Source: Jeotgalibacillus malaysiensis (GTDB taxonomy: Bacteria > Bacillota > Bacilli > Bacillales > Jeotgalibacillaceae). Taken from it: DNA of 64,000 bases. The DNA lies in NCBI GenBank assembly GCA_000818095.1, contig CP009416.1:2898501-2962500 (forward strand). Reading direction: 5' to 3'. Shown here piece by piece: positions 1 through 64,000 of the stretch. Numbering within the stretch: the first letter of the stretch is position 1; the number at the start of each line of letters is the position of its first letter. Below the pieces are notes generated by a model that saw only the letters and a list, made by a program, of their open reading frames with translations, did no database searches and was not told the DNA's origin. A program made the position numbers and the translations under genes.

Positions 1-32
1 GCAATCGTAATTGCCGCTGCATGTATAATCAT
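1..32 (-). CDS. cbiB: Start of a probable cbiB (adenosylcobinamide-phosphate synthase), cut by window edge
   Basis: Only about ten codons are visible. The ATG overlaps the stop codon of the upstream ATPase-CbiZ gene in an ATGA arrangement, and a GGGAA-type ribosome binding site lies just before it. The visible residues MIIHAAAITI are hydrophobic, as expected for the membrane enzyme CbiB. CbiB follows logically after CbiZ: CbiZ cuts adenosylcobinamide to adenosylcobyric acid, and CbiB rebuilds adenosylcobinamide (phosphate). The identification rests on context and a few residues, so it is tentative; another cobamide-salvage gene such as cobD is possible. Confidence 0.4.
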   Translation of the reverse strand, partial: MIIHAAAITI

Positions 33-1495
33 GATATTCCCTTTCTTTTACGGTAAATCTGTATGGCTTCTGTCGTGCACTCGACAATTCCTTTACCGAT
101 CAGCTTTCCAAGCGGAGTAATAGAGCCCGCATACTGCACGAATGGTCCATGCTGCGTTGCTGCTACCATGGCGCTGTCAGTTGAGGTGCCGGTTGCAAGT
201 GTCCCTGTCAGCGGATCTTTCACATCAGCGTTTTGCAGCGCTTTTACTTTTGCTTCAGTGGCCGTCATCATTGCCTGAATAAATGCTTCATCAGACAGTT
301 TTCCGTTGATAAAGATCCAGCTGTTGATCGTACCGATTGTCGCCTGGCGATCCCGTTCATGGGAAAGCGAGACGTCAACTGCGTTTCCAACTCCTGCAGT
401 GACAGCAATGACAACTGATAAACCATTGTCTTCGTATTCACGAATGACAACATCCTCAACCATCACGGCTGTCATCATGCCGACTGTATCCGCTGCATTC
501 CATCCATTTTTCGCAGCGTACATCTTCATATCCTCATAACTGTCATCACATTCATAATCCATCGGCACGTGCCGGTTCACAAAATGATGATACCAGCCAA
601 GTCCCGCTCCGATCACGGCAGATGATAATGTCTTTAGAGACTGCGGTGCTTCAACATGAATATGGTCAGCAGTAATTGTGAAATGATCTTTTGTAATTTC
701 TGACGGCATGCTCTGCCCATGGTTTGGCAGCAGCGTAACCTGCGGCTTTGGCAGCTCAGGGTGCGACTGCGTATGGACGCGTGCCTGATACACCCGCTCA
801 ACCGTTTCTTTGTTCATGACATGCCCCGGTTCAGCCAGCTGCACGGTTTCCCCGTTGTGTAAAAGCAGCAGGCGGTCGCAGTATAATGAGGCAATATTTA
901 AGTCATGAAAAATTGATATGACTGTCAGTTCATGTGTTTCCGTCCATTCCCTTAAGAGATCAAGCAGCTGCTTCTGATATGACAGATCCAGGTGATTCGT
1001 CGGCTCATCCAGTAAAAGCAGCTTCGGCTCTTGCGCCAGTGCCTGTGCTAAAAATACGCGCTGACGCTCTCCTCCTGAAAGGTCCTGAATCGATTTTCCT
1101 TCAAACTCAAGAACCCCAGTTTGCTTCATGGCTTCTTTAACTGCTTTTTCATCACGGGCAGTCCATGGTGCAAACATACCTTTCTGGTGAGGATAGCGGC
1201 CCATCGACACCGTTTCACGCACCGTATAGTCAAATGCATGACTGTGCAGCTGCGGCAGTACGGCGATTTCACGGGCGAGCTGTTTGGCTGAATAATCTTT
1301 TAGCGGCTGTTCCTTAAATGAAACATCCCCTGAGCGACATGGCAAAAGTCCGCTAATCATTTTCATAAGCGTTGTTTTCCCGCTGCCATTCGGTCCAAGA
1401 ATGCCGAGAATCTCCTGCTTCTGAAGCTCAAAAGAAATATTTTTCACGACGTCCTTTTCACCATATCCGCCACTGATCTTTGAAGCCTTCAGCAT
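29..1495 (-). CDS. btuD: Cobalamin/cobinamide ABC transporter ATPase fused to CbiZ-type adenosylcobinamide amidohydrolase
   Basis: Two domains in one 488-residue chain. Residues about 1-250 are a BtuD/FecE-type ATPase: Walker A GPNGSGKTT near 34-42, signature LSGGERQR near 139, Walker B LLLLDEPTNHLDL near 158. Residues about 275-488 are a CbiZ domain with the family stretches VTAGVGNAVDV, GTINSWIFINGKLSDEA and GTLATGTSTDSAMVAATQ. By family knowledge the ATPase drives corrinoid import, and CbiZ hydrolyses the aminopropanol amide of adenosylcobinamide so that the corrinoid can be re-used. The start ATG follows AAAGGAGAGG and is two bases from the btuC stop. The same fusion is known in B. subtilis YvrA. 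It is the third gene of a riboswitch-controlled operon and leads into a probable cbiB. Confidence 0.93.
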   Translation of the reverse strand: MLKASKISGGYGEKDVVKNISFELQKQEILGILGPNGSGKTTLMKMISGLLPCRSGDVSFKEQPLKDYSAKQLAREIAVLPQLHSHAFDYTVRETVSMGRYPHQKGMFAPWTARDEKAVKEAMKQTGVLEFEGKSIQDLSGGERQRVFLAQALAQEPKLLLLDEPTNHLDLSYQKQLLDLLREWTETHELTVISIFHDLNIASLYCDRLLLLHNGETVQLAEPGHVMNKETVERVYQARVHTQSHPELPKPQVTLLPNHGQSMPSEITKDHFTITADHIHVEAPQSLKTLSSAVIGAGLGWYHHFVNRHVPMDYECDDSYEDMKMYAAKNGWNAADTVGMMTAVMVEDVVIREYEDNGLSVVIAVTAGVGNAVDVSLSHERDRQATIGTINSWIFINGKLSDEAFIQAMMTATEAKVKALQNADVKDPLTGTLATGTSTDSAMVAATQHGPFVQYAGSITPLGKLIGKGIVECTTEAIQIYRKRKGIS

Positions 1496-1497
1496 CG

Positions 1498-2529
1498 CTA
1501 TCCTCTCCTTTCCTTACGTTTTTGTATGAGTATTAATCCAAAGACAGGTGCTCCGATTAAAGCCGTGATCACACCGATCGGAAGCTCAGTTGGTGCGACA
1601 ATCGTTCTTGCAACAAGGTCGCATAAAATCAGCAGGCTCGCTCCATTTAGAATAGAAAGCGGCAGTACATGGCGATGATCTGAACCTGTAAGCATTCTGA
1701 CCATGTGCGGCACGACAAGCCCGACAAAGCCGATCGTCCCGGACACTGCCACTGCTGCCCCGGTTAATAATGAACCTGAAGCTAACACAACGAATTTCCT
1801 CCGCTGAACGTTCACCCCTAAATGCTGGGCCCGCTCCTCGCCAAATGCCATGGCATTCAGCTCGCGTGCGTTCCAGATCAACAGGAGTACACCAATCACA
1901 AAGAACGGTGCGATCAGGCGGATATATTCCCATCCTCTCATCGATACACTGCCAAGCAGCCAGTTGATGATCTGTCTGAGCTCATCTCCTGTTAACGCAA
2001 TCATCAGCGATAAAATGGAGCCGAGAAACGAACTGAAAATAATCCCCGTCAGAATAATCGTTTCCATTTTCATTGATTTCTCAACCATTCTAGCAAAACC
2101 AAGCACGATGATTAATGTCAGTAATGCGGCTAAAATACTGATAACCGGCAATGTGAAGCTGCCAAGTCCCGGGATCGTCAGTCCGAGGAAAATGGTTGCC
2201 ACTGCGCCGACTGATGCACCGGATGAAACGCCCAGCGTATACGGGTCAGCGAGCGGGTTTTTCAAAAGCCCCTGAAAAGAAGCCCCGGCAATTGCAAGGG
2301 AAGCACCTACAAGCGCCGCAAGCACAACCCTTGGAAACCTGATATCAAGTACAATTGAACTGAACATCGGATCCAGCGCTTCTCTGTTACTGAATGCACC
2401 TGCAAAAATGCTGAGCATTTCCACGAATGGCACCCGTACAGAGCCGACTGTGACCCCAAGTGTGAATGCAGTCAGTAACAGCAGGATGGAAACAGCGTAT
2501 CCCGCCCAGACTTTATTCCGCGAAAACAT
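1498..2529 (-). CDS. btuC: Cobalamin ABC transporter permease BtuC (FecCD family)
   Basis: About 343 residues with the roughly ten membrane segments usual for FecCD permeases; recognisable stretches are LAALVGASLAIAGASFQG, NPLADPYTLGVSSGASVGA and GFVGLVVPHMVRMLTG. It forms the membrane channel for corrinoids delivered by BtuF and powered by the downstream ATPase-CbiZ. I place the start at the ATG of MFSRNKVW, which overlaps the end of btuF by 17 bp and suggests translational coupling; an in-frame TTG 21 bp upstream is the alternative. The family also imports siderophores, but the riboswitch and the CbiZ partner make B12 the likely substrate. Confidence 0.92.
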   Translation of the reverse strand: MFSRNKVWAGYAVSILLLLTAFTLGVTVGSVRVPFVEMLSIFAGAFSNREALDPMFSSIVLDIRFPRVVLAALVGASLAIAGASFQGLLKNPLADPYTLGVSSGASVGAVATIFLGLTIPGLGSFTLPVISILAALLTLIIVLGFARMVEKSMKMETIILTGIIFSSFLGSILSLMIALTGDELRQIINWLLGSVSMRGWEYIRLIAPFFVIGVLLLIWNARELNAMAFGEERAQHLGVNVQRRKFVVLASGSLLTGAAVAVSGTIGFVGLVVPHMVRMLTGSDHRHVLPLSILNGASLLILCDLVARTIVAPTELPIGVITALIGAPVFGLILIQKRKERRG

Positions 2530-3493
2530 CAGGATAGACCGCTTCTGCAAGCGCCTGCGTTCCTTCTACAAGTCTCGGACCTGAACGTGTAACAGGATCT
2601 GAAGGAACTAAATACACATCTTCATTAGTCACAGCCGTCACCTGACTGAATCCTTCATAACCCATCCACTGTGCCACTGCATCCTCAACAAAATCACCAT
2701 ATGTCAATAACGCGACTTCAGGATTACGCGAGACAACTTCCTCTTCTGTTAAAGGAACGAATCCTTCCTGATCTGCCATCACGTTTTCAGCATTGATCAG
2801 ATCAAGCATTTCCTGAATAAATGTGTTGTTAGCAGCTACATACATTTCAGGCGGTCCTGCTACATCCACTAATACTGACTTACGGTCCTCTTCCGAAATC
2901 GCTGATGCTTTTTCAGCAATCTCATCAAAGCCTGCCTGCATATCAGCAACAATCTGCTCTGCTTCTTCAGTTGTTCCAGTCACCTGGCCAATCATGTCGA
3001 TCGTGTCATATACTTCATCAAACGTCATTGCATTTTCAATGACAACAACCGGAATACCTGCATCTTCAATCTGCTGAAGACCATCTGCACCGCCCGGATT
3101 TGACGCATGTGCAAGCACAACATCAGGCTGAAGAGCAATAATCTTTTCTACGTTAAACTCCATGCCCCCGATTTTCTCAACGTCCATTGCTTCTTCAGGA
3201 TAGTTGTCAAAATCAGATACACCGACGATTTCTTCATCAAGTCCAAGTGCATAGGCGATTTCTGTATTACTTGGCAGCATGGAAACAATCGCATCAGGCT
3301 GCTCTTCGATTGTGATCTCATCGCCGTTTGCATCTGTTACTGTGACCGGGAATGATGAATCTGACTCAGCAGGTTCTTCTGCTGATTCTTCCTGTTCCTG
3401 ATCGTCTGCCGGTGCTTCTGTTGTTTCTTCTGTGCTGTCTGAGCAGGCTGCGAGTACGCCTGCTGCGAGTAAAACTGGTAACCATTTTTTCAT
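2513..3493 (-). CDS. btuF: Cobalamin-binding lipoprotein BtuF
   Basis: A 326-residue lipoprotein. The signal peptide MKKWLPVLLAAGVLAAC ends in a lipobox (LAAC, Cys17), followed by an acidic Ser/Thr/Glu linker to about residue 48. The rest is a helical-backbone metal-receptor fold of the BtuF/FepB type (SMLPSNTEIAYALGLDEEIVGVSD; LQPDVVLAH). It captures cobalamin or cobinamide outside the membrane and hands it to BtuC. The start has a GGAGG site nine bases upstream. It is the first gene of the operon; its 5' leader holds a repeat element and a cobalamin riboswitch. Confidence 0.92.
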   Translation of the reverse strand: MKKWLPVLLAAGVLAACSDSTEETTEAPADDQEQEESAEEPAESDSSFPVTVTDANGDEITIEEQPDAIVSMLPSNTEIAYALGLDEEIVGVSDFDNYPEEAMDVEKIGGMEFNVEKIIALQPDVVLAHASNPGGADGLQQIEDAGIPVVVIENAMTFDEVYDTIDMIGQVTGTTEEAEQIVADMQAGFDEIAEKASAISEEDRKSVLVDVAGPPEMYVAANNTFIQEMLDLINAENVMADQEGFVPLTEEEVVSRNPEVALLTYGDFVEDAVAQWMGYEGFSQVTAVTNEDVYLVPSDPVTRSGPRLVEGTQALAEAVYPDVFAE

Positions 3494-3539
3494 TTTGTGT
3501 TCCTCCGTCTCTTATGTAGCTTGTCTGGATTAAAAGATT

Positions 3540-3667
3540 GACGCCTGATCTCCGTTACAGGCGGACGCTTTCCGGACGGTGGTTGCTGAGCCTCCTCAGG
3601 CAAGCCTTGCGGGGTCTCAGCTTCCCACTTCTCGTCCCGGAGTCGCCGCCTTCCACTGCGATCAGCG
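3540..3667. repeat. About 125-bp imperfect palindromic repeat (family P), copy 1
   Basis: The left arm (GATCTCCG..GGCGGACGCTTTCCGGACGG) pairs with the right arm (CGTCCCGGAGTCGCCGCC..GATC), and the centre holds GAGCCTCCTCAGGC and GCGGGGTCTCAGC. It lies in the btuF leader, between the riboswitch terminator and the btuF start, so it must be transcribed when the riboswitch reads through. Confidence 0.85.
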
Positions 3668-3753
3668 CTTCATATTACAGCTTTTTATCTGTGAACATTT
3701 AAAAATCACTGTGAAAATTCTTGGTGACGATCCCCCTCATTCTATTTTTGACA

Positions 3754-3780
3754 ATAAAAAAACATCTCACGCGGGAGATG
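3754..3780 (-). terminator. Expression-platform terminator of the cobalamin riboswitch
   Basis: On the minus strand a CATCTC/GAGATG hairpin (3763-3780) is followed by a T-rich run. Just upstream, CTGCAACCC (about 3783-3795) can pair with GGGTGTTGCAG (about 3822-3835), giving a plausible alternative pairing that competes with the terminator. This is a transcription-attenuation layout. Confidence 0.7.
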
Positions 3781-3867
3781 CAGGGTTGCAGGGTATAGCC
3801 GTATGTAAAAAAACGGAGAGACTGCAACACCCGCCCATATCCTCGTAGGCGTGTCTGGTGCTTGGAA

Positions 3868-4030
3868 TCAAGGCAGGTCTCCTGGCTTATGACGATCAGC
3901 GTTTGCCTCCTTCCCATAGCTTAAGCTACAGTGGCTACGGCAGACACAAGTCATTTACAGTGGCGGGACCGCGCTGGAATTACACCAGCTTCCCTTTTAA
4001 CTGATCATTGATGATCAGCACCTCTATCCG
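3868..4030 (-). promoter_or_regulatory. Cobalamin (AdoCbl) riboswitch controlling the btu operon
   Basis: Read on the minus strand, the hallmark pieces occur in order: GAGGTGC, AAAAGGGAA, a hairpin ending in the B12-box-like GCCACTG (GTCCCGCCACTGTAAATGAC), a second GCCACTGT with GGGAAGG, and the closing GGAGACCTGCC. This matches the conserved cobalamin riboswitch core. It controls btuF-btuC-btuD/cbiZ through the terminator at 3754-3780: expression is expected when the cobamide level is low. Confidence 0.92.
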
Positions 4031-4171
4031 TTCATATTGAAATGTTTTTCCAATGCTATTATAGCACTTAGTGTCAGAAAATGTGCAAGGGTTTTTTTGG
4101 ATGACGGGGGTTCAGGAGAAAACTTGTGGTGTTCAGAAGATCATGCCAAATGATCTATCGACCAAACCCAC

Positions 4172-4201
4172 TTAAAAGCCGCCCGGCGCAGGCCGGACGG
4201 C
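4172..4201 (-). terminator. Intrinsic terminator after the dioxygenase gene
   Basis: GCCGTCCGGC pairs with the GC-rich GCCGGGCGGC, followed by a short T run on the minus strand, seven bases past the stop codon. Confidence 0.75.
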
Positions 4202-4208
4202 AGACAAA

Positions 4209-5183
4209 TCAGCTTTTGATTTCAAGTGGTCTTAAGCTCGCTTCGATTTCTGCGCGCTTTGGCTCAAGGAATGGCGGCAGTGCCAATTCTTCTCCAAGAT
4301 GCTCCATATCCTCATCTGTTGCAAAGCCCGGCTCATCGGTTGCGAGCTCAAACAGAATACCGTTTGACTCACGGAAGTAGATTGAGCGGAAATAATAACG
4401 GTCCACTTCACCTGACGTCATTAAACCGAAGCTGCGAATACGGTCATCCCACTTTTCATAGTCTTCAAAAGTCGGAATCCGGAATGCTACGTGGTGCACG
4501 CTGCCCCTGCCAGGACGTTCAGGTGGAAGATCCGGACGCTCTTCGATATGCACTTCAGCACCAGTGCCGCCTTCTGCAACCGACATGACCTGGATCGCAG
4601 GCAGTTCAGCGCCGGCTCGGTTCGGATACTCTCCCACTTTTTCAAATCCAAGCACCTGCTCAAGCACTGCAATCGTCTTTTCTGCGCGGCGAACAGTCAG
4701 TGTGACCGGTCCAAGGCCTACAATCGCATGCTCTTCCGGAACATCAGCGCCAGTCCATGGCACACCTGGTGCAACGCCTTCTTCGCCATTATCTGCTACA
4801 AGCATCAGACGTGATCCTTCTTCATCCTCAAAATAAAGTGTGTCACGGCCCGCACGCTTTTCAATGTCATCATGACGAACATTCAACTCTTCAAAACGCT
4901 TTTTCCAGTAGTGAAGAGATTCAGTTGTCGGCACACGGAACGCCGTATTTGAAATACTTGAAACGCCCGGGTAAGTGCGGCCGGCCATCGGGATATCAAA
5001 GTAAGTCATATCCGTTCCCGGACTGCCGACTGCATCTGCATAAAATAAGTGATAAGAAGAGGTGCTATCCTGGTTTACAGTCTTCTTAACAAGGCGCATG
5101 CCTAATGTTTGTGTAAAAAATTTATGATTTTTCTCAGCAGCCGAAGTGATTGCTGATACGTGATGAATTCCTGTTACTTTCAT
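4209..5183 (-). CDS. Ring-cleaving dioxygenase of the MhqO/MhqA type (VOC/glyoxalase superfamily)
   Basis: A 324-residue protein with two tandem vicinal-oxygen-chelate domains. The first begins with GIHHVSAIT; the second carries VHHVAFRIP near residue 220 and FELATDEPGF near 270. The metal ligands would be the His of GIHH, the His of VHHVAF and the Glu of FELAT. Relatives in B. subtilis (MhqA, MhqE, MhqO) deal with hydroquinones and catechols. The start is the ATG of MKVTG, eight bases after AAAGGAG; a GTG nine bases upstream is less likely. Two MhqR-like palindromes flank the promoter, supporting a role in quinone stress. Which of the paralogous Mhq enzymes it corresponds to cannot be decided here. 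Confidence 0.88.
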   Translation of the reverse strand: MKVTGIHHVSAITSAAEKNHKFFTQTLGMRLVKKTVNQDSTSSYHLFYADAVGSPGTDMTYFDIPMAGRTYPGVSSISNTAFRVPTTESLHYWKKRFEELNVRHDDIEKRAGRDTLYFEDEEGSRLMLVADNGEEGVAPGVPWTGADVPEEHAIVGLGPVTLTVRRAEKTIAVLEQVLGFEKVGEYPNRAGAELPAIQVMSVAEGGTGAEVHIEERPDLPPERPGRGSVHHVAFRIPTFEDYEKWDDRIRSFGLMTSGEVDRYYFRSIYFRESNGILFELATDEPGFATDEDMEHLGEELALPPFLEPKRAEIEASLRPLEIKS

Positions 5184-5198
5184 GTTTAACACTCCTTT

Positions 5199-5284
5199 TA
5201 TCTCGAAACTGAGATATTTTCTATCTTTATTGTATGCCTGATTGTAAATGAATGCAAGAAAAATATCTCGAATTCGAGATATTT
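5199..5284 (-). promoter_or_regulatory. Promoter with two MhqR-like operators
   Basis: On the minus strand, -35 TTGCAT (5252-5257) and -10 TACAAT (5229-5234) are 17 bp apart. A perfect palindrome TATCTCGAATTCGAGATA (5264-5281) lies just upstream of the -35, and a degenerate copy TATCTCGAAACTGAGATA (5199-5216) lies downstream of the start point. Both match the published MhqR box of B. subtilis. The arrangement fits repression lifted by quinone electrophiles. No mhqR gene is in this window. Confidence 0.88.
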
Positions 5285-5309
5285 TTTAATTTGCTGTATT
5301 TTCGTTGGA

Positions 5310-5417
5310 GTTGTAGCATTCCCTGCGCAGGTTGTAGCGATACACCCGGGTGTTTGTTGTTATTCAACTCCAGATTGTTGCAATGGCCCACCCGGGTTGT
5401 CCCAATCCGTATCCAGC
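5310..5417. repeat. 21-bp phased array A (TTGT motif)
   Basis: TTGT or TTGTTG motifs begin at 5311, 5332, 5354, 5375 and 5397, steps of 21-22 bp, with unrelated sequence between. The second unit holds GTAGCGATACACCCGGG, an element also seen in arrays B, C and H. The array fills the space between the terminator of the next gene and the Mhq-type promoter. Confidence 0.75.
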
Positions 5418-5447
5418 CTGTAATCTGTCACCACCATCACCTGACAC

Positions 5448-5481
5448 AAAAAACCTTCCCACCTTTTGAAAGATGGGAAAG
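5448..5481 (-). terminator. Intrinsic terminator of the orphan membrane-protein gene
   Basis: CTTTCCCATCTTTC pairs with GGTGGGAAGG and is followed by TTTTTTG on the minus strand. Confidence 0.75.
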
Positions 5482-5486
5482 CTATT

Positions 5487-6281
5487 TCACTCCACATCCC
5501 GAAACCTGAACATAGACTCATAATAGTGCGTGCGAATATCCGTCTTAAAAGAAGATCTGCTCCAAACATTTGAACGATCATTGGTTTCTTCTGTCTCAAC
5601 TAACCTCAGCTCACCACCGTCAAGGGTCATAATATTAGACTCAACTATTTTTAATTCATTCTGATTGGCATCTAATGCACGAATCCTTACCTGTACCTCT
5701 TTCTCTTCATCGAGGTTATTTTTCACATAAAAGTAATTGCTGTATTCCTCATTATAACAACTTGATGTTTGCCTTCTGAGACATTCCTGCTCTGAATTCA
5801 TGAAAAGAACGCTCACTTCTTCATTCGTTTCTTCTTCTGAAAGTGCCTCAATCGCCTTATCTAATTTGTACGTGTAAGACGCCTTTTGTCCAAGAGGAAA
5901 AACCCAGGTTCCGAAAAACAGAATAACGAAACAAAATACTCCTGTAAAAATCCATATAGCCTTAGGGTTATGAAAGGATTTAGGCGCACCTTTGTACTTA
6001 ATGCTCACAATAATATTGATAATGGCGAAGAAAAGCAGAAAAGCTCCCGCCATGATGAACACAACCATCAGTTCAAATGAATTTTGAAAGAATGGAAGGT
6101 GATAAAAGTTGTAAAAATAAGTATTCACTATAACACTGATTAAAATGAGTGAGAGGAAAAGAATCCCTGGCTTTTTCCACTCAATTTTTTCCCGTTTTCC
6201 ATTTTTCACATCCACTGAACTCCAGAGCATCCAGATAAAAGGCAGGAGAAAAATAATAATGACTGTTGCAATAATACCCAT
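5487..6281 (-). CDS. Uncharacterised membrane protein with an extracytoplasmic C-terminal domain
   Basis: I do not recognise this protein. From the preferred ATG (MGIIATVIIIFLLPFIWML, nine bases after AAAGG) it has about 264 residues. Four hydrophobic segments lie near 2-20, 40-57, 68-92 and 110-130, followed by a soluble domain of about 130 residues. That domain holds a Cys pair (ECLRRQTSSC) and is otherwise rich in Glu and Asn. In-frame codons further upstream exist but lack a ribosome binding site. It stands alone between two terminators, flanked by phased arrays A and B. The base composition is more AT-rich than that of its neighbours. Confidence 0.7.
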   Translation of the reverse strand: MGIIATVIIIFLLPFIWMLWSSVDVKNGKREKIEWKKPGILFLSLILISVIVNTYFYNFYHLPFFQNSFELMVVFIMAGAFLLFFAIINIIVSIKYKGAPKSFHNPKAIWIFTGVFCFVILFFGTWVFPLGQKASYTYKLDKAIEALSEEETNEEVSVLFMNSEQECLRRQTSSCYNEEYSNYFYVKNNLDEEKEVQVRIRALDANQNELKIVESNIMTLDGGELRLVETEETNDRSNVWSRSSFKTDIRTHYYESMFRFRDVE

Positions 6282-6459
6282 TGTATTCATCCTTTCTGAC
6301 GATAGATTGACAGCTAATTTAAATGCATATACAACTACTCCCCAAAGGATAGATACCTTATTTTTACATTGATTAAACAACAAATAAGGAATTTTAAGTA
6401 AATTTAGCAGCCCTGCTAAATGATATCAAATACTGTATGTATTAGCAATTCAAGGAAAA

Positions 6460-6491
6460 GGGATAACTTCAATATATATTGAAATTATCCC
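6460..6491. terminator. Long AT-rich hairpin
   Basis: GGGATAA and TTATCCC enclose TTCAATATATATTGAA, giving a nearly perfect 32-nt hairpin with T-rich tracts on the plus-strand side. It could be a back-up terminator between the mccB transcript and the upstream region of the orphan membrane-protein gene. Confidence 0.45.
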
Positions 6492-6505
6492 TTCTTCTTC
6501 TCAGG

Positions 6506-6611
6506 TTGACCCGATACACCCGTGGATTTGTTGCAATTCCGTGCTAATTTGTCTCTTTACCCCCATAATTTGTTGCTATCTTGCGCCTGCTTGTACCTTT
6601 TCCGCTTAAAA
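6506..6611. repeat. 21-bp phased array B (TTGT motif)
   Basis: TTG/TTGT motifs start at 6506, 6528, 6549, 6570 and 6591 (steps 22, 21, 21, 21). The first unit contains CGATACACCCG as in array A. It lies downstream of the mccB terminator. Confidence 0.75.
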
Positions 6612-6658
6612 CCACCGCAATCCCCAACCGACTCTCAGCCCCCAGCAGCATCAACACG

Positions 6659-6684
6659 AAAAAACCGCCCCAATCAAGGAGCGG
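6659..6684 (-). terminator. Intrinsic terminator after mccB
   Basis: CCGCTCC and GGGGCGG pair around a TTGATT loop, followed by TTTTTTC on the minus strand, ten bases past the mccB stop. Confidence 0.85.
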
Positions 6685-6694
6685 CTTATCGCTA

Positions 6695-7840
<1,146 letters not shown>

Positions 7841-8761
7841 TTAACCACCTTCATATATATTCTGACTCAGGTACCGTTCACTGCTATCTGCAAATACAGT
7901 GACAATATGGCTGCTTTTTTCAGCTGATTCCGCTTCCTTCAGTGCCGCATGAAATGCTGCACCGGAAGAGCTGCCGACAAGCAGTCCTTCTTTTAGAGCC
8001 AGTTCTTTTACCCAGTAAAAAGCGTCCTTATCATCTACCGTGTGAATCGCATTAAAAAGTTCGCGATCCATATACTCAGGAAGAAATTCCATTCCGATTC
8101 CTTCTGTCTTATGCGGACCAGACTCTCCGCCATTAATCGTTGAGCCCTCAGGTTCTACGATCACCGTTTTAATCTCAGGATTTTGATCCTTTAAGTAACG
8201 GGCATTTCCCATAAATGTACCGCCCGTTCCTGCTCCGGCTACGAAAATATCAATCTTACCGTCCATGTCACGCCAGAGCTCAGGACCCATCGTTTTATAA
8301 TACGTCTCAGGGTTGGCAGGGTTACCGAACTGCGCCGGGGAAAATGAACCAGGCGTCTCGCGCACTAGCTCTTCAGCTTTTGCGATCGCACCCTTCATTC
8401 CCTCAGCAGTCGGTGTATTTACAACCTCTGCGCCAAGTGCGCGCATGAGCGTCTGCTTTTCGACACTGAATTTTTCAGGTGTCACAAAAATCACCTTAAA
8501 GCCGCGCCCGACAGCTGCAAGTGCAACACCGATGCCTGTATTTCCGGCAGTCGGTTCGATAATCGTGCCGCCTTCTTTTAGCTCACCGCGTTTCAGTGCG
8601 TCTGCAATGAGCTCCATGCCAAGGCGGTCTTTCACGCTCCCGCCCGGATTAAAATACTCCAGTTTCGCAAAAATCCGGCATTCGTTTGGAACCGGAATGC
8701 CGGAGATTTCTACGACCGGCGTATTGCCGATCAGTTCGTGCACGCTTTTTGCCACGTTCAT
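7841..8761 (-). CDS. mccA: Cystathionine beta-synthase-type enzyme MccA (CysK-like)
   Basis: A 306-residue fold-type II PLP enzyme. The PLP lysine is in NPGGSVKDRLGM near residue 43, the asparagine loop is EPTAGNTGIG near 68, and the phosphate loop is GAGTGGTFMG near 176. It joins homocysteine with O-acetylserine (or serine) to give cystathionine. It lacks the CBS regulatory domain, as B. subtilis MccA does. The ATG directly follows the luxS stop, with its GAGGAAG site inside luxS, so the two genes are translated from one message. O-acetylserine sulfhydrylase (CysK) is the look-alike; pairing with mccB favours MccA. Confidence 0.9.
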   Translation of the reverse strand: MNVAKSVHELIGNTPVVEISGIPVPNECRIFAKLEYFNPGGSVKDRLGMELIADALKRGELKEGGTIIEPTAGNTGIGVALAAVGRGFKVIFVTPEKFSVEKQTLMRALGAEVVNTPTAEGMKGAIAKAEELVRETPGSFSPAQFGNPANPETYYKTMGPELWRDMDGKIDIFVAGAGTGGTFMGNARYLKDQNPEIKTVIVEPEGSTINGGESGPHKTEGIGMEFLPEYMDRELFNAIHTVDDKDAFYWVKELALKEGLLVGSSSGAAFHAALKEAESAEKSSHIVTVFADSSERYLSQNIYEGG

Positions 8762-9235
8762 TTATGCTTCCTCACCAAAAACATCTTTCCACTCATCGCG
8801 CTTTGCAAGCATATCAGCAGCAATTTCCTTGGCACCTTCAAGGCTGTGATTCGCTGCCCATCCGCACTGAACTTCGTTGCACGCCGGTACTTCATCAGCT
8901 TGTAGTACATCGTTCAGCGTTGCTTCGATTGCGTTAAGAATTTCATCATAGTTATCGTGGTTGAGCACTGCAAGGTAGAATCCTGTCTGGCAGCCCATCG
9001 GTCCGATATCCACTACGTTATCGAGGTGATTACGGATATTTTCAGCCATTAAATGCTCAATTGAATGAAGACCGTCCATTTTCATGTGCTCTTTGTTCGG
9101 CTGCTTAAAGCGCATGTCATACTTATGAATCTCGTCGCCGTTCTGCCCTTTAGTCACGCCTACAAGACGTACATAAGGTGCTTTTACTTTCGTGTGGTCA
9201 AGATTGAAGCTTTCTACATTCATTTTCTTTGTCAT
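8762..9235 (-). CDS. luxS: S-ribosylhomocysteine lyase LuxS (AI-2 synthase)
   Basis: 157 residues, the usual length. Metal-binding [15 protein letters not shown] near residues 54-68 carries the HxxEH motif, and [10 protein letters not shown] holds the catalytic Cys near 84. LuxS splits S-ribosylhomocysteine into homocysteine and DPD, the precursor of autoinducer-2. The start is the ATG of [10 protein letters not shown], after AAAGGAGAG. Homocysteine made here can pass straight to MccA and MccB, encoded by the next two genes. In B. subtilis the corresponding slot is held by mtnN, and luxS lies elsewhere. Confidence 0.96.
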
Positions 9236-9328
9236 GTGAAATCTCTCCTTTGAAAGTGTGATTGTGTTTATCTTAACTGGTCTGGTGATGGGATGTACAG
9301 GGATTTCCATTGGTGTTTACATTATTTA

Positions 9329-9413
9329 GGCGTCACACCCGGGACGGAGTTGAGTGATTCATTTTTAGAATGATTCTAAAAGTGTCACAGTTAACTCCGT
9401 CCCCGCTGTGCTG
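9329..9413. repeat. About 80-bp palindrome with 7-1-7 core (family Q), copy 1
   Basis: Outer arms ACGGAGTT and AACTCCGT, inner core TTTTTAGAATGATTCTAAAA (9362-9381). Lies between yrrT and luxS, so it may form a strong hairpin in the yrrT-luxS transcript. Confidence 0.8.
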
Positions 9414-9424
9414 AACTATATTTA

Positions 9425-10060
9425 CTACTTCTTCACCGCATGAATCAGCCAGACGTATTCATTGAGTCTTGTAAATGATGTTGAAAACCCTGCCTCGTCC
9501 AGCAGTTCATTCATTACCGGGATGGTTGTATAGTATTCTCTTTTTAAATCTTCAAGCAGATTGTGATAGCCCTGCTGCTCAACTTTTTTCCACTGAGCAA
9601 GTTTAGCTTCTTCTGTTTCGAAGATGGTGTCTGCGAATACGATCTGTCCGCCTGCTTGCAGTTTGGATGAATAGATCTTTGCTGCTTTTGCTTTTTCCTC
9701 ATCTGTTAAATGATGAAAAGCGTAGGTGCTGACGAATGTTTCCGGCTGTTCGTTTAATTCGAATGCCAGAAAGTCTCCATCTGAAATATTCAAAGCAGGA
9801 AAACGTTCCTGCGTACGTATGCGCATGGCGTTGTTTGGCTCGTAGGCTGTGACGTTAAGGCCTTTGACCAGAAGCTTCTCAGTCAGGTTACCTGTACCGG
9901 GTCCGAATTCAAGCGTATGTCCACTGGCTTTGGCTGCTACTTCTTCAAGGATGGCGTCATAATGCTCGAACACTGCTGCATATTCTTCATCCTGTCCGCT
10001 GACTGATGCATCATAGCTATCTGCCCATTCATCAAATATCTCTACAAATTCGCGTCCCAT
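9425..10060 (-). CDS. yrrT: YrrT-type SAM-dependent methyltransferase
   Basis: About 211 residues of the class I methyltransferase fold: motif I LEFGPGTGNLTEKL near residue 46, acidic loop VTAYEPNN, and STYAFHHLTDEEK near 110. In B. subtilis yrrT heads the mtnN-mccA-mccB operon of the SAM-to-cysteine salvage route; its substrate is not established. The start is the ATG of MGREFVEIFDEW, nine bases after GGAGTG; a TTG 21 bp upstream is in frame but has no site. Here it precedes luxS, mccA and mccB, with a family Q palindrome in between. Confidence 0.85.
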   Translation of the reverse strand: MGREFVEIFDEWADSYDASVSGQDEEYAAVFEHYDAILEEVAAKASGHTLEFGPGTGNLTEKLLVKGLNVTAYEPNNAMRIRTQERFPALNISDGDFLAFELNEQPETFVSTYAFHHLTDEEKAKAAKIYSSKLQAGGQIVFADTIFETEEAKLAQWKKVEQQGYHNLLEDLKREYYTTIPVMNELLDEAGFSTSFTRLNEYVWLIHAVKK

Positions 10061-10129
10061 TTCGGGGTCCACTCCATTCAAAATTTATTATTCTTATCAA
10101 CATACTCGGAATTAACCGGGACGGTGATT

Positions 10130-10158
10130 ATAATATCAGAAATTGAATGGTTTGTCAC
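10130..10158 (-). promoter_or_regulatory. Probable sigma-A promoter of yrrT
   Basis: On the minus strand GTGACA (10153-10158) and TATTAT (10130-10135) are 17 bp apart. The IS150-type element ends 86 bp upstream, so this promoter survived the insertion. Confidence 0.55.
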
Positions 10159-10187
10159 GTGTATAATTTTGTATAAAAGGCACAGGG

Positions 10188-10243
10188 GGGACGGAGTTCA
10201 GTGCGCCACTTTTAGAATCATTCTAAAAATGAACCACACAACT
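10188..10243. repeat. Family Q palindrome copy 2, left part, cut by the IS
   Basis: GGGACGGAGTT, core TTTTAGAATCATTCTAAAA (10210-10228), then ACT, where the IS begins. The other arm (AACTCCGTCCCC) resumes after the IS at 11722-11744. Confidence 0.85.
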
Positions 10244-10273
10244 TGATGTGACCCCCAAAAGTTAGAGTTTTTA

Positions 10274-11089
10274 TTAAGCAGCCATTTGGCTGGTATGCAG
10301 ACGATATTGAACTGGACTCATGCCAGCCAACTTTTGTTTGATTCGATCATGGTTGTAATAATGGATATACGTTTCAATATCTTTTTTAAGTTCTTCGTAT
10401 GTGCGTAACTTCTCTCCATAATACATTTCCTGTTTTAGTAAACCAAAAAAGTTCTCCATAAGGGCATTGTCGATACAATTTCCTTTTCGGGACATACTTT
10501 GAAATACCTTTTGCCCTTTCAGGGCCTTGACCCATGTATAGTGCTGATAATGCCATCCTTGATCAGAGTGAATAGTTGTACGGTATTTTGCATACTTTAC
10601 AAGGTTCAGAGCTTCTTCTAATGGTTTCATAACGAAATCCAATGTCGGATGTTGACTGACGCCAAATGAAATCACTTCACTATTATGCATATCCAGGATA
10701 GGGCTCAGGTACAACTTTCCGCCACCTAAGCATTTGAATTCAGTAATATCGGTTGCCAGCTTTTGAAGAGGATGAGCTGTTTGAAAACGGCGATTCAACC
10801 TGTTCTTGGCCACGTTACCTACGGTACCTTTGTAAGAGCTATAGCTTCTAGATTTCCTTCTGAACTTTAAGCCTTTTAAGCCAAGCTTTTTCATAATCCG
10901 TTGAACCTTTTTATGATTGATGATCAGCCCGTCACTCTTTAGTGCCGCCTGGACTCGACGGTACCCATAGTTGCCATTGTGGGCATCGAAGATGAATCGA
11001 ATCTGATCTTCAAGCTCCTGATCCGGATTAACATCATGCATCCGTTTAATATGATAATGATAGGAAGCTTCAGGAATGCCTACAACCAT
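10274..11089 (-). CDS. IS150-type transposase OrfB (DDE integrase domain)
   Basis: A 271-residue OrfB with an rve-type core. The catalytic residues are in LATDITEFKC (Asp), TTIHSDQGWHYQ (Asp) and NFFGLLKQEMYYG (Glu). An N-terminal HTH_21 stretch, YGYRRVQAALKSDGL, is present. The frame stays open upstream of the ATG into the end of orfA, so the working enzyme is most likely an OrfAB fusion made by -1 frameshifting. Confidence 0.92.
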   Translation of the reverse strand: MVVGIPEASYHYHIKRMHDVNPDQELEDQIRFIFDAHNGNYGYRRVQAALKSDGLIINHKKVQRIMKKLGLKGLKFRRKSRSYSSYKGTVGNVAKNRLNRRFQTAHPLQKLATDITEFKCLGGGKLYLSPILDMHNSEVISFGVSQHPTLDFVMKPLEEALNLVKYAKYRTTIHSDQGWHYQHYTWVKALKGQKVFQSMSRKGNCIDNALMENFFGLLKQEMYYGEKLRTYEELKKDIETYIHYYNHDRIKQKLAGMSPVQYRLHTSQMAA

Positions 11090-11100
11090 TAATACATCCT

Positions 11101-11667
11101 TTAGTCTGAATGTTTCTTTGAGTTCGAACGATAGCGCTGCTTGTGCTTTTCGAGATAGTTGTTCGGATCCTTCTGAAAAGCTTTTAACTTTTTTAAATAA
11201 GCAACCTCAAGACGTAATAACTCGTTTTCTCTCTCTAATTCTTTTTCTCTGTTAGACGCTTCATTTTGATTAGAGGCTGTCTCGTTTTGACCATTCTTCT
11301 TTTTATCTGACATGGTTGATTGTCCTCTCGGGTTCTCTAGTGCTTCATAACCCCCTTCAAGGAACTTTTTCTTCCATTCGCCAATTAACGATGGGTTCGT
11401 TAGTCTAAATTGAAGGGCTGTTTCAGTTTGGGAAGCACCTGTTCTGTCCATAAAGCTTATTACATCCAGTTTAAATTGAACAGAATAAAATGCCTTTTTC
11501 TTTTTCTTTAACCCTTCTTCACCAAAGTGCCGATAGATATTCACCCAATTAAAGATCTGCGTTTTAGATTGAATACCATGCTTACGTGCTAAAATTCTAA
11601 TACCATGAGGACCGTTCAAATATTCTTTCACAATCATCAATTTAAACTTCTCATTGTATTTAACCAA
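11101..11667 (-). CDS. IS150-type transposase OrfA (helix-turn-helix)
   Basis: 188 residues with two helix-turn-helix units (KEYLNGPHGIRILARKHGI and FRLTNPSLIGEWKKKF) and a C-terminal Leu/Glu-rich coiled coil (ELERENELLRLEVAYLKKL) that dimerises the transposase. Near its 3' end the slippery heptamer A-AAA-AAG (11188-11194 on the minus strand) would move ribosomes into the orfB frame, giving the full OrfAB. Confidence 0.9.
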   Translation of the reverse strand: MVKYNEKFKLMIVKEYLNGPHGIRILARKHGIQSKTQIFNWVNIYRHFGEEGLKKKKKAFYSVQFKLDVISFMDRTGASQTETALQFRLTNPSLIGEWKKKFLEGGYEALENPRGQSTMSDKKKNGQNETASNQNEASNREKELERENELLRLEVAYLKKLKAFQKDPNNYLEKHKQRYRSNSKKHSD

Positions 11668-11721
11668 ATAAATGCACCCCTAAAGTTAGTTTTTGAACTC
11701 TAACTTTAGGGGTGCACCACA

Positions 11722-11744
11722 ACTCCGTCCCCACTGTGCCGCTT
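11722..11744. repeat. Family Q palindrome copy 2, right arm
   Basis: ACTCCGTCCCCACTGTGCC completes the palindrome interrupted by the IS. Confidence 0.8.
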
Positions 11745-11747
11745 CAT

Positions 11748-12659
11748 TCATCCCCTAACCAAATATTGCGGTGGATGACACGCATTCACAGTCAAATAAC
11801 TCTGCCATTCTTTCTTAGACTGCTCCCACTCAACCGGATACTGTCCCCATTCCCATGAGGGGTTCCAGTAGCCTTTTGTGTGCAGCTGCTCTGCGGTCCA
11901 TCTGGCGTTTTCTTCAGCCAGGTCCTCAAATTGATTGTAGAGAGGTGATTGGGTGTTTGTGATGATTTGCAGTGGCTGCAGGCCGTACCCGCTCCACTCT
12001 TCGGGACTTTTAGTAAACTGAACCAGTTCTTTGATTTTATGAATAATCTCTTCTTTCAGCTCAGCTTTTGGAGTAAGCTCTGCTAATCGATAAAAGCATT
12101 GAATTTCATGCATATCCCACTCAGTGATTTCATGCAGCCGATTGATGACGTCTGTTTCTAGTTTTGCAGTAAATACGGAACCCGGCTGGCACCTTTGAAA
12201 ATAGCCAAGGATTTCTGCTGATGGGTTGCCGGGTGTTTTTTCAAAACCTGTTTCGCCTGCTTCATTGACGGTCCACCACGGTGCGCGCGGTACATGGTTT
12301 ACAATTTCCGGTACAATCGGAAACAGCTTTTTCTCACCGTTATACTGCTTTTCAAGATAGTTCAGAGCTTTTACGATCATTGTATGCCGTGTGCTGATCG
12401 GCAGCTGCATCACATATTGGAGCGCAACGGTTGTGTCAATGACGCTCGAATCTACCATTCTGCGATCCGGTTCAATGGCATGACCAAAGCCGCCATCTCT
12501 GTTTTGATAAGCTTCAAGCGCATGGATGACAGCTTCGTGAGACCCTTCACCCTGTCTGAAAGCATGAAAAGCTCTATCCACTTCTCTTGCATCACGTGAT
12601 ATGTATAAATTAATTGCGATTTTCTGATCTTTTGTCAGGTGTTTGTTTAATATGTTCAT
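11748..12659 (-). CDS. Prenyltransferase/terpene-cyclase-like alpha-toroid protein, function unknown
   Basis: 303 residues from the ATG of MNILNKHL, which follows GGAGGCGAG. It contains QW-like repeats of the alpha/alpha-toroid fold: YQNRDGGFGHAIEPD near 60 and WNPSWEWGQYPVEW near 275. The catalytic DxDD or DxDTAE motif of squalene cyclases is not seen, so an enzymatic role is uncertain. It stands alone between the IS and a lipoprotein gene on the same strand. Best described as a hypothetical protein of the toroid superfamily. Confidence 0.65.
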   Translation of the reverse strand: MNILNKHLTKDQKIAINLYISRDAREVDRAFHAFRQGEGSHEAVIHALEAYQNRDGGFGHAIEPDRRMVDSSVIDTTVALQYVMQLPISTRHTMIVKALNYLEKQYNGEKKLFPIVPEIVNHVPRAPWWTVNEAGETGFEKTPGNPSAEILGYFQRCQPGSVFTAKLETDVINRLHEITEWDMHEIQCFYRLAELTPKAELKEEIIHKIKELVQFTKSPEEWSGYGLQPLQIITNTQSPLYNQFEDLAEENARWTAEQLHTKGYWNPSWEWGQYPVEWEQSKKEWQSYLTVNACHPPQYLVRG

Positions 12660-12711
12660 TTTCTCGCCTCCGGATATACCTATTCGCTGCAAGTATGATA
12701 AAAACCTTCAT

Positions 12712-12742
12712 AAAAAAACTCAGGTGATAACCTGAGTTTTTA
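12712..12742. terminator. Bidirectional hairpin terminator
   Basis: ACTCAGG and CCTGAGT enclose TGATAA, with an A run on the left and a T run on the right. On the minus strand it overlaps the stop codon of the lipoprotein gene. Confidence 0.8.
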
Positions 12743-13174
12743 ATCCGATGATGTAATTTCAAACGTTTCTTCGTTTCCACCTGCCCATTCGATGGAAATT
12801 TCAATTGTGTCATTTGCAGTGACATCAGTGAGGTCTGCTGACAAGTTACTTTCAGTTTCAAAAGTGAGGTCATCAAGAGATTGGTTATTGAATTCAAAGG
12901 TTGAGCTGGATTCACCGTCTACATTTGCATAGGTTGCTGTTACTGCGCCTATATCGTCTTCACCCAGGAGGTCCTCTTCTTCACCCTGATAAGTGACGGT
13001 AAACGCATGTTCAATCATTTCCTGTTCATTGTCCTGTACACTCGTTACTTCTGTCAGTTCAAGCGTCGCTTCCCATTGCTCCCCTTCACCTGAAAAGCTC
13101 ATGATCGGTTCTTCTTCCTGACCACAGGCTGCAAGGATCAGCGCCGGCATCATGAATAATCCGAGCTTCTTCAT
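12740..13174 (-). CDS. Small acidic lipoprotein of unknown function
   Basis: About 144 residues. The signal peptide MKKLGLFMMPALILAAC ends in a lipobox (LAAC), so it is predicted to be anchored on the outer face of the membrane. The rest is a single acidic beta-rich domain with paired Thr/Glu strands (TLELTEVTSV; DTIEISIEWAGGNEETFEI), reminiscent of immunoglobulin-like or FxLYD-type modules; I cannot assign a family. I start at MKKLG rather than the ATG four codons upstream because this gives a normal signal peptide. It is monocistronic with its own terminator. Confidence 0.75.
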   Translation of the reverse strand: MKKLGLFMMPALILAACGQEEEPIMSFSGEGEQWEATLELTEVTSVQDNEQEMIEHAFTVTYQGEEEDLLGEDDIGAVTATYANVDGESSSTFEFNNQSLDDLTFETESNLSADLTDVTANDTIEISIEWAGGNEETFEITSSD

Positions 13175-13274
13175 CTCAACATCCACTCGCTTTAAATTGG
13201 TATTTATTTTACATATACCCCTTTAGAGGAAGACTACACATCTAAATACCTATAAGGTTCTCCCTTCTTTAAAA

Positions 13275-13310
13275 ACAAAAAACTGCCTCAGTGAAGAGAC
13301 AGTTTTTTAG
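13275..13310. terminator. Terminator downstream of argS
   Basis: AACTGTCTC and GAGGCAGTT pair around TTCACT, with T runs on both strands. For the minus-strand ywiB-argS message it is the first terminator after the family P repeat. Confidence 0.8.
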
Positions 13311-13347
13311 AAGTTAGCTATGAAATGACAAATATTTATGCTGCACA

Positions 13348-13478
13348 GCTGTTGATTGTAGCCGGATAGGGCGACTCCTGCAGGAGAAGCGTGACAGATG
13401 AGACCCCGCAGGCGAAGCCGAGGAGGCTCATCGCACGCCCTGCGAAAAGCGTCCTCCTAAAGCGAAAATCAACAGCCA
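13348..13478. repeat. Family P palindromic repeat, copy 2
   Basis: Arms GCTGTTGATTG and AAAATCAACAGC, with central GAGACCCCGCAGGCGAAGC and GAGGAGGCTCATCG. Located between argS and its terminator. Confidence 0.85.
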
Positions 13479-13509
13479 GCTTAACAAAGCCAGCACAGTA
13501 AAAGATTGG

Positions 13510-15180
13510 TTACATCTGCTCAGGCGCTGCTACGCCGATCAGTTTTAGTGCGTTGCTGATTGTCTGACGGACTGCCTGAATCAAGTTCAGACGTGCTTTT
13601 GTCAGCTCAGGTGCTTCTGCATCAAGTACTTTATTCGCATTGTAGAAGCTGTGGAATGCTGAAGCAAGTTCATTGATATACGTTGCTACGCGGTGTGGCG
13701 TACGCATTTGCGCAGCGGTACCGACTACCTGCGGGAATTCTCCAAGTTTTTTAAGCAGATCGATTTCTTTTTCAGTGCCGATCAGTGAAACATCAGCCTG
13801 GTCTGCAAAACTGAAGCCCTGCTCCTCTGCTGAACGCAGAATGCTGCAGATACGTGCGTGCGCATACTGAGCGTAGTAAACAGGATTTTCATTTGACTGA
13901 GATACAGCAAGATCAAGGTCAAAGTCCATGTGTGAATCGCCTGAACGCATCGCGAAGAAGTAACGTACTGCATCAAGTCCCACTTCATCCACAAGCTCAC
14001 GCATCGTAACAGCTTTACCCGTACGTTTACTCATTTTCATTTTCTCGCCGTCTTTATAAAGCTGAACCATCTGGATCACTTCAACTTCAAGGTTTTCACG
14101 GTCATAGCCAAGCGCCTCTACAGCCGCTTTCATACGCGGGATGTAGCCGTGGTGATCGGCTCCCCAGATGTTGATCACTTTATCAAACCCGCGCTCGAAC
14201 TTATCACGGTGATAAGCAAGGTCAGGCGTCAGATACGTGTAAGAACCGTCATTTTTAATGAGTACGCGGTCTTTATCATCACCAAGCTCTGTTGAACGGA
14301 ACCATGTTGCGCCGTCTTCTTCGTAAATGTGGCCGTTGTCTCTTAATACTTTTAGCGCATCATCAATTTTGCCGCTCTTATAAAGTGATGTTTCAGAAAA
14401 CCATACGTCAAATGGCACGCGGAATGCTTCAAGGTCGTCCTGCAGCTTTTTCAGTTCAAATTTTAATCCGTATTCACGGAAAAATTCATAGCGCTCTTCT
14501 TCAGAGGCATTGACATATTTATCGCCAAATTCTTCAGCAAGCGTGTTGGCAATACCGATAATATCCGCACCATGATAGCCGTCTTCAGGCATTTCTTTAT
14601 CATGACCAAGCGCCTGGAAGTAACGTGCTTCAACAGATAATGCAAGATTATGGATCTGGTTGCCGGCATCGTTAATGTAGTATTCACGTGTCACATCATA
14701 ACCTGCTTTTGCAAGAACGTTAGACAGTGAATCTCCTACTGACGCACCACGCGCATGGCCAAGGTGAAGGTCACCGGTTGGATTTGCTGATACAAACTCA
14801 ACCTGCACTTTTTCGCCCGCGCCTGTATCTGTTTCTCCATATGCCTCGCCTGCAGTCAGGATTGACGGAATGAGGTCAGTAAGGTAAGAGTTATCCATGT
14901 AAAAGTTGATGAATCCAGGACCAGCGATATCAAGCTCTTTAATAGAAGCTTTTGACTGATCAAAGTTGTCAACGATATCCTGTGCAATCTGACGCGGCGC
15001 TTTTTTCGCTACGCGTGCAAGCTGCATCGCCATATTTGTTGAGAAGTCACCGTTTGCTTTATCTTTAGGCGTTTCTAAAATCACTTCCGGCAGCTGCTCT
15101 TCCGTTGCGAGCCCTGCTTTTAATACAGCATCTTTAATTTCCTGCTTCAGTTTTTCCTGTACGTCTAATGCAATGGTCAT
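13510..15180 (-). CDS. argS: Arginyl-tRNA synthetase
   Basis: 556 residues, the usual bacterial length. An N-terminal Add1 domain (about 1-110) is followed by the class I catalytic core with the HIGH-type [12 protein letters not shown] near residue 130 and [12 protein letters not shown] near 366, then the alpha-helical DALR anticodon-binding domain ([15 protein letters not shown] onward). It charges tRNA-Arg with arginine. The start ATG overlaps the end of ywiB, the same pairing as in B. subtilis. Confidence 0.98.
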
Positions 15181-15608
15181 TGCACTGCCTCCTTGTAGTC
15201 AATCGTCATTTTATAAGTGCCAACACTTGAGCCTTGCATTTCAAGACCGTACGTAATTTGAAAACGTCCGTCTTTTTTACCTGGCGTATGGTGTGTGTAT
15301 GCTTTTGTATTGGTTAAAAGTGAAAGTGTGCCATGCTCACTTTCATAAGAGCTCATCATTTTATTGCCGCGGCTGAAAGCAAGGCGCATTTTAACCGCTC
15401 CGCTGCGAAGAATGACAGCACTGTCTTCTTCCATTTTCACAATGGTCCGGACGGTGCCTCCGTTTTGCTCTTCTTCATATTTTAAATAATCAATATTGTT
15501 TTTTTGAATCCATTCCCCTTCAGACTCCAGGGTTAGTTTTTCCTTTGAGCCATCGGGCTGTGTGATCACTGTTGTCAGATGAATGGAGACGGGTGTTGCG
15601 TTTTCCAT
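15177..15608 (-). CDS. ywiB: YwiB, DUF1934 beta-barrel protein
   Basis: About 143 residues of the DUF1934 family: an all-beta, calycin-like fold with the usual spacing of strands ([58 protein letters not shown]). Function is unknown; a small-ligand carrier has been suggested for the fold. The start is the ATG of [11 protein letters not shown], eight bases after GGAG; a GTG nine bases upstream is the alternative. It overlaps argS by four bases, so the two are co-translated. Confidence 0.88.
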
Positions 15609-15724
15609 CTTGCTCACTCCGTTTCGCTCAATTAATAACTTATCTATTATAAAAGAGGGCGGGTGTAAAATGCAATGGAAGTTGTCGGGGCTGCAAGAGA
15701 AAAATTCGGGTTTTCTTTCATAAC

Positions 15725-15852
15725 GCTGACCCTTTCCGCAGGGGACTGCGCTTTCCTGCCCCCGGGCGGTGAGCCTCCTCAGCTTCGCTTGCGGGGTCTC
15801 ACCTGTCCCTTTTCTGGGGCGGGAGTCTCCGTCCCCCGCGGAAAGGGTCAGC
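15725..15852. repeat. Family P palindromic repeat, copy 3
   Basis: Arms CTGACCCTTTCCGC and GCGGAAAGGGTCAG, with central GAGCCTCCTCAGC and GCGGGGTCTCACC. Upstream of ywiB. Confidence 0.85.
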
Positions 15853-15984
15853 TGAGTGTCTATTGATCTACTGCTTATTTAATTGAAATTTTCGCGAATA
15901 TCTTATCCGTTCACTTCAATGCTATCCGCTTCATGCCTTTTAGAAAATAAAAACCTGTTATCCATAAGCATTAAGAGGATCTGG

Positions 15985-16111
15985 TGAATGCAGGACGCGC
16001 GGGATTGAATGTCATATTATTGCTGTTGAATGACGTATGGGCGCGATTGATGTAGCGATACACCCGGATTGAGTGCTGTGAAAAGTCCAGCGAGTGTTGT
16101 GACAACCAGCT
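15985..16111. repeat. 21-bp phased array C (TTGA motif)
   Basis: TGAATG/TTGA motifs fall at 15985, 16006, 16027, 16048, 16070 and (as GAGTG) 16092. One unit carries TGTAGCGATACACCCGG as in arrays A and H. It lies between ywiB and the speB end. Confidence 0.72.
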
Positions 16112-16197
16112 TCACTGCTTTCCCACTATGTAAAAATAGAATAAAAGCTCCCTGAAAATGAAATGATAAAGTTAAATAATATTTTTCTTAATATCTT

Positions 16198-16335
16198 AGT
16201 GTAGCGAAGCGTAAGGGGCGACTCCGGGACGATTAGTTGGAAGCTGAGACCCCACAGGCGAAGGCGAGGAGGCCTAATGGAGCCACAAAACGGCTCATCC
16301 AGGAAAGCGTCCCCCTGAAGCGCAGCGGAACGATT
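16198..16335. repeat. Family P palindromic repeat, copy 4
   Basis: Contains GGGGCGACTCCGGGACGATTA, GAGACCCCACAGGCGAAGGC and AAAGCGTCCCCCTGAAGCG, in the opposite orientation to copy 1; downstream of speB. Confidence 0.8.
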
Positions 16336-16367
16336 AAGAGGATGAGACATAATGTCCCATCCTCTTT
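16336..16367. terminator. Hairpin terminator after speB
   Basis: AAGAGGATGGGACAT pairs with ATGTCTCATCCTCTT; it lies eight bases past the speB stop on the minus strand. Confidence 0.7.
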
Positions 16368-16374
16368 AAATTCG

Positions 16375-17247
16375 TTATTTCACAAATCCAAGCAGCATTT
16401 CGCGCAGCATTTTACTCGCTGTGTTAGCCGTTTGTTCTGAGTGGTCATAAACGGGTGCGACTTCAACTAAGTCTGCGCCTACCACATTTACATTTGATGC
16501 TGCAATGGCGTGGATCGATGCAAGCAGCTCGCGTGATGTGATGCCGCCTGCGTCAACTGTGCCGGTACCTGGTGCATGTGCCGGATCTAGTACGTCGATA
16601 TCGATCGTTACATACACGTTACGGCTTGCAAGCGTCGGCAGGATTTCTTTTAGCGGCTCAAGCACTTCAAATTTCGAGATGTGCATGCCGTTTTCTTTTG
16701 CCCACTGAAACTCTTCTTTCATGCCTGAACGGATCCCGAATGAGTAGACATTTTTCGGACCGATGTGCTCAGCAATTTTACGGATCGGCGTTGAGTGTGA
16801 AAGCTCTTCGCCTTCATAGTCTGTGCGGAGGTCTGTATGTGCGTCAAAATGAATGATAGCAAGGTCATCATATTTTTTCGCAACAGCCTTCATCACAGGC
16901 CATGAGACAAGGTGCTCCCCGCCCATGCCTAATGGAAACTTTCCGTCTTTTAAAAGAGAATCGATATATTCTTCGATTAAGTCGATGCTTTTATAAGGAT
17001 TACCGAATGGCAGCGGAATATCGCCTGCATCAAAATATTTCACTTCATCAAGCTCGCGGTCGAGGTACGGGCTGTATTCTTCAAGACCGATTGATACCTC
17101 GCGGATACGGGCCGGACCAAAACGTGAGCCCGGACGGTAGCTGACTGTCCAGTCCATCGGCATGCCGTAAATGACAGCCTGGCTTTCATCATAATTCGGA
17201 TGACTTTTGATAAAAACATTTCCTGAATACTGCTCATCAAATTTCAC
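16375..17247 (-). CDS. speB: Agmatinase SpeB (arginase/ureohydrolase family)
   Basis: 290 residues with all the manganese-binding ureohydrolase motifs: MGGEHLVSW near 113, IHFDAHTDLR near 137, and VTIDIDVLDPAHAPGTGT near 214. It hydrolyses agmatine to putrescine and urea. Putrescine is then the substrate of SpeE, encoded 11 bases upstream in the same operon, as in B. subtilis speE-speB. A formiminoglutamase or arginase role is possible by family but unlikely next to speE. Confidence 0.95.
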   Translation of the reverse strand: MKFDEQYSGNVFIKSHPNYDESQAVIYGMPMDWTVSYRPGSRFGPARIREVSIGLEEYSPYLDRELDEVKYFDAGDIPLPFGNPYKSIDLIEEYIDSLLKDGKFPLGMGGEHLVSWPVMKAVAKKYDDLAIIHFDAHTDLRTDYEGEELSHSTPIRKIAEHIGPKNVYSFGIRSGMKEEFQWAKENGMHISKFEVLEPLKEILPTLASRNVYVTIDIDVLDPAHAPGTGTVDAGGITSRELLASIHAIAASNVNVVGADLVEVAPVYDHSEQTANTASKMLREMLLGFVK

Positions 17248-17258
17248 AGGGATGCCTC

Positions 17259-18089
17259 CTATTCAGTTAAGTCTTTCACGAATTTTGGCAGTACGAATGC
17301 TGCATTGTGAAGCTCTTTTGTGTAATACTTTGTATCGATTTCATGGAATCTTTCTTCCGCTACTTTCAGTGGATCATGCTTTTTAGATCCAAGTGTGAAT
17401 GCCCACAGACCGCTTGGGTACGTTGGGATATTTGCCGTGTACAGACGTGTGATCGGGAAGATTTCCTTCACGTCGCTCATTACCTGCTTGATCAGGTCAG
17501 ACTTGAACCATGGGTTATCTGACTGGGCAACGAAAATGCCGTCTTCCTTCAGCGCTTTAGAAATACCTGAGTAGAAGCCTTTTGTAAACAGGTTAACAGC
17601 CGGTCCTACAGGCTCAGTTGAATCAACCATGATGACATCATACTCGTTTTCACTTTCAGCAATATGCATGAAGCCGTCTCCAACAATGACTTCTACGCGC
17701 TCGTTTTCAAGGTCTCCTGCAATTTCAGGAAGATACTTCTTTGAATACTCGATTACTTTACCGTCAATTTCAACAAGCGTTGCTTTTTTTACAGATGGGT
17801 GTTTGAGTACTTCACGAATGACGCCACCGTCTCCTCCACCTACTACGAGTACGTTTTCAGGGTTAGGGTGTGTGAAAAGTGGTACGTGTGCGACCATTTC
17901 GTGGTATACGAATTCATCTTTTTGTGAGGTCATGACCATGCCGTCTAGGAAGAGCATGTTGCCCCATTCTTCTGTTTCAGCCATGTCGAGCTGTTGGAAG
18001 TCTGTTTTTTCTGAGTGTAGTGTTTGTTTGATTTTCATTGTGATACCGAAGTTTTCTGTTTGTTTTTCTGTGAACCAGAATCCGCCCAT
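17259..18089 (-). CDS. speE: Spermidine synthase
   Basis: 276 residues. The polyamine-synthase signature [18 protein letters not shown] occurs near residue 80; [15 protein letters not shown] near 157 carries the catalytic Asp. It transfers an aminopropyl group from decarboxylated SAM to putrescine. The start is the ATG of [10 protein letters not shown], nine bases after AAAGGAG; the longer open frame upstream is non-coding and runs into a family P repeat. First gene of the speE-speB operon. Confidence 0.96.
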
Positions 18090-18117
18090 TTTGCATTTCT
18101 CCTTTTTTAAATAAAGT

Positions 18118-18262
18118 TGTTCTCGGGAACCGCACTTGTTCTCCGTGGAGGGCTGCGCTTTCCGCGGCCGCGCGGTGAGCCTCCTCAGGCAAGCCTTGCG
18201 GGGTCTCACCTGTCGCTTCTCTGCCGCAGGAGTCTCCGCTCTCCACTCCGAACAATTGCTGT
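18118..18262. repeat. Family P palindromic repeat, copy 5
   Basis: Contains GGGCTGCGCTTTCCGCGG, GAGCCTCCTCAGGCAAGCC and GCCGCAGGAGTCTCCGCTC. Lies just upstream of speE. Confidence 0.85.
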
Positions 18263-18654
18263 GTCAGGTTAAAACATTACGTATCTTTTTATAAACAGAA
18301 CAATCACTGTAAAATTATAAATGACTGCTCATAAAATTTATCCATACTAAATGTGTTTTCCACGTTAGGTTAAAAGAAAACACACATGAGGAAAAGTATA
18401 GACTTTTTTGGGGAGAATTCAAGATGTTTTTTGCATTGTTTTTAGGTGGTTGTGTGAATTTTTTTAAGACGGCTTCAGGAGCTGTTATAGCTGGGTAACT
18501 GACTTCGCAATAATAGTTGAGGTGATTTTGGCCCGGAAGACAATTTGTCTTCGTTTAGATGAATTCTTTATATATGATTAATTATGTTTCACCATGCTTT
18601 TAAACCTTATCTATTATAGTAGTCTATCGTATGAGTCCATCTAAATATTTTCAC
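18263..18654. other. AT-rich intergenic stretch, no secure gene
   Basis: About 390 bp between two family P repeats. The only coding hint is a 24-codon frame starting with ATG at 18424 (MFFALFLGGCVNFF..), eight bases after GGGGAG. It resembles no family I know and may be chance. The speE promoter may lie at the left end. No array or terminator was found. Confidence 0.4.
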
Positions 18655-18735
18655 AGCTGGTGATTGAAGCGTAAGGCGGCGACTCCACCGGGATATGACC
18701 GACAGCTGAGACCCCGCAGGCGACGGAGGAAGCGG
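18655..18735. repeat. Family P repeat, truncated copy 6, joined to the pbpG remnant
   Basis: The left half only: AAGCGTAAGGCGGCGACTCC, then GAGACCCCGCAGGCGACGG. The sequence passes directly into codons for the basic N-terminal stretch and membrane anchor of the broken pbpG. Confidence 0.8.
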
Positions 18736-20133
18736 ATAAGGGTCTTGCAGCTTGCTCTGCTCAGTATGATTGCGTTTGTATTTTTATGGGGTGCGTCGGT
18801 TACTGTGCTGTACCTTTACGCTAAAACGACCGGGCCTCCTTCTATTGCCGTTACGCAGTCGACGCTGCTTCTCCGCCCTCAGAGTTTCTTGGAGCCGCCC
18901 CATTTTTCCAGGAGGCTGTTTGGAAGGAGCTTGAGTCAATTGATCTTGAGCCCTACTATCTGAAATATGGCGGGCTGAAAATTTATACAATGCTTGATAC
19001 AGACCTGCAGGAAATTGCCGATGAGGTTGTAAAAGAAAATATGCCTGATACTGAACTAGAAGTTGCATTTGCTGCAATTGATCCTGACAGTGGTGAAGTG
19101 AAGGCGATGACTGGTGGGAGGGATTTTGAGAAGAGTCCGTTTACCCGTGTCACGCAGGCGCTCAGGCAGCCCGGTTCTACGATGAAACCGATTCTTTACA
19201 GTGCAGCGCTTGAAAAAGGCTTCACACCGGCTACGACAATGCGCAGTGAGCCGACTACTTTTACCTATGATGAAGGCAGAAGTGAATATGCACCGCAAAA
19301 TTTTAATCAGAAGTATGCAAATGATGCAATCACGCTTGCTCAGGCAATTGCCATTTCAGATAATATCTACGCTGTAAAAGCGCATGAGTTTTTAGGTAGC
19401 AGCGTATTGAAAAGTCAGGCGAAGGAATTTGGCTTGAGTACGCCTGTGCAGGAGGTTCCTTCTGCCGCACTCGGCACGTCTGAAGCAGTCCCGCTTGAGC
19501 TGTTTAATGCTTATTCCGTTTTTGCAAATGGCGGGAAAAAGGTTAAGCCTATGCTGATCAGAAAGATTGAAGAGCCAGATGGTGAAGTGATTTATGAGAA
19601 GAAAAAATGCAAAGTGTGTGATTGATGAGCAGCAGGCGTTTGTCATGACGCATATGCTGACAGGAACGTTTGATCCGGCTTTAAATGATTATTCCACTGT
19701 GACCGGGATTACACTTCTAGATGAAAAAACGCGTGAGTACGCTGCAAAATCCGGTACAACTGACACAGATCAGTGGATAATCGGTTTTTCACCGGCGCTC
19801 ACTGCAGGCGTCTGGACAGGCTATGATGATGCACGGACATTGACGCTCACAGAAGATAAGCAGGCTGCAAAATGGATCTGGCTTAGATTTATGGAGCGGG
19901 CGCATGCAGAACAGCCAGAGGAGTTTTTCGTCCCTCCCCCCGGCGTAACTGCCGTTCAGATGGACCCACACACAGGCCTTTTAGCTGGAGAATCTTGCGG
20001 AAAACGGACTGCCTACTTTGTAGAAGCAACAGCACCTGTAGAGGACTGCGATGGAAATGCGGTGCCACCTGGTGAGCCTGTCAACGGACACACAGAGGAT
20101 GAAAACTGGTTTAAGAAATGGTTTATGGAATAA
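18735..20133 (+). pseudogene. pbpG: Broken class A penicillin-binding protein (pbpG-like)
   Basis: Three fragments of one high-molecular-weight PBP. First: a basic stretch and membrane anchor (LLSMIAFVFLWGASVTVLYL, 18730-18860). The whole glycosyltransferase domain, roughly 200 residues, is then missing, with a frame change at about 18865-18895. Next comes a transpeptidase domain with the serine motif GSTMKP (near 19175) and SDN (near 19360). A second frameshift in an A6 run at about 19600 is followed by the rest, with the KSGTT motif near 19750 and the C-terminal tail. The original start is gone: the 5' end is fused to repeat copy 6. In B. subtilis pbpG (sporulation PBP 2d) sits next to speE, so position supports the identity. 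It is unlikely to make a working enzyme. Confidence 0.88.
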
Positions 20134-20149
20134 AGACAAATTGAATGCA

Positions 20150-20182
20150 AAAAGACCCGAGGTGTGCGGCCTCGGGTCTTTT
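20150..20182 (+). terminator. Intrinsic terminator of the former pbpG
   Basis: AAAAGACCCGAGG and CCTCGGGTCTTTT form a perfect stem, 17 bases past the stop. Confidence 0.88.
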
Positions 20183-20295
20183 CGTGTCCTAGCTACATAT
20201 TCAATGCAACTGTAAAATAATTTTACTCTCTTTATTCGCCTCTAGCAATAATCAGTGATAGTTTTCTACAATCCGTCACAATTTGTTCACGAATG

Positions 20296-20811
20296 TCATT
20301 TTTCTGTTGACAGCAGCGCCTCATGAAGCTCCGGCTCTGACGCCTCCCAAAATGCTTCATTGTGAGCTTTCAGAAAATCTGCCAGTACTTTTTTAGACGT
20401 GTCATCCATATGATCTACGATGATTTTGCGCTTCATTGATTTATCCATTAGGTTCACATGATCTGCAAGCACTTTATAGCCTCTTCGCTTCTCCACATTT
20501 ACAACCATTTCACATGCCGTTACACCCGCATAATAAGGTCCCTCAGGCTTACGGTCAATCGTGACCCAGACAAGCCAGTAGTCTTTGCCGCCTTCTGAAT
20601 CTTCACGGTTCGTTGTAAATTTGATACGTTTTTCTACTTTGGATCTTGCGTGCATGGCGCCGATATCGACTTCTGCTTCCTGTTCTGCAACATCTACAAT
20701 GACTGGTGATACGTTATCAAGACTGAGTGAGCCGACACCAAAGCCACCGTGGCCGTCTGTCGGATCGTTTTTAATAATGTTAAAACCGATGTTTTTCTTT
20801 TTGTCTGACAT
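20296..20811 (-). CDS. ywhD: YwhD family protein
   Basis: 171 residues matching the YwhD family in length and landmarks (NIIKNDPTDGHGGFGVGSLS; DYWLVWVTIDR; PYYAGVTACEM). It has no signal peptide or membrane segment, so it is cytoplasmic. Function is unknown. The start ATG follows AAAGGAGCG. It lies beside pbpG and ywhB, as in B. subtilis. A family P repeat lies right upstream. Confidence 0.88.
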   Translation of the reverse strand: MSDKKKNIGFNIIKNDPTDGHGGFGVGSLSLDNVSPVIVDVAEQEAEVDIGAMHARSKVEKRIKFTTNREDSEGGKDYWLVWVTIDRKPEGPYYAGVTACEMVVNVEKRRGYKVLADHVNLMDKSMKRKIIVDHMDDTSKKVLADFLKAHNEAFWEASEPELHEALLSTEK

Positions 20812-20848
20812 GTATGTTCGCTCCTTTACGTATTACTCTGTTGATATT

Positions 20849-20977
20849 GGCTGTTGATTTCCGCTACAGGCGGACGCTTTCCGTGGCCGGGCGCTGAGCC
20901 ATCAGGCTTCGCCGTGATCGTCTCACCTGTCCCTTCCTGCCACAGGAGTCGCCGCCTTACGCTCCAATCACAGCTGT
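20849..20977. repeat. Family P palindromic repeat, copy 7
   Basis: Arms GCTGTTGATTTCCGC and AATCACAGCTG, with GGCGGACGCTTTCCGTGG and CAGGAGTCGCCGCC. In the divergent space between ywhD and ywhB; the remaining bases to 21139 are AT-rich and hold the ywhB ribosome binding site. Confidence 0.85.
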
Positions 20978-21139
20978 GCAGGTATTTTGAAAGTCTTCCC
21001 AAACAAAACCAACAAATCAATCTTTGATTTATGTAAAAGTGTAAAAAATCATATACAATAAATGTGCGTTATCGTAATTAATTGTATCACATGAGATCAA
21101 TTGAAGACGATGAATACACTTTGGAAGGGGTTCTGAGAT

Positions 21140-21325
21140 ATGCCGATCGTTACAGTGAAAATGATTGAGGGTCGCAGTGATGACCAGAAAAGAGCACTTG
21201 TTGAAAAGGTGACAGATGCAGTCGTTGAGACAACTGGCGCAACGCCGGATAAGGTTTCGATTATTATCGAGGAAATGAAGAAGACGGATTATGGTGTTGG
21301 CGGCAAGAGAGTTAGTGATCAATAA
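21140..21325 (+). CDS. ywhB: 4-oxalocrotonate tautomerase family protein YwhB
   Basis: 61 residues, the typical size of the small tautomerase subunit. The chain begins MPIVTVKM, so the catalytic Pro becomes N-terminal after Met removal. Arg residues in EGRSDDQKRALVE fit the family active site. It would work as a hexamer and tautomerise enol/keto acids; the natural substrate in bacilli is unknown. Preceded by GGAAGGGG and followed by its own terminator. Confidence 0.93.
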   Translation: MPIVTVKMIEGRSDDQKRALVEKVTDAVVETTGATPDKVSIIIEEMKKTDYGVGGKRVSDQ

Positions 21326-21334
21326 GAACAGAAA

Positions 21335-21370
21335 AAACTTCCTCAGGCGCTGCCTGGAGGAAGTTTCTTT
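21335..21370 (+). terminator. Intrinsic terminator after ywhB
   Basis: AAACTTCCTC and GAGGAAGTTTC pair around a GC-rich inner loop. Confidence 0.82.
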
Positions 21371-21386
21371 GGCGCTACCGCGCATA

Positions 21387-21530
21387 GGTCAAATGACATG
21401 AAGCGTCGAAGGTTGCATGTTAAGTGGCGAACCAGCCGTATTTACTGTCGAACACTATGTGTTTACCGTCGAACAAGGCTGGTTTACCTTCGAACATGCC
21501 ACGTTTAACGCCGAACCACACACAACCCCT
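21387..21530 (+). repeat. 21-bp phased array D (GTCGAAC motif)
   Basis: CGAA occurs at 21407, 21428, 21449, 21470, 21491 and 21512, six units with an exact 21-bp step. A second weaker motif TTTAC or TTTAA sits about 14 bases into most units. A leader GGTCAAA has its CAAA at 21390, 17 bp before the first CGAA, as in arrays E and J. Lies between the convergent ywhB and fruA. Confidence 0.88.
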
Positions 21531-23395
21531 TAAGCCACAACCGGCTTCTTCAAAAATCCAACTGTCAGCGCAGTCACAACAGTACCCGCCACAATCGCAA
21601 TTGCGTACAGCAGAATATTAATCACTGCACCTTCAAGCGTTGGGAAGACGAAGATTCCGCCGTGCGGTGCGCGCAGGGCAAGGTCGAACCATAGTGTCAG
21701 ACCGCCTGCCACTGCTGAACCCGCAACTGCTGAAGGAATCACACGCAGCGGATCGGCTGCTGCGAATGGGATTGCACCTTCTGTGATAAAGAATGCACCA
21801 AGGAAATATGCTGAAACCCCAGTTTTACGCTCCTGTTCATTGAACTTTTTACGGAAAAGTGTTGTTGCAAGCGCCATTCCAAGTGGCGGCACCATACCAC
21901 CAGCCATAACAGCTGCCTGAGGTCCGAACTGACCGTCAGCTGCGACTGCAAGTGCGAATGCATAAGCTGCTTTGTTAATCGGACCACCCATATCAATCGC
22001 CATCATACCGCCAAGCAGTAACCCTAATAGCGCAAGGTTTCCTGTTCCAAGACCACCTAACCAGTCAATGACGCCCTGGTTAATTGCGCTAAGCGGCTGA
22101 ACCGCCCAATACATAATTAAGCCAGTAATCAAAATACCAAATAGCGGATAGATCAGAACCGGTTTTAAACCATTAAAGACCTGTGGAAGATTTGCAAATA
22201 CGCGTTTCAATCCAAGGACCAAGTAACCTGCAAGGAAACCGGCGATAATTCCGCCAAGGAAACCAGCGTTACTTGAAGCGGCCATCAATCCGCCGACCAT
22301 ACCTGGTGCAAATCCAGGACGATCCGCAATACTCATCGCGATAAATGCTGCCAGTACCGGGATAATGAGTGCAAATGCATTTTCTCCGCCGATATAGCTT
22401 AAGATATCACCAAGCGGCGAACGCTCACCTGTGATCTGATCTTCAAACATGAACGATAGTGCGATCAGGATTCCTCCACCCACGATAAACGGAAGCATAT
22501 TTGATACACCGTTCATCAGGTGCTTATAGACGCCTGAACGTCCTTTTGCCTGGCCTTCTTCTCTCTTCTCGCCTGATCCGCCGCTTCCCTGATAGACAGG
22601 TGCATCCTGCTTAATCGCGCGGTTGATTAGTGTTTCAGTCTTGCGGATTCCATCTGTTACTGGTACTTCAATGACGCGTTTCCCTTTAAAACGTTCCATT
22701 TCAACCTTTGTATCAGCTGCGACGATAATCGCTACAGCGTTTTCAATTTCTTCAGCAGTCAGCACGTTTTTCGCACCGTCTGAACCGTTTGTTTCAACCT
22801 TGATCGGCACATTCATTTCTTTTGCTTTATTTTTCAGTGCATCTGCAGCCATGTAAGTATGTGCAATCCCTGTCGGACAGCCCGTTACTGCTAAAATCTG
22901 ACCCTGTACTTCACCAGTTTCCTGCTCTTCCTCTGCTTCCTCTTCTTCAAAGCTTGAGATCAGTGCAATCACATCATCCGGCGTTTTTGCATCAAGCAGT
23001 CCCTGTTTGACCTCGTCTTTCAGAAGCAGGACTGATAAACGGCTGAGCGCCTGTAAATGTGTATCGTTTGCGCCTTCCGTTGCTGCGATCATGAACACCA
23101 GGTGGGCCGGCTGACCGTCAAGCGACTCATAATCAAGTCCCTCTACTGAGCGTCCAAATGCAATCGCAGGCTCTTTTACCGCCTTCGTCTTTGCGTGAGG
23201 AATCGCTACACCTTCTCCAATACCAGTTGTCGTCTGGTCTTCACGTGCCTGAATCGCTTCACGGTATGCTTTTGGATCGGCAAGCTTTCCTGCGCGGTCT
23301 AACAGGCTGACCATTTCATCAATGGTGCCCTGTTTTTCTGTTGACTTCAGCTCTAAATTAATTGTGCTTTTTGTGAGTAGATCTGTAATCTTCAT
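21530..23395 (-). CDS. fruA: Fructose-specific PTS enzyme IIABC
   Basis: 621 residues with domains in the order A-B-C. IIA (about 1-150) has its phosphorylated His in GVAIPHAKTKAV near 67. IIB (about 165-265) has the active Cys in AVTGCPTGIAHTYMAA near 175. IIC (about 300-610) is a membrane channel with some eight to ten segments. It imports fructose as fructose 1-phosphate, the substrate of FruK. The ATG overlaps the fruK stop (ATGA). Last gene of fruR-fruK-fruA. Confidence 0.97.
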   Translation of the reverse strand: MKITDLLTKSTINLELKSTEKQGTIDEMVSLLDRAGKLADPKAYREAIQAREDQTTTGIGEGVAIPHAKTKAVKEPAIAFGRSVEGLDYESLDGQPAHLVFMIAATEGANDTHLQALSRLSVLLLKDEVKQGLLDAKTPDDVIALISSFEEEEAEEEQETGEVQGQILAVTGCPTGIAHTYMAADALKNKAKEMNVPIKVETNGSDGAKNVLTAEEIENAVAIIVAADTKVEMERFKGKRVIEVPVTDGIRKTETLINRAIKQDAPVYQGSGGSGEKREEGQAKGRSGVYKHLMNGVSNMLPFIVGGGILIALSFMFEDQITGERSPLGDILSYIGGENAFALIIPVLAAFIAMSIADRPGFAPGMVGGLMAASSNAGFLGGIIAGFLAGYLVLGLKRVFANLPQVFNGLKPVLIYPLFGILITGLIMYWAVQPLSAINQGVIDWLGGLGTGNLALLGLLLGGMMAIDMGGPINKAAYAFALAVAADGQFGPQAAVMAGGMVPPLGMALATTLFRKKFNEQERKTGVSAYFLGAFFITEGAIPFAAADPLRVIPSAVAGSAVAGGLTLWFDLALRAPHGGIFVFPTLEGAVINILLYAIAIVAGTVVTALTVGFLKKPVVA

Positions 23396-24312
23396 TTTAC
23401 TAACCCCCTTATTTGTACCATTGGCAAGTAGTGATCAATTTGTTCTTTTACAGCAAGACCTTCAGAGAATGCGGTTGCTGCACCGCACGCCATACTGAGC
23501 GCAAATGTATCTTCTATTGAATAACCTTTTTCAAGACCTGCAAGGAATCCTGCTACCGATGAGTCACCCGCTCCAACGCTGTTTTTCAGCTCACCTTTTG
23601 GAGGGGTGGCAATATAAGTCTCGTCACCTGCGAATAAAACTGCACCATCTTCAGCCATCGACACCATCAGATACTCAATCTGATGTTCGTTATAAAATCG
23701 TCTGCCGTGCGCTACCGCGTCCTCAACCGTTTCAATGTCCTGGCCGATATAGCCACCCAGTTCTTTATGATTCGGCTTGATCAGTGTCAGCGGAGTCTTT
23801 AGCGCCGGTTCGAGCAGCGACTTTTCAGAATCGATGACGACCTGCATTTCATTTTGATAAGCCGCAGCAGCAAGCTTTCCGTATAAATCCCGCTCCACGC
23901 TTGAGGGGATACTTCCTGCGAGCACAAGCGTATCGCCTTTTCCATAACGGCTGACAAGTTCAATCAGTTCACTGACTTTTTCAGCTGAAATGACAGGCCC
24001 GGCAGCATTAATTTCTGTTTCTTCATCCGTTTTCAGCTTAATATTGATCCGGGAATGATCCTCAACGTGAATAAAATCAGCTTTAATCTGTTTTTCAGCA
24101 AGTGTGTCTTCAATGAATCTTCCACTGAATCCGCCGGTAAATCCGGTTGCCGTACTGTGTACATCCAGCTCTTTTAACACCTGCGAAACGTTGATCCCTT
24201 TTCCGCCTGCATAAAATGCTGTTTGATCTGTTCTATTTAAATGTCCTGTGCTGAATTGATCAACACGGACGACATAATCCACTGAAGGATTGAGTGTTAC
24301 TGTTAAAATCAT
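23392..24312 (-). CDS. fruK: 1-phosphofructokinase
   Basis: 306 residues of the PfkB family. N-terminal MILTVTLNPSVDYVVRVD, a glycine pair in YAGGKGINVSQVLKEL near 40, and the anion-hole and catalytic Asp motif KNSVGAGDSSVAGFLAG near 245 are all present. It phosphorylates fructose 1-phosphate to fructose 1,6-bisphosphate. The start overlaps the fruR stop by four bases and its own stop overlaps fruA, so the three genes are translationally coupled. Confidence 0.97.
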   Translation of the reverse strand: MILTVTLNPSVDYVVRVDQFSTGHLNRTDQTAFYAGGKGINVSQVLKELDVHSTATGFTGGFSGRFIEDTLAEKQIKADFIHVEDHSRINIKLKTDEETEINAAGPVISAEKVSELIELVSRYGKGDTLVLAGSIPSSVERDLYGKLAAAAYQNEMQVVIDSEKSLLEPALKTPLTLIKPNHKELGGYIGQDIETVEDAVAHGRRFYNEHQIEYLMVSMAEDGAVLFAGDETYIATPPKGELKNSVGAGDSSVAGFLAGLEKGYSIEDTFALSMACGAATAFSEGLAVKEQIDHYLPMVQIRGLVK

Positions 24313-25058
24313 ACTTCCACCTCTTTTACGCTGGTCTGGTTTTTATATCGTGCTGCATTTTCCTCAAACGTCTCTGTGATGAGTGCCGCTTCATTTAACT
24401 CCCCAAACCTTGCAAATGCAATCTCACCGATCTTTTCTGAATCCGCCAGCACAAAAGCCTCCCGCGAAAGACTAATCGCAGCCGCCTTCACCTGTGCTTC
24501 CTCCGGATCAGGCGTCGTATAACCCGACTCATAATGAACCCCGTTCGTTCCCATAAATGCTTTATCAAATCTGTAGCCGTTCAGCGAATCAATCGCGCCC
24601 CTGCCAATCAATGCATTTGTCTTAGGCTTAATCGCACCACCGGTTAAATAAGTGCGGATGCCCTTTTTCATTAAAGCATCAATATGCATCAGTCCATTTG
24701 TCACGACAATAATGTCTCCCTCAGGCAGGTACGGAATCATATGACTGGTTGTCGAGCCTGCATCAATAAAGATACAATCCCCTTCCTCCACAAGCGCTGC
24801 CGCCGCCTGAGCGATTCGCTGCTTTTGGTGAAGGTTTTTGACTGATTTCTCTTCCATACCGGGTTCATCCATTTTCCGTTCCATTCTTCTGGCCCCGCCA
24901 TGAATTCTTTTAATGAACTTCTTTTTTTCAAGCTCTGTTAAGTCTCGCCTGATCGTTGATTCCGAAGCACCGGTGATATCGATAAGCTCCTGGATTTTCA
25001 CTGTTTCAAAGGACTTCAGCTTATCTAGAATGATGGAATAACGCTCTTCAGTCAGCAT
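24309..25058 (-). CDS. fruR: DeoR-family repressor FruR
   Basis: 249 residues from the ATG of MLTEERYSII, seven bases after AAGGAG. An N-terminal winged helix (SESTIRRDLTELEKKKFIKR near 34-53) is followed by a DeoR sensor domain with DAGSTTSHMIPYL near 95. By homology it represses the fru operon and is released by fructose 1-phosphate. It is the first gene of its own operon, so autoregulated. Codons upstream of this ATG are in frame but contain the promoter region. Confidence 0.95.
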   Translation of the reverse strand: MLTEERYSIILDKLKSFETVKIQELIDITGASESTIRRDLTELEKKKFIKRIHGGARRMERKMDEPGMEEKSVKNLHQKQRIAQAAAALVEEGDCIFIDAGSTTSHMIPYLPEGDIIVVTNGLMHIDALMKKGIRTYLTGGAIKPKTNALIGRGAIDSLNGYRFDKAFMGTNGVHYESGYTTPDPEEAQVKAAAISLSREAFVLADSEKIGEIAFARFGELNEAALITETFEENAARYKNQTSVKEVEV

Positions 25059-25091
25059 ATCCATTCTCCTTCTCGTGTTGTTTGTAATTTC

Positions 25092-25120
25092 ATTATAAAG
25101 ATAACGCTTACATAAATCAA
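25092..25120 (-). promoter_or_regulatory. fru operon promoter with an internal cre site
   Basis: On the minus strand -35 TTGATT (25115-25120) and -10 TATAAT (25092-25097) are 17 bp apart. ATGTAAGCGTTATCT (25099-25113) lies in the spacer and matches the CcpA cre consensus at every fixed position. CcpA bound there would block RNA polymerase, which predicts glucose repression. Confidence 0.9.
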
Positions 25121-25179
25121 TCATTTTCTTTCAAAAACACTCAAAAACGTTCAGATTATTTTGATGAGTTTTCTATAAC

Positions 25180-25302
25180 GGTTCATTTCCGCTTCAGGGG
25201 GACGCTTTCCGGACGATGGTTGCTGAGCCTCCTCACCTTCGGTTGCGGGGTCTCAGCTTCCCACTAATCGTCCCGGAGTCGCCCCCTTACGCTCCAATGA
25301 AC
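25180..25302. repeat. Family P palindromic repeat, copy 8
   Basis: Arms GGTTCATTTCC and AATGAACC; GGGGGACGCTTTCCGGACG and CGTCCCGGAGTCGCCCCC. Upstream of the fru promoter. Confidence 0.85.
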
Positions 25303-25357
25303 CTGAGTGGTCATCTTAAATTCTGTTTGTTTTAAAGTTGTTTGTAGCATAAGGGGT

Positions 25358-25505
25358 GGGTCAAATGGCCCGAAATGTCGAAGTTTATGCTGCAAGTATC
25401 GAACCACCTGGTTTATCCGTCGAACATCGGATATTTCCCGTTGAACCAAACATATTTCCCGGCGAACACACGCCTGCATACGTCGAACCACCTTGCGCCC
25501 AGCAC
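25358..25505 (+). repeat. 21-bp phased array E (GTCGAAC motif)
   Basis: CGAA or TGAA falls at 25379, 25400, 25421, 25442, 25463 and 25484, exact 21-bp steps. The leader GGGTCAAATGG has CAAA at 25362, 17 bp before the first unit, as in arrays D and J. Lies between the fru promoter region and the ywgA terminator. Confidence 0.88.
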
Positions 25506-25506
25506 A

Positions 25507-25538
25507 AAACAAAAACCCCTCCAACAATGGAGAGGTTC
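25507..25538 (-). terminator. Intrinsic terminator after ywgA
   Basis: AACCTCTCC and GGAGGGGTT pair around ATTGTT, followed by TTTGTTTTG on the minus strand. Confidence 0.82.
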
Positions 25539-25542
25539 TCAT

Positions 25543-26043
25543 TTAAGATAATGTCTTCAAATGCGCTATGTAAGCCAAAGCTTCCTGACATTCATCATCT
25601 GTATAGTTCTGCTTTTCTTTTACTTTTCTTACCTTTTCAATGCATTCCTCTTCTTCAAGTGAATCAAAGTAAAGAATCGTTGAGACGAGTTCTAAAAATC
25701 TTGAGGACTGCTGGTTGAGGTCTGTCAGGAACGGCTGCAGTTCAGCTGACGGCAGCTCCTGCGATGCAAGAAAGTCTCTTCCTTCATCCGTGATTTCGTA
25801 GCGGTACTGGTAATAGCCGCTTTTTTTCTCGTTATACTCCTTTAAAAAGCCCATATTACACAGTTCTTCCACTCTTAGCGTCAATTCTTCCGAGTAAGGT
25901 CCGAAGAAGTGGAACTGATATTTTTCGTGAAAAGCATAGTTGTGCTTTTTGGCGATAAAAATGATCTTCTGCAGCTTTTTTCTGCCGACAATTTCATCTA
26001 CAGCTGAAAATGCCTGCATGAGCCGGGCGTGATCCTTCATCAT
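25543..26043 (-). CDS. ywgA: YwgA family protein
   Basis: 166 residues. The pattern of the YwgA family is visible: LMQAFSAVDEIVGRKKLQKI at the N-terminus, then HFFGPYSEELTLRVEEL, which resembles the region after the winged helix in GP63/SocA-like (DUF4065-type) proteins. Cytoplasmic, function unknown. The start ATG ATG follows GGGGAGAAAGTCA. It is 15 bases downstream of ywfO and shares its transcript, as in B. subtilis. Confidence 0.85.
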   Translation of the reverse strand: MMKDHARLMQAFSAVDEIVGRKKLQKIIFIAKKHNYAFHEKYQFHFFGPYSEELTLRVEELCNMGFLKEYNEKKSGYYQYRYEITDEGRDFLASQELPSAELQPFLTDLNQQSSRFLELVSTILYFDSLEEEECIEKVRKVKEKQNYTDDECQEALAYIAHLKTLS

Positions 26044-26058
26044 TGACTTTCTCCCCTT

Positions 26059-27366
26059 TTAGCGTTCTGATATCCCGAGAATGTCGAGGATTCTCTGCTT
26101 TGTTTCTTTATGAGATGAATCATCCATCAGGCAATCTTTTGGATAATACAATTTATGGTCTGTTCTTCTTTTCCCTGAAATCGCATCTACAATCTCAGAT
26201 TGACGTGAAAGTTCTCTAATTTCACCGCCGGGCATTAATAAATGGATCGGAACTCTTTCCTCTTCTTCTCCAGGCCGGTAGAAATCATACGGCAGATCTG
26301 AAGACGAGTCAACCACCAGATAATAGTCCGGATCGAGCTCAGCCTCTTTAAACAGCTGTTCAAGCTGATTTAATTTTTTATATTCCTTTGAAGGGTCGAA
26401 TTCCACATATTTAAACAGCCTTCTCTGCATAAAACGGTCACATAGATCTCTTAAAATCGGATCCTTTTCATCTTCCCACATTTGAAAATAGTAAGTGACG
26501 ACTGACTCATCAAGGTTCAGGTAATCTTTAAGTGAAACGTGTCCTGAAAACATTGATTTAAAATGTCTCGGTTCATAGGCAAATTCATATCCCTGGCTGC
26601 TCAGTTCCTTTGCGCGGTGAAGAATCTTTGTCAAAATCACTTCCGAGCTACGTGTAACAGGATGGAAGTATACCTGCCAGTACATCTGATAGCGGCTCAT
26701 AATGTAGTCTTCTACTGCATGCATCCCGCTCGACTTAATCACAACCTGATCATCTACTGGTCTTAACACGCGCAGGATTCTTTCCATATCAAAATGGCCG
26801 TAGCTGACACCTGTAAAGTAAGCGTCACGCTGCAGGTAATCCATACGGTCAGCGTCGATCTGACTTGATATCAGGCTGATAACCTGCTTATTTTCATACG
26901 TTTTGGCGATCACATCTGCCACTTTTTGCGGAAAGTCAGGTGACACTTTTGAGAGCACCTGATTTACTTCTGTATGACCTAAAATAATTTCCTGTGTGAA
27001 ATCCTCATGATCAAGATCAAATACTTTTTCAAATGAATGTGAAAAAGGACCGTGACCCAGGTCATGCAGCAGTGCAGCACACAGACACAACAACCGCTCA
27101 CTGTGATCCCATTCAGGTCTTGAAGCAAAGACGTCATCCACGATCCGGCGTATAATTTCATAGACGCCTAGCGAGTGGTTGAACCGGCTGTGCTCTGCCC
27201 CGTGAAAAGTCAGATACGTTGTTCCAAGCTGACGAATTCTTCTCAGACGCTGAAACTCACGCGTTCCAACTAGATCCCAGATCACTTGATCCCGAACATG
27301 GATATAGCGGTGTACAGGATCCTTGAATACTTTTTCCTCAGCCAGTTTTTGCTGCGCGTACGTCAT
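26059..27366 (-). CDS. ywfO: HD-domain phosphohydrolase YwfO
   Basis: 435 residues. The HD metal-binding motifs are in the N-terminal half: HSRFNHSLGVYEI near 58, LLHDLGHGPFSHSFE near 95 (the HD pair) and the third Asp in SSQIDADRMDYL near 168. Relatives are dGTPase-like; a related enterococcal protein was described as a dNTP triphosphohydrolase, but I infer no specific substrate. The start ATG has GAGGGAC upstream. First gene of ywfO-ywgA. Confidence 0.9.
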   Translation of the reverse strand: MTYAQQKLAEEKVFKDPVHRYIHVRDQVIWDLVGTREFQRLRRIRQLGTTYLTFHGAEHSRFNHSLGVYEIIRRIVDDVFASRPEWDHSERLLCLCAALLHDLGHGPFSHSFEKVFDLDHEDFTQEIILGHTEVNQVLSKVSPDFPQKVADVIAKTYENKQVISLISSQIDADRMDYLQRDAYFTGVSYGHFDMERILRVLRPVDDQVVIKSSGMHAVEDYIMSRYQMYWQVYFHPVTRSSEVILTKILHRAKELSSQGYEFAYEPRHFKSMFSGHVSLKDYLNLDESVVTYYFQMWEDEKDPILRDLCDRFMQRRLFKYVEFDPSKEYKKLNQLEQLFKEAELDPDYYLVVDSSSDLPYDFYRPGEEEERVPIHLLMPGGEIRELSRQSEIVDAISGKRRTDHKLYYPKDCLMDDSSHKETKQRILDILGISER

Positions 27367-27834
27367 GTATGTCCCTCATCTCTTTCGTTATGTTTCATTA
27401 TAACGGGTTATTTTTTTACTTCACGACTTGACAAATTTCAAGGTTTTTCAAATGCCGGTGTCTCAGTTTTTGAGACAGGAAAAGTTTTTTGAGAATGAAA
27501 AATTTTTATAGTCGCTGTCCCTTTCCATGGAGTCTCCGTCCTCCATTCCAAAGGCCAGCTGAGTATATGATCTAAATTTACTTGGTTTCAATTAATTGAA
27601 ACGTCAACAACCAAATATCCTCTTTTCAACATTAAAACAGCCGTCAGTTTTATCCAAATCGCATTTTACATATGTATGTTCTCTAATTAATTTGTTCGCT
27701 ACCTGTAATTGTAACTGACATGAAGTCACAGTTTCAATTTTGTACAGTGGAATCTTTTTTAGGACGTGATGTATAAAACTTTCACACCCGGGAGAAAATG
27801 ATAGCAGAAAGATTCAAAGATTGGAGTGACGAGG
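27367..27834. other. Divergent intergenic region ywfO/rsfA with a decayed family P copy
   Basis: On the minus strand TATAAT at about 27397 could be the -10 of ywfO. A small hairpin GTCTCAGTTTTTGAGAC is at about 27460. At 27509-27563 there is an internally deleted family P repeat (GTCCCTTTCC, then GGAGTCTCCGTCC, then GGCCAGC). The sigma-F-like promoter of rsfA is listed separately. The rest is AT-rich with no gene seen. Confidence 0.55.
27771..27800 (+). promoter_or_regulatory. Sigma-F/sigma-G type promoter of rsfA
   Basis: GTATA (27771-27775), 15 bp, then GGAGAAAATG (27791-27800). This matches the forespore sigma-F consensus (GYWTA and GGNRANANT). B. subtilis rsfA is transcribed by sigma-F, which supports the reading. 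Confidence 0.75.
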
Positions 27835-28533
27835 ATGAAAAACCGTCAGGATGCATGGATGGAAGAGGATGATTTGCTGCTTGCAGACACTGTATTGCGG
27901 CATGTAAGAGAAGGCAGCACACAGCTGAACGCATTTGAGGAAGCCCGAGATAAGCTGGACCGGACTTCTGCCGCCTGCGGACTCAGATGGAATGCCGTTG
28001 TACGCAGTCAGTTCGAGCACGCTTTAAGTCTTGCAAAAAAGCAGCGTAAGCAGAGAAACCGTCTGCTTGGCAATGATCATTCTGGTAAAAAGAAAGTATT
28101 ATACCAGCCTGATTTTTCGGTTCCGGAAGGTTTTCAAATAGAAGAACCTGTTTCGCTAAATGAGGAAATTGCAGAGGAGCATAGTGAATCAGCTCCAGCC
28201 TTTGCCCAGCCGGCTCCGGAGCCTGAAAAGCGTGTGTCTGAATTATCATTGAATGCAGTAATCGCCTACCTGCAACAGCTTGAACGAAACGGTTCACTGC
28301 AGGTTTCTGACAGACTCTCAACAGAAGTGAAAGTCTGGCAGGAAAAATGCCGCTCACTTGAAAAGAAAGTCCATTACTTAGAAGAACGGGAGTCTGCGAT
28401 GAAAGAGGATTACGATACGCTTATGCAGATTATGAACCGCGCGAGGAAGCTTGTCCTGTTCAATGAGCAGGAGCATTTGAATACTTTTAAGATGGATCGG
28501 AATGGGAATTTGGAGAAGGTTGCTGAGTACTAG
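27835..28533 (+). CDS. rsfA: Prespore transcription factor RsfA
   Basis: 232 residues. The N-terminal Myb/SANT-like domain RQDAWMEEDDLLLADTVLRH to about residue 70 is the DNA-binding part conserved in the RsfA family. A Pro/Glu linker follows, then a coiled coil (KVWQEKCRSLEKKVHYLEER) near 165-190. In B. subtilis RsfA modulates sigma-F-dependent genes in the forespore. The start ATG follows GGAG by eight bases; the GTG nine bases upstream is less likely. Preceded by a sigma-F-type promoter. Confidence 0.9.
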   Translation: MKNRQDAWMEEDDLLLADTVLRHVREGSTQLNAFEEARDKLDRTSAACGLRWNAVVRSQFEHALSLAKKQRKQRNRLLGNDHSGKKKVLYQPDFSVPEGFQIEEPVSLNEEIAEEHSESAPAFAQPAPEPEKRVSELSLNAVIAYLQQLERNGSLQVSDRLSTEVKVWQEKCRSLEKKVHYLEERESAMKEDYDTLMQIMNRARKLVLFNEQEHLNTFKMDRNGNLEKVAEY

Positions 28534-28655
28534 GAAAAGCGGAAGCAGGCGTTCAGGTCCGACAAGCATAAGACGCGGAGCGAAAAAACGGGTGGTTTTC
28601 CCGTTTATCGATGCGTGACTTATGACTCGAGGGCCTGCCTGCTGGAGCTGGAGTT
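28533..28655. repeat. Post-stop hairpin repeat (family S), copy 1
   Basis: Starts at the last base of the rsfA stop codon: GAAAAGCGGAAGCAGGC, TCCGACAAGCATAAGACGC, a hairpin AACGGG/CCCGTT, then CTTATGACTCGAGGGCCTGC. The two ends pair with each other. Confidence 0.85.
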
Positions 28656-28699
28656 GGACACAACAGGAAAGAAAAAAGCTGAGTCGGAAAATGCGGATG

Positions 28700-28885
28700 G
28701 CGGATGTGACCCGAAATCAGGTGAATGTGACCCGAAAAACATCGGGTGTGACCTGAAAATTGGGGGACCTGACCCCAAAATGGAGATTTTGAAAAAACGT
28801 GACCTGAAAATTTTTGAAGGTGTCCCGAGATTTTCAGAAGGTGATCGCAAAATTATCGACCGTGACCCGAAAACGTCAGACCCCG
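28700..28885 (+). repeat. 21-bp phased array F (GTGACCCGAAA motif)
   Basis: TGAC-type motifs at 28707, 28728, 28749 and 28770, then one 30-bp step to 28800, then 28821, 28842 and 28863. The seed GTGACC(C/T)GAAA is longer than in other arrays. It lies between the convergent rsfA and lipL, directly after a family S repeat. Confidence 0.85.
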
Positions 28886-28923
28886 CATACACAATCAAGC
28901 AACCAATAAGCTATTTCCAGAAC

Positions 28924-28958
28924 CAAAAAAAGCGAAAGACCACCCACGGTCTTTCGCT
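28924..28958. terminator. Terminator of lipL (bidirectional shape)
   Basis: AGCGAAAGACC and GGTCTTTCGCT form a perfect 11-bp stem around ACCCAC, with TTTTTTT on the minus strand. Confidence 0.88.
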
Positions 28959-28964
28959 CACCCA

Positions 28965-29807
28965 TTATCGCCCCAAAACACTCTCATTCCGCTTCACAAC
29001 CCGGTCATAATAAGCCGCATACAGATCCAGCTCCTGACCATTCAGTGAGCCTGCAACCAGCTCGCCGCTGACTGACTTCAGTACATTTAAAAAGCGCAGC
29101 ATGCCATCCTGTACCGTCAGTTCAACGCCGAACAGCTCTGATAATGACGCCATGTCTTCCGGATGAATATCAGGATAGTTGAATTTCGTCTCTTCCCCCT
29201 GAACCGCGCGTTCATAAAAGCGTCTCACGAGTTCAGCACGCTCAGCCCCGCTCCCATTCATGCACAGGTAGATCTGAACAGCAATCCCGCCACGCAGCCT
29301 TCTTTGTGATATACCGGCAAACTTTCTGCCATTTATGCTTAAATCGTAGCTGCCCGGACAGTATGAATGGACGATTTCGTATGCTTCAATCTCCCGGCCG
29401 AAATCAGCAAACATCTCTTTTACAAGCGCATGCATCGCATCATAGCCGCTATTTATATCAATCCCTTTATCTGCTTCAGAAAATACGAGTGAAATGTTTA
29501 ATACGCCTTCATCAAGTACAACGGCAAGGCCGCCTGAATTCCTTACGATATAGCGCCAGCCTTCTTCTTCAAGAAGCTCCAACCCTTTTTCTAAATGTGG
29601 TGTGCGGGCATCCTGCGTGCCGAGTACGATTGTACGGTGGTGCACCCATGAGCGCGCAGTAGCCGGTGCTTCCCCGCTTCCTGATGAAGCACAAAGCGTA
29701 TCATCCATCGCAAATGACTGCAGCGCTTCAAAAGAAGGACCGAGACTTGACTGATCGATCACTCTCCATACAGGCTGTTTTAAAAGCGTTAAACCCTGGT
29801 CTTCCAT
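28965..29807 (-). CDS. lipL: Octanoyl-[GcvH]:protein N-octanoyltransferase LipL
   Basis: 280 residues of the BPL/LPL fold. Landmarks: [18 protein letters not shown] near 50, [18 protein letters not shown] near 90, the catalytic Cys in [19 protein letters not shown] near 150, and [12 protein letters not shown]. LipL moves octanoyl or lipoyl groups from GcvH to the E2 subunits of 2-oxoacid dehydrogenases. Length and the HSYCPGSYD motif separate it from LipM and LplJ. B. subtilis lipL (ywfL) sits in the same neighbourhood. Confidence 0.93.
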
Positions 29808-29894
29808 ACGTTCTGATTCTCCTCTTTCTTAAACTGAGAAAATTATATCACACATACTCCTCAGAAAACGCTCACACTAATTTTCAAAAAGCTA

Positions 29895-29948
29895 TTGACT
29901 TGAGAATGATTATCATTATAATTTGAATAGTGCTGATAATCATTTTCA
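29895..29948 (+). promoter_or_regulatory. Iron-regulated promoter of fbpA with two Fur boxes
   Basis: -35 TTGACT (29895-29900), 16 bp, -10 TATAAT (29917-29922). The first Fur box TGAGAATGATTATCA (29901-29915) fills the spacer with one mismatch to the 7-1-7 consensus; the second, TGATAATCATTTTCA (29934-29948), lies just after the start point. Binding would close the promoter when iron is plentiful. Confidence 0.92.
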
Positions 29949-29977
29949 ATTAAATCTACATAAGAGGAGTGTACATC

Positions 29978-31063
29978 ATGAAAAAAGCATGGTATCTATT
30001 TGGTCTTGCTCTGATTCTTGCAATCTTAACGGCTTGCGGAAATTCAGGGGAAGAAGAAACAACAGAAGAAAACGGTTCTACAGACGATTCTGCAGCAACT
30101 GAGGAATCAGCTGGAGAAGTTAACCTTTATACAGGTCGTCACTATGAGACAGACCAGGCCCTTTATGATCAGTTCACAGAAGAAACTGGCATTGAGGTTA
30201 ATGTCATTCAGGGTAAAGATGATGAGCTAATAGCACGTCTTGAGCGTGAAGGTGTCGCATCTGAAGCTGACGTATTCATGACAGCTGATGCAGGCCGTCT
30301 GCACCGCGCGAAAGATCTTGAGCTGCTTCAGTCAATTGAAAGCGATACGTTAAATGAAAATATCCCGGAAAACCTTCGCGACACTGATAACCAGTGGTAC
30401 GGCTTAACAAAGCGTGCACGTGTGATCGTATATGATCCGGAAAAAGTTGACGCTGAAGAAATCCAGACTTATGAGTCACTAACTGAAGAAGACATGGCAG
30501 GCCGCGTGCTGATCCGTTCTTCTGAAAACATCTACAACCAGTCACTTGTTGCATCTATGATCTCACTAAACGGTGAAGACGCTGCAAAAGAATGGGCTGA
30601 AGGCATCGTAAACAACATGGCACGCGATCCTGAAGGCGGAGACCGCGACCAGGCCAAAGGAATCGCTGCCGGTGAAGGTGATGTAGCTGTTATGAACACT
30701 TACTACCTTGGTCAAATGCTGAATTCTGAAGATGAAGAAGAAGTAAAAGTTGCTGAAGGTCTTGAAGTTGTATTCCCTAACCAGGACACTACAGGTACAC
30801 ACGTCAACATCAGTGGTGCCGGCGTAACAGCAAGCAGCAAAAACACAGAGAATGCTCAGAAGTTCATCGAATTCCTATCTTCTGAAGCTGCACAGGCAGA
30901 ATTCTCTGAAGCAAACTATGAGTACCCTGCAAACCCTAATGTTGAAGCATCAGAGCTTCTTCAAAGCTGGGGCGAGTTCAAAGAGCAGGATATCAACCTG
31001 ACTGAACTTGGTGAAAACAATGCACGCGCCCTTCAGATTATGAATGAAGTTGGCTGGAAATAA
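29978..31063 (+). CDS. fbpA: Ferric-iron ABC transporter binding lipoprotein (FbpA/FutA-like)
   Basis: 361 residues from the ATG of MKKAWYLFGLA, after AGAGGAGTG. Lipoprotein signal ending ILTAC, an acidic linker, then a periplasmic-binding-protein fold of the Fe3+ type: VNLYTGRHYETDQALYDQF near 45 and the Tyr pair in AVMNTYYLGQML near 233, which ligates iron in this family. It delivers ferric iron to FbpB and FbpC, encoded downstream. Controlled by Fur boxes and followed by a strong hairpin, so it is probably made in excess over the permease. Confidence 0.93.
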   Translation: MKKAWYLFGLALILAILTACGNSGEEETTEENGSTDDSAATEESAGEVNLYTGRHYETDQALYDQFTEETGIEVNVIQGKDDELIARLEREGVASEADVFMTADAGRLHRAKDLELLQSIESDTLNENIPENLRDTDNQWYGLTKRARVIVYDPEKVDAEEIQTYESLTEEDMAGRVLIRSSENIYNQSLVASMISLNGEDAAKEWAEGIVNNMARDPEGGDRDQAKGIAAGEGDVAVMNTYYLGQMLNSEDEEEVKVAEGLEVVFPNQDTTGTHVNISGAGVTASSKNTENAQKFIEFLSSEAAQAEFSEANYEYPANPNVEASELLQSWGEFKEQDINLTELGENNARALQIMNEVGWK

Positions 31064-31072
31064 GAATAATGG

Positions 31073-31109
31073 AGCTGTATCGCCTGGTTTCAGGTGATGC
31101 AGCTTTTTT
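31073..31109 (+). terminator. Terminator between fbpA and fbpB
   Basis: AGCTGTATCGCCTG pairs with CAGGTGATGCAGCT, followed by TTTTT. It lowers or stops read-through into fbpB, which has its own Fur box. Confidence 0.85.
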
Positions 31110-31275
31110 ATGTCACCTTTTGTGAGATATCCATCACCTTTTTGCTTATTTAACTCACCTTTTAAATTTTTCGCCAGCTGAAGTCTGCCTCCCTCATTTT
31201 TACGTCACCTCTGGAGATTTATCTATCATCTCCACACTTTTTCTAATCACCTTTTCATTTTTTCTCCACCACACC
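31110..31275 (-). repeat. 21-bp phased array G (GGTGA motif on the minus strand)
   Basis: TCACC-type motifs (GGTGA on the minus strand) at 31113, 31134, 31155, then after a 50-bp step at 31205, 31226 (TCATC) and 31247. It lies between fbpA and fbpB. From 31276 to 31380 nothing else is recognised. Confidence 0.75.
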
Positions 31276-31387
31276 CCCTCACGCACCCACGCCCAATCAC
31301 GCGCAATTTGTCTAAATTTTGACACGCTACACAATATTTCCTTCGGTCGTTCCTGCTAAATAAGCGTTTTCAACTATACAAAATAAT

Positions 31388-31402
31388 TGAGAACTGTTAT
31401 CA
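31388..31402 (+). promoter_or_regulatory. Fur box upstream of fbpB
   Basis: TGAGAACTGTTATCA is a 7-1-7 inverted repeat with about 11 of 14 consensus bases. It lies 60-80 bp before the permease start, pointing to a second Fur-controlled promoter. Confidence 0.7.
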
Positions 31403-31469
31403 TTAACAGGGAACGATTGCAAGCAAATTGTTTGTACATTGAATTGCAGATTTTAAGGACGTGTCCAGC

Positions 31470-33110
31470 TTGAAGGTGTTTCGAAAAATACCAGGTTATT
31501 TGAATATCTGGTCACTCTTAAGCTTAATCATCGTGATATTGATTTTGCTGCCGAATTTAACGATTTTAATTAACTTTTTTACTGAAAGAGCAGAGAATTG
31601 GGCACATATTCAGGAATTTATTCTGCCCGACTTGTTAAAGAATACTGGTTTGATTATGTTATTTACCGGATTGTTCACGATTTTGGTTGGTACGAGTCTT
31701 GCTTGGCTTGTATCTGCATATGACTTTCCGATGAAGAAATTTTTCAAGTGGGCATTAATTTTGCCGCTTGCGATTCCTCCATTTATCGCGGGATACACGT
31801 ACAACGGGATCCTCGATTATACCGGAGTGATTCAGACAACGCTCAGGAATAACTGGGATATTACAGTGAACCAATCATATTTTAATATCCTGAACCTGCC
31901 TGGTGCGGTATTTATTTTTACTATGTTTTTATTCCCTTATGTATATACGATTACACGGGCTTTCCTTGCGCATCAGTCAGCATCACTTGTTGAAAATGCG
32001 AGGCTGCTTGGCAGGAATTCATGGGACATTTATTTCAAAGTGGTCCTTCCGATTTCCCGCGGAGCCATTGTAGGCGGCGTCAGCCTGGTGCTGCTTGAGG
32101 TGCTAAATGATTATGGCCTCGTACAGTATTTCGGTGTCCCGACATTCAGTACAGCCATTTTCCAGACGTGGTTTGGCATGAATGATCTCAATTCTGCGAT
32201 CAAGCTTGCCGCAACCCTTATGTTTATCGTATTTGCGATCCTGATTCTTGAAAAGGTGATGCGCGGGCGGAAGAAATACAGTTCAACGACTGCCAAATCA
32301 AGACCGCTAACACCGATTCAACTGAAAGGATCAAAAGCATGGATTGCATTTAGCTATTGCTTATTGATTTTCATGCTTGCCTTCCTGATTCCATTTGTTC
32401 AAATGGTTGACTGGATGATCTTAACATTTGAGAAGATTGCATCGCCTGAATTTACATCGTTCATTACAAATTCAGTGTTAGTTTCCTTCATCGGAGCAGC
32501 GCTTGTGATGGTATTTGCTGTTATCATCGCAAACTTTGCAAGAATGCATCAGAGCTTTATTTCTAAGTCTGCAGCCCGCGTGACGATCCTTGGATACTCA
32601 ATCCCTGGAGCTGTTATTGCAGTCGGGATCAGTACAATCTTCATTGATCTTGATAAATGGCTGTTCGCGTTTTATGAAGCAGCCGGTATGGAGGCTTCAC
32701 TTTTCCTGAGCACAAGCTTATTCATGCTGATTTCAGCGTATATTATCCGTTTCCTTGCGATCGGCTATAATTCAGTTGAAGCCGGTTTTGATAAGATTGG
32801 AAACAAATACACTGAAGCGTCAAGAATGCTCGGTGAAAACCTGACGAAAACATTTTTTAAAGTAGACCTGCGTATGATAAAAGTTCCGCTGATCAGCGGC
32901 TTTATCCTGGTCTTTATTGATATTTTAAAAGAGCTGCCGTTAACCCTGATTTTACGACCATTTAACTTTGACACTTTAGCCACTAAAGCTTATCAGTACG
33001 CGAGTGACGAACAGATCCACGAGGCTTCACTTGCTTCAATTCTGATTGTCGTCATCAGCGGTATTGCGATTTATATCTTCCATCAAGTTTTAGAAAAGGA
33101 GCCGAATTGA
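31470..33110 (+). CDS. fbpB: Ferric-iron ABC transporter permease FbpB
   Basis: About 546 residues: a duplicated permease with some twelve membrane segments. Each half carries an EAA loop: SLVENARLLGRNSWDIYFKV near 170 and KYTEASRMLGENLTKTFFKV near 450. This tandem form is typical of FbpB/SfuB/FutB iron permeases. The start is uncertain: TTG at 31470 is nine bases after AAGGA, whereas GTG at 31461 is in frame but touches the site. Followed one base later by fbpC. Confidence 0.9.
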   Translation: MKVFRKIPGYLNIWSLLSLIIVILILLPNLTILINFFTERAENWAHIQEFILPDLLKNTGLIMLFTGLFTILVGTSLAWLVSAYDFPMKKFFKWALILPLAIPPFIAGYTYNGILDYTGVIQTTLRNNWDITVNQSYFNILNLPGAVFIFTMFLFPYVYTITRAFLAHQSASLVENARLLGRNSWDIYFKVVLPISRGAIVGGVSLVLLEVLNDYGLVQYFGVPTFSTAIFQTWFGMNDLNSAIKLAATLMFIVFAILILEKVMRGRKKYSSTTAKSRPLTPIQLKGSKAWIAFSYCLLIFMLAFLIPFVQMVDWMILTFEKIASPEFTSFITNSVLVSFIGAALVMVFAVIIANFARMHQSFISKSAARVTILGYSIPGAVIAVGISTIFIDLDKWLFAFYEAAGMEASLFLSTSLFMLISAYIIRFLAIGYNSVEAGFDKIGNKYTEASRMLGENLTKTFFKVDLRMIKVPLISGFILVFIDILKELPLTLILRPFNFDTLATKAYQYASDEQIHEASLASILIVVISGIAIYIFHQVLEKEPN

Positions 33111-33111
33111 T

Positions 33112-33825
33112 ATGTTCGTTGAAATCAAAGACTTATGCTTTTGTTATGGAAAAGCGAAAACAAATACGATCAACCATTTTCATTTAGAAATTGAACAGGG
33201 GGAAATCATTTCAATCCAGGGTGACAGCGGCAGCGGTAAGAGTACTGTGCTGCGCCTGCTTTGCGGCCTTGAGGTCCCTTCCTGCGGTAAAATTTCAATT
33301 GACGGGGCCGTGATGACGGATGACCGCCGCTTCGTGCTTCCAGAAAAGCGCGGAATCGGTATGGTATTCCAGGATTACGCCCTGTTTCCACATATGACTG
33401 TGCTTGAAAACATTCAATTCGGCTTAAAAAAACTCAGCCGCCGCGAAAGAAAGCAGCGTGCTGAGGAAGTGCTTGAGCTTGTGAATATGACAACTTATGC
33501 AAAACGCTATCCACACGAATTAAGTGGTGGACAGCAGCAGCGTATTGCACTTGCACGCGCACTGGCGCCAAAGCCTTCTCTTCTATTGCTTGATGAGCCA
33601 TTCAGTAATCTCGACGCCGGCCTGCAGATCAAAATCCGCAGTGAGCTGAGAGAGATCATTAAAAAGACAGGCATCACATCAATCTTTGTCTCTCATGATC
33701 TGGAAGATTCCAAAGCCATTGCAGATCGTATTGTCACCATGCGTGACGGTGCAGCCCATGACTGGGAGTCGATCTGTACGACGAAGAAGGAAAAGCCTGA
33801 ACTTCAGCTGGTTGAAATGAAATAA
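33112..33825 (+). CDS. fbpC: Ferric-iron ABC transporter ATPase FbpC
   Basis: 237 residues. Walker A GDSGSGKST near 38, Q loop MVFQDYALFPHMTVLEN near 84, signature LSGGQQQRIALARAL near 136 and Walker B LLLLDEPFSNLD near 157. It lacks the long C-terminal regulatory domain of larger FbpC proteins. It energises the FbpB permease. Shine-Dalgarno AAAGGAG overlaps the end of fbpB. Last gene of the iron operon. Confidence 0.93.
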   Translation: MFVEIKDLCFCYGKAKTNTINHFHLEIEQGEIISIQGDSGSGKSTVLRLLCGLEVPSCGKISIDGAVMTDDRRFVLPEKRGIGMVFQDYALFPHMTVLENIQFGLKKLSRRERKQRAEEVLELVNMTTYAKRYPHELSGGQQQRIALARALAPKPSLLLLDEPFSNLDAGLQIKIRSELREIIKKTGITSIFVSHDLEDSKAIADRIVTMRDGAAHDWESICTTKKEKPELQLVEMK

Positions 33826-33836
33826 GGTTTTTGGAT

Positions 33837-33865
33837 AGCGGAGCGTGGGTCTCCGCTGTTTTTTT
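33837..33865 (+). terminator. Terminator of the fbp operon
   Basis: AGCGGAG and CTCCGCT pair around CGTGGGT, followed by a T7 run. Confidence 0.87.
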
Positions 33866-33884
33866 GTGGGGTGGAATGGGGGTG

Positions 33885-34005
33885 TGACAGCATTCAATTT
33901 AGAAGTCAGTTCACTCAGCTGTTGTTCTACTGCACTCAATCGGCTTTTTACTGCACTCAACCCGGGTGTATCGCTACCTCAAGTCACTGAATACACCCCT
34001 CAACA
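33885..34005 (-). repeat. 21-bp phased array H (TTGA motif on the minus strand)
   Basis: CATTCA or CACTCA at 33891, 33912, 33933 and 33954, then CCTCAA at about 33977 and 33998. Read on the minus strand these are TTGA(G/A)TG units, and one contains GTAGCGATACACCCGGG as in arrays A-C. Lies between the convergent fbpC and pta. Confidence 0.8.
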
Positions 34006-34032
34006 CGAAACGTCCAACATTTCATCCGTATG

Positions 34033-34066
34033 AAAAATCCCCGTCTGACTGCTCAGACGGGGATTA
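34033..34066 (-). terminator. Terminator of pta
   Basis: AATCCCCGTCTGAGC pairs with GTCAGACGGGGATT, followed by TTTT on the minus strand. Confidence 0.87.
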
Positions 34067-34072
34067 CCTTTA

Positions 34073-35044
34073 TTATAGTGACTGGCCTGCAGTAATTAAT
34101 GCAAGCTTATACACATCTTCTTCATTACATCCGCGTGAAAGATCATTCACCGGTGCGTTCAGCCCCTGAAGGATCGGGCCTACTGCTTCGAATCCACCAA
34201 GACGCTGTGCAATTTTGTATCCGATGTTACCTGCTTCAAGGCTCGGGAATACAAATACATTTGCATCACCCTGAATTTCTGAATCAGGTGCTTTACTTTT
34301 CGCTACTGAAGGAACGAAAGCTGCATCAAACTGGAATTCACCATCAAGTGTCAGTTCAGGATTCGCTTCTTTTGCGATCTTGATTGCTTCCGTTACTTTC
34401 TCAGTTTCAGGTGATTTTGCTGAACCTTTTGTTGAGAAGCTCAGCATCGCAACGCGCGGGTCCACGTCGAACATTTCAGCAGTCTTTGCACTCTCAAGGG
34501 CAATTTCAGCAAGGTCATTGCTGTCAGGTGAAATGTTGATTGCGCAATCAGCAAATACATACTTCTCATCGTCGCGTACCATAATGAATACGCCTGACGT
34601 CTTTTTAATGCCTTCTTTTGTCTTGATGATCTGCAGTGCCGGGCGCACTGTGTCTGCAGTAGAGTGTGCCGCTCCGCTGACAAGACCGTCTGCACGGTTT
34701 GTGTAGACAAGCATTGTGCCAAAGTAATTTTCATCTAAGAGAATCTCGCGTGCCTGCTCAACCGTTGCCTTACCTTTACGGCGCTCAACGAATGAAGAAA
34801 CAAGCTCATCAAATTCCGGATAAGATGCCGGATCAACAATGTCACATCCATCTAAAATCACGTTTGCTTCATCAGCTTTTTCAGCAATGGCGTTTGGGTT
34901 ACCGACAAGAATTGGTGTTAAAATATTTTCTGCTGCAAGGCGGCTTGCTGCTCTTAAAATACGCTCGTCTGATCCTTCCGGAAATACGATACGGCGTTCT
35001 TTACCAGTTAATTTTTCTTTTAATCCTGTGAATAAATCGCTCAT
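34073..35044 (-). CDS. pta: Phosphate acetyltransferase
   Basis: 323 residues, the short Bacillus-type Pta. Family stretches: IVFPEGSDERILRAASRLA near 19, GLVSGAAHSTADTVRPALQ near 128, LDGEFQFDAAFVPSVA near 234 and NVFVFPSLEAGNIGYKIAQR near 266. It interconverts acetyl-CoA and acetyl phosphate for acetate overflow. A cre site upstream of its promoter suggests activation by CcpA, as known for B. subtilis pta. Its neighbour hemQ is divergent. Confidence 0.97.
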   Translation of the reverse strand: MSDLFTGLKEKLTGKERRIVFPEGSDERILRAASRLAAENILTPILVGNPNAIAEKADEANVILDGCDIVDPASYPEFDELVSSFVERRKGKATVEQAREILLDENYFGTMLVYTNRADGLVSGAAHSTADTVRPALQIIKTKEGIKKTSGVFIMVRDDEKYVFADCAINISPDSNDLAEIALESAKTAEMFDVDPRVAMLSFSTKGSAKSPETEKVTEAIKIAKEANPELTLDGEFQFDAAFVPSVAKSKAPDSEIQGDANVFVFPSLEAGNIGYKIAQRLGGFEAVGPILQGLNAPVNDLSRGCNEEDVYKLALITAGQSL

Positions 35045-35076
35045 GATTCATCCTCCTAAATTGGTCTCTACTTGTA

Positions 35077-35132
35077 AGCATACCCCATCTGTAAGTGAAT
35101 TCAACCAATAGCCTTTATGTCAACGTTTTCAT
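35077..35132 (-). promoter_or_regulatory. pta promoter with upstream cre site
   Basis: ATGAAAACGTTGACA on the minus strand (35118-35132) matches the cre consensus at all fixed positions. A plausible promoter follows: TTGAAT (35099-35104), 16 bp, TATGCT (35077-35082). The cre centre would lie near -55, the position of activating cre sites in B. subtilis acetate genes. Confidence 0.78.
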
Positions 35133-35183
35133 TGGAAAAGTTTTTGTTTTCGGACAATTTTAATAGAAGGTGTTAGATGTAAC

Positions 35184-35309
35184 CGATTATTTCCGCTTCA
35201 GGGGGACGCTTTCCGCAGGGCCGGCGGTGAGCCTCCTCAGGCTTCGCCTTGCGGGGTCTCACCTGTCCGACTTTTCCTGCTGGAGTCGCCCCCTTCCGCT
35301 CCAATAATC
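35184..35309. repeat. Family P palindromic repeat, copy 10
   Basis: Arms GATTATTTCCGC and GCTCCAATAATC; GGGGGACGCTTTCCGCAGG and GCTGGAGTCGCCCCC. Between pta and hemQ. Confidence 0.87.
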
Positions 35310-35398
35310 TCAATGTGGTTATCTAAACATAAAAGTATACAAAACCACTTTTACTATTAAAATAATTTTAATCATATCATGGAATGTAGAACTCACTC

Positions 35399-35524
35399 AG
35401 CTGATTGTAGTGGAAGGCGGGGGACTCCGGGACGATTAGTGGGAAGCTGAGACCCCGCAACCGAAGGTGAGGAGGCTCAGCAACCACCGTCCGGAAAGCC
35501 TCCCGCCTGGAACGGAAATCAGCG
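35399..35524. repeat. Family P palindromic repeat, copy 11
   Basis: Opposite orientation to copy 10 and 90 bp away: GGGGGACTCCGGGACGATTA, GAGACCCCGCAACCGAAGG and CGTCCGGAAAGCCTCCCGCC. The two copies bracket the pta/hemQ divergent region; the remainder to 35641 contains the hemQ ribosome binding site and no gene. Confidence 0.87.
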
Positions 35525-35641
35525 GTACTAAAACTCCAACAATTTCATGAACCCTCCACCCCTCATTAGCTGTCGCACATTCCTTTATGATAAGATAGAA
35601 ACAGTGAGTTTATATGACATTTCATTTAGGAGTGACGGAAT

Positions 35642-36391
35642 ATGAGTGAAGCAGCAACTACGCTGGATGGCTGGTATGGCCTGCATGATTTTCGTAAAAT
35701 GGACTGGACTTCTTGGAAGCAGCTGACAAGCGATGAGCGCACAGCGGCAATTAATGAGTTCCAGCAGTTTTTAAAGAAACTGAATGATGTACAAGATCAG
35801 GACCAGGGCAGTCATTCGTTCTATTCAATCGTTGGACAGAAGGCAGATTTCGTTTTATTTATTCTGCGTCCGACAATGGAAGAGCTGAATGACCTTGAGA
35901 ATGAATTTAACAAATTAACGATTGCTGATTATACAGTACCGACTTATTCGTACGTCTCTGTTGTTGAGCTTGGAAGCTATGGTTCTAAGGAATCTGATGA
36001 AGATCCATATGAGAACCCTTATGTAAGATCACGTCTGTATCCAAAGCTGCCAAAATCAAAGCACATCTGCTTCTATCCAATGGATAAAAAGCGTGAGGGC
36101 AATGACAACTGGTACATGCTTTCAATGGAAGACCGCAAAAAGCTGATGTATGACCACGGCATGATCGGGCGTCAGTATGCCGGCAAAATCAAGCAGATCA
36201 TCTCAGGCTCAGTCGGTTTTGATGACTGGGAATGGGGCGTAACGCTTTATGCAGATGATGTACTGCAGTTTAAGAAAATTGTATATGAAATGCGTTTTGA
36301 TGAAACAAGTGCGCGCTACGGCGAATTTGGTGCGTTCTATGTAGGTAACCTGCTTGAAGATGAGGACCTGCCGAAGTTTTTGCACGTATAA
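35642..36391 (+). CDS. hemQ: Coproheme decarboxylase HemQ (chlorite-dismutase-like)
   Basis: 249 residues, the length of Gram-positive HemQ. The proximal His lies in [17 protein letters not shown] near 174, the catalytic Tyr in [19 protein letters not shown] near 147, and Arg and Lys residues in between fit coproheme binding. HemQ makes heme b from coproheme in the coproporphyrin-dependent pathway. The start has TAGGAGTG upstream. Next to pta as in B. subtilis (ywfI). Confidence 0.96.
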
Positions 36392-36398
36392 AGTTCTT

Positions 36399-36428
36399 CC
36401 TCCAGTCAAATGCGGCTGGAGGTTTTTT
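36399..36428 (+). terminator. Terminator of hemQ
   Basis: CCTCCAG and CTGGAGG pair around TCAAATGCGG, followed by TTTTTT. Confidence 0.87.
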
Positions 36429-36484
36429 ATGTATAAAAACGTTTTGCTGTTCATATGGTGTAATTGACTGGAGGGAGAATCAAA

Positions 36485-36862
36485 ATGACAATGAATCCAT
36501 CTTATTCCACTGGGCAGTACGGCACGGGGCAATATGGCGGTTATTATCCTAATTACCAATATTACTACGGCCAACAGCAGTCTCAGCAAACGGCACGTCC
36601 GCCTGTTGAGGAATCTTATATTGAGAATATCTTCAGGCTGAACCGGGGTAAGCCGACGACTGTTTACATGACATTTGAAAACAACAAAGACTGGAACGCT
36701 AAAATTTTTAAAGGTATTATCGAAGCCGCCGGACGCGATCATCTGATTTTAAGCGATCCGAATACTGAAAAAAGATATTTACTGCCGCTCATTTATCTTG
36801 ATTATGCAACGTTTGATGGAGAAATAGAGTATGATTACCCGTTTAACGGCGGAGGCCGATAA
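36485..36862 (+). CDS. gerQ: Spore coat protein GerQ
   Basis: 125 residues. The N-terminal third is Gly/Tyr/Gln-rich (QYGTGQYGGYYPNYQYYYG), and the conserved C-terminal domain has ESYIENIFRLNRGKPTTVYM and RDHLILSDPNTEKRYLLP. GerQ anchors the cortex lytic enzyme CwlJ and is cross-linked in the coat by Tgl. The start is the second-site ATG after GGAGGGAGAATCAAA. Sequence upstream (CATATGGT at about 36452) is a weak candidate for a sigma-E -10. Confidence 0.94.
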   Translation: MTMNPSYSTGQYGTGQYGGYYPNYQYYYGQQQSQQTARPPVEESYIENIFRLNRGKPTTVYMTFENNKDWNAKIFKGIIEAAGRDHLILSDPNTEKRYLLPLIYLDYATFDGEIEYDYPFNGGGR

Positions 36863-36868
36863 AACGAA

Positions 36869-36896
36869 AAGAGAGCCCGGAATCCCGGACTCTCTT
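36869..36896. terminator. Bidirectional terminator between gerQ and ywdK
   Basis: AGAGAGCCCGG and CCGGACTCTCT pair, with A and T runs on each side. Confidence 0.8.
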
Positions 36897-36902
36897 TAAT
36901 CG

Positions 36903-37274
36903 TTATAATACTTTTGCAATCGCAATAATCAGGCAAACCCAGCCGCCTAAGAATAATAGGCCGCCGATTGGTGTGATGGCGCCAAGCACGCTGATGCCAG
37001 TCAGACTTAATACATAAAGGCTTCCTGAGAAGAATACAATTCCTCCGACAAATAACCAGCCTGCAGTACCGAAAAGGCCTGATGCAGGAAGTGTTCCGAT
37101 TAATACGCCTGTAATTAAGATCGCTGTTGCGTGGAACATCTGATATTGAACGGCTGTGTTCCAGGTATCAAGATATTTCGGCTCTACTCTGCCTTCAAGT
37201 GCATGGGCACCGAATGCTCCGAGCGCGACTGATAAAAATGCGTTAATTGCACCAATGATTAATAGAATTTTCAT
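36903..37274 (-). CDS. ywdK: DUF423 membrane protein YwdK
   Basis: 123 residues with four membrane segments. The N-terminal family motif ALGAFGAHALEGR near residue 18-30 is characteristic of DUF423. Function unknown. Start after GAAAGGAAG. Adjacent to gerQ (ywdL), as in B. subtilis. Confidence 0.9.
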   Translation of the reverse strand: MKILLIIGAINAFLSVALGAFGAHALEGRVEPKYLDTWNTAVQYQMFHATAILITGVLIGTLPASGLFGTAGWLFVGGIVFFSGSLYVLSLTGISVLGAITPIGGLLFLGGWVCLIIAIAKVL

Positions 37275-37306
37275 TTGAGACTTCCTTTCTTGGATTTAAC
37301 TATGAA

Positions 37307-37440
37307 AAGCGCTTATGATTTCCGCTACAGGCGGACGCTTTCCGGACGGTGGTTGCTGAGCCTCCTCACCTCCGGTTGCGGGGTCTCAGCGTCCCACTAA
37401 TCGTCCCGGAGTCGCCGCCCTACGCTCCAATCAACGCTTT
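37307..37440. repeat. Family P palindromic repeat, copy 12
   Basis: Arms AGCGCTTATGATTTCCGC and CCAATCAACGCTT; GGCGGACGCTTTCCGGACGG and CGTCCCGGAGTCGCCGCC. Almost the same as copy 1. A second, internally deleted copy follows at 37503-37560 (GTCCTTGCAG, GACGGAGACTCCCGCC, AAAGGAC). Confidence 0.87.
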
Positions 37441-37578
37441 GTGAAATTAATTATAATTAAGTAAGTGATCGTCGTTTTTATGACTTTATATTACTAGTTC
37501 ATACTCAGCTTGTCCTTGCAGTGGGGGACGGAGACTCCCGCCCCAGGAAAGGACACGCGTTATTAAGCACTACTCACT

Positions 37579-37866
37579 TTAAAAATCAAACAGCGAATCG
37601 CCATTGCCGCCGTCTGTTTCGATCGGCTTTTCCTGCAGCGGACTTGGCTGCTGATAGGATTGGATCTGCTGCGGCTGCACCGGCTGCTGGATCGGCGCAG
37701 GCTGAGTTCTTACAGGTGCTGAAGCAGATTCCTCCTGCCCAAGCGCAAGCTCACATAACGTCTGGATTGAACGCAAATGCTCGCACTGACGACCTGGCGA
37801 GGCGCCCTGTGCTTTATTCGCTTCCTGCGCAATTTTCTGAAGCAGCTGTTCATATGAAATGTTCAT
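37579..37866 (-). CDS. ywdI: YwdI family protein
   Basis: 95 residues. Residues 1-45 form a helical pair (SYEQLLQKIAQEANKAQG; REHLRSIQTLCELALG-like) that is the conserved part of the YwdI/DUF5327 family; residues 50-85 are a Gln/Pro-rich low-complexity tail. Function unknown. Its ATG overlaps the stop of the preceding small Cys-rich gene. Part of a ung-centred operon with the same order in B. subtilis. Confidence 0.8.
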   Translation of the reverse strand: MNISYEQLLQKIAQEANKAQGASPGRQCEHLRSIQTLCELALGQEESASAPVRTQPAPIQQPVQPQQIQSYQQPSPLQEKPIETDGGNGDSLFDF

Positions 37867-38051
37867 ATCTGTCTCCTCCCCTGCTTTGGTTCAAATGCAT
37901 AGCATTGATGTCCTGATGCCCTGAACACTTCTAATGATGGAAGGTGTCTGGTTTTGAACCCATGAGCTTTACATCCCTTGGGAAAGTTCGGATCCCAAGT
38001 GACATAATAGTATTTACACGCATTACAGTTAATACGCTTTGATTCAGTCAA
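37863..38051 (-). CDS. Small Cys-rich (putative metal-binding) protein between ung and ywdI
   Basis: About 62 residues from a TTG eight bases after AAGGGGG; a TTG 18 bp upstream is the alternative. Four cysteines are spaced as a possible zinc site: NCNACKYYYVTWDPNFP, KGCKAHGF and HQCYAFEP. I recognise the arrangement as a conserved hypothetical protein of bacilli but know no function. It starts 15 bp after the ung stop and overlaps ywdI, so it belongs to the same transcript. Confidence 0.75.
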   Translation of the reverse strand: MTESKRINCNACKYYYVTWDPNFPKGCKAHGFKTRHLPSLEVFRASGHQCYAFEPKQGRRQI

Positions 38052-38065
38052 AACGGATGCCCCCT

Positions 38066-38737
38066 TCAATCAAGTGACCAGTCGATCGGGTCGATGCCGT
38101 GCTCTTTTAAAAATGCGTTCGTTTTGGAAAATGGCTGACTGCCGAAAAATCCTCTGTGTGCAGCGAGCGGACTTGGATGTGGCGAATTGATAATCAAATG
38201 CTTATTTGTATCAATCAGCCTACTTTTAGCCTGCGCGGGCTTGCCCCATAAAATAAACACAAGCGGTTCTTCTCTCTCGCCTAAAAGTCTGATTGCTTCA
38301 TCTGTAATCTGCTCCCAGCCTTTTCCCTTATGTGAATGAGCCTGTCCTTCTTTTACTGTCAGGACGGTATTCAGTAAGAGAACGCCTTCGTCTGCCCACT
38401 TTGTTAAATCTCCGGACTTTGGCGGATCAACATTTACATCTTCCTTCAGCTCTTTAAAAATGTTTTGCAGTGATGGCGGAATTTTCGTCCCTTCTTGCAC
38501 TGAAAAGCTCAGTCCATGCGCCTGACCTTCTCCATGATACGGATCCTGGCCCAGAATAACTGCTTTTACTTTATGAAAAGGTGTTCGCTTGAATGCTTCA
38601 TAAATGTCATTCATCGGTGGAAATACTTTACCTGAGCCATATTCCTGCTTAAGAAATTCTCTTAACTGCTGGTACGACGGTTTATCAAAGACCGGCTGAA
38701 GCTGATCCTGCCAATCGTTTTGAATATTAACACCCAT
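38066..38737 (-). CDS. ung: Uracil-DNA glycosylase
   Basis: 223 residues, full length. Active-site GQDPYHGEGQAHGLSFSV near 62 carries the catalytic Asp, and the DNA-intercalation loop HPSPLAAHRGFFGS near 186 carries the catalytic His. It removes uracil from DNA to start base-excision repair. Start after GAGGTGATCATTT. Followed by the small Cys-rich protein and ywdI. Confidence 0.98.
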   Translation of the reverse strand: MGVNIQNDWQDQLQPVFDKPSYQQLREFLKQEYGSGKVFPPMNDIYEAFKRTPFHKVKAVILGQDPYHGEGQAHGLSFSVQEGTKIPPSLQNIFKELKEDVNVDPPKSGDLTKWADEGVLLLNTVLTVKEGQAHSHKGKGWEQITDEAIRLLGEREEPLVFILWGKPAQAKSRLIDTNKHLIINSPHPSPLAAHRGFFGSQPFSKTNAFLKEHGIDPIDWSLD

Positions 38738-38751
38738 AAATGATCACCTCG

Positions 38752-39360
38752 TTATTCGAAAGTTATGTTTGCATCGTACCCGGTCAATTCAAAGAACTCT
38801 TCTAATGCCAGTTCAGCATTGATTTCAGCCCGCTCTAGTACACCCTGCTCAATCGCCTCTTTTTTTATTTTCTCTTGTGCTGCAGCAATATAATCTACAC
38901 TTTCCTCCATATTTACAGCACTACGGAAGATTCCTTCAGTTGTAATAGCTTCCACTTCATCAGCCTGAATAGCAGGTTCCTGAAGTAATTTTGCACGCGG
39001 CAGTGTCAGAGAAACCGTTCTCTCATTTTCATTCACTTCAATATCGTCTTCTGATAATTGATCCATATCAATACCAGCAAGCACTGTACCCGGTACCACT
39101 AAAAAAACTCTGCGCTCCGTGCCCGGTATTTCCCACTTAATATCTAGTCCGAAGACCTCGTTATCTTTTTCATCAATGACTGTTTTAACGAAGGCCTGGG
39201 AAGTTGCAAGAGCATTCATGTCCTTAATTTGTTCGACAAAAGTCGCTGACCTCTGCTGCTGATTATCACCAAACATATATTGATAGCCTAAGATTAATCC
39301 TCCTGCAATTACAATTAAAAATAATATTCCAAACACTAAACTTTTCAAACCTTTGCTCAT
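38752..39360 (-). CDS. DUF4230 membrane-anchored protein
   Basis: 202 residues from the ATG of MSKGLKSLVFG. One N-terminal membrane segment (LVFGILFLIVIAGGLILGY) is followed by a soluble domain with the DUF4230 look (VEQIKDMNALATSQAFVKTV; RRVFLVVPGTVLAGIDM; VSLTLPRAKLLQEPAI). Predicted outside the cell with an N-in anchor. Function unknown. It lies 14 bases upstream of ung on the same strand, so it may head that operon. Confidence 0.78.
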   Translation of the reverse strand: MSKGLKSLVFGILFLIVIAGGLILGYQYMFGDNQQQRSATFVEQIKDMNALATSQAFVKTVIDEKDNEVFGLDIKWEIPGTERRVFLVVPGTVLAGIDMDQLSEDDIEVNENERTVSLTLPRAKLLQEPAIQADEVEAITTEGIFRSAVNMEESVDYIAAAQEKIKKEAIEQGVLERAEINAELALEEFFELTGYDANITFE

Positions 39361-39584
39361 ATCATCACCATATAACAGCATTCAGCTGGATTTTTTATTA
39401 CCATCACTCATTATACGGAATTTGCCGAACATTGGAAACCTGTTCCTGATATCAGGTGACATACAGTGCTTCCCCGTGACAAAACTCTGTCAAAATTCCT
39501 CACTATTTCCCGGGAAATGCAGGACGTTTTCAAACATTCCCTGCGCGTGCTATGATGGAGGAAATAATCTTTGGAGGGTTTTTT

Positions 39585-40424
39585 ATGTCTTTAAATAAAA
39601 CTTTAACAATCGCAGGTTCAGATACAAGCGGCGGTGCCGGTATTCAGGCTGATCTGAAAACATTTCAGGAGCATGGAACGTACGGTATGACGGCTCTTAC
39701 AACAGTAGTTACGATGGACCCGGCAAATCACTGGGCGCATAACGTTCATCCCCTGGCGATTGATACACTGAAAGCGCAGATCGACACTGCACTTTCTACA
39801 GGTATCTCTGCTTTAAAAACAGGTATGCTCGGATCAGTTGAAATCATTGAAACAGCAGCACAGGCAATTGATCGTGCTGAAACTGATAAAGTTGTGATCG
39901 ATCCGGTTATGGTTTGTAAGGGTGAGGATGAGGTACTGCACCCTGAGACGGTTGGCGCTATGCAGGAGCATTTGCTGCCGCGTGCAATGGTTGTCACGCC
40001 AAACCTGTTTGAAGCATGGCAGCTGTCAGGTGTCGGACCGATCCGCACGATTGATGATATGAAAGCTGCTGCAGCGAAAATAGTAGAAATGGGTGCAAAA
40101 TCTGTTGTTGTAAAAGGTGGCAAGCAGCTTGATCACGATAAAGCTGTTGACCTGTTTTATGATGGTGATACATTCACTTTACTAGAAGCCGAAAAAGCAG
40201 ATACTTCTTATAATCACGGCGCAGGCTGTACCTTTGCTGCTGCTATTACAGCTAACCTTGCAAATGGTCTTGAATTAAATGAAGCTGTATCAAATGCTAA
40301 AGAATTTGTTACTTCAGCCATTCATCACGGCTGGCGTTTAAATGAATATGTTGGACCTGTTATGCATGGTGCACATAGCCGTTTTGGCAAGGTAACTATT
40401 AACAAAGAAACGTTGAATGCGTAA
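39585..40424 (+). CDS. pdxK: Pyridoxine (pyridoxal/HMP) kinase PdxK
   Basis: 279 residues of the ThiD/PdxK ribokinase-like family: TIAGSDTSGGAGIQADLKT near 9, VVIDPVMVCKGEDEVL near 105 and the catalytic region YNHGAGCTFAAAITANL near 210. The VMVCKG and NHGAGCTF forms resemble B. subtilis PdxK (YwdB) more than ThiD, and the gene lies near ung as ywdB does. Start after TGGAGGG. An HMP kinase role cannot be excluded. Confidence 0.9.
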   Translation: MSLNKTLTIAGSDTSGGAGIQADLKTFQEHGTYGMTALTTVVTMDPANHWAHNVHPLAIDTLKAQIDTALSTGISALKTGMLGSVEIIETAAQAIDRAETDKVVIDPVMVCKGEDEVLHPETVGAMQEHLLPRAMVVTPNLFEAWQLSGVGPIRTIDDMKAAAAKIVEMGAKSVVVKGGKQLDHDKAVDLFYDGDTFTLLEAEKADTSYNHGAGCTFAAAITANLANGLELNEAVSNAKEFVTSAIHHGWRLNEYVGPVMHGAHSRFGKVTINKETLNA

Positions 40425-40495
40425 TGTAGAGTTTAGTTTTTCTATTTTAAGGAATACACGTAAGAAATAAGAATTCCTTAAAATGAGGTGAAACG

Positions 40496-40771
40496 ATGAT
40501 TAACTTTATTATCGCAATCGCTGTCGTGCTTGGTGTATTCGGCGGATTTTATCTGATTACCGGATCAATCGGGATCTCTGTGATCGCAGGACTGATTGGC
40601 GGTGTCATTGCTGTTATAGCGGTTGCTGCCTATACCGGCCAGCGCAAGCAGCAGATCAGCCAGAATAACGAAGCCCCACTCCATACGGACCGTACACCGG
40701 AAAGAGAAAATAAAACAGGTTATCACCCTGACAAAGAAAACGAACGCAAAATTAAAGATCCATCGAAATAA
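40496..40771 (+). CDS. Small membrane protein with charged tail
   Basis: 91 residues. Two hydrophobic segments (residues about 2-22 and 26-47, rich in Gly/Ile/Val) are followed by a hydrophilic, Lys/Glu/Asn-rich C-terminal tail. I recognise no family. AATGAGGTG precedes the ATG, and a terminator follows the stop at once, so it is a real monocistronic gene. Confidence 0.7.
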   Translation: MINFIIAIAVVLGVFGGFYLITGSIGISVIAGLIGGVIAVIAVAAYTGQRKQQISQNNEAPLHTDRTPERENKTGYHPDKENERKIKDPSK

Positions 40772-40796
40772 CAAAAAGCCGCCAAGCGGCTTTTTG
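40772..40796 (+). terminator. Terminator of the small membrane protein gene
   Basis: AAAAAGCCGC and GCGGCTTTTT pair around CAA, directly at the stop codon. Confidence 0.87.
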
Positions 40797-40885
40797 TTAT
40801 TTTCAGGAAAGACAAACAGCCTTTTCGCATTCCGGAACGTTTTGAAGTAAAATAGAGCATATGATTAAAGGCAAGGAGGAGCATC

Positions 40886-41236
40886 ATGGAGCCTGTCAAA
40901 ATAGATGACGTACAAAAATTGATTAACAGCTTTGCAAACAAGGAAGTATATATCCATTTAGAAACAACGAACGGGTCTTACGCTTCTCATTTCGATGAAA
41001 AGTTCTTCAATGCAGGAGCTTTTATCAGAAATGCAAAAGTAGAATACGAGCTGGGTAAAATTATCGGTGATCCGCCGTCCCGGGTCGGCCTGAAGCTTGG
41101 CGACCTTGGCTGGATATACGCTCAAGGCATCACACATTACGAACTTGATGATAAAGGGCGGCTGCTGATGGCTGGACACGACCATCAGGGAAAGCTCGCC
41201 GTCTCACTGCAAATCAGTGAAACACCTTTTGAGTAA
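40886..41236 (+). CDS. yojF: YojF (DUF1806), partner of BshB2
   Basis: 116 residues of the DUF1806 family (VYIHLETTNGSYASHFDEKF; FIRNAKVEYELGKIIG; GLKLGDLGWIYAQGITHYE). In B. subtilis yojF is cotranscribed with bshB2 (yojG). Structure resembles a small beta-barrel; role unknown, probably linked to bacillithiol. Start after AAGGAGGAG. Ends 18 bp before bshB2. Confidence 0.9.
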   Translation: MEPVKIDDVQKLINSFANKEVYIHLETTNGSYASHFDEKFFNAGAFIRNAKVEYELGKIIGDPPSRVGLKLGDLGWIYAQGITHYELDDKGRLLMAGHDHQGKLAVSLQISETPFE

Positions 41237-41254
41237 CAGGAAGGAGCCAGAAAT

Positions 41255-41938
41255 ATGATTGAACAGGAAAATCACGTGCTAGTCGTGTTCCCTCACCCCG
41301 ACGATGAAGCGTTCGGCGTATCCGGCACGATTGCATCACATATAAAAAATGGTACAGGTGTAACTTATGCATGTCTGACACTTGGCCAAATGGGAAGAAA
41401 CCTCGGCAACCCGCCATTTGCAACAAGAGAATCTCTTCCTGATATCCGTAAAAAAGAATTAAAAGCCGCTGCAGATGCAATGGGTCTCACTGACCTTCGC
41501 ATGATGGGTCTGCGGGATAAAACAGTTGAATTTGAAGATGATGAATATATGGTGGAAATGATGGAATCACTGATTCAGGAAACCAATCCTTCACTCGTGA
41601 TTACATTTTATCCTGACTACTGTGTTCACCCCGACCATGAAGCAACTGCCCGAGCGGTTGTCAGAGCGGTTCACCGGATGAATGAGAGTGACCGGCCAAA
41701 GCTTCATTGTGTGGCGTTCGCCAATAACACAGCTGAAGAGCTAGGCGAACCGGATGTCATTAATGATGTGACAGATGTGATGGATGTAAAACTAAACGCA
41801 ATGCGCGCACACATCTCACAAACAGCCTGGATGCTTGAGGATCTTGAGAAAAGACTTGGAGAAAATGATCCTGAGGCGATTCAGTGGGTGACGCAGGAGC
41901 GGTTTTTTGAATATCGATTTGATCAGGGGTATAAGTAG
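41255..41938 (+). CDS. bshB2: Bacillithiol biosynthesis deacetylase BshB2
   Basis: 227 residues of the PIG-L/LmbE zinc-deacetylase family. Zinc ligands are in VVFPHPDDEAFGVSG near 12 (HPDD) and in YCVHPDHEATARAV near 127. It deacetylates GlcNAc-malate (or bacillithiol S-conjugates), the second step of bacillithiol synthesis. Start after AGGAAGGAG. Encoded after yojF. Its stop codon is followed directly by a family S repeat. Confidence 0.93.
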   Translation: MIEQENHVLVVFPHPDDEAFGVSGTIASHIKNGTGVTYACLTLGQMGRNLGNPPFATRESLPDIRKKELKAAADAMGLTDLRMMGLRDKTVEFEDDEYMVEMMESLIQETNPSLVITFYPDYCVHPDHEATARAVVRAVHRMNESDRPKLHCVAFANNTAEELGEPDVINDVTDVMDVKLNAMRAHISQTAWMLEDLEKRLGENDPEAIQWVTQERFFEYRFDQGYK

Positions 41939-42110
41939 AAAAGCGAAAGGCGCTTGTTCAGCTCCGACAGACATAAGACGCGGAGCGGAAAACGGGTGGT
42001 TTGTCCCGTTTACCGATTCGTGGCTTATGATCCGAGGAGCTAGCGCCTGCAGCTGGATCAAGTAGAAAAGCGTAAGCAGGCGTTTAGGTCGTGGGGCAAG
42101 TCCAGCTGCT
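41939..42110. repeat. Post-stop hairpin repeat (family S), copy 2 plus a truncated copy
   Basis: GAAAAGCGAAAGGCGC, ACATAAGACGCGGAGCGG, a hairpin ACGGG/CCCGT and GTGGCTTATGATCCGAGG, ending about 42057. From 42063 a second start GAAAAGCGTAAGCAGGCG is cut off after about 45 bp. Confidence 0.83.
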
Positions 42111-42112
42111 AT

Positions 42113-42330
42113 TTGGAAGTGACCCGAGAATTGGTGAAGGTGAACCGAGATCATGCATACCCGACCCGAGAAACTGAGTTCTAATCGGATATGACCCGAG
42201 ATTTCGTAAAGGTGACCCGAAAATGCTCGAATCCGACCTGAAAATCACTCGAGGTGACCCGAAAATGCTCGAATCCGACCTGAAAATCACTCGAGGTGAC
42301 CCGAAATCCAGAATCCGCCCGAAACCACAT
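42113..42330 (+). repeat. 21-bp phased array I (GTGACCCGAAA motif) with a perfect 42-bp duplication
   Basis: TGAC or CGAC motifs at 42121, 42142, 42163, then a 30-bp step to 42193, then 42214, 42235, 42256, 42277 and 42298. Within it 42213-42254 and 42255-42296 are identical 42-bp units. It lies between the convergent bshB2 and the sugar kinase gene, right after a family S repeat, as array F does. Confidence 0.9.
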
Positions 42331-42351
42331 CACCTCTATTCTCACATAATA

Positions 42352-42405
42352 AAAAAGCCCGTTTGGACCTATACGACAACAGTCGCTCTCCAAACGGGCT
42401 TTTTA
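42352..42405. terminator. Bidirectional terminator
   Basis: AAAAAAGCCCGTTTGGA and TCCAAACGGGCTTTTT form a long stem with A and T runs on each side; it serves the sugar kinase gene and possibly bshB2. Confidence 0.87.
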
Positions 42406-43338
42406 TTATTTCTTCAATTCCTCAATCGTCGGCAGGGCAGTCATCGCCCCCTTCACAGACGCAGCAAGTGCACCTGAATGACTCGCAAACTCCACCATCT
42501 TAACAGCCTGGTCAAGCTTCAGATCACGTACTTCCCCATCAAACTCGTGTAATGAATACAGCATACCGGATACAAATGCATCGCCTGCTCCCGTTGTATC
42601 CACTACCTGAACTTTTTCAGCCGGTACGTGACGGGTTTCTGTTTGTGTGAATACCCAGCTGCCTTCAGCACCCATTGTAATGAGAAGCAGCGGAATGCCA
42701 AACTGTTTTAAAACCTCAGCACCTTTTTGAATATCCTCAGTACCTGTTAAAAATTCCAGCTCTTCTTCTGAAATTTTCACAACATCAGCCTGATCGAGCA
42801 TTGAGGAGATCGTTCTCCGCGCTTCCTCTTCATTCGGCCACAGTGACATGCGGAGGTTTGGATCATATGAGATCATCATGCCTTTTTCACGTGCCAGTTC
42901 AACAGCCTTTTTCGTTGCTGTTTTAGAAGGTTCACTGATCATGGAAATAGAGCCAAAATGAAGGATTTTTGCTTCTTCAAAAAGAGCCGGATCAAGCTCA
43001 TCTGCTTTTAAAAATCTGTCAGCACTTGGATCTATGTAAAAGTCAAAGCTTCGTTCGCCGTTATCAAGCGTGACGAACACTGCCCCTGTACGATGTTCCT
43101 GATCAAAGTGAAGGTGATCTGTATTTACACCATAGTCATGTAGTGTACGTGCTAAAAATCTGCCAAGTACATCCTCCCCTACTTTTCCTGCAAAGTAAGA
43201 TGGCAGACCAAGACGTGCTACACCGACAGCAACGTTAGCCGGTGCACCGCCCGGGCTTTTATAATAGTAGTCATTTGTTTCATCTGTTGGAATAAAATCA
43301 ATTAATGCTTCACCTAATGAAATAACACCTTTTTTCAT
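42406..43338 (-). CDS. PfkB-family carbohydrate kinase (fructokinase-like)
   Basis: 310 residues. N-terminal SLGEALIDFIP, YYKSPGGAPANVAVGVARLG near 28 with the PfkB glycines, and VVDTTGAGDAFVSGMLYSL near 253 with the catalytic Asp. It transfers phosphate from ATP to a sugar, most likely fructose; 2-keto-3-deoxygluconate or aminoimidazole riboside are other family substrates. Start after CAGGAGG. Single gene, with no transporter beside it. Confidence 0.88.
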   Translation of the reverse strand: MKKGVISLGEALIDFIPTDETNDYYYKSPGGAPANVAVGVARLGLPSYFAGKVGEDVLGRFLARTLHDYGVNTDHLHFDQEHRTGAVFVTLDNGERSFDFYIDPSADRFLKADELDPALFEEAKILHFGSISMISEPSKTATKKAVELAREKGMMISYDPNLRMSLWPNEEEARRTISSMLDQADVVKISEEELEFLTGTEDIQKGAEVLKQFGIPLLLITMGAEGSWVFTQTETRHVPAEKVQVVDTTGAGDAFVSGMLYSLHEFDGEVRDLKLDQAVKMVEFASHSGALAASVKGAMTALPTIEELKK

Positions 43339-43385
43339 CTGAAATCCTCCTGTGACGATATAATAGTTAAAAGTTTATCATATAA

Positions 43386-43421
43386 CAAAAAAACAAGCCG
43401 CTCCTAATACAGGATACGGCT
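43386..43421 (-). terminator. Terminator of the HAD phosphatase gene
   Basis: AGCCGTATCCTG pairs with AGGAGCGGCT, followed by a T7 run on the minus strand. Confidence 0.83.
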
Positions 43422-43426
43422 CAGAA

Positions 43427-44296
43427 TTATACTTTTGCTTCTGTTTCAGTTAATTTACGGATTGCTTTTGCTACGCCCTCTTCACGGTTCGTTGTAGTGA
43501 CAAAGCGGCAGATTTCTTGAATGTCCTTAGGTGCATTTCCCATCGCAACTGACCACCCGGCGAGCTTCATCATAGAGACGTCATTGTAATTATCACCGAT
43601 TGCCATTACGTCTTTCGGATCAATGCCGCGCTGCTTGACATACCAGTCGAGCGCAATGCCTTTTTGAGCTTTCACACTGGTGATCTCAAGATTTTCTTTA
43701 CCTGATGAGCTGATCGCAAGGCCGCCCATCTCATTCAGCGCTTCCTTCGCCTGCTCGAGCTTTTCAGGCTTTGATGAAAAGGCAAGAAATTTGTAGACTG
43801 TTTCTGAAGAATTAAAAACATCATGATAGTTATCCACTACATGAACGTGACCGTCATCATAACGGTTTGCTGCTTCCTCTTTTACGTGAGGGAGCGGTGT
43901 ATCCGGGTTAGATGTGAGGAAAATATCGATTAACAGCTGAATTCCGTGTTCTTTATGGTTTGTATACGTTCCATTTTCAGTATAAATCTCAAAATACACA
44001 TCCAGCTTTTCAAGTGCTTCTGCTGCACTTTCAGCTTTTTCCGCGCTCAGACCTTCCTGATACAGCTGTTTTCCTTCTGTATCACGGATCTCTGCTCCAT
44101 TTACTACGATGAGAGGAAGTGACAGACCCGCCTGCTTAATAGGCAGTACCGCTTCTTTATATGATCTGCCGGTTGCTATAATTACTTCAATTCCGGCATC
44201 TTTCGCTTCTTTTATTGCGCTGATCGTTTCCTGACCAACTTCGTGACTGCCGTTCAGCAGCGTACCATCCATATCAGATGCAATTAGCTTAATCAT
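43427..44296 (-). CDS. Cof-type HAD-IIB sugar phosphatase
   Basis: 289 residues. HAD motif I ASDMDGTLLNGSHEV near 7, motif II ATGRSYKEAV near 42, motif III Lys near 215 and motif IV AIGDNYNDVSMM near 235, with the C2 cap typical of YidA/Cof proteins. It hydrolyses sugar phosphates or similar; the exact substrate is not readable from sequence. Start after GAAGGTG. Confidence 0.9.
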   Translation of the reverse strand: MIKLIASDMDGTLLNGSHEVGQETISAIKEAKDAGIEVIIATGRSYKEAVLPIKQAGLSLPLIVVNGAEIRDTEGKQLYQEGLSAEKAESAAEALEKLDVYFEIYTENGTYTNHKEHGIQLLIDIFLTSNPDTPLPHVKEEAANRYDDGHVHVVDNYHDVFNSSETVYKFLAFSSKPEKLEQAKEALNEMGGLAISSSGKENLEITSVKAQKGIALDWYVKQRGIDPKDVMAIGDNYNDVSMMKLAGWSVAMGNAPKDIQEICRFVTTTNREEGVAKAIRKLTETEAKV

Positions 44297-44406
44297 CTTT
44301 TCACCTTCTTATCGTTGATTGAACCATTGTATCATAGCGTTCCAATTGGAAACCTTTTCAATGCTCAGTCTTTACAATTATTATACAATTAAAAAAATGT
44401 CTTTGT

Positions 44407-44464
44407 TAAAGTGGGCTGTTGATTGCAGCGAGAGGGGGACTCTTTCCGCTCCAATTACCATCTG
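44407..44464. repeat. Family P repeat, internally deleted copy 14
   Basis: GGGCTGTTGATTGCAGCG, GGGGGACTCTTTCCGCTCC, then AATTACC; the central third of the repeat is missing. Confidence 0.6.
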
Positions 44465-44502
44465 TGCAAAACGTTGATCTTTAACATGGCTCAAAACAAA
44501 AT

Positions 44503-44526
44503 AAAAAACAGCAGATATCTGCTGTT
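44503..44526 (-). terminator. Terminator of the sda-like gene
   Basis: The perfect palindrome AACAGCAGATATCTGCTGTT overlaps the stop codon and is followed by TTTTTTATTTTG on the minus strand. Confidence 0.85.
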
Positions 44527-44659
44527 ACGAACATAATAGTGCCCTGAGGCCTCTTTTTTCCGCTTCTCTTTCTAATAGTTGTATGAAGTCCTTGGCAAGG
44601 TTCAGCTTTTTCGCTGATTCCAGTGCTTCAAGAAGCTTTTCATATGATAAATGACCCAT
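44525..44659 (-). CDS. sda: Sda-like inhibitor of sporulation histidine kinases
   Basis: A 44-residue peptide. MGHLSYEKLLEALESAKKLN and the following DFIQLLEREAEKRGL match the helical-hairpin pattern of Sda (LSDELLIESY, DFIELIENEIKRR). In B. subtilis Sda binds KinA and KinB and blocks their autophosphorylation when DNA replication is disturbed. A GTG three codons upstream, better placed behind GAGGTGGG, may be the true start. A DnaA-box-like TTATCCATT lies at 44759-44767 in the promoter region, as expected for a DnaA-responsive gene, but with two mismatches. A terminator follows directly. Confidence 0.75.
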   Translation of the reverse strand: MGHLSYEKLLEALESAKKLNLAKDFIQLLEREAEKRGLRALLCS

Positions 44660-44818
44660 TGTATCCACTCAAGACCCACCTCACGTTTCTTCTCTCGTAA
44701 TAATAACTTCCCCTAATAATTTCTTATCTAAACGTAACTTTGTGAAAAAATGTGAATGTTATCCATTTAGTGATTCAGAAGATGATTGCCTAACTGATTT
44801 GAACGTGTTTAAATTGAG

Positions 44819-44833
44819 TTGGAAGCGCTTACT
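44819..44833 (+). promoter_or_regulatory. cre site upstream of the YjiH-type gene
   Basis: TTGGAAGCGCTTACT matches the CcpA cre consensus at all fixed positions. It is 112 bp upstream of the ATG. I could not place a convincing promoter around it. Confidence 0.7.
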
Positions 44834-44944
44834 ATAAGTTTTCTCAGTTAAACATTGATTTCACAGGGGGTGTGAATTAAAATTGAGTTTGGTTTATTTT
44901 TATTCACTTTATCTTAATCAGTCCATTCATAAAGGAGAAAAACG

Positions 44945-46306
44945 ATGAATACTTTTACTGCAAAAGATTATTTGCGCTTTATTGTTCCTTCTATTATCGG
45001 GATTTTTCTATTCATGATGCCGCTTCCTTCAGAAGATGCAGTCACGATTCCTATCGCGATTTTATCTGACTGGCTTCAGGGGTTAATTGGCGGTGCAATT
45101 CCTGCAATTATGACTTTTATTATTGTAATTACAGCCGTGCTGTCTTTGATTGCACGTGCAGGAAAACCTGATTTCATTACGAACAATGAGTTCAGAAATA
45201 CTTTATTTAACGTAACGTGGTTTTGGGTAATTGTCAGAATCCTCGCTGCTGTATTTGCCCTGATTACATTTTTCCAGATTGGGGGAAGTTCAACAGAGCT
45301 GATCTGGTCTGAATATACAGGAGGATTATTATTAGGTGAAGGTGGCTTGATTACGCTATTATTCTCTTTATTCTTATTTGCAGGATTGTTCCTGCCATTA
45401 CTGCTTAACTTCGGTTTGCTGGAGTGGTTCGGTACACTGATGGCTAAGATTATGCGTCCGTTGTTCAAGCTTCCGGGCCGTGCTTCAATCGACTCTCTTG
45501 CTTCATGGCTTGGAGACGGGACGATCGGTGTTATGCTGACAAATAAACAGTATGAAGAAGGGCATTATTCAAAGCGTGAAGCTGCAGTCATTGGAACAAC
45601 CTTCTCAGTTGTATCCATTACTTTCAGTATCGTAGTCATTGAAACTGTTGGCCTGGCATCTTACTTTGTTCCCTTTTATCTGACTGTTGCATTCTCAGGT
45701 TTTATTGCGGCAATCATTATGCCACGGATTCCACCTTTGTCTTTGAAAAAGAAAACTTATATTTCTGAGGCTGAAGAGGAAGATTCCATAGAAGATGTGC
45801 CAGAATATAAATCTCGCATTCAGCACGGTACAGAGCTCGCAATTCAGGCTGCCAGAAAAAATAACAGCGTGAGCCATTTCTTTAAGAGCGGTATGAAAAA
45901 CGTGCTTGATATGTGGCTTGGTGTTGCACCGGTTGTTATGGCGTTTGGTACAGTTGCCCTGATTCTTGCTGAAGAAACAAGCTTCTTTGTGATTCTTGGT
46001 ACACCTTTTGTTCCAATTCTTGAGCTGTTACAGATTCCTGAAGCTGCGGATGCTGCACAGACAATGGTTGTCGGCTTTGCAGATATGTTCCTGCCGGCGA
46101 TTATCGGTGCTGATATTTCATCTGAAATGACGCGCTTTATCATTGCTGCAGTATCTGTAACTCAATTAATCTATATGTCTGAAGTCGGTGGCGTACTGCT
46201 CGGTTCAAAGGTTCCGGTTAACTTCCTTGACCTTGTGCTGATCTTCCTTCTGCGTACACTGATTACACTGCCGATTATTGCAGGTATCGCGCATATTTTA
46301 TTCTAA
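44945..46306 (+). CDS. YjiH family membrane protein (nucleoside-recognition/Gate domains)
   Basis: 453 residues with about ten membrane segments. Gate-domain stretches are visible: LPGRASIDSLASWLGDGTIG near 173 and GFADMFLPAIIGADISSEMTRF near 380. YjiH proteins are presumed transporters of unknown substrate. A strong AAAGGAG precedes the ATG. Single gene under a predicted cre, so probably linked to carbon supply. A family S repeat follows the stop codon. Confidence 0.87.
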   Translation: MNTFTAKDYLRFIVPSIIGIFLFMMPLPSEDAVTIPIAILSDWLQGLIGGAIPAIMTFIIVITAVLSLIARAGKPDFITNNEFRNTLFNVTWFWVIVRILAAVFALITFFQIGGSSTELIWSEYTGGLLLGEGGLITLLFSLFLFAGLFLPLLLNFGLLEWFGTLMAKIMRPLFKLPGRASIDSLASWLGDGTIGVMLTNKQYEEGHYSKREAAVIGTTFSVVSITFSIVVIETVGLASYFVPFYLTVAFSGFIAAIIMPRIPPLSLKKKTYISEAEEEDSIEDVPEYKSRIQHGTELAIQAARKNNSVSHFFKSGMKNVLDMWLGVAPVVMAFGTVALILAEETSFFVILGTPFVPILELLQIPEAADAAQTMVVGFADMFLPAIIGADISSEMTRFIIAAVSVTQLIYMSEVGGVLLGSKVPVNFLDLVLIFLLRTLITLPIIAGIAHILF

Positions 46307-46307
46307 T

Positions 46308-46482
46308 ATCGAAAAGCGGAAGGCGCTTGTCGGGTCTAGACGCTGAAGCTGGACATATCGAAAAGCGGAAGCGCCTTGCTCAGACCCGACAAGCATAAGA
46401 CGCACTGAGAGAAATGGGTGACCTTTCCCATTTTCTCAGTGTGGCTTATGACTCGAGGGTCTAGGCGCTGAAACTGGACAAA
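46308..46482. repeat. Post-stop hairpin repeats (family S), truncated copy and full copy 3
   Basis: First a 45-bp remnant (GAAAAGCGGAAGGCGC to GAAGCTGGACA), then a full copy from about 46350: GAAAAGCGGAAGCGCC, CAAGCATAAGACGC, hairpin AATGGGTGACCTTTCCCATT, GTGGCTTATGACTCGAGG. Confidence 0.85.
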
Positions 46483-46491
46483 AAAAGACAT

Positions 46492-47790
46492 TTACGACGT
46501 CGTAAATGTCTTTTTTGTTGAGTATAAAGGCAGCTGCACGATTGCGTTGGTACCACCCTCAGGCAGGTTCTCAAACACAAGAGAGCCGCCGTGCGCATGA
46601 ACGATTCGGTGACAGACTGTAAGGCCAAGCCCCATTCCTTTTTCCTTCGTTGTATAAAAAGCCTCTGAAACCTTCTCAATCAGCTCTTCCGGAATACCAG
46701 GTCCGCTGTCCCGCAGCTCAATCTGGATTTCATCACCCTGTACTGAAGGTTTAATTAAAATTTCACCATTTTCTTCAATCGCCTCAATACTGTTTTTGAC
46801 TAAATTCATGAATACCTGCACGATCTGATTCCGGTCACCGTAGACAAATTTATCTTCATGATCCAGACGACTGACTTTAATGTCGATTTTTTTCGATGCT
46901 GCCTGGTGCTTCATGAAGTTGATCACGTAATCGACTGAATCACAGATTGAGAACTGCTCATGCTTTTTGATTTCCGGCTTTGAAAGAATCAGCAGTTCCT
47001 CTGTAATAGCATGAATGCGGTCAATTTCTGATGCCATCAGATTGACCCGCTCCTCTGTCAGTGAACCCGTTTCCTGCATCAGCTGAACATACCCCTTCAG
47101 GCTCGTCAGCGGATTTTTAATTTCGTGGGCGATTCCTGAAGCCATTTCCCCGGCAACAGACAGCTTTTCTCTTCTCAGAAGCTGCTCTTCCGCTGCTTTT
47201 TGCTGAGAGATATCGCGTCCAATTGTAATCAGCGCTTTGCGGCTGCCGTCCTTATGAAAAATAGGCACTTTTATCACATCAAATGATTTATATTCACCCG
47301 ATTCCACGTAAAACGATTCCTCACTGCGGTCAGTCTCACCCTTTTGCCACGTTTGTTCATCTGTTACAACGCAATAATCAAATGCTTCCTTGAAAAAAGG
47401 ATTTATGTCCCCAAGTTCAGCATCCGTTTTACCAATATAGTGCTTCCCTTTTAGTCCATATAATTCAAGCCCGAAGTCATTCGTTCTGATCCATCTTCCA
47501 TTGCCGTCTTTGAAGCAGACGAAATCAGGCATTGACTGAATCATCGCCGACATCTTAAACTCTTCTTCTTCCATATCCTTAAAAAGGCTTCTAAGCGCTG
47601 TTGCCCGTCTGTAGATCATGAATGCAAGCCACAGCAGTATAATCGCTACAGCTACTTCAATCACAATATAAGTGGCAGTTGAAAACCAGCCATTAAAGCC
47701 TGCAAATATAAAAATGATCTGTACAATGAAGACAAGTCCAATAATTCCGATCAGGACTCTGATTTGTGAAAACGTATAGGATTGCAGCAT
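46492..47790 (-). CDS. Orphan PAS-domain sensor histidine kinase, sporulation-kinase-like
   Basis: 432 residues from the ATG of MLQSYTFSQI, after AGGTGAT. Two membrane segments (about 10-30 and 38-60), one PAS domain (MIQSMPDFVCFKDGNGRWI to about 205), then the H box GEMASGIAHEIKNPLTSLKG near 217 and the ATPase lobe with NLVKNSIEA, RDSGPGIPEE and GMGLGLTVCHRIV. No response regulator is next to it. This form (GIAHEIKNPLTSLKGY) is the one seen in phosphorelay kinases such as KinE and KinC, so feeding Spo0F is a reasonable guess. Confidence 0.87.
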   Translation of the reverse strand: MLQSYTFSQIRVLIGIIGLVFIVQIIFIFAGFNGWFSTATYIVIEVAVAIILLWLAFMIYRRATALRSLFKDMEEEEFKMSAMIQSMPDFVCFKDGNGRWIRTNDFGLELYGLKGKHYIGKTDAELGDINPFFKEAFDYCVVTDEQTWQKGETDRSEESFYVESGEYKSFDVIKVPIFHKDGSRKALITIGRDISQQKAAEEQLLRREKLSVAGEMASGIAHEIKNPLTSLKGYVQLMQETGSLTEERVNLMASEIDRIHAITEELLILSKPEIKKHEQFSICDSVDYVINFMKHQAASKKIDIKVSRLDHEDKFVYGDRNQIVQVFMNLVKNSIEAIEENGEILIKPSVQGDEIQIELRDSGPGIPEELIEKVSEAFYTTKEKGMGLGLTVCHRIVHAHGGSLVFENLPEGGTNAIVQLPLYSTKKTFTTS

Positions 47791-47984
47791 TTTATCACCT
47801 GCCAATCTTAAATTTAGTACGTCCCTGATTCATATGTAACCGGGGAATCATCTGTTTATAGCAGCCCCAAAAAGAACCATTCAATACTCCTATCATACCA
47901 TGTCGATTTTTGAAGGAAAAGGTCGAAGCAATGTGAATCGGTCACTGCTGCAGAAACTCATCTGAAAAAAGTCCGATTTTATAC

Positions 47985-48032
47985 AAAAAGCTGCTTTAGC
48001 AATCTGTCTGTGAGATCGCCGAAGCAGCTTTT
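47985..48032 (-). terminator. Terminator of the threonine dehydrogenase gene
   Basis: AAAAGCTGCTTCGG pairs with CTAAAGCAGCTTTTT on the minus strand around an AT-rich loop. Confidence 0.78.
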
Positions 48033-48039
48033 CATCACA

Positions 48040-48990
48040 TTAGCTCGTGATGGTTGTTTTTAACTTAGACAGCATATCAACAGTCATAGATGACAGATCA
48101 TGCTGTGCTTTGAATCCCCATTCTTCTTTTGCAGCAGTAGCATCAATTGCATCCGGCCAGCTGTCAGCGATTGCCTGACGCACAGGATCCGGCTTATAGT
48201 GCATTTCAAAAGAAGGCATATGCTTTTTAATTTCAGCTGCCACCATTTCAGGCTCAATGCTCATTGCAGTAACATTGAACGCATTGCGGTGCTTAAGCTT
48301 TGCAGGATCAGCTTCCATCAGGTCAACAATCGCCTGAAGCGCATCCGGCATATACATCATATCCATATACGTTCCTTTATCAATTGGTGACGTATAGCTT
48401 CCTGACTTCAGCGCCTCATAATATACTTCAACCGCATAGTCAGTCGTACCGCCGCCCGGTGCTGTAACGTAAGAGATCAGGCCAGGGAAGCGGACGCCGC
48501 GCGTATCGACACCAAAACGCTTGAAATAATAGTCACACAGCAGTTCACCCGATACTTTATTGACACCATACATCGTAGTTGGACGCTGAATCGTATCCTG
48601 CGGCGTCCCTGTTTTCGGTGTATCAGGACCGAATGCCCCGATCGAACTTGGTGTAAAGAACTGCAGATTGTGCTCACGCGCTGTCTCAAGACCGTTCATC
48701 AGCCCGCCCATATTCAAGTGCCACGCCAGCTGTGGAGACTCCTCAGCTTTAGCTGAAAGCAGTGCTGCCATATGCATCATCGTGTCGACTTTATATTTTG
48801 ATACAATTTCATTCATTCTTGCGCCATCTGTCACATCAAGAATTTCAAAAGGGCCTCCTGTGACCGCTTCTGTATCTGCTGTCCGAATATCAGATGCGAT
48901 GACATTGTCTGAGCCGTATTCTGCACGCAGCTTTGTGATTAATTCCGAACCGATCTGACCAAGTGCACCTGTTACTAATATACGTTTCAT
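48040..48990 (-). CDS. tdh: L-threonine 3-dehydrogenase, short-chain (epimerase-like) type
   Basis: 316 residues of the extended SDR fold. NAD-binding [16 protein letters not shown] near 5, DIRTAD after the second strand, [17 protein letters not shown] near 115 and the catalytic [16 protein letters not shown] near 140. It oxidises threonine to 2-amino-3-ketobutyrate, which Kbl cleaves to glycine and acetyl-CoA. kbl lies on the same strand about 8.6 kb upstream, separated by the peptide transporter and an IS. UDP-sugar epimerase is the look-alike; the SSIGAFGP and MYGVNK forms favour threonine dehydrogenase. Confidence 0.88.
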
Positions 48991-49152
48991 GAGAAACCCT
49001 CCGTTGCTATTAAATATTAAAAGAACATTTGTCCGTATGAGAAATACAATTAAAGTTGTTATATAGTTATTTCTCTATTAATTTAACATAAAACGTGTGA
49101 AATGTTTATACTGGGAGGACATTTTTATTTGAGTTTGCAAAAGTTTGCGCTG

Positions 49153-49322
49153 GTGGGGGTGTGGCGGTGTTCGTAGATTTCTGGTGGTGTTCGACACTTA
49201 ACTTGCCGGGTTCGGGGTATAGATGATGATGTTCGTCTTTTAACTCGGCTTGTTCGCTACTTGTCCTGTATGGTTCGACGTTTAAACGTCTATGTTCGAC
49301 ACTTAGGGACCTTTGACCTACC
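49153..49322 (-). repeat. 21-bp phased array J (GTCGAAC motif on the minus strand)
   Basis: TTCG (CGAA reversed) at 49170, 49190, 49211, 49232, 49253, 49274 and 49295: seven units, steps of 21 with one of 20. The leader appears reversed as TTTGACC with TTTG at 49312-49315, again 17 bp from the first unit. Lies between tdh and the peptide ABC operon terminator. From 48991 to 49152 nothing else is recognised. Confidence 0.88.
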
Positions 49323-49352
49323 CACCTCATACACTTACAGTCCTCGATACAT

Positions 49353-49380
49353 AAAAAAACCAGCCCACAGGCTGGTTTTT
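49353..49380 (-). terminator. Terminator of the peptide ABC operon
   Basis: AAAACCAGCC and GGCTGGTTTT pair around TGTG, with T runs on the minus strand. Confidence 0.87.
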
Positions 49381-49393
49381 CACAATCAATCTA

Positions 49394-50449
49394 TTAAACT
49401 TCCTGGCCTTTACCGACAATTGCTTCTGCAGTGTAGTCTTTCGGCTTGTGCTCACCTGATTCGATTTCTTCGATATAGTGACATGCAGCCTGATGACCTT
49501 CTTTCATTAAGTCAGTTGTGCGCAGTTCAGGTACGTCTGTTTTACACTTTTCAGTCGCGAACGGGCAACGCGTATGGAAGCGGCAGCCTGTGGGCGGATT
49601 GATTGGAGAAGGGACATCTCCTTTAAGTGCAATACGTTCTTTTTTAGCGTCAGGATCCGGAACCGGAATCGCTGACAGCAGCGCTTTTGTATAAGGATGC
49701 TGAGGGTTATCAAACAGTGAGTGCTTGTCACCGATCTCAACAATTTTACCAAGGTACATAACGATAATGCGATCAGAAATATGACGGACAACACCAAGGT
49801 CATGCGAGATAAATAGATATGTCAGACCGAACTCTTCCTGCAGTTCTTCAAGCAGGTTTAGTACCTGTGCCTGAATCGATACGTCTAGTGCTGATACTGC
49901 TTCGTCACAGATAATCAGCTTAGGGTCTACTGACAGGGCACGGGCAATTCCGATACGCTGACGCTGACCACCTGAGAATTCGTGCGGGTAGCGATCAGCC
50001 TGGAAAGACTGAAGGCCAACTGTCTGAAGTAATTCTTCAATTTTTCTACGACGATCTTTTTTCGGTACTGCATTTTGAATATCCATTGCTTCTTCAATTA
50101 CAGCAGATACGATCTGACGCGGATTGATTGATGCGTATGGATCCTGGAAAATAATCTGAAGGTCTTTACGCATTGCACGCATTTCCTTTTTGCTTAACGT
50201 TGTCAGATCTTTTCCTTCAAAAGATACGATACCTTCTGTTGGCTCATCCAGACGAAGGATTGCACGTCCTGTTGTTGATTTACCACAACCTGACTCTCCT
50301 ACGATACTGACTGTTTCACCTTCATATACTGTAAAACTGACATCATCTACGGCTTTTACGTGGTTCACGGTACGACCGAAGAATCCACCTTTAATCGGGA
50401 AATATTGTTTTAGTCCCTCAACCTTGAGCAGTTCTTTCTTCGCTGTCAT
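49394..50449 (-). CDS. Oligopeptide/dipeptide ABC transporter ATPase (OppF/DppF type)
   Basis: 351 residues. Walker [10 protein letters not shown] near 54, signature [15 protein letters not shown] near 160 and Walker [13 protein letters not shown] near 180. The C-terminal Oligo_HPY extension has the cysteine cluster [15 protein letters not shown] near 292, which is common in Opp/Dpp ATPases and can bind an Fe-S cluster in some. Start ATG follows GGAGGTG and overlaps the preceding ATPase gene. Fourth and last gene of the operon. Confidence 0.93.
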
Positions 50450-51452
50450 GGACATTCACCTCCGGATCGCCGTCCCACTCATCTGAGTAGATCCAACAGC
50501 GAATCTGATTATTGTTTTCATCTGTTTCAAGTTCAGGCATACGCTCGCGGCAAAGCTCTGTCGCAAATGGACATCTCGGCGCAAAACGGCAGCCTTTTGG
50601 CATATTGTGCGGACTTGGCACTGTACCATTGATCGGCTTCAGCTTTTCCTGCTCAATGTCGTGTCTTGGCAGTGAGTTCAGCAGGCCGACTGTGTATGGA
50701 TGCTTTGGATTTTTGAAAAGTGTACGCACGTCAGCAAATTCCACTACCTGACCTGCATACATAACTGCTACATAGTCACACGTTTCAGCTACAACACCAA
50801 GATCGTGCGTGATCATCATCACTGACATGTGAAGTTTATTCTGCAGTTCACGGATCAGGTCAAGAATCTGCGCCTGAATCGTAACGTCAAGTGCTGTTGT
50901 CGGTTCATCGGCAATCAGCATATCCGGATTACAAGATAGTGCGATTGCGATCATGACACGCTGTCTCATACCACCTGAAAGTTCGAATGGATACTGGTCC
51001 ACACGCTTTTCAGGAGAAGGAATTCCTACAAGCTTCAGCATTTCGATTGCTTTCAGCTTTGCTTCACGCTTATTCAGTCCTTGGTGGATACGGATTGACT
51101 CCATGATCTGCTGACCAACTGTGTATACAGGATTCAATGATGTCATCGGCTCCTGGAAGATCATTGAGATATCATTACCACGGATAGCACGCATCTGCTT
51201 TTCTGAATAAGTGAGAATATTTTCTCCTTTAAAACGGATTTCCCCTCCTTTAATTTCACCGGGCTTAGCAAGCAGGTTCAGAATCGATAAAGCTGTAATA
51301 CTTTTACCTGATCCGGATTCACCTACGATCCCGATTGTTTTACCGCGCGGCAGTGAAAAGCTTACACCGTCAACTGCTTTTACTTCACCTTCATCTGTAA
51401 AAAATGATGTCTGAAGTTCGCGGATCTCTAAAATATTTTCTGATGAGCTCAT
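50418..51452 (-). CDS. Oligopeptide/dipeptide ABC transporter ATPase (OppD/DppD type)
   Basis: 344 residues. Walker A GESGSGKS near 38, signature [15 protein letters not shown] near 150, Walker [13 protein letters not shown] near 170 and a C-terminal cysteine cluster [15 protein letters not shown] near 287. Works with the OppF-type partner as the ATPase pair. Start after GAGGGGTG. Overlaps the downstream ATPase gene by 32 bp. Confidence 0.93.
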
Positions 51453-51481
51453 GTGATCACCCCTCATTTCATTTAAAAATC

Positions 51482-52432
51482 TTAGTTCAGATCTATACGT
51501 TTATTCAGGAATCTGTAAGAAATATCAACAAGTAAGTTTACGAGTACGAACAGAACGGATATAACAAGTACTGTACCCTGTACAACCGGGAAGTCACGCT
51601 GTCTGATCGCATCAATTGTCAGACGGCCCATTCCGTTGATTGCAAAGATTGTTTCAGTCAGTACCGTTCCGCCAAGAAGGGCACCGAATTCAAGACCAAC
51701 AACTGTTACAACAGGAATCAATGCATTTTTAAGTGCGTGCTGATAAACAACAACGCGCTCTTTCACACCTTTTGCACGGGCTGTACGGATATAATCCTGA
51801 CTGATGACTTCAAGCATACTTGAACGGGTCATACGGGCAATAATCGCTGCCCCTGCTGTACCAAGTGTAATAACCGGCAAAACAACCTGTTTCCAGCTAT
51901 CGCCCCAGCCGGATGCACGCATCTGGAGAAACGGCTGCAGTGACTCCGGTATCCAGTTACCGATTGCAAACCACTGAATCAGCATAAGTCCAAGCCAGAA
52001 GTTCGGCATTGAAAGTCCAAACAGCGCCACAATCATGATTACTACGTCTGTTACTGTGTAGTGACGTACTGCAGATACGATACCTGCAATCAGTCCCATA
52101 AATACACTTAATATTGTACTGTATACGGCCAGTTCAACCGTTACCCAGAAACGGGCACCAATCTCATCTGCAACAGGACGGCTGCTTCGTACTGAAGTAC
52201 CGAGGTCACCCGTTACAACATTTCCAAGAAACGTACCGTACTGTACATGTAAAGGATCATTTAAACCAAGTCTTTCACGAATCTGTTCAACCTGACGTTC
52301 AGGTGCGGCTTCACCAGCGATAATCTGTGCCGGATCACCCGGAATCAGGTGCATCAGAGAGAATACTAATATCGTAACCCCAAGTAAAACGGGGATCGTC
52401 TGAATTAAACGACGGATAATAAATTTCGTCAT
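51482..52432 (-). CDS. Peptide ABC transporter permease (OppB/DppB type)
   Basis: 316 residues with six membrane segments. The N-terminal [35 protein letters not shown] and the EAA loop [20 protein letters not shown] near 215 mark the B-type subunit. Encoded after the C-type subunit gene, the reverse of the usual B-then-C order. Start after GGAGGTG. Confidence 0.93.
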
Positions 52433-52448
52433 ATCAAAGCACCTCCAG

Positions 52449-53342
52449 TTATTGTTTCATTTTCGGATCAAGTGCGTCGCGGATTCCATCACCAAAGATG
52501 TTGAAAGCAAGTACGACAAGCACAATCATCATGCCAGGGAAAAAGGCTACGTGCCATGCATCATAGATGTAGTCACGACCTTCAGACAGCATCGCACCCC
52601 ACTCAGGCATTGGAGGCTGCGCACCAAGACCAAGGAATGAAAGACCGGCAGCCGTTAATACTGCAGTCGCAATACGAAGTGTCGCCTGAACAATAATCGG
52701 AGACATAACGTTTGGCAGGATGTGACGAAAGATAATTCTGAAATCTGTTGCGCCAAGTGCCCGAACCGCGTCTATGTATTCAAGCTTCTTCACTGAAAGC
52801 GTTGAACCACGGACAATACGCGCAAATGCCGGAACAGAGAAAATACCAACTGCAATGATTACGTTTTGAAGACTTCCTCCGAGTACACTTACAATTGCAA
52901 GTGCAAGAAGAATACCTGGGAACGCAAGCAGAACATCCATAATTCTCATGATTACGTTATCGATCCGTCCGCCGTAATAACCGGAAATAATGCCAAGCGG
53001 TACGCCTACAACCAGACCGATAATAACTGAAAGGAAACCAACATAAAGCGTTATTCCCATTCCATGTATAATCCGCGTAAAAATATCTCTTCCAAAGTTA
53101 TCCGTACCAAACCAATATTCAGCAGAAGGACCTGCAAGTTTATTGGCGATATCTGTTGCGTTTGGCGACTTAGACAGAAGCATCGGACCAAAAATCGCTA
53201 CAACAATGAAAAAGACAATTAAATATCCGCCGATCAATGCTGCTTTATTCTTTTTAAGCCGCTTCCAGATCATTTTATAGTTTTCTATTCTGGGATTGAC
53301 CTTCTTAGCAGTAACCGGATGGTTAACCGTATTTTCACTCAT
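52449..53342 (-). CDS. Peptide ABC transporter permease (OppC/DppC type)
   Basis: 297 residues. The OppC_N stretch (YKMIWKRLKKNKAALIGGYL), six membrane segments, GTDNFGRDIFTRIIHGM near 75 and the EAA loop EYIDAVRALGATDFRIIFRH near 190. First gene of the minus-strand transporter operon and divergent from the binding-protein gene. Confidence 0.93.
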   Translation of the reverse strand: MSENTVNHPVTAKKVNPRIENYKMIWKRLKKNKAALIGGYLIVFFIVVAIFGPMLLSKSPNATDIANKLAGPSAEYWFGTDNFGRDIFTRIIHGMGITLYVGFLSVIIGLVVGVPLGIISGYYGGRIDNVIMRIMDVLLAFPGILLALAIVSVLGGSLQNVIIAVGIFSVPAFARIVRGSTLSVKKLEYIDAVRALGATDFRIIFRHILPNVMSPIIVQATLRIATAVLTAAGLSFLGLGAQPPMPEWGAMLSEGRDYIYDAWHVAFFPGMMIVLVVLAFNIFGDGIRDALDPKMKQ

Positions 53343-53950
53343 TTTTTACACCCTCTCTTTTACATATAAATCGTTTTGTAAAGTAATAGGAAAGAACTTT
53401 ACGCACCTCAACAATATTAACGTATTTTCAACAAAAATGAAACTATTCTAATATCTTTTTTTATGAAATGATTTGCATAAAATCGGCAATGAAAATTTTC
53501 GTAAGGATAATAATCCCACATTGTTGATATTAGAATAATTTTATCTAATTCTAATATTTTATTTACATGTTTTCGCGTGCTTTAATCTATACACTTCAAG
53601 GGTTGTCGTGACTTACTAAATTTTCAGTTATATATTTTCTGTGCAGTTTTTTTCGCTAAATTTTCTGCGTATAAAGCGAATTATTCCGTCTTTCAAGTAC
53701 AAAAGCCTGTCCGGCAAATTCATTATTTTAGCAGAGCAACGCTTTAAAGCTAAAACCGATTGTATAAATTATATTAATATAATTATAAGATTTTCCAATA
53801 TCATGAACATCCCGTGATATTCTTTTAAATACAAATGAAACTATTTTTACACGCTTGTAATATTTCAAAATTTGCGATATATTATTTTTTGAATATTGCG
53901 CTTTGTGCGTACATTTCAGATTGACTATCTAAATATGGGGGGTAATTTTT
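53343..53950. promoter_or_regulatory. 600-bp AT-rich divergent control region of the peptide transporter
   Basis: No gene is seen. Three copies of the 10-mer ATTCTAATAT occur: 53445-53454 (+), 53527-53536 (reversed) and 53548-53557 (+). The last two form an inverted repeat with an 11-bp gap. A perfect palindrome ATTATATTAATATAAT is at 53768-53783. CodY-box-like starts AATTTTCAG and AATTTTCTG lie near 53619 and 53656, each matching only the first part of the consensus. A strong GGGGGG site precedes the binding-protein start. Confidence 0.55.
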
Positions 53951-55585
53951 TTGACAAGTAAAAAAACGCTTTGGGCATTTTTACTAACGCTTGTACTTGC
54001 AATGTTCCTAGCAGCATGTGCCGGTGGAAGCGACGACGCTGATTCAGGCGACGGCGGTTCTACTGACGACGGCGGTTCAGAAACAGAAGATGGCGCTACT
54101 GCTGAAGGCGGTTCAGGCGGCGACCTAATGCTGAATGTTCTATCTGATGCTTCATCACTTGATCCACACGGTTCAAACGATGTTCCTTCATCAAACATTC
54201 AGGCTAACATCTACGAAACACTTGTATTCCAAAATGCAGATAACGAAATTGAGCCACTACTGGCTGAATCTTGGGAAGCTGTAGACGACCTTACTTGGGA
54301 GTTCAAGCTTCGTGAAGACGTAACATTCCACGACGGTTCAGCATTCAACGCTGAAGTTGTAAAAGCTAACCTTGATCGCGTACTTGATCCTGATGTAGCT
54401 TCACCACGTGGTTTCCTTTATGAAATGATCACTGAAGTAAACGTAATCGATGAGTACAATGTACAAATCGTTACTGAATATCCATTTGCTCCACTACTTG
54501 CTCACCTTTCACACAGCGGTGGCGGTATGATCTCTATGGACGCAATTGAAGCAGATTACGCAGCAATGGAAGAAGGTTCTGAGCCAGGTTCTGTTATCGC
54601 ACAAGAGCCGGTTGGTACTGGATTCTTCAAATTCGAAAGCTGGACTCCTGGTGAAGAAATCGTTCTTTCAAACAACGAAGAGCACTGGGATGGCGGAGCA
54701 CAGGTTGATACTGTAACATTCCGCGTTGTTCCTGAATCAGGTACACGTGTAGCTGAACTTGAAACAGGTAACGCACACATTATCGATCCACTTCAGCCAA
54801 ACGAAGTTTCACGTGTTGATAACCTTGATAATGCATCTGCACAAATCCAGGGATCAACTTCACTTTCTTACCTAGGATTCAACATGGAGCAGGAGCCATT
54901 TGACAACCAGCAGGTACGTCAGGCGATCTCTATGGCAGTTGATAAAGCTTCAATCATTGAAGGTATCTATGAAGGATACGGTGTTCCTGCCGTAGGTCCA
55001 ATCCCTCCAGGCGTATTCGGTTATGACGAAAGTGTTGAACCACTTGAGTACAACATGGACGAAGCAAGAGCACTTCTTGAAGAAGCTGGCTTCGCTGATG
55101 GATTCTCTACTACAATCATGACAAACGATAACCCACAGCGTGTTGACACTGCTGTACTTGTTCAGGAAGCACTTGCTGAACTGAACATTGATGTTGAAAT
55201 TGAAGTTGTTGAATTTGGTTCATTCCTAGATGAAACTGCTGCGGGTAACCACGACATGTTCATCCTTGGATGGTCAACTCCAACAGCCGATGCTGACTAT
55301 GCAACATATGCACTATTCCACTCTTCTCAGGTTGGAGCACCGGGTAACCGTTCATTCCTACAGGATGACGAAGTTGACTCACTACTTGACCAGGGACGTC
55401 AGGAAACTGACCAGGACGCTCGTGCTGAGATCTACTCACAGCTTCAGGAACGTCTTGTAGAAGTGGCACCAATGGTTTACATTCACCACCAGGAATACCT
55501 GACTGGTGTAAGCGATAATGTATCTGGATTCTCTACACTTCCAAATGGTCTTTATCAGCTTAAAGATGTAACAATCTCTGAGTAA
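53951..55585 (+). CDS. Peptide ABC transporter substrate-binding lipoprotein
   Basis: 544 residues from a TTG start eight bases after GGGGGGT. Lipoprotein signal LAMFLAAC, a Gly/Ser/Asp linker to about 60, then an SBP_bac_5 domain with SDASSLDPHGSNDVPSSN near 65, LREDVTFHDGSAFNAE near 118, PVGTGFFKFESWTPGEE near 220 and MAVDKASIIEGIYEGYG near 330. It captures peptides (or similar, such as glutathione or nickel complexes) for the divergent permease operon. Codons strongly favour high-expression forms. Confidence 0.92.
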   Translation: MTSKKTLWAFLLTLVLAMFLAACAGGSDDADSGDGGSTDDGGSETEDGATAEGGSGGDLMLNVLSDASSLDPHGSNDVPSSNIQANIYETLVFQNADNEIEPLLAESWEAVDDLTWEFKLREDVTFHDGSAFNAEVVKANLDRVLDPDVASPRGFLYEMITEVNVIDEYNVQIVTEYPFAPLLAHLSHSGGGMISMDAIEADYAAMEEGSEPGSVIAQEPVGTGFFKFESWTPGEEIVLSNNEEHWDGGAQVDTVTFRVVPESGTRVAELETGNAHIIDPLQPNEVSRVDNLDNASAQIQGSTSLSYLGFNMEQEPFDNQQVRQAISMAVDKASIIEGIYEGYGVPAVGPIPPGVFGYDESVEPLEYNMDEARALLEEAGFADGFSTTIMTNDNPQRVDTAVLVQEALAELNIDVEIEVVEFGSFLDETAAGNHDMFILGWSTPTADADYATYALFHSSQVGAPGNRSFLQDDEVDSLLDQGRQETDQDARAEIYSQLQERLVEVAPMVYIHHQEYLTGVSDNVSGFSTLPNGLYQLKDVTISE

Positions 55586-55597
55586 TCAGATATGATG

Positions 55598-55636
55598 AAA
55601 CCCCTGTCCGGCTTGGTCCGGATGGGGGTTTTTTGT
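55598..55636 (+). terminator. Terminator of the binding-protein gene
   Basis: AAACCCCTGTCCGG pairs with CCGGATGGGGGTTT, followed by TTTT. Confidence 0.88.
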
Positions 55637-55700
55637 TGGTAGATTTTGTGGTAGTCGGCTGCAGTTGTGGCGGGATGGGTGCGTGGCGGGTGGCGCGGGT

Positions 55701-55790
55701 GTGACGGAATTCCTTCATTTGGGGAGTTATTGCTTCAATTTGGATTTTATCGCTTCAATTCTGTATGTAATTCACTCAATCCCGGTTCGG
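55701..55790 (-). repeat. 21-bp phased array K, left part, cut by an IS
   Basis: CTTCA or ACTCA motifs at 55713, 55733, 55753 and 55774 (steps 20, 20, 21); on the minus strand these read TTGAAG/TTGAGT. The IS starts at 55791. Confidence 0.72.
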
Positions 55791-55977
55791 CCCCCTAATG
55801 TTGGACACGATTTGTTTTGTTGTTGAAAGAATTTTAGCACATTCCAAACTGATGATAAAACTTGGTACTAAGGCTTCAACGGCCTTGTCTTCGTACTTAG
55901 GTGATCAGAGAAGGTTTTTTAAGGCTGACCTCACAGTGATCAGCCATTATCATCGCTTGACCAGATACAATCATCTC

Positions 55978-56922
55978 CTAGAGATTGATTGAGAAGGCAG
56001 TACAATTGTTTTTAACTGCTTCGAAGAATTTCTTCGGTGACAGATTGCCAAGGCTGCCGTGCGGTCTGCGTTCGTTGTAAAATTTCACATAGTCGTTGAT
56101 ATAGTATATCGCATGATCGAACGTCACCAGCTCAACCTCGTGACGAACTATACACTCACGTTGTAACTGGCTGTGATATGACTCGATAAAGGCATTCAGG
56201 TTGGGAGATGCATTCGGTATACGCTCATGGTAAAGACCATGAAACGCGCAATATTTCGCAAAACTGTGACTGATAAACTGTGGTCCATTGTCTGTACGGA
56301 TGATCAGTTTCTGCTCACCACTCCCTGGCTTCAGATGCACCTTGCGTCGTAAGATGGCTTTCATCACCGTCCGCATTACGTCTTCAGACCTGCAGGTCCT
56401 TCCGCAATAATACCCGACGATCTGTCGGTCGTAGACATCGATAACGTTACACGTCATCAGAAAGAACCCAGCTTCTTTTAAGGGGACATATTTGATGTCC
56501 ATCTGCCAAAGTTGGTTAACGGCTGTCACGCTCCGGTTTCTCGCGAGTTGGCGCTTAGGACGGTTGGTCTTACTTCGTTTTTTTAATACGCCGAGCTCCT
56601 TACAAAGTCGATAGACTTTTTTGGCATTGATCACTAACTTCCTCTCTGTCCTCAAGAGGATACCCCACTTTCGATAGCCTAGACCTCCGATCAAATCGTC
56701 TTCGCTGAACTCACAGAGAAACTCTTTAATCTCTTCATCAGAGACTGGCGTGCCATCTAAAGTGTATGAGACCCCTGGAAAGGGTCGTCCTCTCTTCTTC
56801 ATCTGGATGTTCCCTCCCATCATCAATTGATAGTAGTAGGTCGAGCGGCCAAGTCCGAGTATTGAAAGAACTCTCTTAGCCTGGAAGCCTTGGTCGATCC
56901 ATTGTTTTGCGATCTCATGCAT
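55978..56922 (-). CDS. IS3-family transposase OrfB
   Basis: 314 residues. An HTH_21 domain (SEDDLIGGLGYRKWGILL) and an rve core with DDE residues in LWQMDIKYVPL, IIRTDNGPQFISH and NAFIESYHSQLQREC. The reading frame is open into the end of orfA. Different from the IS150-type OrfB elsewhere in the window. Confidence 0.92.
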   Translation of the reverse strand: MHEIAKQWIDQGFQAKRVLSILGLGRSTYYYQLMMGGNIQMKKRGRPFPGVSYTLDGTPVSDEEIKEFLCEFSEDDLIGGLGYRKWGILLRTERKLVINAKKVYRLCKELGVLKKRSKTNRPKRQLARNRSVTAVNQLWQMDIKYVPLKEAGFFLMTCNVIDVYDRQIVGYYCGRTCRSEDVMRTVMKAILRRKVHLKPGSGEQKLIIRTDNGPQFISHSFAKYCAFHGLYHERIPNASPNLNAFIESYHSQLQRECIVRHEVELVTFDHAIYYINDYVKFYNERRPHGSLGNLSPKKFFEAVKNNCTAFSINL

Positions 56923-56930
56923 TTCTGATA

Positions 56931-57242
56931 TTAGTAAGGTCTTTTTTTTACAAGGTCTTTTAAGACCGCGATTTCCAACTCTTTCTCACCAAGCAGACGC
57001 ATCGCTCGTTCGTACTGCTGCTTGTAATAGTCACCCGATTTTTCAAGAGGAAGAACTTCCCCTGATTCCACCTCCGCCTCCATCTCTTCTCGGACTTCAT
57101 CTCCATACTCATTCATCCAAGCAGTCAAAGTACTACGATGAACGCCTGCTGTCTTGGCAGTTGTGACGATCTTGTTGGTCTCGAGTGCCATTCGGACATA
57201 TTTCTTTTTGATCTCTTCAAAAGCCTGAACCTTCTTTCGCAT
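56931..57242 (-). CDS. IS3-family transposase OrfA
   Basis: 103 residues with a helix-turn-helix (KIVTTAKTAGVHRSTLTAWM) and a C-terminal coiled coil (RAMRLLGEKELEIAVLKDLV). An A8 run on the minus strand (56942-56949) near its end allows a -1 shift into orfB to make the fused transposase. Confidence 0.9.
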   Translation of the reverse strand: MRKKVQAFEEIKKKYVRMALETNKIVTTAKTAGVHRSTLTAWMNEYGDEVREEMEAEVESGEVLPLEKSGDYYKQQYERAMRLLGEKELEIAVLKDLVKKRPY

Positions 57243-57321
57243 AAAAGTGCCCCCTTTCCTGTGGAGTCGTTTGATATCAGTGTAAATCCAACATCAATTC
57301 GTGTCCAAGGTATTAAGGGGG

Positions 57322-57455
57322 CTAGAAAGATCCTGCTTTTTATTCCTTCATTGATGGTGAGGTCGCTTTATTCCCTTCATATTCAGTATTAATTCCATCA
57401 GCAAGCTAAATATATCCTTCAACTATGTACACGATTCCCTCATCCTCCCTCCCCT
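57322..57455 (-). repeat. 21-bp phased array K, right part
   Basis: CTTCA-type motifs at 57346, then a 29-bp step to 57375, then 57396 (CATCA), 57417 and 57438 (CCTCA). Without the IS the step from 55774 to 57346 would be 41 bp, close to two units, so both parts are one array. Confidence 0.7.
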
Positions 57456-57499
57456 TCAACCACAGCCCTCACTATCGCAAATCAACGCCTTGCTACATC

Positions 57500-57534
57500 A
57501 AAAAAGCCTGCCCCTTTTAAAATCGGGACAGGCT
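57500..57534 (-). terminator. Terminator of kbl
   Basis: AGCCTGTCCC pairs with GGGGCAGGCT, followed by TTTTTT on the minus strand. Confidence 0.88.
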
Positions 57535-57557
57535 CTCATTCCTGGTCATCAAATATT

Positions 57558-58748
57558 TTACTTAATAATCTCTAGTTCCTTACCAACTTTCTCATACACA
57601 GCAATTGCTTCATCAAGCATTTCCTTCGTATGAGCTGCTGTTGGCATATTTCTTACACGTCCTGTACCGCGTGGAACAGTCGGAAATACGATTGATTTCG
57701 CGTATACGCCTTCTTCAAACAAACGTTTGCTGAATTTCTGCGTGAGTTTTTCTTCACCAATGATTACTGGTGTAATTGGCGTTTCACTTTCTCCGATATC
57801 AAAGCCGATTTTCTTAAGTCCCGCTTTCAGGTAATCACCGTTGTCCCAAAGTTTGTCATGCAGTTCAGTGCTGTCAAGCAGCATCTGAATCGCTTCTGTA
57901 ATCGCAACTGTGTCTCCCGGTGTTAACGCTGTTGAGAATAGGAATGGACGTGAGCGTACTTTTAGCAGGTCAATCAAATCCTGTGAGCCGGCTACATATC
58001 CACCTACAACTCCAATTGCTTTTGAAAGCGTGCCGATTTGGAAGTCAACTTCTTTTTCAAGACCAAAATGCTTTACAGTACCTTTTCCTTTACCCATCAC
58101 ACCAGATCCATGCGCATCATCCACATACGTAATCAGGTCATATTCTTTCGCGATTTCAACAATTTCAGGAAGCTTCGCAACGTCTCCATCCATAGAAAAT
58201 ACGCCATCTGTAATGACCATTACTTTGTTATACTGACCGGACTCAGTTGCTTCCTTTGCTTTTACACGAAGATCTTCCATATCCGAGTGTTTTACACGAA
58301 TGATTTTTGCTTTAGAAAGACGGCAGCCGTCAATAATAGAAGCATGGTTCAGTTCATCTGAAAGAATGGCATCATTTTTATCCATAACAGCTGAGATCGC
58401 AGCCATATTACAGTTAAAGCCGGACTGGTATGCAATGGCAGCTTCCGTTCCCTTGAACTCAGCAAGCTTTTCCTCAAGCTTCACGTGCACATCAAGCGTA
58501 CCGTTGATCGTGCGGACCGCTCCTGCACCTACACCGTAATGATCAATCGCTTTTTTAGCCACTTCTTTTAAATGCTCGTTAGTAGCAAGCCCAAGATAGT
58601 TATTTGAAGATAAATTGATCAGTTCCTGTCCACGGATCTTAATTTTCGCACCGTTCGGACCCTCCACCGGATCAATTTCATTATATAGACCCTTTTCCTT
58701 TAAATCATTCAGGTTATCCTGTAAAAACTGATGAAGTACTTTAGACAT
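57558..58748 (-). CDS. kbl: Glycine C-acetyltransferase (2-amino-3-ketobutyrate CoA ligase)
   Basis: 396 residues of the alpha-oxoamine synthase family. [19 protein letters not shown] near 43, [20 protein letters not shown] near 208 and the PLP lysine in [18 protein letters not shown] near 240. It cleaves 2-amino-3-ketobutyrate (from Tdh) into glycine and acetyl-CoA. BioF is the near relative; the length and the presence of tdh in the window favour Kbl. Start after CGAGGAGG. Own terminator, so not cotranscribed with tdh. Confidence 0.93.
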
Positions 58749-58909
58749 CGTATTTCCTCCTCGTTTACATTTGTCCTTCTGAAAAAGACATATTTTGTTG
58801 TTTTAAAAGTATTGAACACACTTTTTATTTTAACATGTTTATGTATTGCGGACAAAGTAATGCGGTTACAGTTTATTTATTACACTAGAAAACGTTTTTA
58901 TACTCATAG

Positions 58910-58945
58910 AAAAGAGATTGAGACGGGTTTGTCTCAATCTCTTTT
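58910..58945. terminator. Perfect-stem terminator downstream of the metalloprotease gene
   Basis: AAAAGAGATTGAGAC and GTCTCAATCTCTTTT are fully complementary around GGGTTT. For the minus-strand protease transcript it comes after the family Q palindrome. Confidence 0.78.
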
Positions 58946-58965
58946 AGTGCTTACATTTTTTAGGT

Positions 58966-59048
58966 GTCACAGTGGGGACGGAGTTGCGTGATCCACTTTT
59001 AGAATCATTCTAAAAATGAACCACTTAACTCCGTCCCCGGTGTGCCAC
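58966..59048. repeat. Family Q palindrome, copy 3
   Basis: GGGGACGGAGTT, core TTTTAGAATCATTCTAAAA (58997-59015), then AACTCCGTCCCC. Ends at the stop codon of the metalloprotease gene. Confidence 0.87.
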
Positions 59049-61160
59049 TTATCGATTATTCTTATTCCCCTTCGTCAAAAGCTCATACGTAAAATCGACC
59101 GGGCTTGTGATACCTTCTGGGGCTGCAAATGTTGTGATCATTTTTACGTTGTTGTTTTTAAATAGCTGGTTGAGTTTAAGTGCGTCTTCATCGTTTACGT
59201 TGAATGGGTCAACGTGCCATACTTTTGGATGCGCGTTGCCGTTTCCACGTTCTTGAATGAATGTGACTGTGTACTCAAGGAATTCTTCGTTCATTTCAGC
59301 GAGTGATGTGAATGGTTCCACTGATGATCCGTCAGATTTGAAGCCTGCTGCTTCTACCTGAACGTTGTCAATGTACCATCCCTCATGGCTGTAAGCCCAG
59401 TCTTCCATGTAGCGGAATGATACAAGGACTTCCTGACCTGCGTATGCACTCAGATCGAATGATTCGCTTGTCCACTCGTCTACTTTACCTGTGAAGCCTG
59501 GTACGTTTTCCATAATTGTCGGATATCCGCCTTCAGCTACATCTGTACGTGTATTTTCGTTTTCAAGTGATGTCCATGTTTCGCCGTTATCAGTTGATAT
59601 CTGAACAACGCCGTAATCCCATTGTTCTTCAATGTCGTACAGGTGATCGAATGTCAGTGTTGCTGAATCCGTGCCTGTTAGATCAGCTGAGAAGATCAGC
59701 TCACTGTCATCTTCAGCTCCATTTTGACTGTAAAGTACCTGATTATCAGGATTTAATGGATCTTCAACTGACGTCCATTTTTGAAGGAAGTCGACCCCGT
59801 TAAATTTAAAATCTTTTACTTTGTTCGAGAAGTCGATTGATTTGAAGTCCCCGCCCCATGCAGGTACGCCTTCTTTTTCAACTTCAAGTGCATTTTCATA
59901 GCTGACCGTTGTGCCACGCTTTGTGCCTTCATTATCTACTGGCAGGTCGCGCAGGTTGATGCTGTCAAATTCATATAGACCCTTATTACCTTTTCCGTCA
60001 TCAAGTGCAAGTGCTGTCATGAAGTTTTTGTAGACTTCATTAAAAGTCATATCAATTCCGTTAGAAGCAAATACTTCATTTACAGAAGCGATGCCCTGAG
60101 ATTCAGAGGTTGCTAATTCACGGATTAATTCCTGACCGTATTTATCATATAAATACAGCGTAAACAGGTATACCTGTCCGTAGTCTGCGATTGTCTCAGG
60201 ACCTGTTGATGCGTTGCGGTGATCATCCCAGTTTACAAGTGAGTTCTCAGGGTGATCAAGGAAGAAGTTGATTGAACCTTCACCGTGACCGTAACCGCCA
60301 AGGTATTCAGAGAACGTTGACATTCCTTCGTTTAGCCATGTTTCTTCAGCTGCGTCGTTATCTGCGTGAATTAAATGCTGAAGCTCATGAATCGTCGTTG
60401 CATAAAATGTTGATTCAAGACGCTCTTCCCAGTTATTTGTATCGATTGTGATGATGTTACGGTCCATGTAGTTTTCAAGCGTCTGCCAGAAGAAGCCTGC
60501 TACGAAGAATGGATAAGTAGAATCATAATAGGCATCGTCTTTTACGTTATCGATCATCATTATGACCTTATCACTACCTGCATAATAATCATCAGGCAAT
60601 CCAACCAAGCCTGGTACAGTAGCGTTTGATCCATCGAGCTGGTCCGGTGTTCCAAAGAAATCAGTCGCAACCGGATACATATTTGAATCGAATTCATCCT
60701 TCAGTTTGTCGACCTGCTCCTGAGTGACGACATCTGTACCACGCGGGTCACCTTCCGGATAACTCAGATCATTCGCTACCCATACTTCAACGTTCTCACC
60801 GACGCTTCTCAGTGTGAACTCTTTAAATTCTAAGTTGCGATCTAAAAACAGCTTTGTTCCGCCATTAAATGTGAAATTTTCTTCTGACTGAGCTGAAGCT
60901 TCTGCAGCTTCTTCATCTGCCTGAAGTTCACCAGCCTGCGCTTTAATTTTCTTTTCTGCCTGCTTCAGGAAATCTTCATCTTCACTTAAGCTCTGAAGAT
61001 ATGTATCTATATCCTGACGATCCCCATAGCGTTCTGTATCCCAATTCGGTGTATCTGCAGGTGCAGCTGATGCTGTCCCTGGTACCATGGCTGCAGGTGC
61101 TAACAGAGACAGTGCAAGTGCACTTGAAGATAGTACTTTTAATACCGGTTTCTTCTTCAT
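59049..61160 (-). CDS. Secreted zinc metalloprotease with immune-inhibitor-A-like C-terminal domain
   Basis: 703 residues. A Sec signal peptide of about 32 residues ends VPGTASA. A propeptide-like Glu/Ala-rich stretch to about 95 follows. The catalytic domain has the zincin motif TTIHELQHLIHADND near 255 with the downstream Glu in TWLNEGMSTFSEYLGG near 275. The C-terminal half carries a jelly-roll domain (LTFDHLYDIEEQWDYGVVQI; GQEVLVSFRYMEDWAYS; GWYIDNVQVE) as in immune inhibitor A. The HELQH form is close to M30-type (hyicolysin-like) peptidases. Likely a degradative exoenzyme; no immunity or regulator gene is adjacent. Confidence 0.88.
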   Translation of the reverse strand: MKKKPVLKVLSSSALALSLLAPAAMVPGTASAAPADTPNWDTERYGDRQDIDTYLQSLSEDEDFLKQAEKKIKAQAGELQADEEAAEASAQSEENFTFNGGTKLFLDRNLEFKEFTLRSVGENVEVWVANDLSYPEGDPRGTDVVTQEQVDKLKDEFDSNMYPVATDFFGTPDQLDGSNATVPGLVGLPDDYYAGSDKVIMMIDNVKDDAYYDSTYPFFVAGFFWQTLENYMDRNIITIDTNNWEERLESTFYATTIHELQHLIHADNDAAEETWLNEGMSTFSEYLGGYGHGEGSINFFLDHPENSLVNWDDHRNASTGPETIADYGQVYLFTLYLYDKYGQELIRELATSESQGIASVNEVFASNGIDMTFNEVYKNFMTALALDDGKGNKGLYEFDSINLRDLPVDNEGTKRGTTVSYENALEVEKEGVPAWGGDFKSIDFSNKVKDFKFNGVDFLQKWTSVEDPLNPDNQVLYSQNGAEDDSELIFSADLTGTDSATLTFDHLYDIEEQWDYGVVQISTDNGETWTSLENENTRTDVAEGGYPTIMENVPGFTGKVDEWTSESFDLSAYAGQEVLVSFRYMEDWAYSHEGWYIDNVQVEAAGFKSDGSSVEPFTSLAEMNEEFLEYTVTFIQERGNGNAHPKVWHVDPFNVNDEDALKLNQLFKNNNVKMITTFAAPEGITSPVDFTYELLTKGNKNNR

Positions 61161-61350
61161 ATTATTTCCCCTTTCGAACTATTATCTGTCATGCTTTTAC
61201 AGCTTAACATGCAAAATTTTCAGAAAAAAGTGAAATTTCACGTGGTTATATATGACTAAAAACGGGTATATTTATAAGTTGTGAATTATTTCGATACCCA
61301 AATTAACTTTAGTCCTAGTACAAATGGATTAATCTGTTTTCTGAAAAGTA

Positions 61351-61359
61351 TGATATAAT
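61351..61359 (+). promoter_or_regulatory. Extended -10 promoter of the TPR-like gene
   Basis: TGATATAAT: a TG one base before a perfect TATAAT, 28 bp upstream of the start codon. No good -35 is seen, which is usual for extended -10 promoters. Confidence 0.6.
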
Positions 61360-61387
61360 AAGTAAGAACTTGAGAGGAGGAACGAGA

Positions 61388-62662
61388 ATGATGAATCAAC
61401 CCTTTTATCTAAAAGACAAAGATCAATCACTGACCGCCCTGACACCAACCCGTCTGGCTATTCACGTTCCATGTACAATTCTTGAAGCACAGGATGAGTA
61501 CCACCGCTTATATCACCTATATTTTAAAGACCAGCAATTCCTTGCCGCTAAAAAAGTGAGCCGCTCCAGAAGGCGCAGCTACACTGAAAAAGCGTTCACG
61601 CAGGGAATTGTTTTTTTATGTCCCCATCCGCTTGCTGACGAGCTCATTGCAGCTGAGTCAACGGTTACCAATCAGTCATTTACTGCTTTACTTAAAAAGG
61701 TCGAACATGATCCTCTGCAGACAGTCGAAATCTTCAGCTGCTTTGACGGACTGATTAAAGAAGAAAAGCTGTTTAAAGTATTGCGGGATCATTACTATAC
61801 GTATAAACGGGACGGAAAGTTTAAAAAAGCAGCCATTGTGTATGACCGGATCAGATCCATTTATCCGGATCATGAATGGGCCCAGTCAATCCGTTCTGAA
61901 AAAATTGACCCGGCGAGTGATCAGCGTACTTTGTGGGAAGCACGTAACCTGAAAGAAGGATTTTCAGTCCAGCACCAGCTTGCTGCAGCCGAGGAAGAAT
62001 ACAGAGCCTCACCTTCTCCAGGCACATTTAAAACTCTGCTCGAATTCACAAGCGTCCATTACTCTCCTGTACAGCAGCAAATGCTCTATGACAGACTGCT
62101 TGCTGACGGCTACGATGAACCTGCGAGGAATGCATTCAAAGAATACATCAGAAACCATCACCCGGTTGAAGCCATTCACTTACTGGCACAGTATCCATTT
62201 ACACTGAGGGCGTCAGATGTCCGGGATCTGAGAGCACTGCTGCACGACCAGGATAACCTGAGATCACTTTCGTTCGAGACACTCTGCAGCAAGCTTGCAC
62301 CTCTGCTTGCTGACTATCCTGAGGAAATGAACGAGATGATTCTGGCCGCCATTAAATATGTGCCTGATCACGATGTAAATACGCTATTACACCATCTGAC
62401 ACCACTCACAAACCTGCCAGTCTATGACCTGATTAAACAACTGGCGGACATCGCAGAAGACCCTGAACAGCAGGCCGCTGCAGGCGAACTCTACGAAAAA
62501 ATCGGCTTCTATCCTGAAGCCATTGACTGCTACACATACGAAATGGAACTCCATCCGGAATCTCGTGAACCGGTTGAACGCCTGTCACGCACCTACCTTG
62601 CTGCCGGACAGGCTGAGGAAGCAAAGGCTTATCAGGATCTGCTGAAGACGATGGTTTCATAG
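61388..62662 (+). CDS. Uncharacterised TPR-like helical-repeat protein
   Basis: 424 residues from the ATG that follows AGGAGG by seven bases. I recognise no named family. The chain is almost wholly helical: a basic N-terminal part (KKVSRSRRRSYTEKAF near 55), a TPR-like pair near 130 (RDGKFKKAAIVYDRIRSIYP) and another at the C-terminus (LYEKIGFYPEAIDCYTYEME; LSRTYLAAGQAEEAKAYQ). No signal peptide or membrane segment, so a cytoplasmic protein-binding scaffold is possible. Monocistronic with its own terminator. Confidence 0.75.
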   Translation: MMNQPFYLKDKDQSLTALTPTRLAIHVPCTILEAQDEYHRLYHLYFKDQQFLAAKKVSRSRRRSYTEKAFTQGIVFLCPHPLADELIAAESTVTNQSFTALLKKVEHDPLQTVEIFSCFDGLIKEEKLFKVLRDHYYTYKRDGKFKKAAIVYDRIRSIYPDHEWAQSIRSEKIDPASDQRTLWEARNLKEGFSVQHQLAAAEEEYRASPSPGTFKTLLEFTSVHYSPVQQQMLYDRLLADGYDEPARNAFKEYIRNHHPVEAIHLLAQYPFTLRASDVRDLRALLHDQDNLRSLSFETLCSKLAPLLADYPEEMNEMILAAIKYVPDHDVNTLLHHLTPLTNLPVYDLIKQLADIAEDPEQQAAAGELYEKIGFYPEAIDCYTYEMELHPESREPVERLSRTYLAAGQAEEAKAYQDLLKTMVS

Positions 62663-62696
62663 AAAAAAGGACATTCCGTTTTGGAATGTCTTTTTT
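62663..62696 (+). terminator. Terminator of the TPR-like gene
   Basis: AAAGGACATTCC and GGAATGTCTTTTTT pair around GTTTT, right after the stop codon. Confidence 0.87.
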
Positions 62697-62697
62697 G

Positions 62698-62781
62698 CGG
62701 CGCATTGGGGACGGAGTTGCGTGCGCCATTTTTAGAATCATTCTAAAAATGAATCACTTAACTCCGTCCCCGCTGCGCCGC
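62698..62781. repeat. Family Q palindrome, copy 4
   Basis: GCGGCGCATTGGGGACGGAG, core TTTTAGAATCATTCTAAAA (62730-62748), then AACTCCGTCCCC. Between two convergent genes. Confidence 0.87.
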
Positions 62782-62786
62782 TTTTC

Positions 62787-64000
62787 TCATCTACCAGTCA
62801 TCTTCTCTACCGCCTGCAATTTTTGGTTAATCCACTCACGGTCCATTGCTGGCATCTGATCAAGCTCAGCTTTTTCAATCACATACCCGGCAATTTCTTT
62901 TAGTGTGCTGAGATGCTGCTGCGGTGCGCCTTCTCCTGCGAATGCGATGGCTTCGAGCATGGCGGTTAAGACTGAGACATCTTCTTTTCCGTAATGACGA
63001 AGCTGGAAGAAGGTTTTGTACAGGATATCCCTGTATGACGGCAGGATGATTTTCACCAGTCCTTCTCCCTTTTCATCTGTAAGGAGAATTGGTCGCATGG
63101 GAAACTGCGCCATATTTCCAAGTAGTCGACCAATATGTCTGATGCTGTCGTTTGCTGTATTGGGGTCGTTAATTCCCGGTGAAATAGCACGCAGCGCGAC
63201 TTCAACCATTTTTTGGAGGGCAAAAACCGGATCCTGTCTCACATCTCTTTCATTTCCAATCATAAAGCTTTGTGCGAGCGGTAAATCCCTGACTTCAGGC
63301 AATCTTTCCGGCTGAACATAGACAGTCAGCAGCGGAGTCGCTTTATGCACATATTCGCCGATCGGTACATTCACTTCAATTTTCACACCGTGCTCAGAAG
63401 CCTTTTTTCCAAGCTGATCCAGATCAATATATTGCACGTAGCCATAATGCTGTGCCTGTACCTGGTAAAAAGTCTGACCGGTTGTCCAGTTTTCACCTGC
63501 GTGCTCAAGTGAAACATCTTCTTTTTGCATGAGTTTGAAATAATAGTCCGTTACATTATCCGTATCCCCTGCAAGGCGCTCTACAAGTCTGCTTGCCTGA
63601 ATATCATTCGCTACATGATGGATAAAAATAGCAAAGAACACAAGGCACAGAATCGCAATTAAAACGCCAACAACACCGGCAATCACTGGATCATCAGAAA
63701 AGCTGTCTCTCATAAACAGCATCGAAAGCGTGGAATAAATAAAGCCCCCCATAAAAATGCCGAGCACTCTCAGTGTCAGCGGGTCAGTAATAAAATTCTT
63801 GATTGTTTTAGGTGAATACTGTGAAGCATACGTTGTGAGCACAACCATAATCGTCGAAAAAGTAAAAGTTGTCATCGTCAGAAGTGCTGTAATCAGGGCC
63901 GTTAAAATAGCCTGAGCCAGCTCAATCTCTGTATAAAAAATTGGCGGTAAACCCGCAATACCTGGCCCATATTCAATATCAATATAGCCGACAAGCGCCG
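62787..64000 (-). CDS. DUF2254 membrane protein, N-terminus beyond the window
   Basis: 404 codons are visible, and the frame is open to the window edge. The hydrophobic, Thr-rich stretch TMTTFTFSTIMVVLTTYASQ with the following FITDPLTLRVLGIFMGGF matches the conserved core of DUF2254, then further membrane segments near LIAILCLVFFAIFIHHVAND. The C-terminal half is soluble (VEVALRAISPGINDPNTAND is highly typical). Function unknown. The internal ATG at 63875 is not the start, because conserved sequence continues upstream (YTEIELAQAILTALITALL). Confidence 0.85.
   Translation of the reverse strand, partial: ALVGYIDIEYGPGIAGLPPIFYTEIELAQAILTALITALLTMTTFTFSTIMVVLTTYASQYSPKTIKNFITDPLTLRVLGIFMGGFIYSTLSMLFMRDSFSDDPVIAGVVGVLIAILCLVFFAIFIHHVANDIQASRLVERLAGDTDNVTDYYFKLMQKEDVSLEHAGENWTTGQTFYQVQAQHYGYVQYIDLDQLGKKASEHGVKIEVNVPIGEYVHKATPLLTVYVQPERLPEVRDLPLAQSFMIGNERDVRQDPVFALQKMVEVALRAISPGINDPNTANDSIRHIGRLLGNMAQFPMRPILLTDEKGEGLVKIILPSYRDILYKTFFQLRHYGKEDVSVLTAMLEAIAFAGEGAPQQHLSTLKEIAGYVIEKAELDQMPAMDREWINQKLQAVEKMTGR

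Follow-up and report, generated by a model that had tools for sequence, protein, structure and literature searches.

What are the intergenic arrays in which a short motif recurs every 21 bp along the chromosome of Jeotgalibacillus malaysiensis? Eleven such loci (A-K) had been listed in an earlier note on the window, the 64-kb stretch of DNA analysed here. They prove to be dispersed elements that fall into families, each with a fixed architecture. The kind of element looks undescribed, as no description of it was recognised in the literature titles and abstracts searched, most subscription journals lying outside the scope of that search.

The 21-bp period and the arrays of the window

Fifteen clusters with at least 12 bases matched at lag 21 occur in the window, and ten of these are loci A-J (Table 1). 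Four of the other five lie inside called genes and one (58876-58913) is intergenic. Clusters of at least 18 matched bases number seven at lag 21, four at lag 18, one at lag 20 and none at the remaining lags from 15 to 30. The eleven loci of the earlier note are recovered as far as J; K1 is weaker, and K2 falls below the 12-base threshold.

Lag counts were made in two 400-kb regions of the J. malaysiensis genome, one of which includes the window. The lag-21 5-mer identities in co-directional gaps number 270 and 302, against 55 (SD 17-18) at other lags. Convergent gaps gave 133 and 55, against 11 (SD 7) and 9 (SD 4), and divergent gaps 71 and 58, against 32 (SD 11) and 17 (SD 6). The surplus in coding DNA is small when compared with lags that are multiples of 3 (1043 against 870, SD 66; 866 against 749, SD 57). 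Intergenic DNA was also profiled in nine stretches from eight genomes of the genus that bear arrays; there lag 21 exceeds the other lags by 18.9 robust SD, and lags 42 and 63 are also elevated. The observation of the earlier note is confirmed and proves stronger than first claimed, and the expected lag-21 peak is present in the regions examined.

Table 1. Arrays of the window, with positions counted from its first letter
Array	Position	Strand	Description
A	5310..5425		TTGTAGC class; unit 2 with GATACACCCGGG; alignable to the equivalent locus of G006
B	6504..6600		TTGTAGC class; lies past what by eye resembles a terminator of minus-strand gene 6695-7834
C	15985..16110		TTGAATG/TTGAGTG units and one GTAGCGATACACCCGG unit
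D	21378..21523	-	Complete GTTC-class element; match C1:2919879-2920021
E	25352..25492	-	GTTC-class element; match C1:2923852-2923992
F	28696..28873	-	GGTCA class, steps 21,21,21,30,21,21,21; match C1:2927196-2927373
G	31106..31260	+	TCACC class: 3 units, central gap, more units; weak match, E 5.9e-5
H	33881..34006		CACTCAA units and one CCCGGGTGTATCGCTAC unit; terminator-like hairpin on each side
I	42107..42306	-	GGTCA class; matches C1:2940607-2940748 and 2940735-2940806
J	49169..49323	+	GTTC-class element, 7 units
K1	55701..55784		CTTCAATT units; 11 matched bases
K2	57340..57460		Degenerate CC(T/A/C)TCA units, by eye

Architecture and chromosomal placement

Two classes of element were modelled. 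Of 28 GTTC arrays, 22 consist of exactly six 21-bp units; of 13 GGTCA arrays, 8 consist of four units, one 30-bp step and four further units. Array D has six 21-bp units (five GTTC and a final CTTC) followed by a terminal GACCTA box, and has the stop of a fruA-like gene on one side and a terminator on the other. Of the 219 steps counted in the two classes, 189 are of 21 bp, 12 of 30, 11 of 42, 5 of 20 and 2 of 22 bp, where a 42-bp step represents a skipped unit of the GTTC class, those of the GGTCA class having been split beforehand into two steps of 21. The predominance of 21-bp steps and the occasional 20 or 22 agree with the initial description. The single insert of 29-30 bp described at the same time is found in F and I as the 30-bp step fixed in the GGTCA class, but not in G, where the central gap is larger.

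Paralogs of both modelled classes align almost without gaps, and the features of a unit vary with its position inside the element. The motif extension is more alike inside one array than between arrays (0.596 against 0.411), whereas for spacers the two values hardly differ (0.304 within, 0.311 between). In the three pairs taken as orthologs, which were picked for alignability, 37 of 252 motif columns are changed compared with 32 of 126 spacer columns (Fisher p 0.016). The unit consensus lacks dyad symmetry in both modelled classes (p 0.55 and 0.61), and a whole-unit palindrome was rejected for them. Several motif dialects are found within one genome, and the dialect at one locus differs between sister species. 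At least one of the six reading frames is open in 36 of 41 arrays, an outcome to be expected from a period divisible by 3. Column-shuffled arrays are close to the real ones in this respect (mean least number of stops 0.18 against 0.12), and coding heptads were rejected.

The J. malaysiensis genome carries at least 63 copies of the GTTC class and at least 31 of the GGTCA class, all on the main chromosome. A gene 3' end adjoins each of the 27 GTTC arrays that could be scored, having a called gene on each side (1 of 28 could not), and 10 of 13 GGTCA arrays. Of 37 gene-array facings in the GTTC class, 28 contain a predicted intrinsic terminator, as do 8 of 12 in the GGTCA class; the gene that ends at 31063 is likewise followed by a terminator-like hairpin and then by array G. 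This position past terminators would fit a putative boundary between transcription units. Relative to the closest 3' end of a gene, the arrays point either way about equally often (13 to 14 for GTTC, 6 to 4 for GGTCA), which is expected for action at the DNA level.

From origin to terminus, successive quarters of the chromosome hold 38, 40, 16 and 0 copies. Two unrelated dispersed repeats are depleted likewise, with 7, 7, 0 and 34, 8, 3 loci in regions R1, R2 and R3, and R3 has less intergenic DNA. The depletion is therefore non-specific, weakening terminus exclusion as proof of a role in nucleoid occlusion.

A binding platform and its alternatives

Selection for spacing is well supported by the exact 21-bp phase, the near gap-free elements, the fixed unit number and the greater conservation of motif columns than of spacers in the three pairs. 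The phased binding platform suggested in the earlier note stands as the best remaining reading, with a protein that is putative. It is also favoured by the motif extension that units of an array share, by the even orientation, by the terminators predicted between genes and arrays, and by the recurrence of GGTCAC at 21 bp in other families. Each unit would be a short asymmetric site recurring every two helical turns, placing all sites on the same face of the DNA, with the 30-bp step close to three turns. A sequence-specific DNA-binding protein might form a multimer of defined size along the element, the surrounding gap being one that transcription would rarely cross. The assembled element would then serve chromosome organisation or insulation. 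This reading is possible and is preferred here tentatively. With dyad symmetry absent, nothing points to a simple dimer operator, and the coexisting dialects, differing at one locus between sister species, are not simply explained by a single binder. An array-linked ParB-family protein was rejected: all 12 genomes, whether rich or poor in arrays, have two ParB-family genes and no extra ones.

In a bolder form of the binding platform, the elements would be chromosome-wide address strips. Each fixed, one-faced set of sites would be read whole by a multimeric protein, its units would be kept matching in an array-specific dialect that sister species exchange for another at the corresponding locus, and the strips would stay away from the terminus like nucleoid-occlusion sites. 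This extension is speculative and rather unlikely.

Retention in close relatives, whose failure would by the earlier note have refuted the claim, is partial. The closest relative, G008, has lag-21 units at 8 of 10 compared loci, including A and also F, where there are only two units, of a different class; locus H lacks a lag-21 run and locus I is empty. Arrays were found at 4 of 7 compared loci in G006, at 2 of 8 in G009 and at none of 5 in G010. Locus F has no array in G006, G009 and G010, nor locus I in G008, G009 and G010.

The absence of I from three relatives and of F from three of four is what would be anticipated if the arrays were copies of a MITE- or REP-like dispersed repeat, non-autonomous and surviving only in transcription-free gaps, with 21-bp units whose significance, if any, would lie in mobilising the repeat itself. 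The patchy presence across the genus, the discordance between array type at D and the fruA tree, the terminus depletion common to unrelated repeats, and local duplications of whole elements about 190-240 bp apart in G005, G006, G008 and G009 point the same way. However, none of three query elements has a near-identical copy at a separate locus: the best match elsewhere is 73% over about 120 bases for array I, 75-78% over about 120 of 151 bases for array D, and 78% over 64 bases for the D array of G008. No inverted ends or target duplications were seen in a non-systematic look, and motif columns vary less than spacers. Such a non-autonomous repeat is the main rival of the binding platform and is somewhat unlikely.

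Plain tandem duplication or slippage of 21-mers, followed by decay, is improbable. Array I does contain a perfect duplication of a 42-bp block, and G015 has long arrays with higher-order repeats. Nevertheless, the unit number is fixed, and the copying mechanism considered in the earlier note cannot be the chief cause, since belonging to the same array does not make spacers more similar. Since units share a motif dialect but not spacers, duplication alone is insufficient; for the GTTC class it is largely refuted.

A role in transcribed RNA (as part of a 3' UTR, as a terminator aid or as a Rho-loading site) would suit the arrays at gene 3' ends, and array D folds into a long imperfect hairpin (z -2.3). 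Yet the mean best-strand folding z is -0.93 for 41 arrays, with 3 below -3, compared with -1.93 for 60 ordinary intergenic controls, terminators included. RNAalifold gave 0 and 2 pairs, on one strand each, and the flanks, in the GTTC class, show no specific pairing (p 0.49). On these results the arrays are not structured RNA, and the hairpin model prompted by array D was rejected as a general one. With random orientation and arrays mostly past predicted terminators, an RNA role is very improbable. In Rfam, the sole match of the window is a cobalamin riboswitch lying apart from the arrays, and three element loci gave two weak matches under the gathering score (E 0.035 and 0.24).

Intrinsically bent DNA under selection for curvature is very improbable as well. 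The bend once proposed is only mildly supported for GGTCA elements (10 elements with a mean z of -3.7; a chord ratio of 0.84, shuffling giving 0.94) and is not supported for GTTC elements (mean z -0.6 over 27). Chord ratios were 0.26-0.36 in A-tract controls compared with 0.84 and 0.93, and curvature was rejected as a general feature.

Known systems and occurrence elsewhere

Dispersed short bacterial repeats are usually known as palindromes, hairpins or remnants of mobile elements. REP/BIME elements sit at gene 3' ends, as the intergenic arrays mostly do. They are described in PMC2817692 as dispersed, multi-copy composites of regularly spaced small units, which are palindromes in alternating orientation. 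The arrays are also dispersed, multi-copy and regular, but their units are direct, non-palindromic, strictly phased at 21 bp and fixed in number, and the folding, RNAalifold and dyad results do not indicate hairpin-forming palindromes. Iteron arrays of plasmid replication origins consist of a few direct repeats about two helical turns apart. The arrays resemble them in repeat direction and spacing, but occupy at least 94 chromosomal loci instead of one origin beside a rep gene, and no replication initiator was matched among the families listed for ten window proteins scanned.

The Noc-binding site (NBS) has the consensus ATTTCCCGGGAAAT, a 14-bp palindrome. The array unit differs from it and forms no such palindrome, the arrays being multi-unit, asymmetric and 21-bp phased. 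Noc-binding sites (Bacillus, Staphylococcus) and SlmA sites are likewise many, chromosomally dispersed and terminus-poor; PMC5540599 states that they are largely absent around the terminus, a property that the arrays share, yet so do the unrelated repeats. Twelve NBS-like sites (at most 2 mismatches) are present in R1, R2 and R3, one of which (88022) is inside a GGTCA array by coordinates.

If the binding platform is correct, elements with short sites in fixed number exactly two helical turns apart, found dozens of times on a chromosome and resembled by arrays in several families within a single order, would point to a nucleoprotein structure of a hitherto unrecognised class in ordinary bacteria. 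The array-specific dialects pose a clear question, open to testing, about how sites co-evolve. Should the arrays be mobile repeats instead, their architecture would still be unusual for such elements.

Similar 21-bp arrays are patchy in other families. GGTCAC at 21 bp is also found in G015, G048 and G137, from three other families of the order, and, among the matches listed, at loci of Cytobacillus, Paucisalibacillus and Alicyclobacillus. The pattern scan of the genome collection gave at least 117 stretches, with 7 loci inspected among the 80 matches listed, many of which are from GC-rich genomes and may be coding. In database comparisons, array D had no match in phages and array I had four partial Streptomyces matches in plasmids. 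Most of the 12 loci of a viral scan appear to be coding or simple repeats; the exceptions are L059 and L065, with four or five near-identical units, and L057 and L058, which carry long 21-bp arrays.

Architecture of the phased elements

The genome (4.12 Mb) consists of two contigs, C1 and C2, and the window corresponds to C1:2898501-2962500. A clear excess of sequence identity at a 21-bp offset (lag 21) was found in the window and in two 400 kb regions, R1 (2.7-3.1 Mb of C1, including the window) and R2 (0-0.4 Mb). With genes called by our own simple codon-pair score, the excess in both regions is greatest in convergent and co-directional gaps, lesser in divergent gaps and slight in coding DNA, in agreement with the intergenic phase described in the earlier note. 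With nine stretches of eight array-bearing genomes pooled, the lags 21, 42 and 63 lie 18.9, 10.9 and 6.0 robust SD over the median of lags 8-99; stretches of seven array-poor genomes give only 3.1, 3.3 and 3.7 robust SD, at lags 10, 20 and 21.

Chains of GTTC units form 28 arrays, 15 in this genome and 13 in five relatives. When extended with one mismatch, 22 of them have six units; the others have four (one array), five (one), seven (three) or eight (one). In the majority, G-rich sequence precedes the start and the array leads into a box near AGTGTAATTTGACCTA. The (G/A)GTCA chains form 13 arrays, 11 in this genome and two in its congener G009. Eight of these 13 have the step series 21,21,21,30,21,21,21, which is likewise found in array F of the window, situated outside this set. 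The alignment of twenty GTTC elements spans 147 columns and that of eleven GGTCA elements, excised around the 30-bp step, 188 columns, both nearly gap-free. Additional array classes have the units TTGTAGC (with a GATACACCCGGG unit), CACTCAA, TTAATTCYATCACC and ATTCCTTCAATC. Arrays of ATGCACTTGGGA-like units with a period of 31-32 bp, about three helical turns, also occur on C1.

The elements are phased, of fixed size and non-RNA, and their motif columns vary less than the spacers. A multimeric protein would bind such an element on one face of the DNA.

Genomic position and copy number

Terminators were predicted by our own simple rule. For GTTC, 28 of 37 facings have a predicted terminator between the gene and the array; for GGTCA, 8 of 12 do. 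The observation that each array adjoins a gene 3' end holds for the 27 scored GTTC arrays and for 10 of 13 GGTCA arrays, the other three GGTCA arrays facing no 3' end. Relative to the nearest 3' end, both classes are evenly divided between sense and antisense, with 13 and 14 GTTC arrays and six and four GGTCA arrays. At seven loci of other families, a terminator precedes the array, as judged by eye, in L150, L154 and L155, and none is clear at L147, L151, L152 and L153.

Profile models built from the alignments found at least 63 GTTC and at least 31 GGTCA copies in this genome, which are lower bounds because only 150 of 712 and 150 of 809 candidates, respectively, were scored. Four of 67 GTTC matches (three overlapping on the opposite strand and the second fragment of array J) and two of 33 GGTCA matches (the second piece of array I and a weak match at array G) had been removed. 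All matches are on C1; among the candidates scored, none of either class is on the 0.6-Mb C2.

Open reading frames at the start of C1 are read, from their own sequence, as dnaA, dnaN and recF, and gene strand bias reverses near 1.725 Mb; the origin and terminus were placed accordingly. By quarter from origin to terminus, the counted copies number 38, 40, 16 and 0. Lag-21 clusters number 30 in R1 and 32 in R2 but one, apparently a chance occurrence, in the region R3 (1.5-1.9 Mb). However, R3 has only 35.8 kb of intergenic DNA (66 kb in R1, 89 kb in R2) and 7 convergent gaps of at least 150 bp (22 and 19). Two unrelated dispersed repeats, one GCAGGCG-type and one long and hairpin-like, have 7, 7 and 0 and 34, 8 and 3 loci in R1, R2 and R3, respectively. 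Because intergenic DNA and convergent gaps are scarce in R3 and both repeats are depleted there, exclusion from the terminus is not specific evidence of function.

Dialects and evolution

At the fruA-like locus of array D, four motif versions ("dialects") occur: one in this genome and G011, a second in the closest relative, G008, and G007, a third in G006 and a fourth in G004 and G009. The locus has no array in G001, G002, G003, G005 and G010. In the fruA tree, the partner of this genome is G008 (support 97/95) and that of G011 is G007 (100/100). Three element pairs, D paired by position and two taken as orthologs on similarity, differ at 4 of 72 anchor (core motif), 33 of 180 extension (remaining motif) and 32 of 126 spacer positions. 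Among 20 elements, units of one array resemble each other in the extension more than units of different arrays do, but no such difference holds for the spacer. Spacer likeness across different arrays is 0.349 at the same unit position, slightly over the 0.311 at different positions.

Least accounted for in the mechanism is the dialect pattern, which could arise from a single binder with relaxed specificity, from several paralogous binders, or from replacement of whole elements by conversion.

Distribution and other features

Within the genus, the GGTCA model matched at least 33 times in this genome, 14 in G008, 12 in G011, 11 in G006, 6 in G007, 2 in G005 and once in G004, with no matches in the remaining five genomes. 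The GTTC model, with at most 21 candidates scored per genome and apparently not every genus member among the 150 genomes searched, gave strong matches in this genome and G011 and weak ones (E 2e-8 or higher) in 29 others. Of 249 genomes in the order, 12 carry TTCNNGAA three times at 21 bp, as against 3 with the reversed control; part of the 12, such as G130 and G229, may be coding, judged by eye. For GGTCAC the counts are 9 and 3 of 249. Four of the nine belong to the genus, the G078 match looks like a shorter-period repeat and that of G138 is possibly coding, so that G015, G048 and G137 remain. In G173, of another family, none of the ten listed TTCNNGAA-array loci falls within 0.76-2.71 Mb, in contig coordinates, on a contig at least 3.6 Mb long.

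Much longer arrays, reaching 20 or more units, were seen in another family (L155; L127-L130 in G015 C1:1000001-1080000); they show higher-order repeats, and their steps are 19-21 bp. In L057, a GC-rich stretch of a viral contig, there is a long 21-bp array; it has an internal palindrome, GAGACGTCTC, and roughly four bases per unit vary.

Locations of other features in this genome
Feature	Location	Strand
Cobalamin riboswitch	window 3855-4040	minus
Long hairpin-like repeat, near arrays C and E	window 15716-15860	
Two called genes, probably one frameshifted gene	window 18990-20133	
GCAGGCG-type repeat, adjoining arrays F and I	window 28534-28665	
Two genes between arrays K1 and K2, candidate insertion sequence	window 55978-57242	
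31-32 bp array (L024)	C1, near 19.5 kb	
31-32 bp array (L026)	C1, near 44.6 kb	
31-32 bp array (L029)	C1, near 111.2 kb	

The frameshift is probable because both called genes match a single gene of about 2 kb in G008, G006, G009 and G010. The two genes between K1 and K2 resemble an insertion sequence and lack orthologs in the compared stretches of the same four genomes; in G008, an array sits in the 395-bp gap between the counterparts of their flanking genes.
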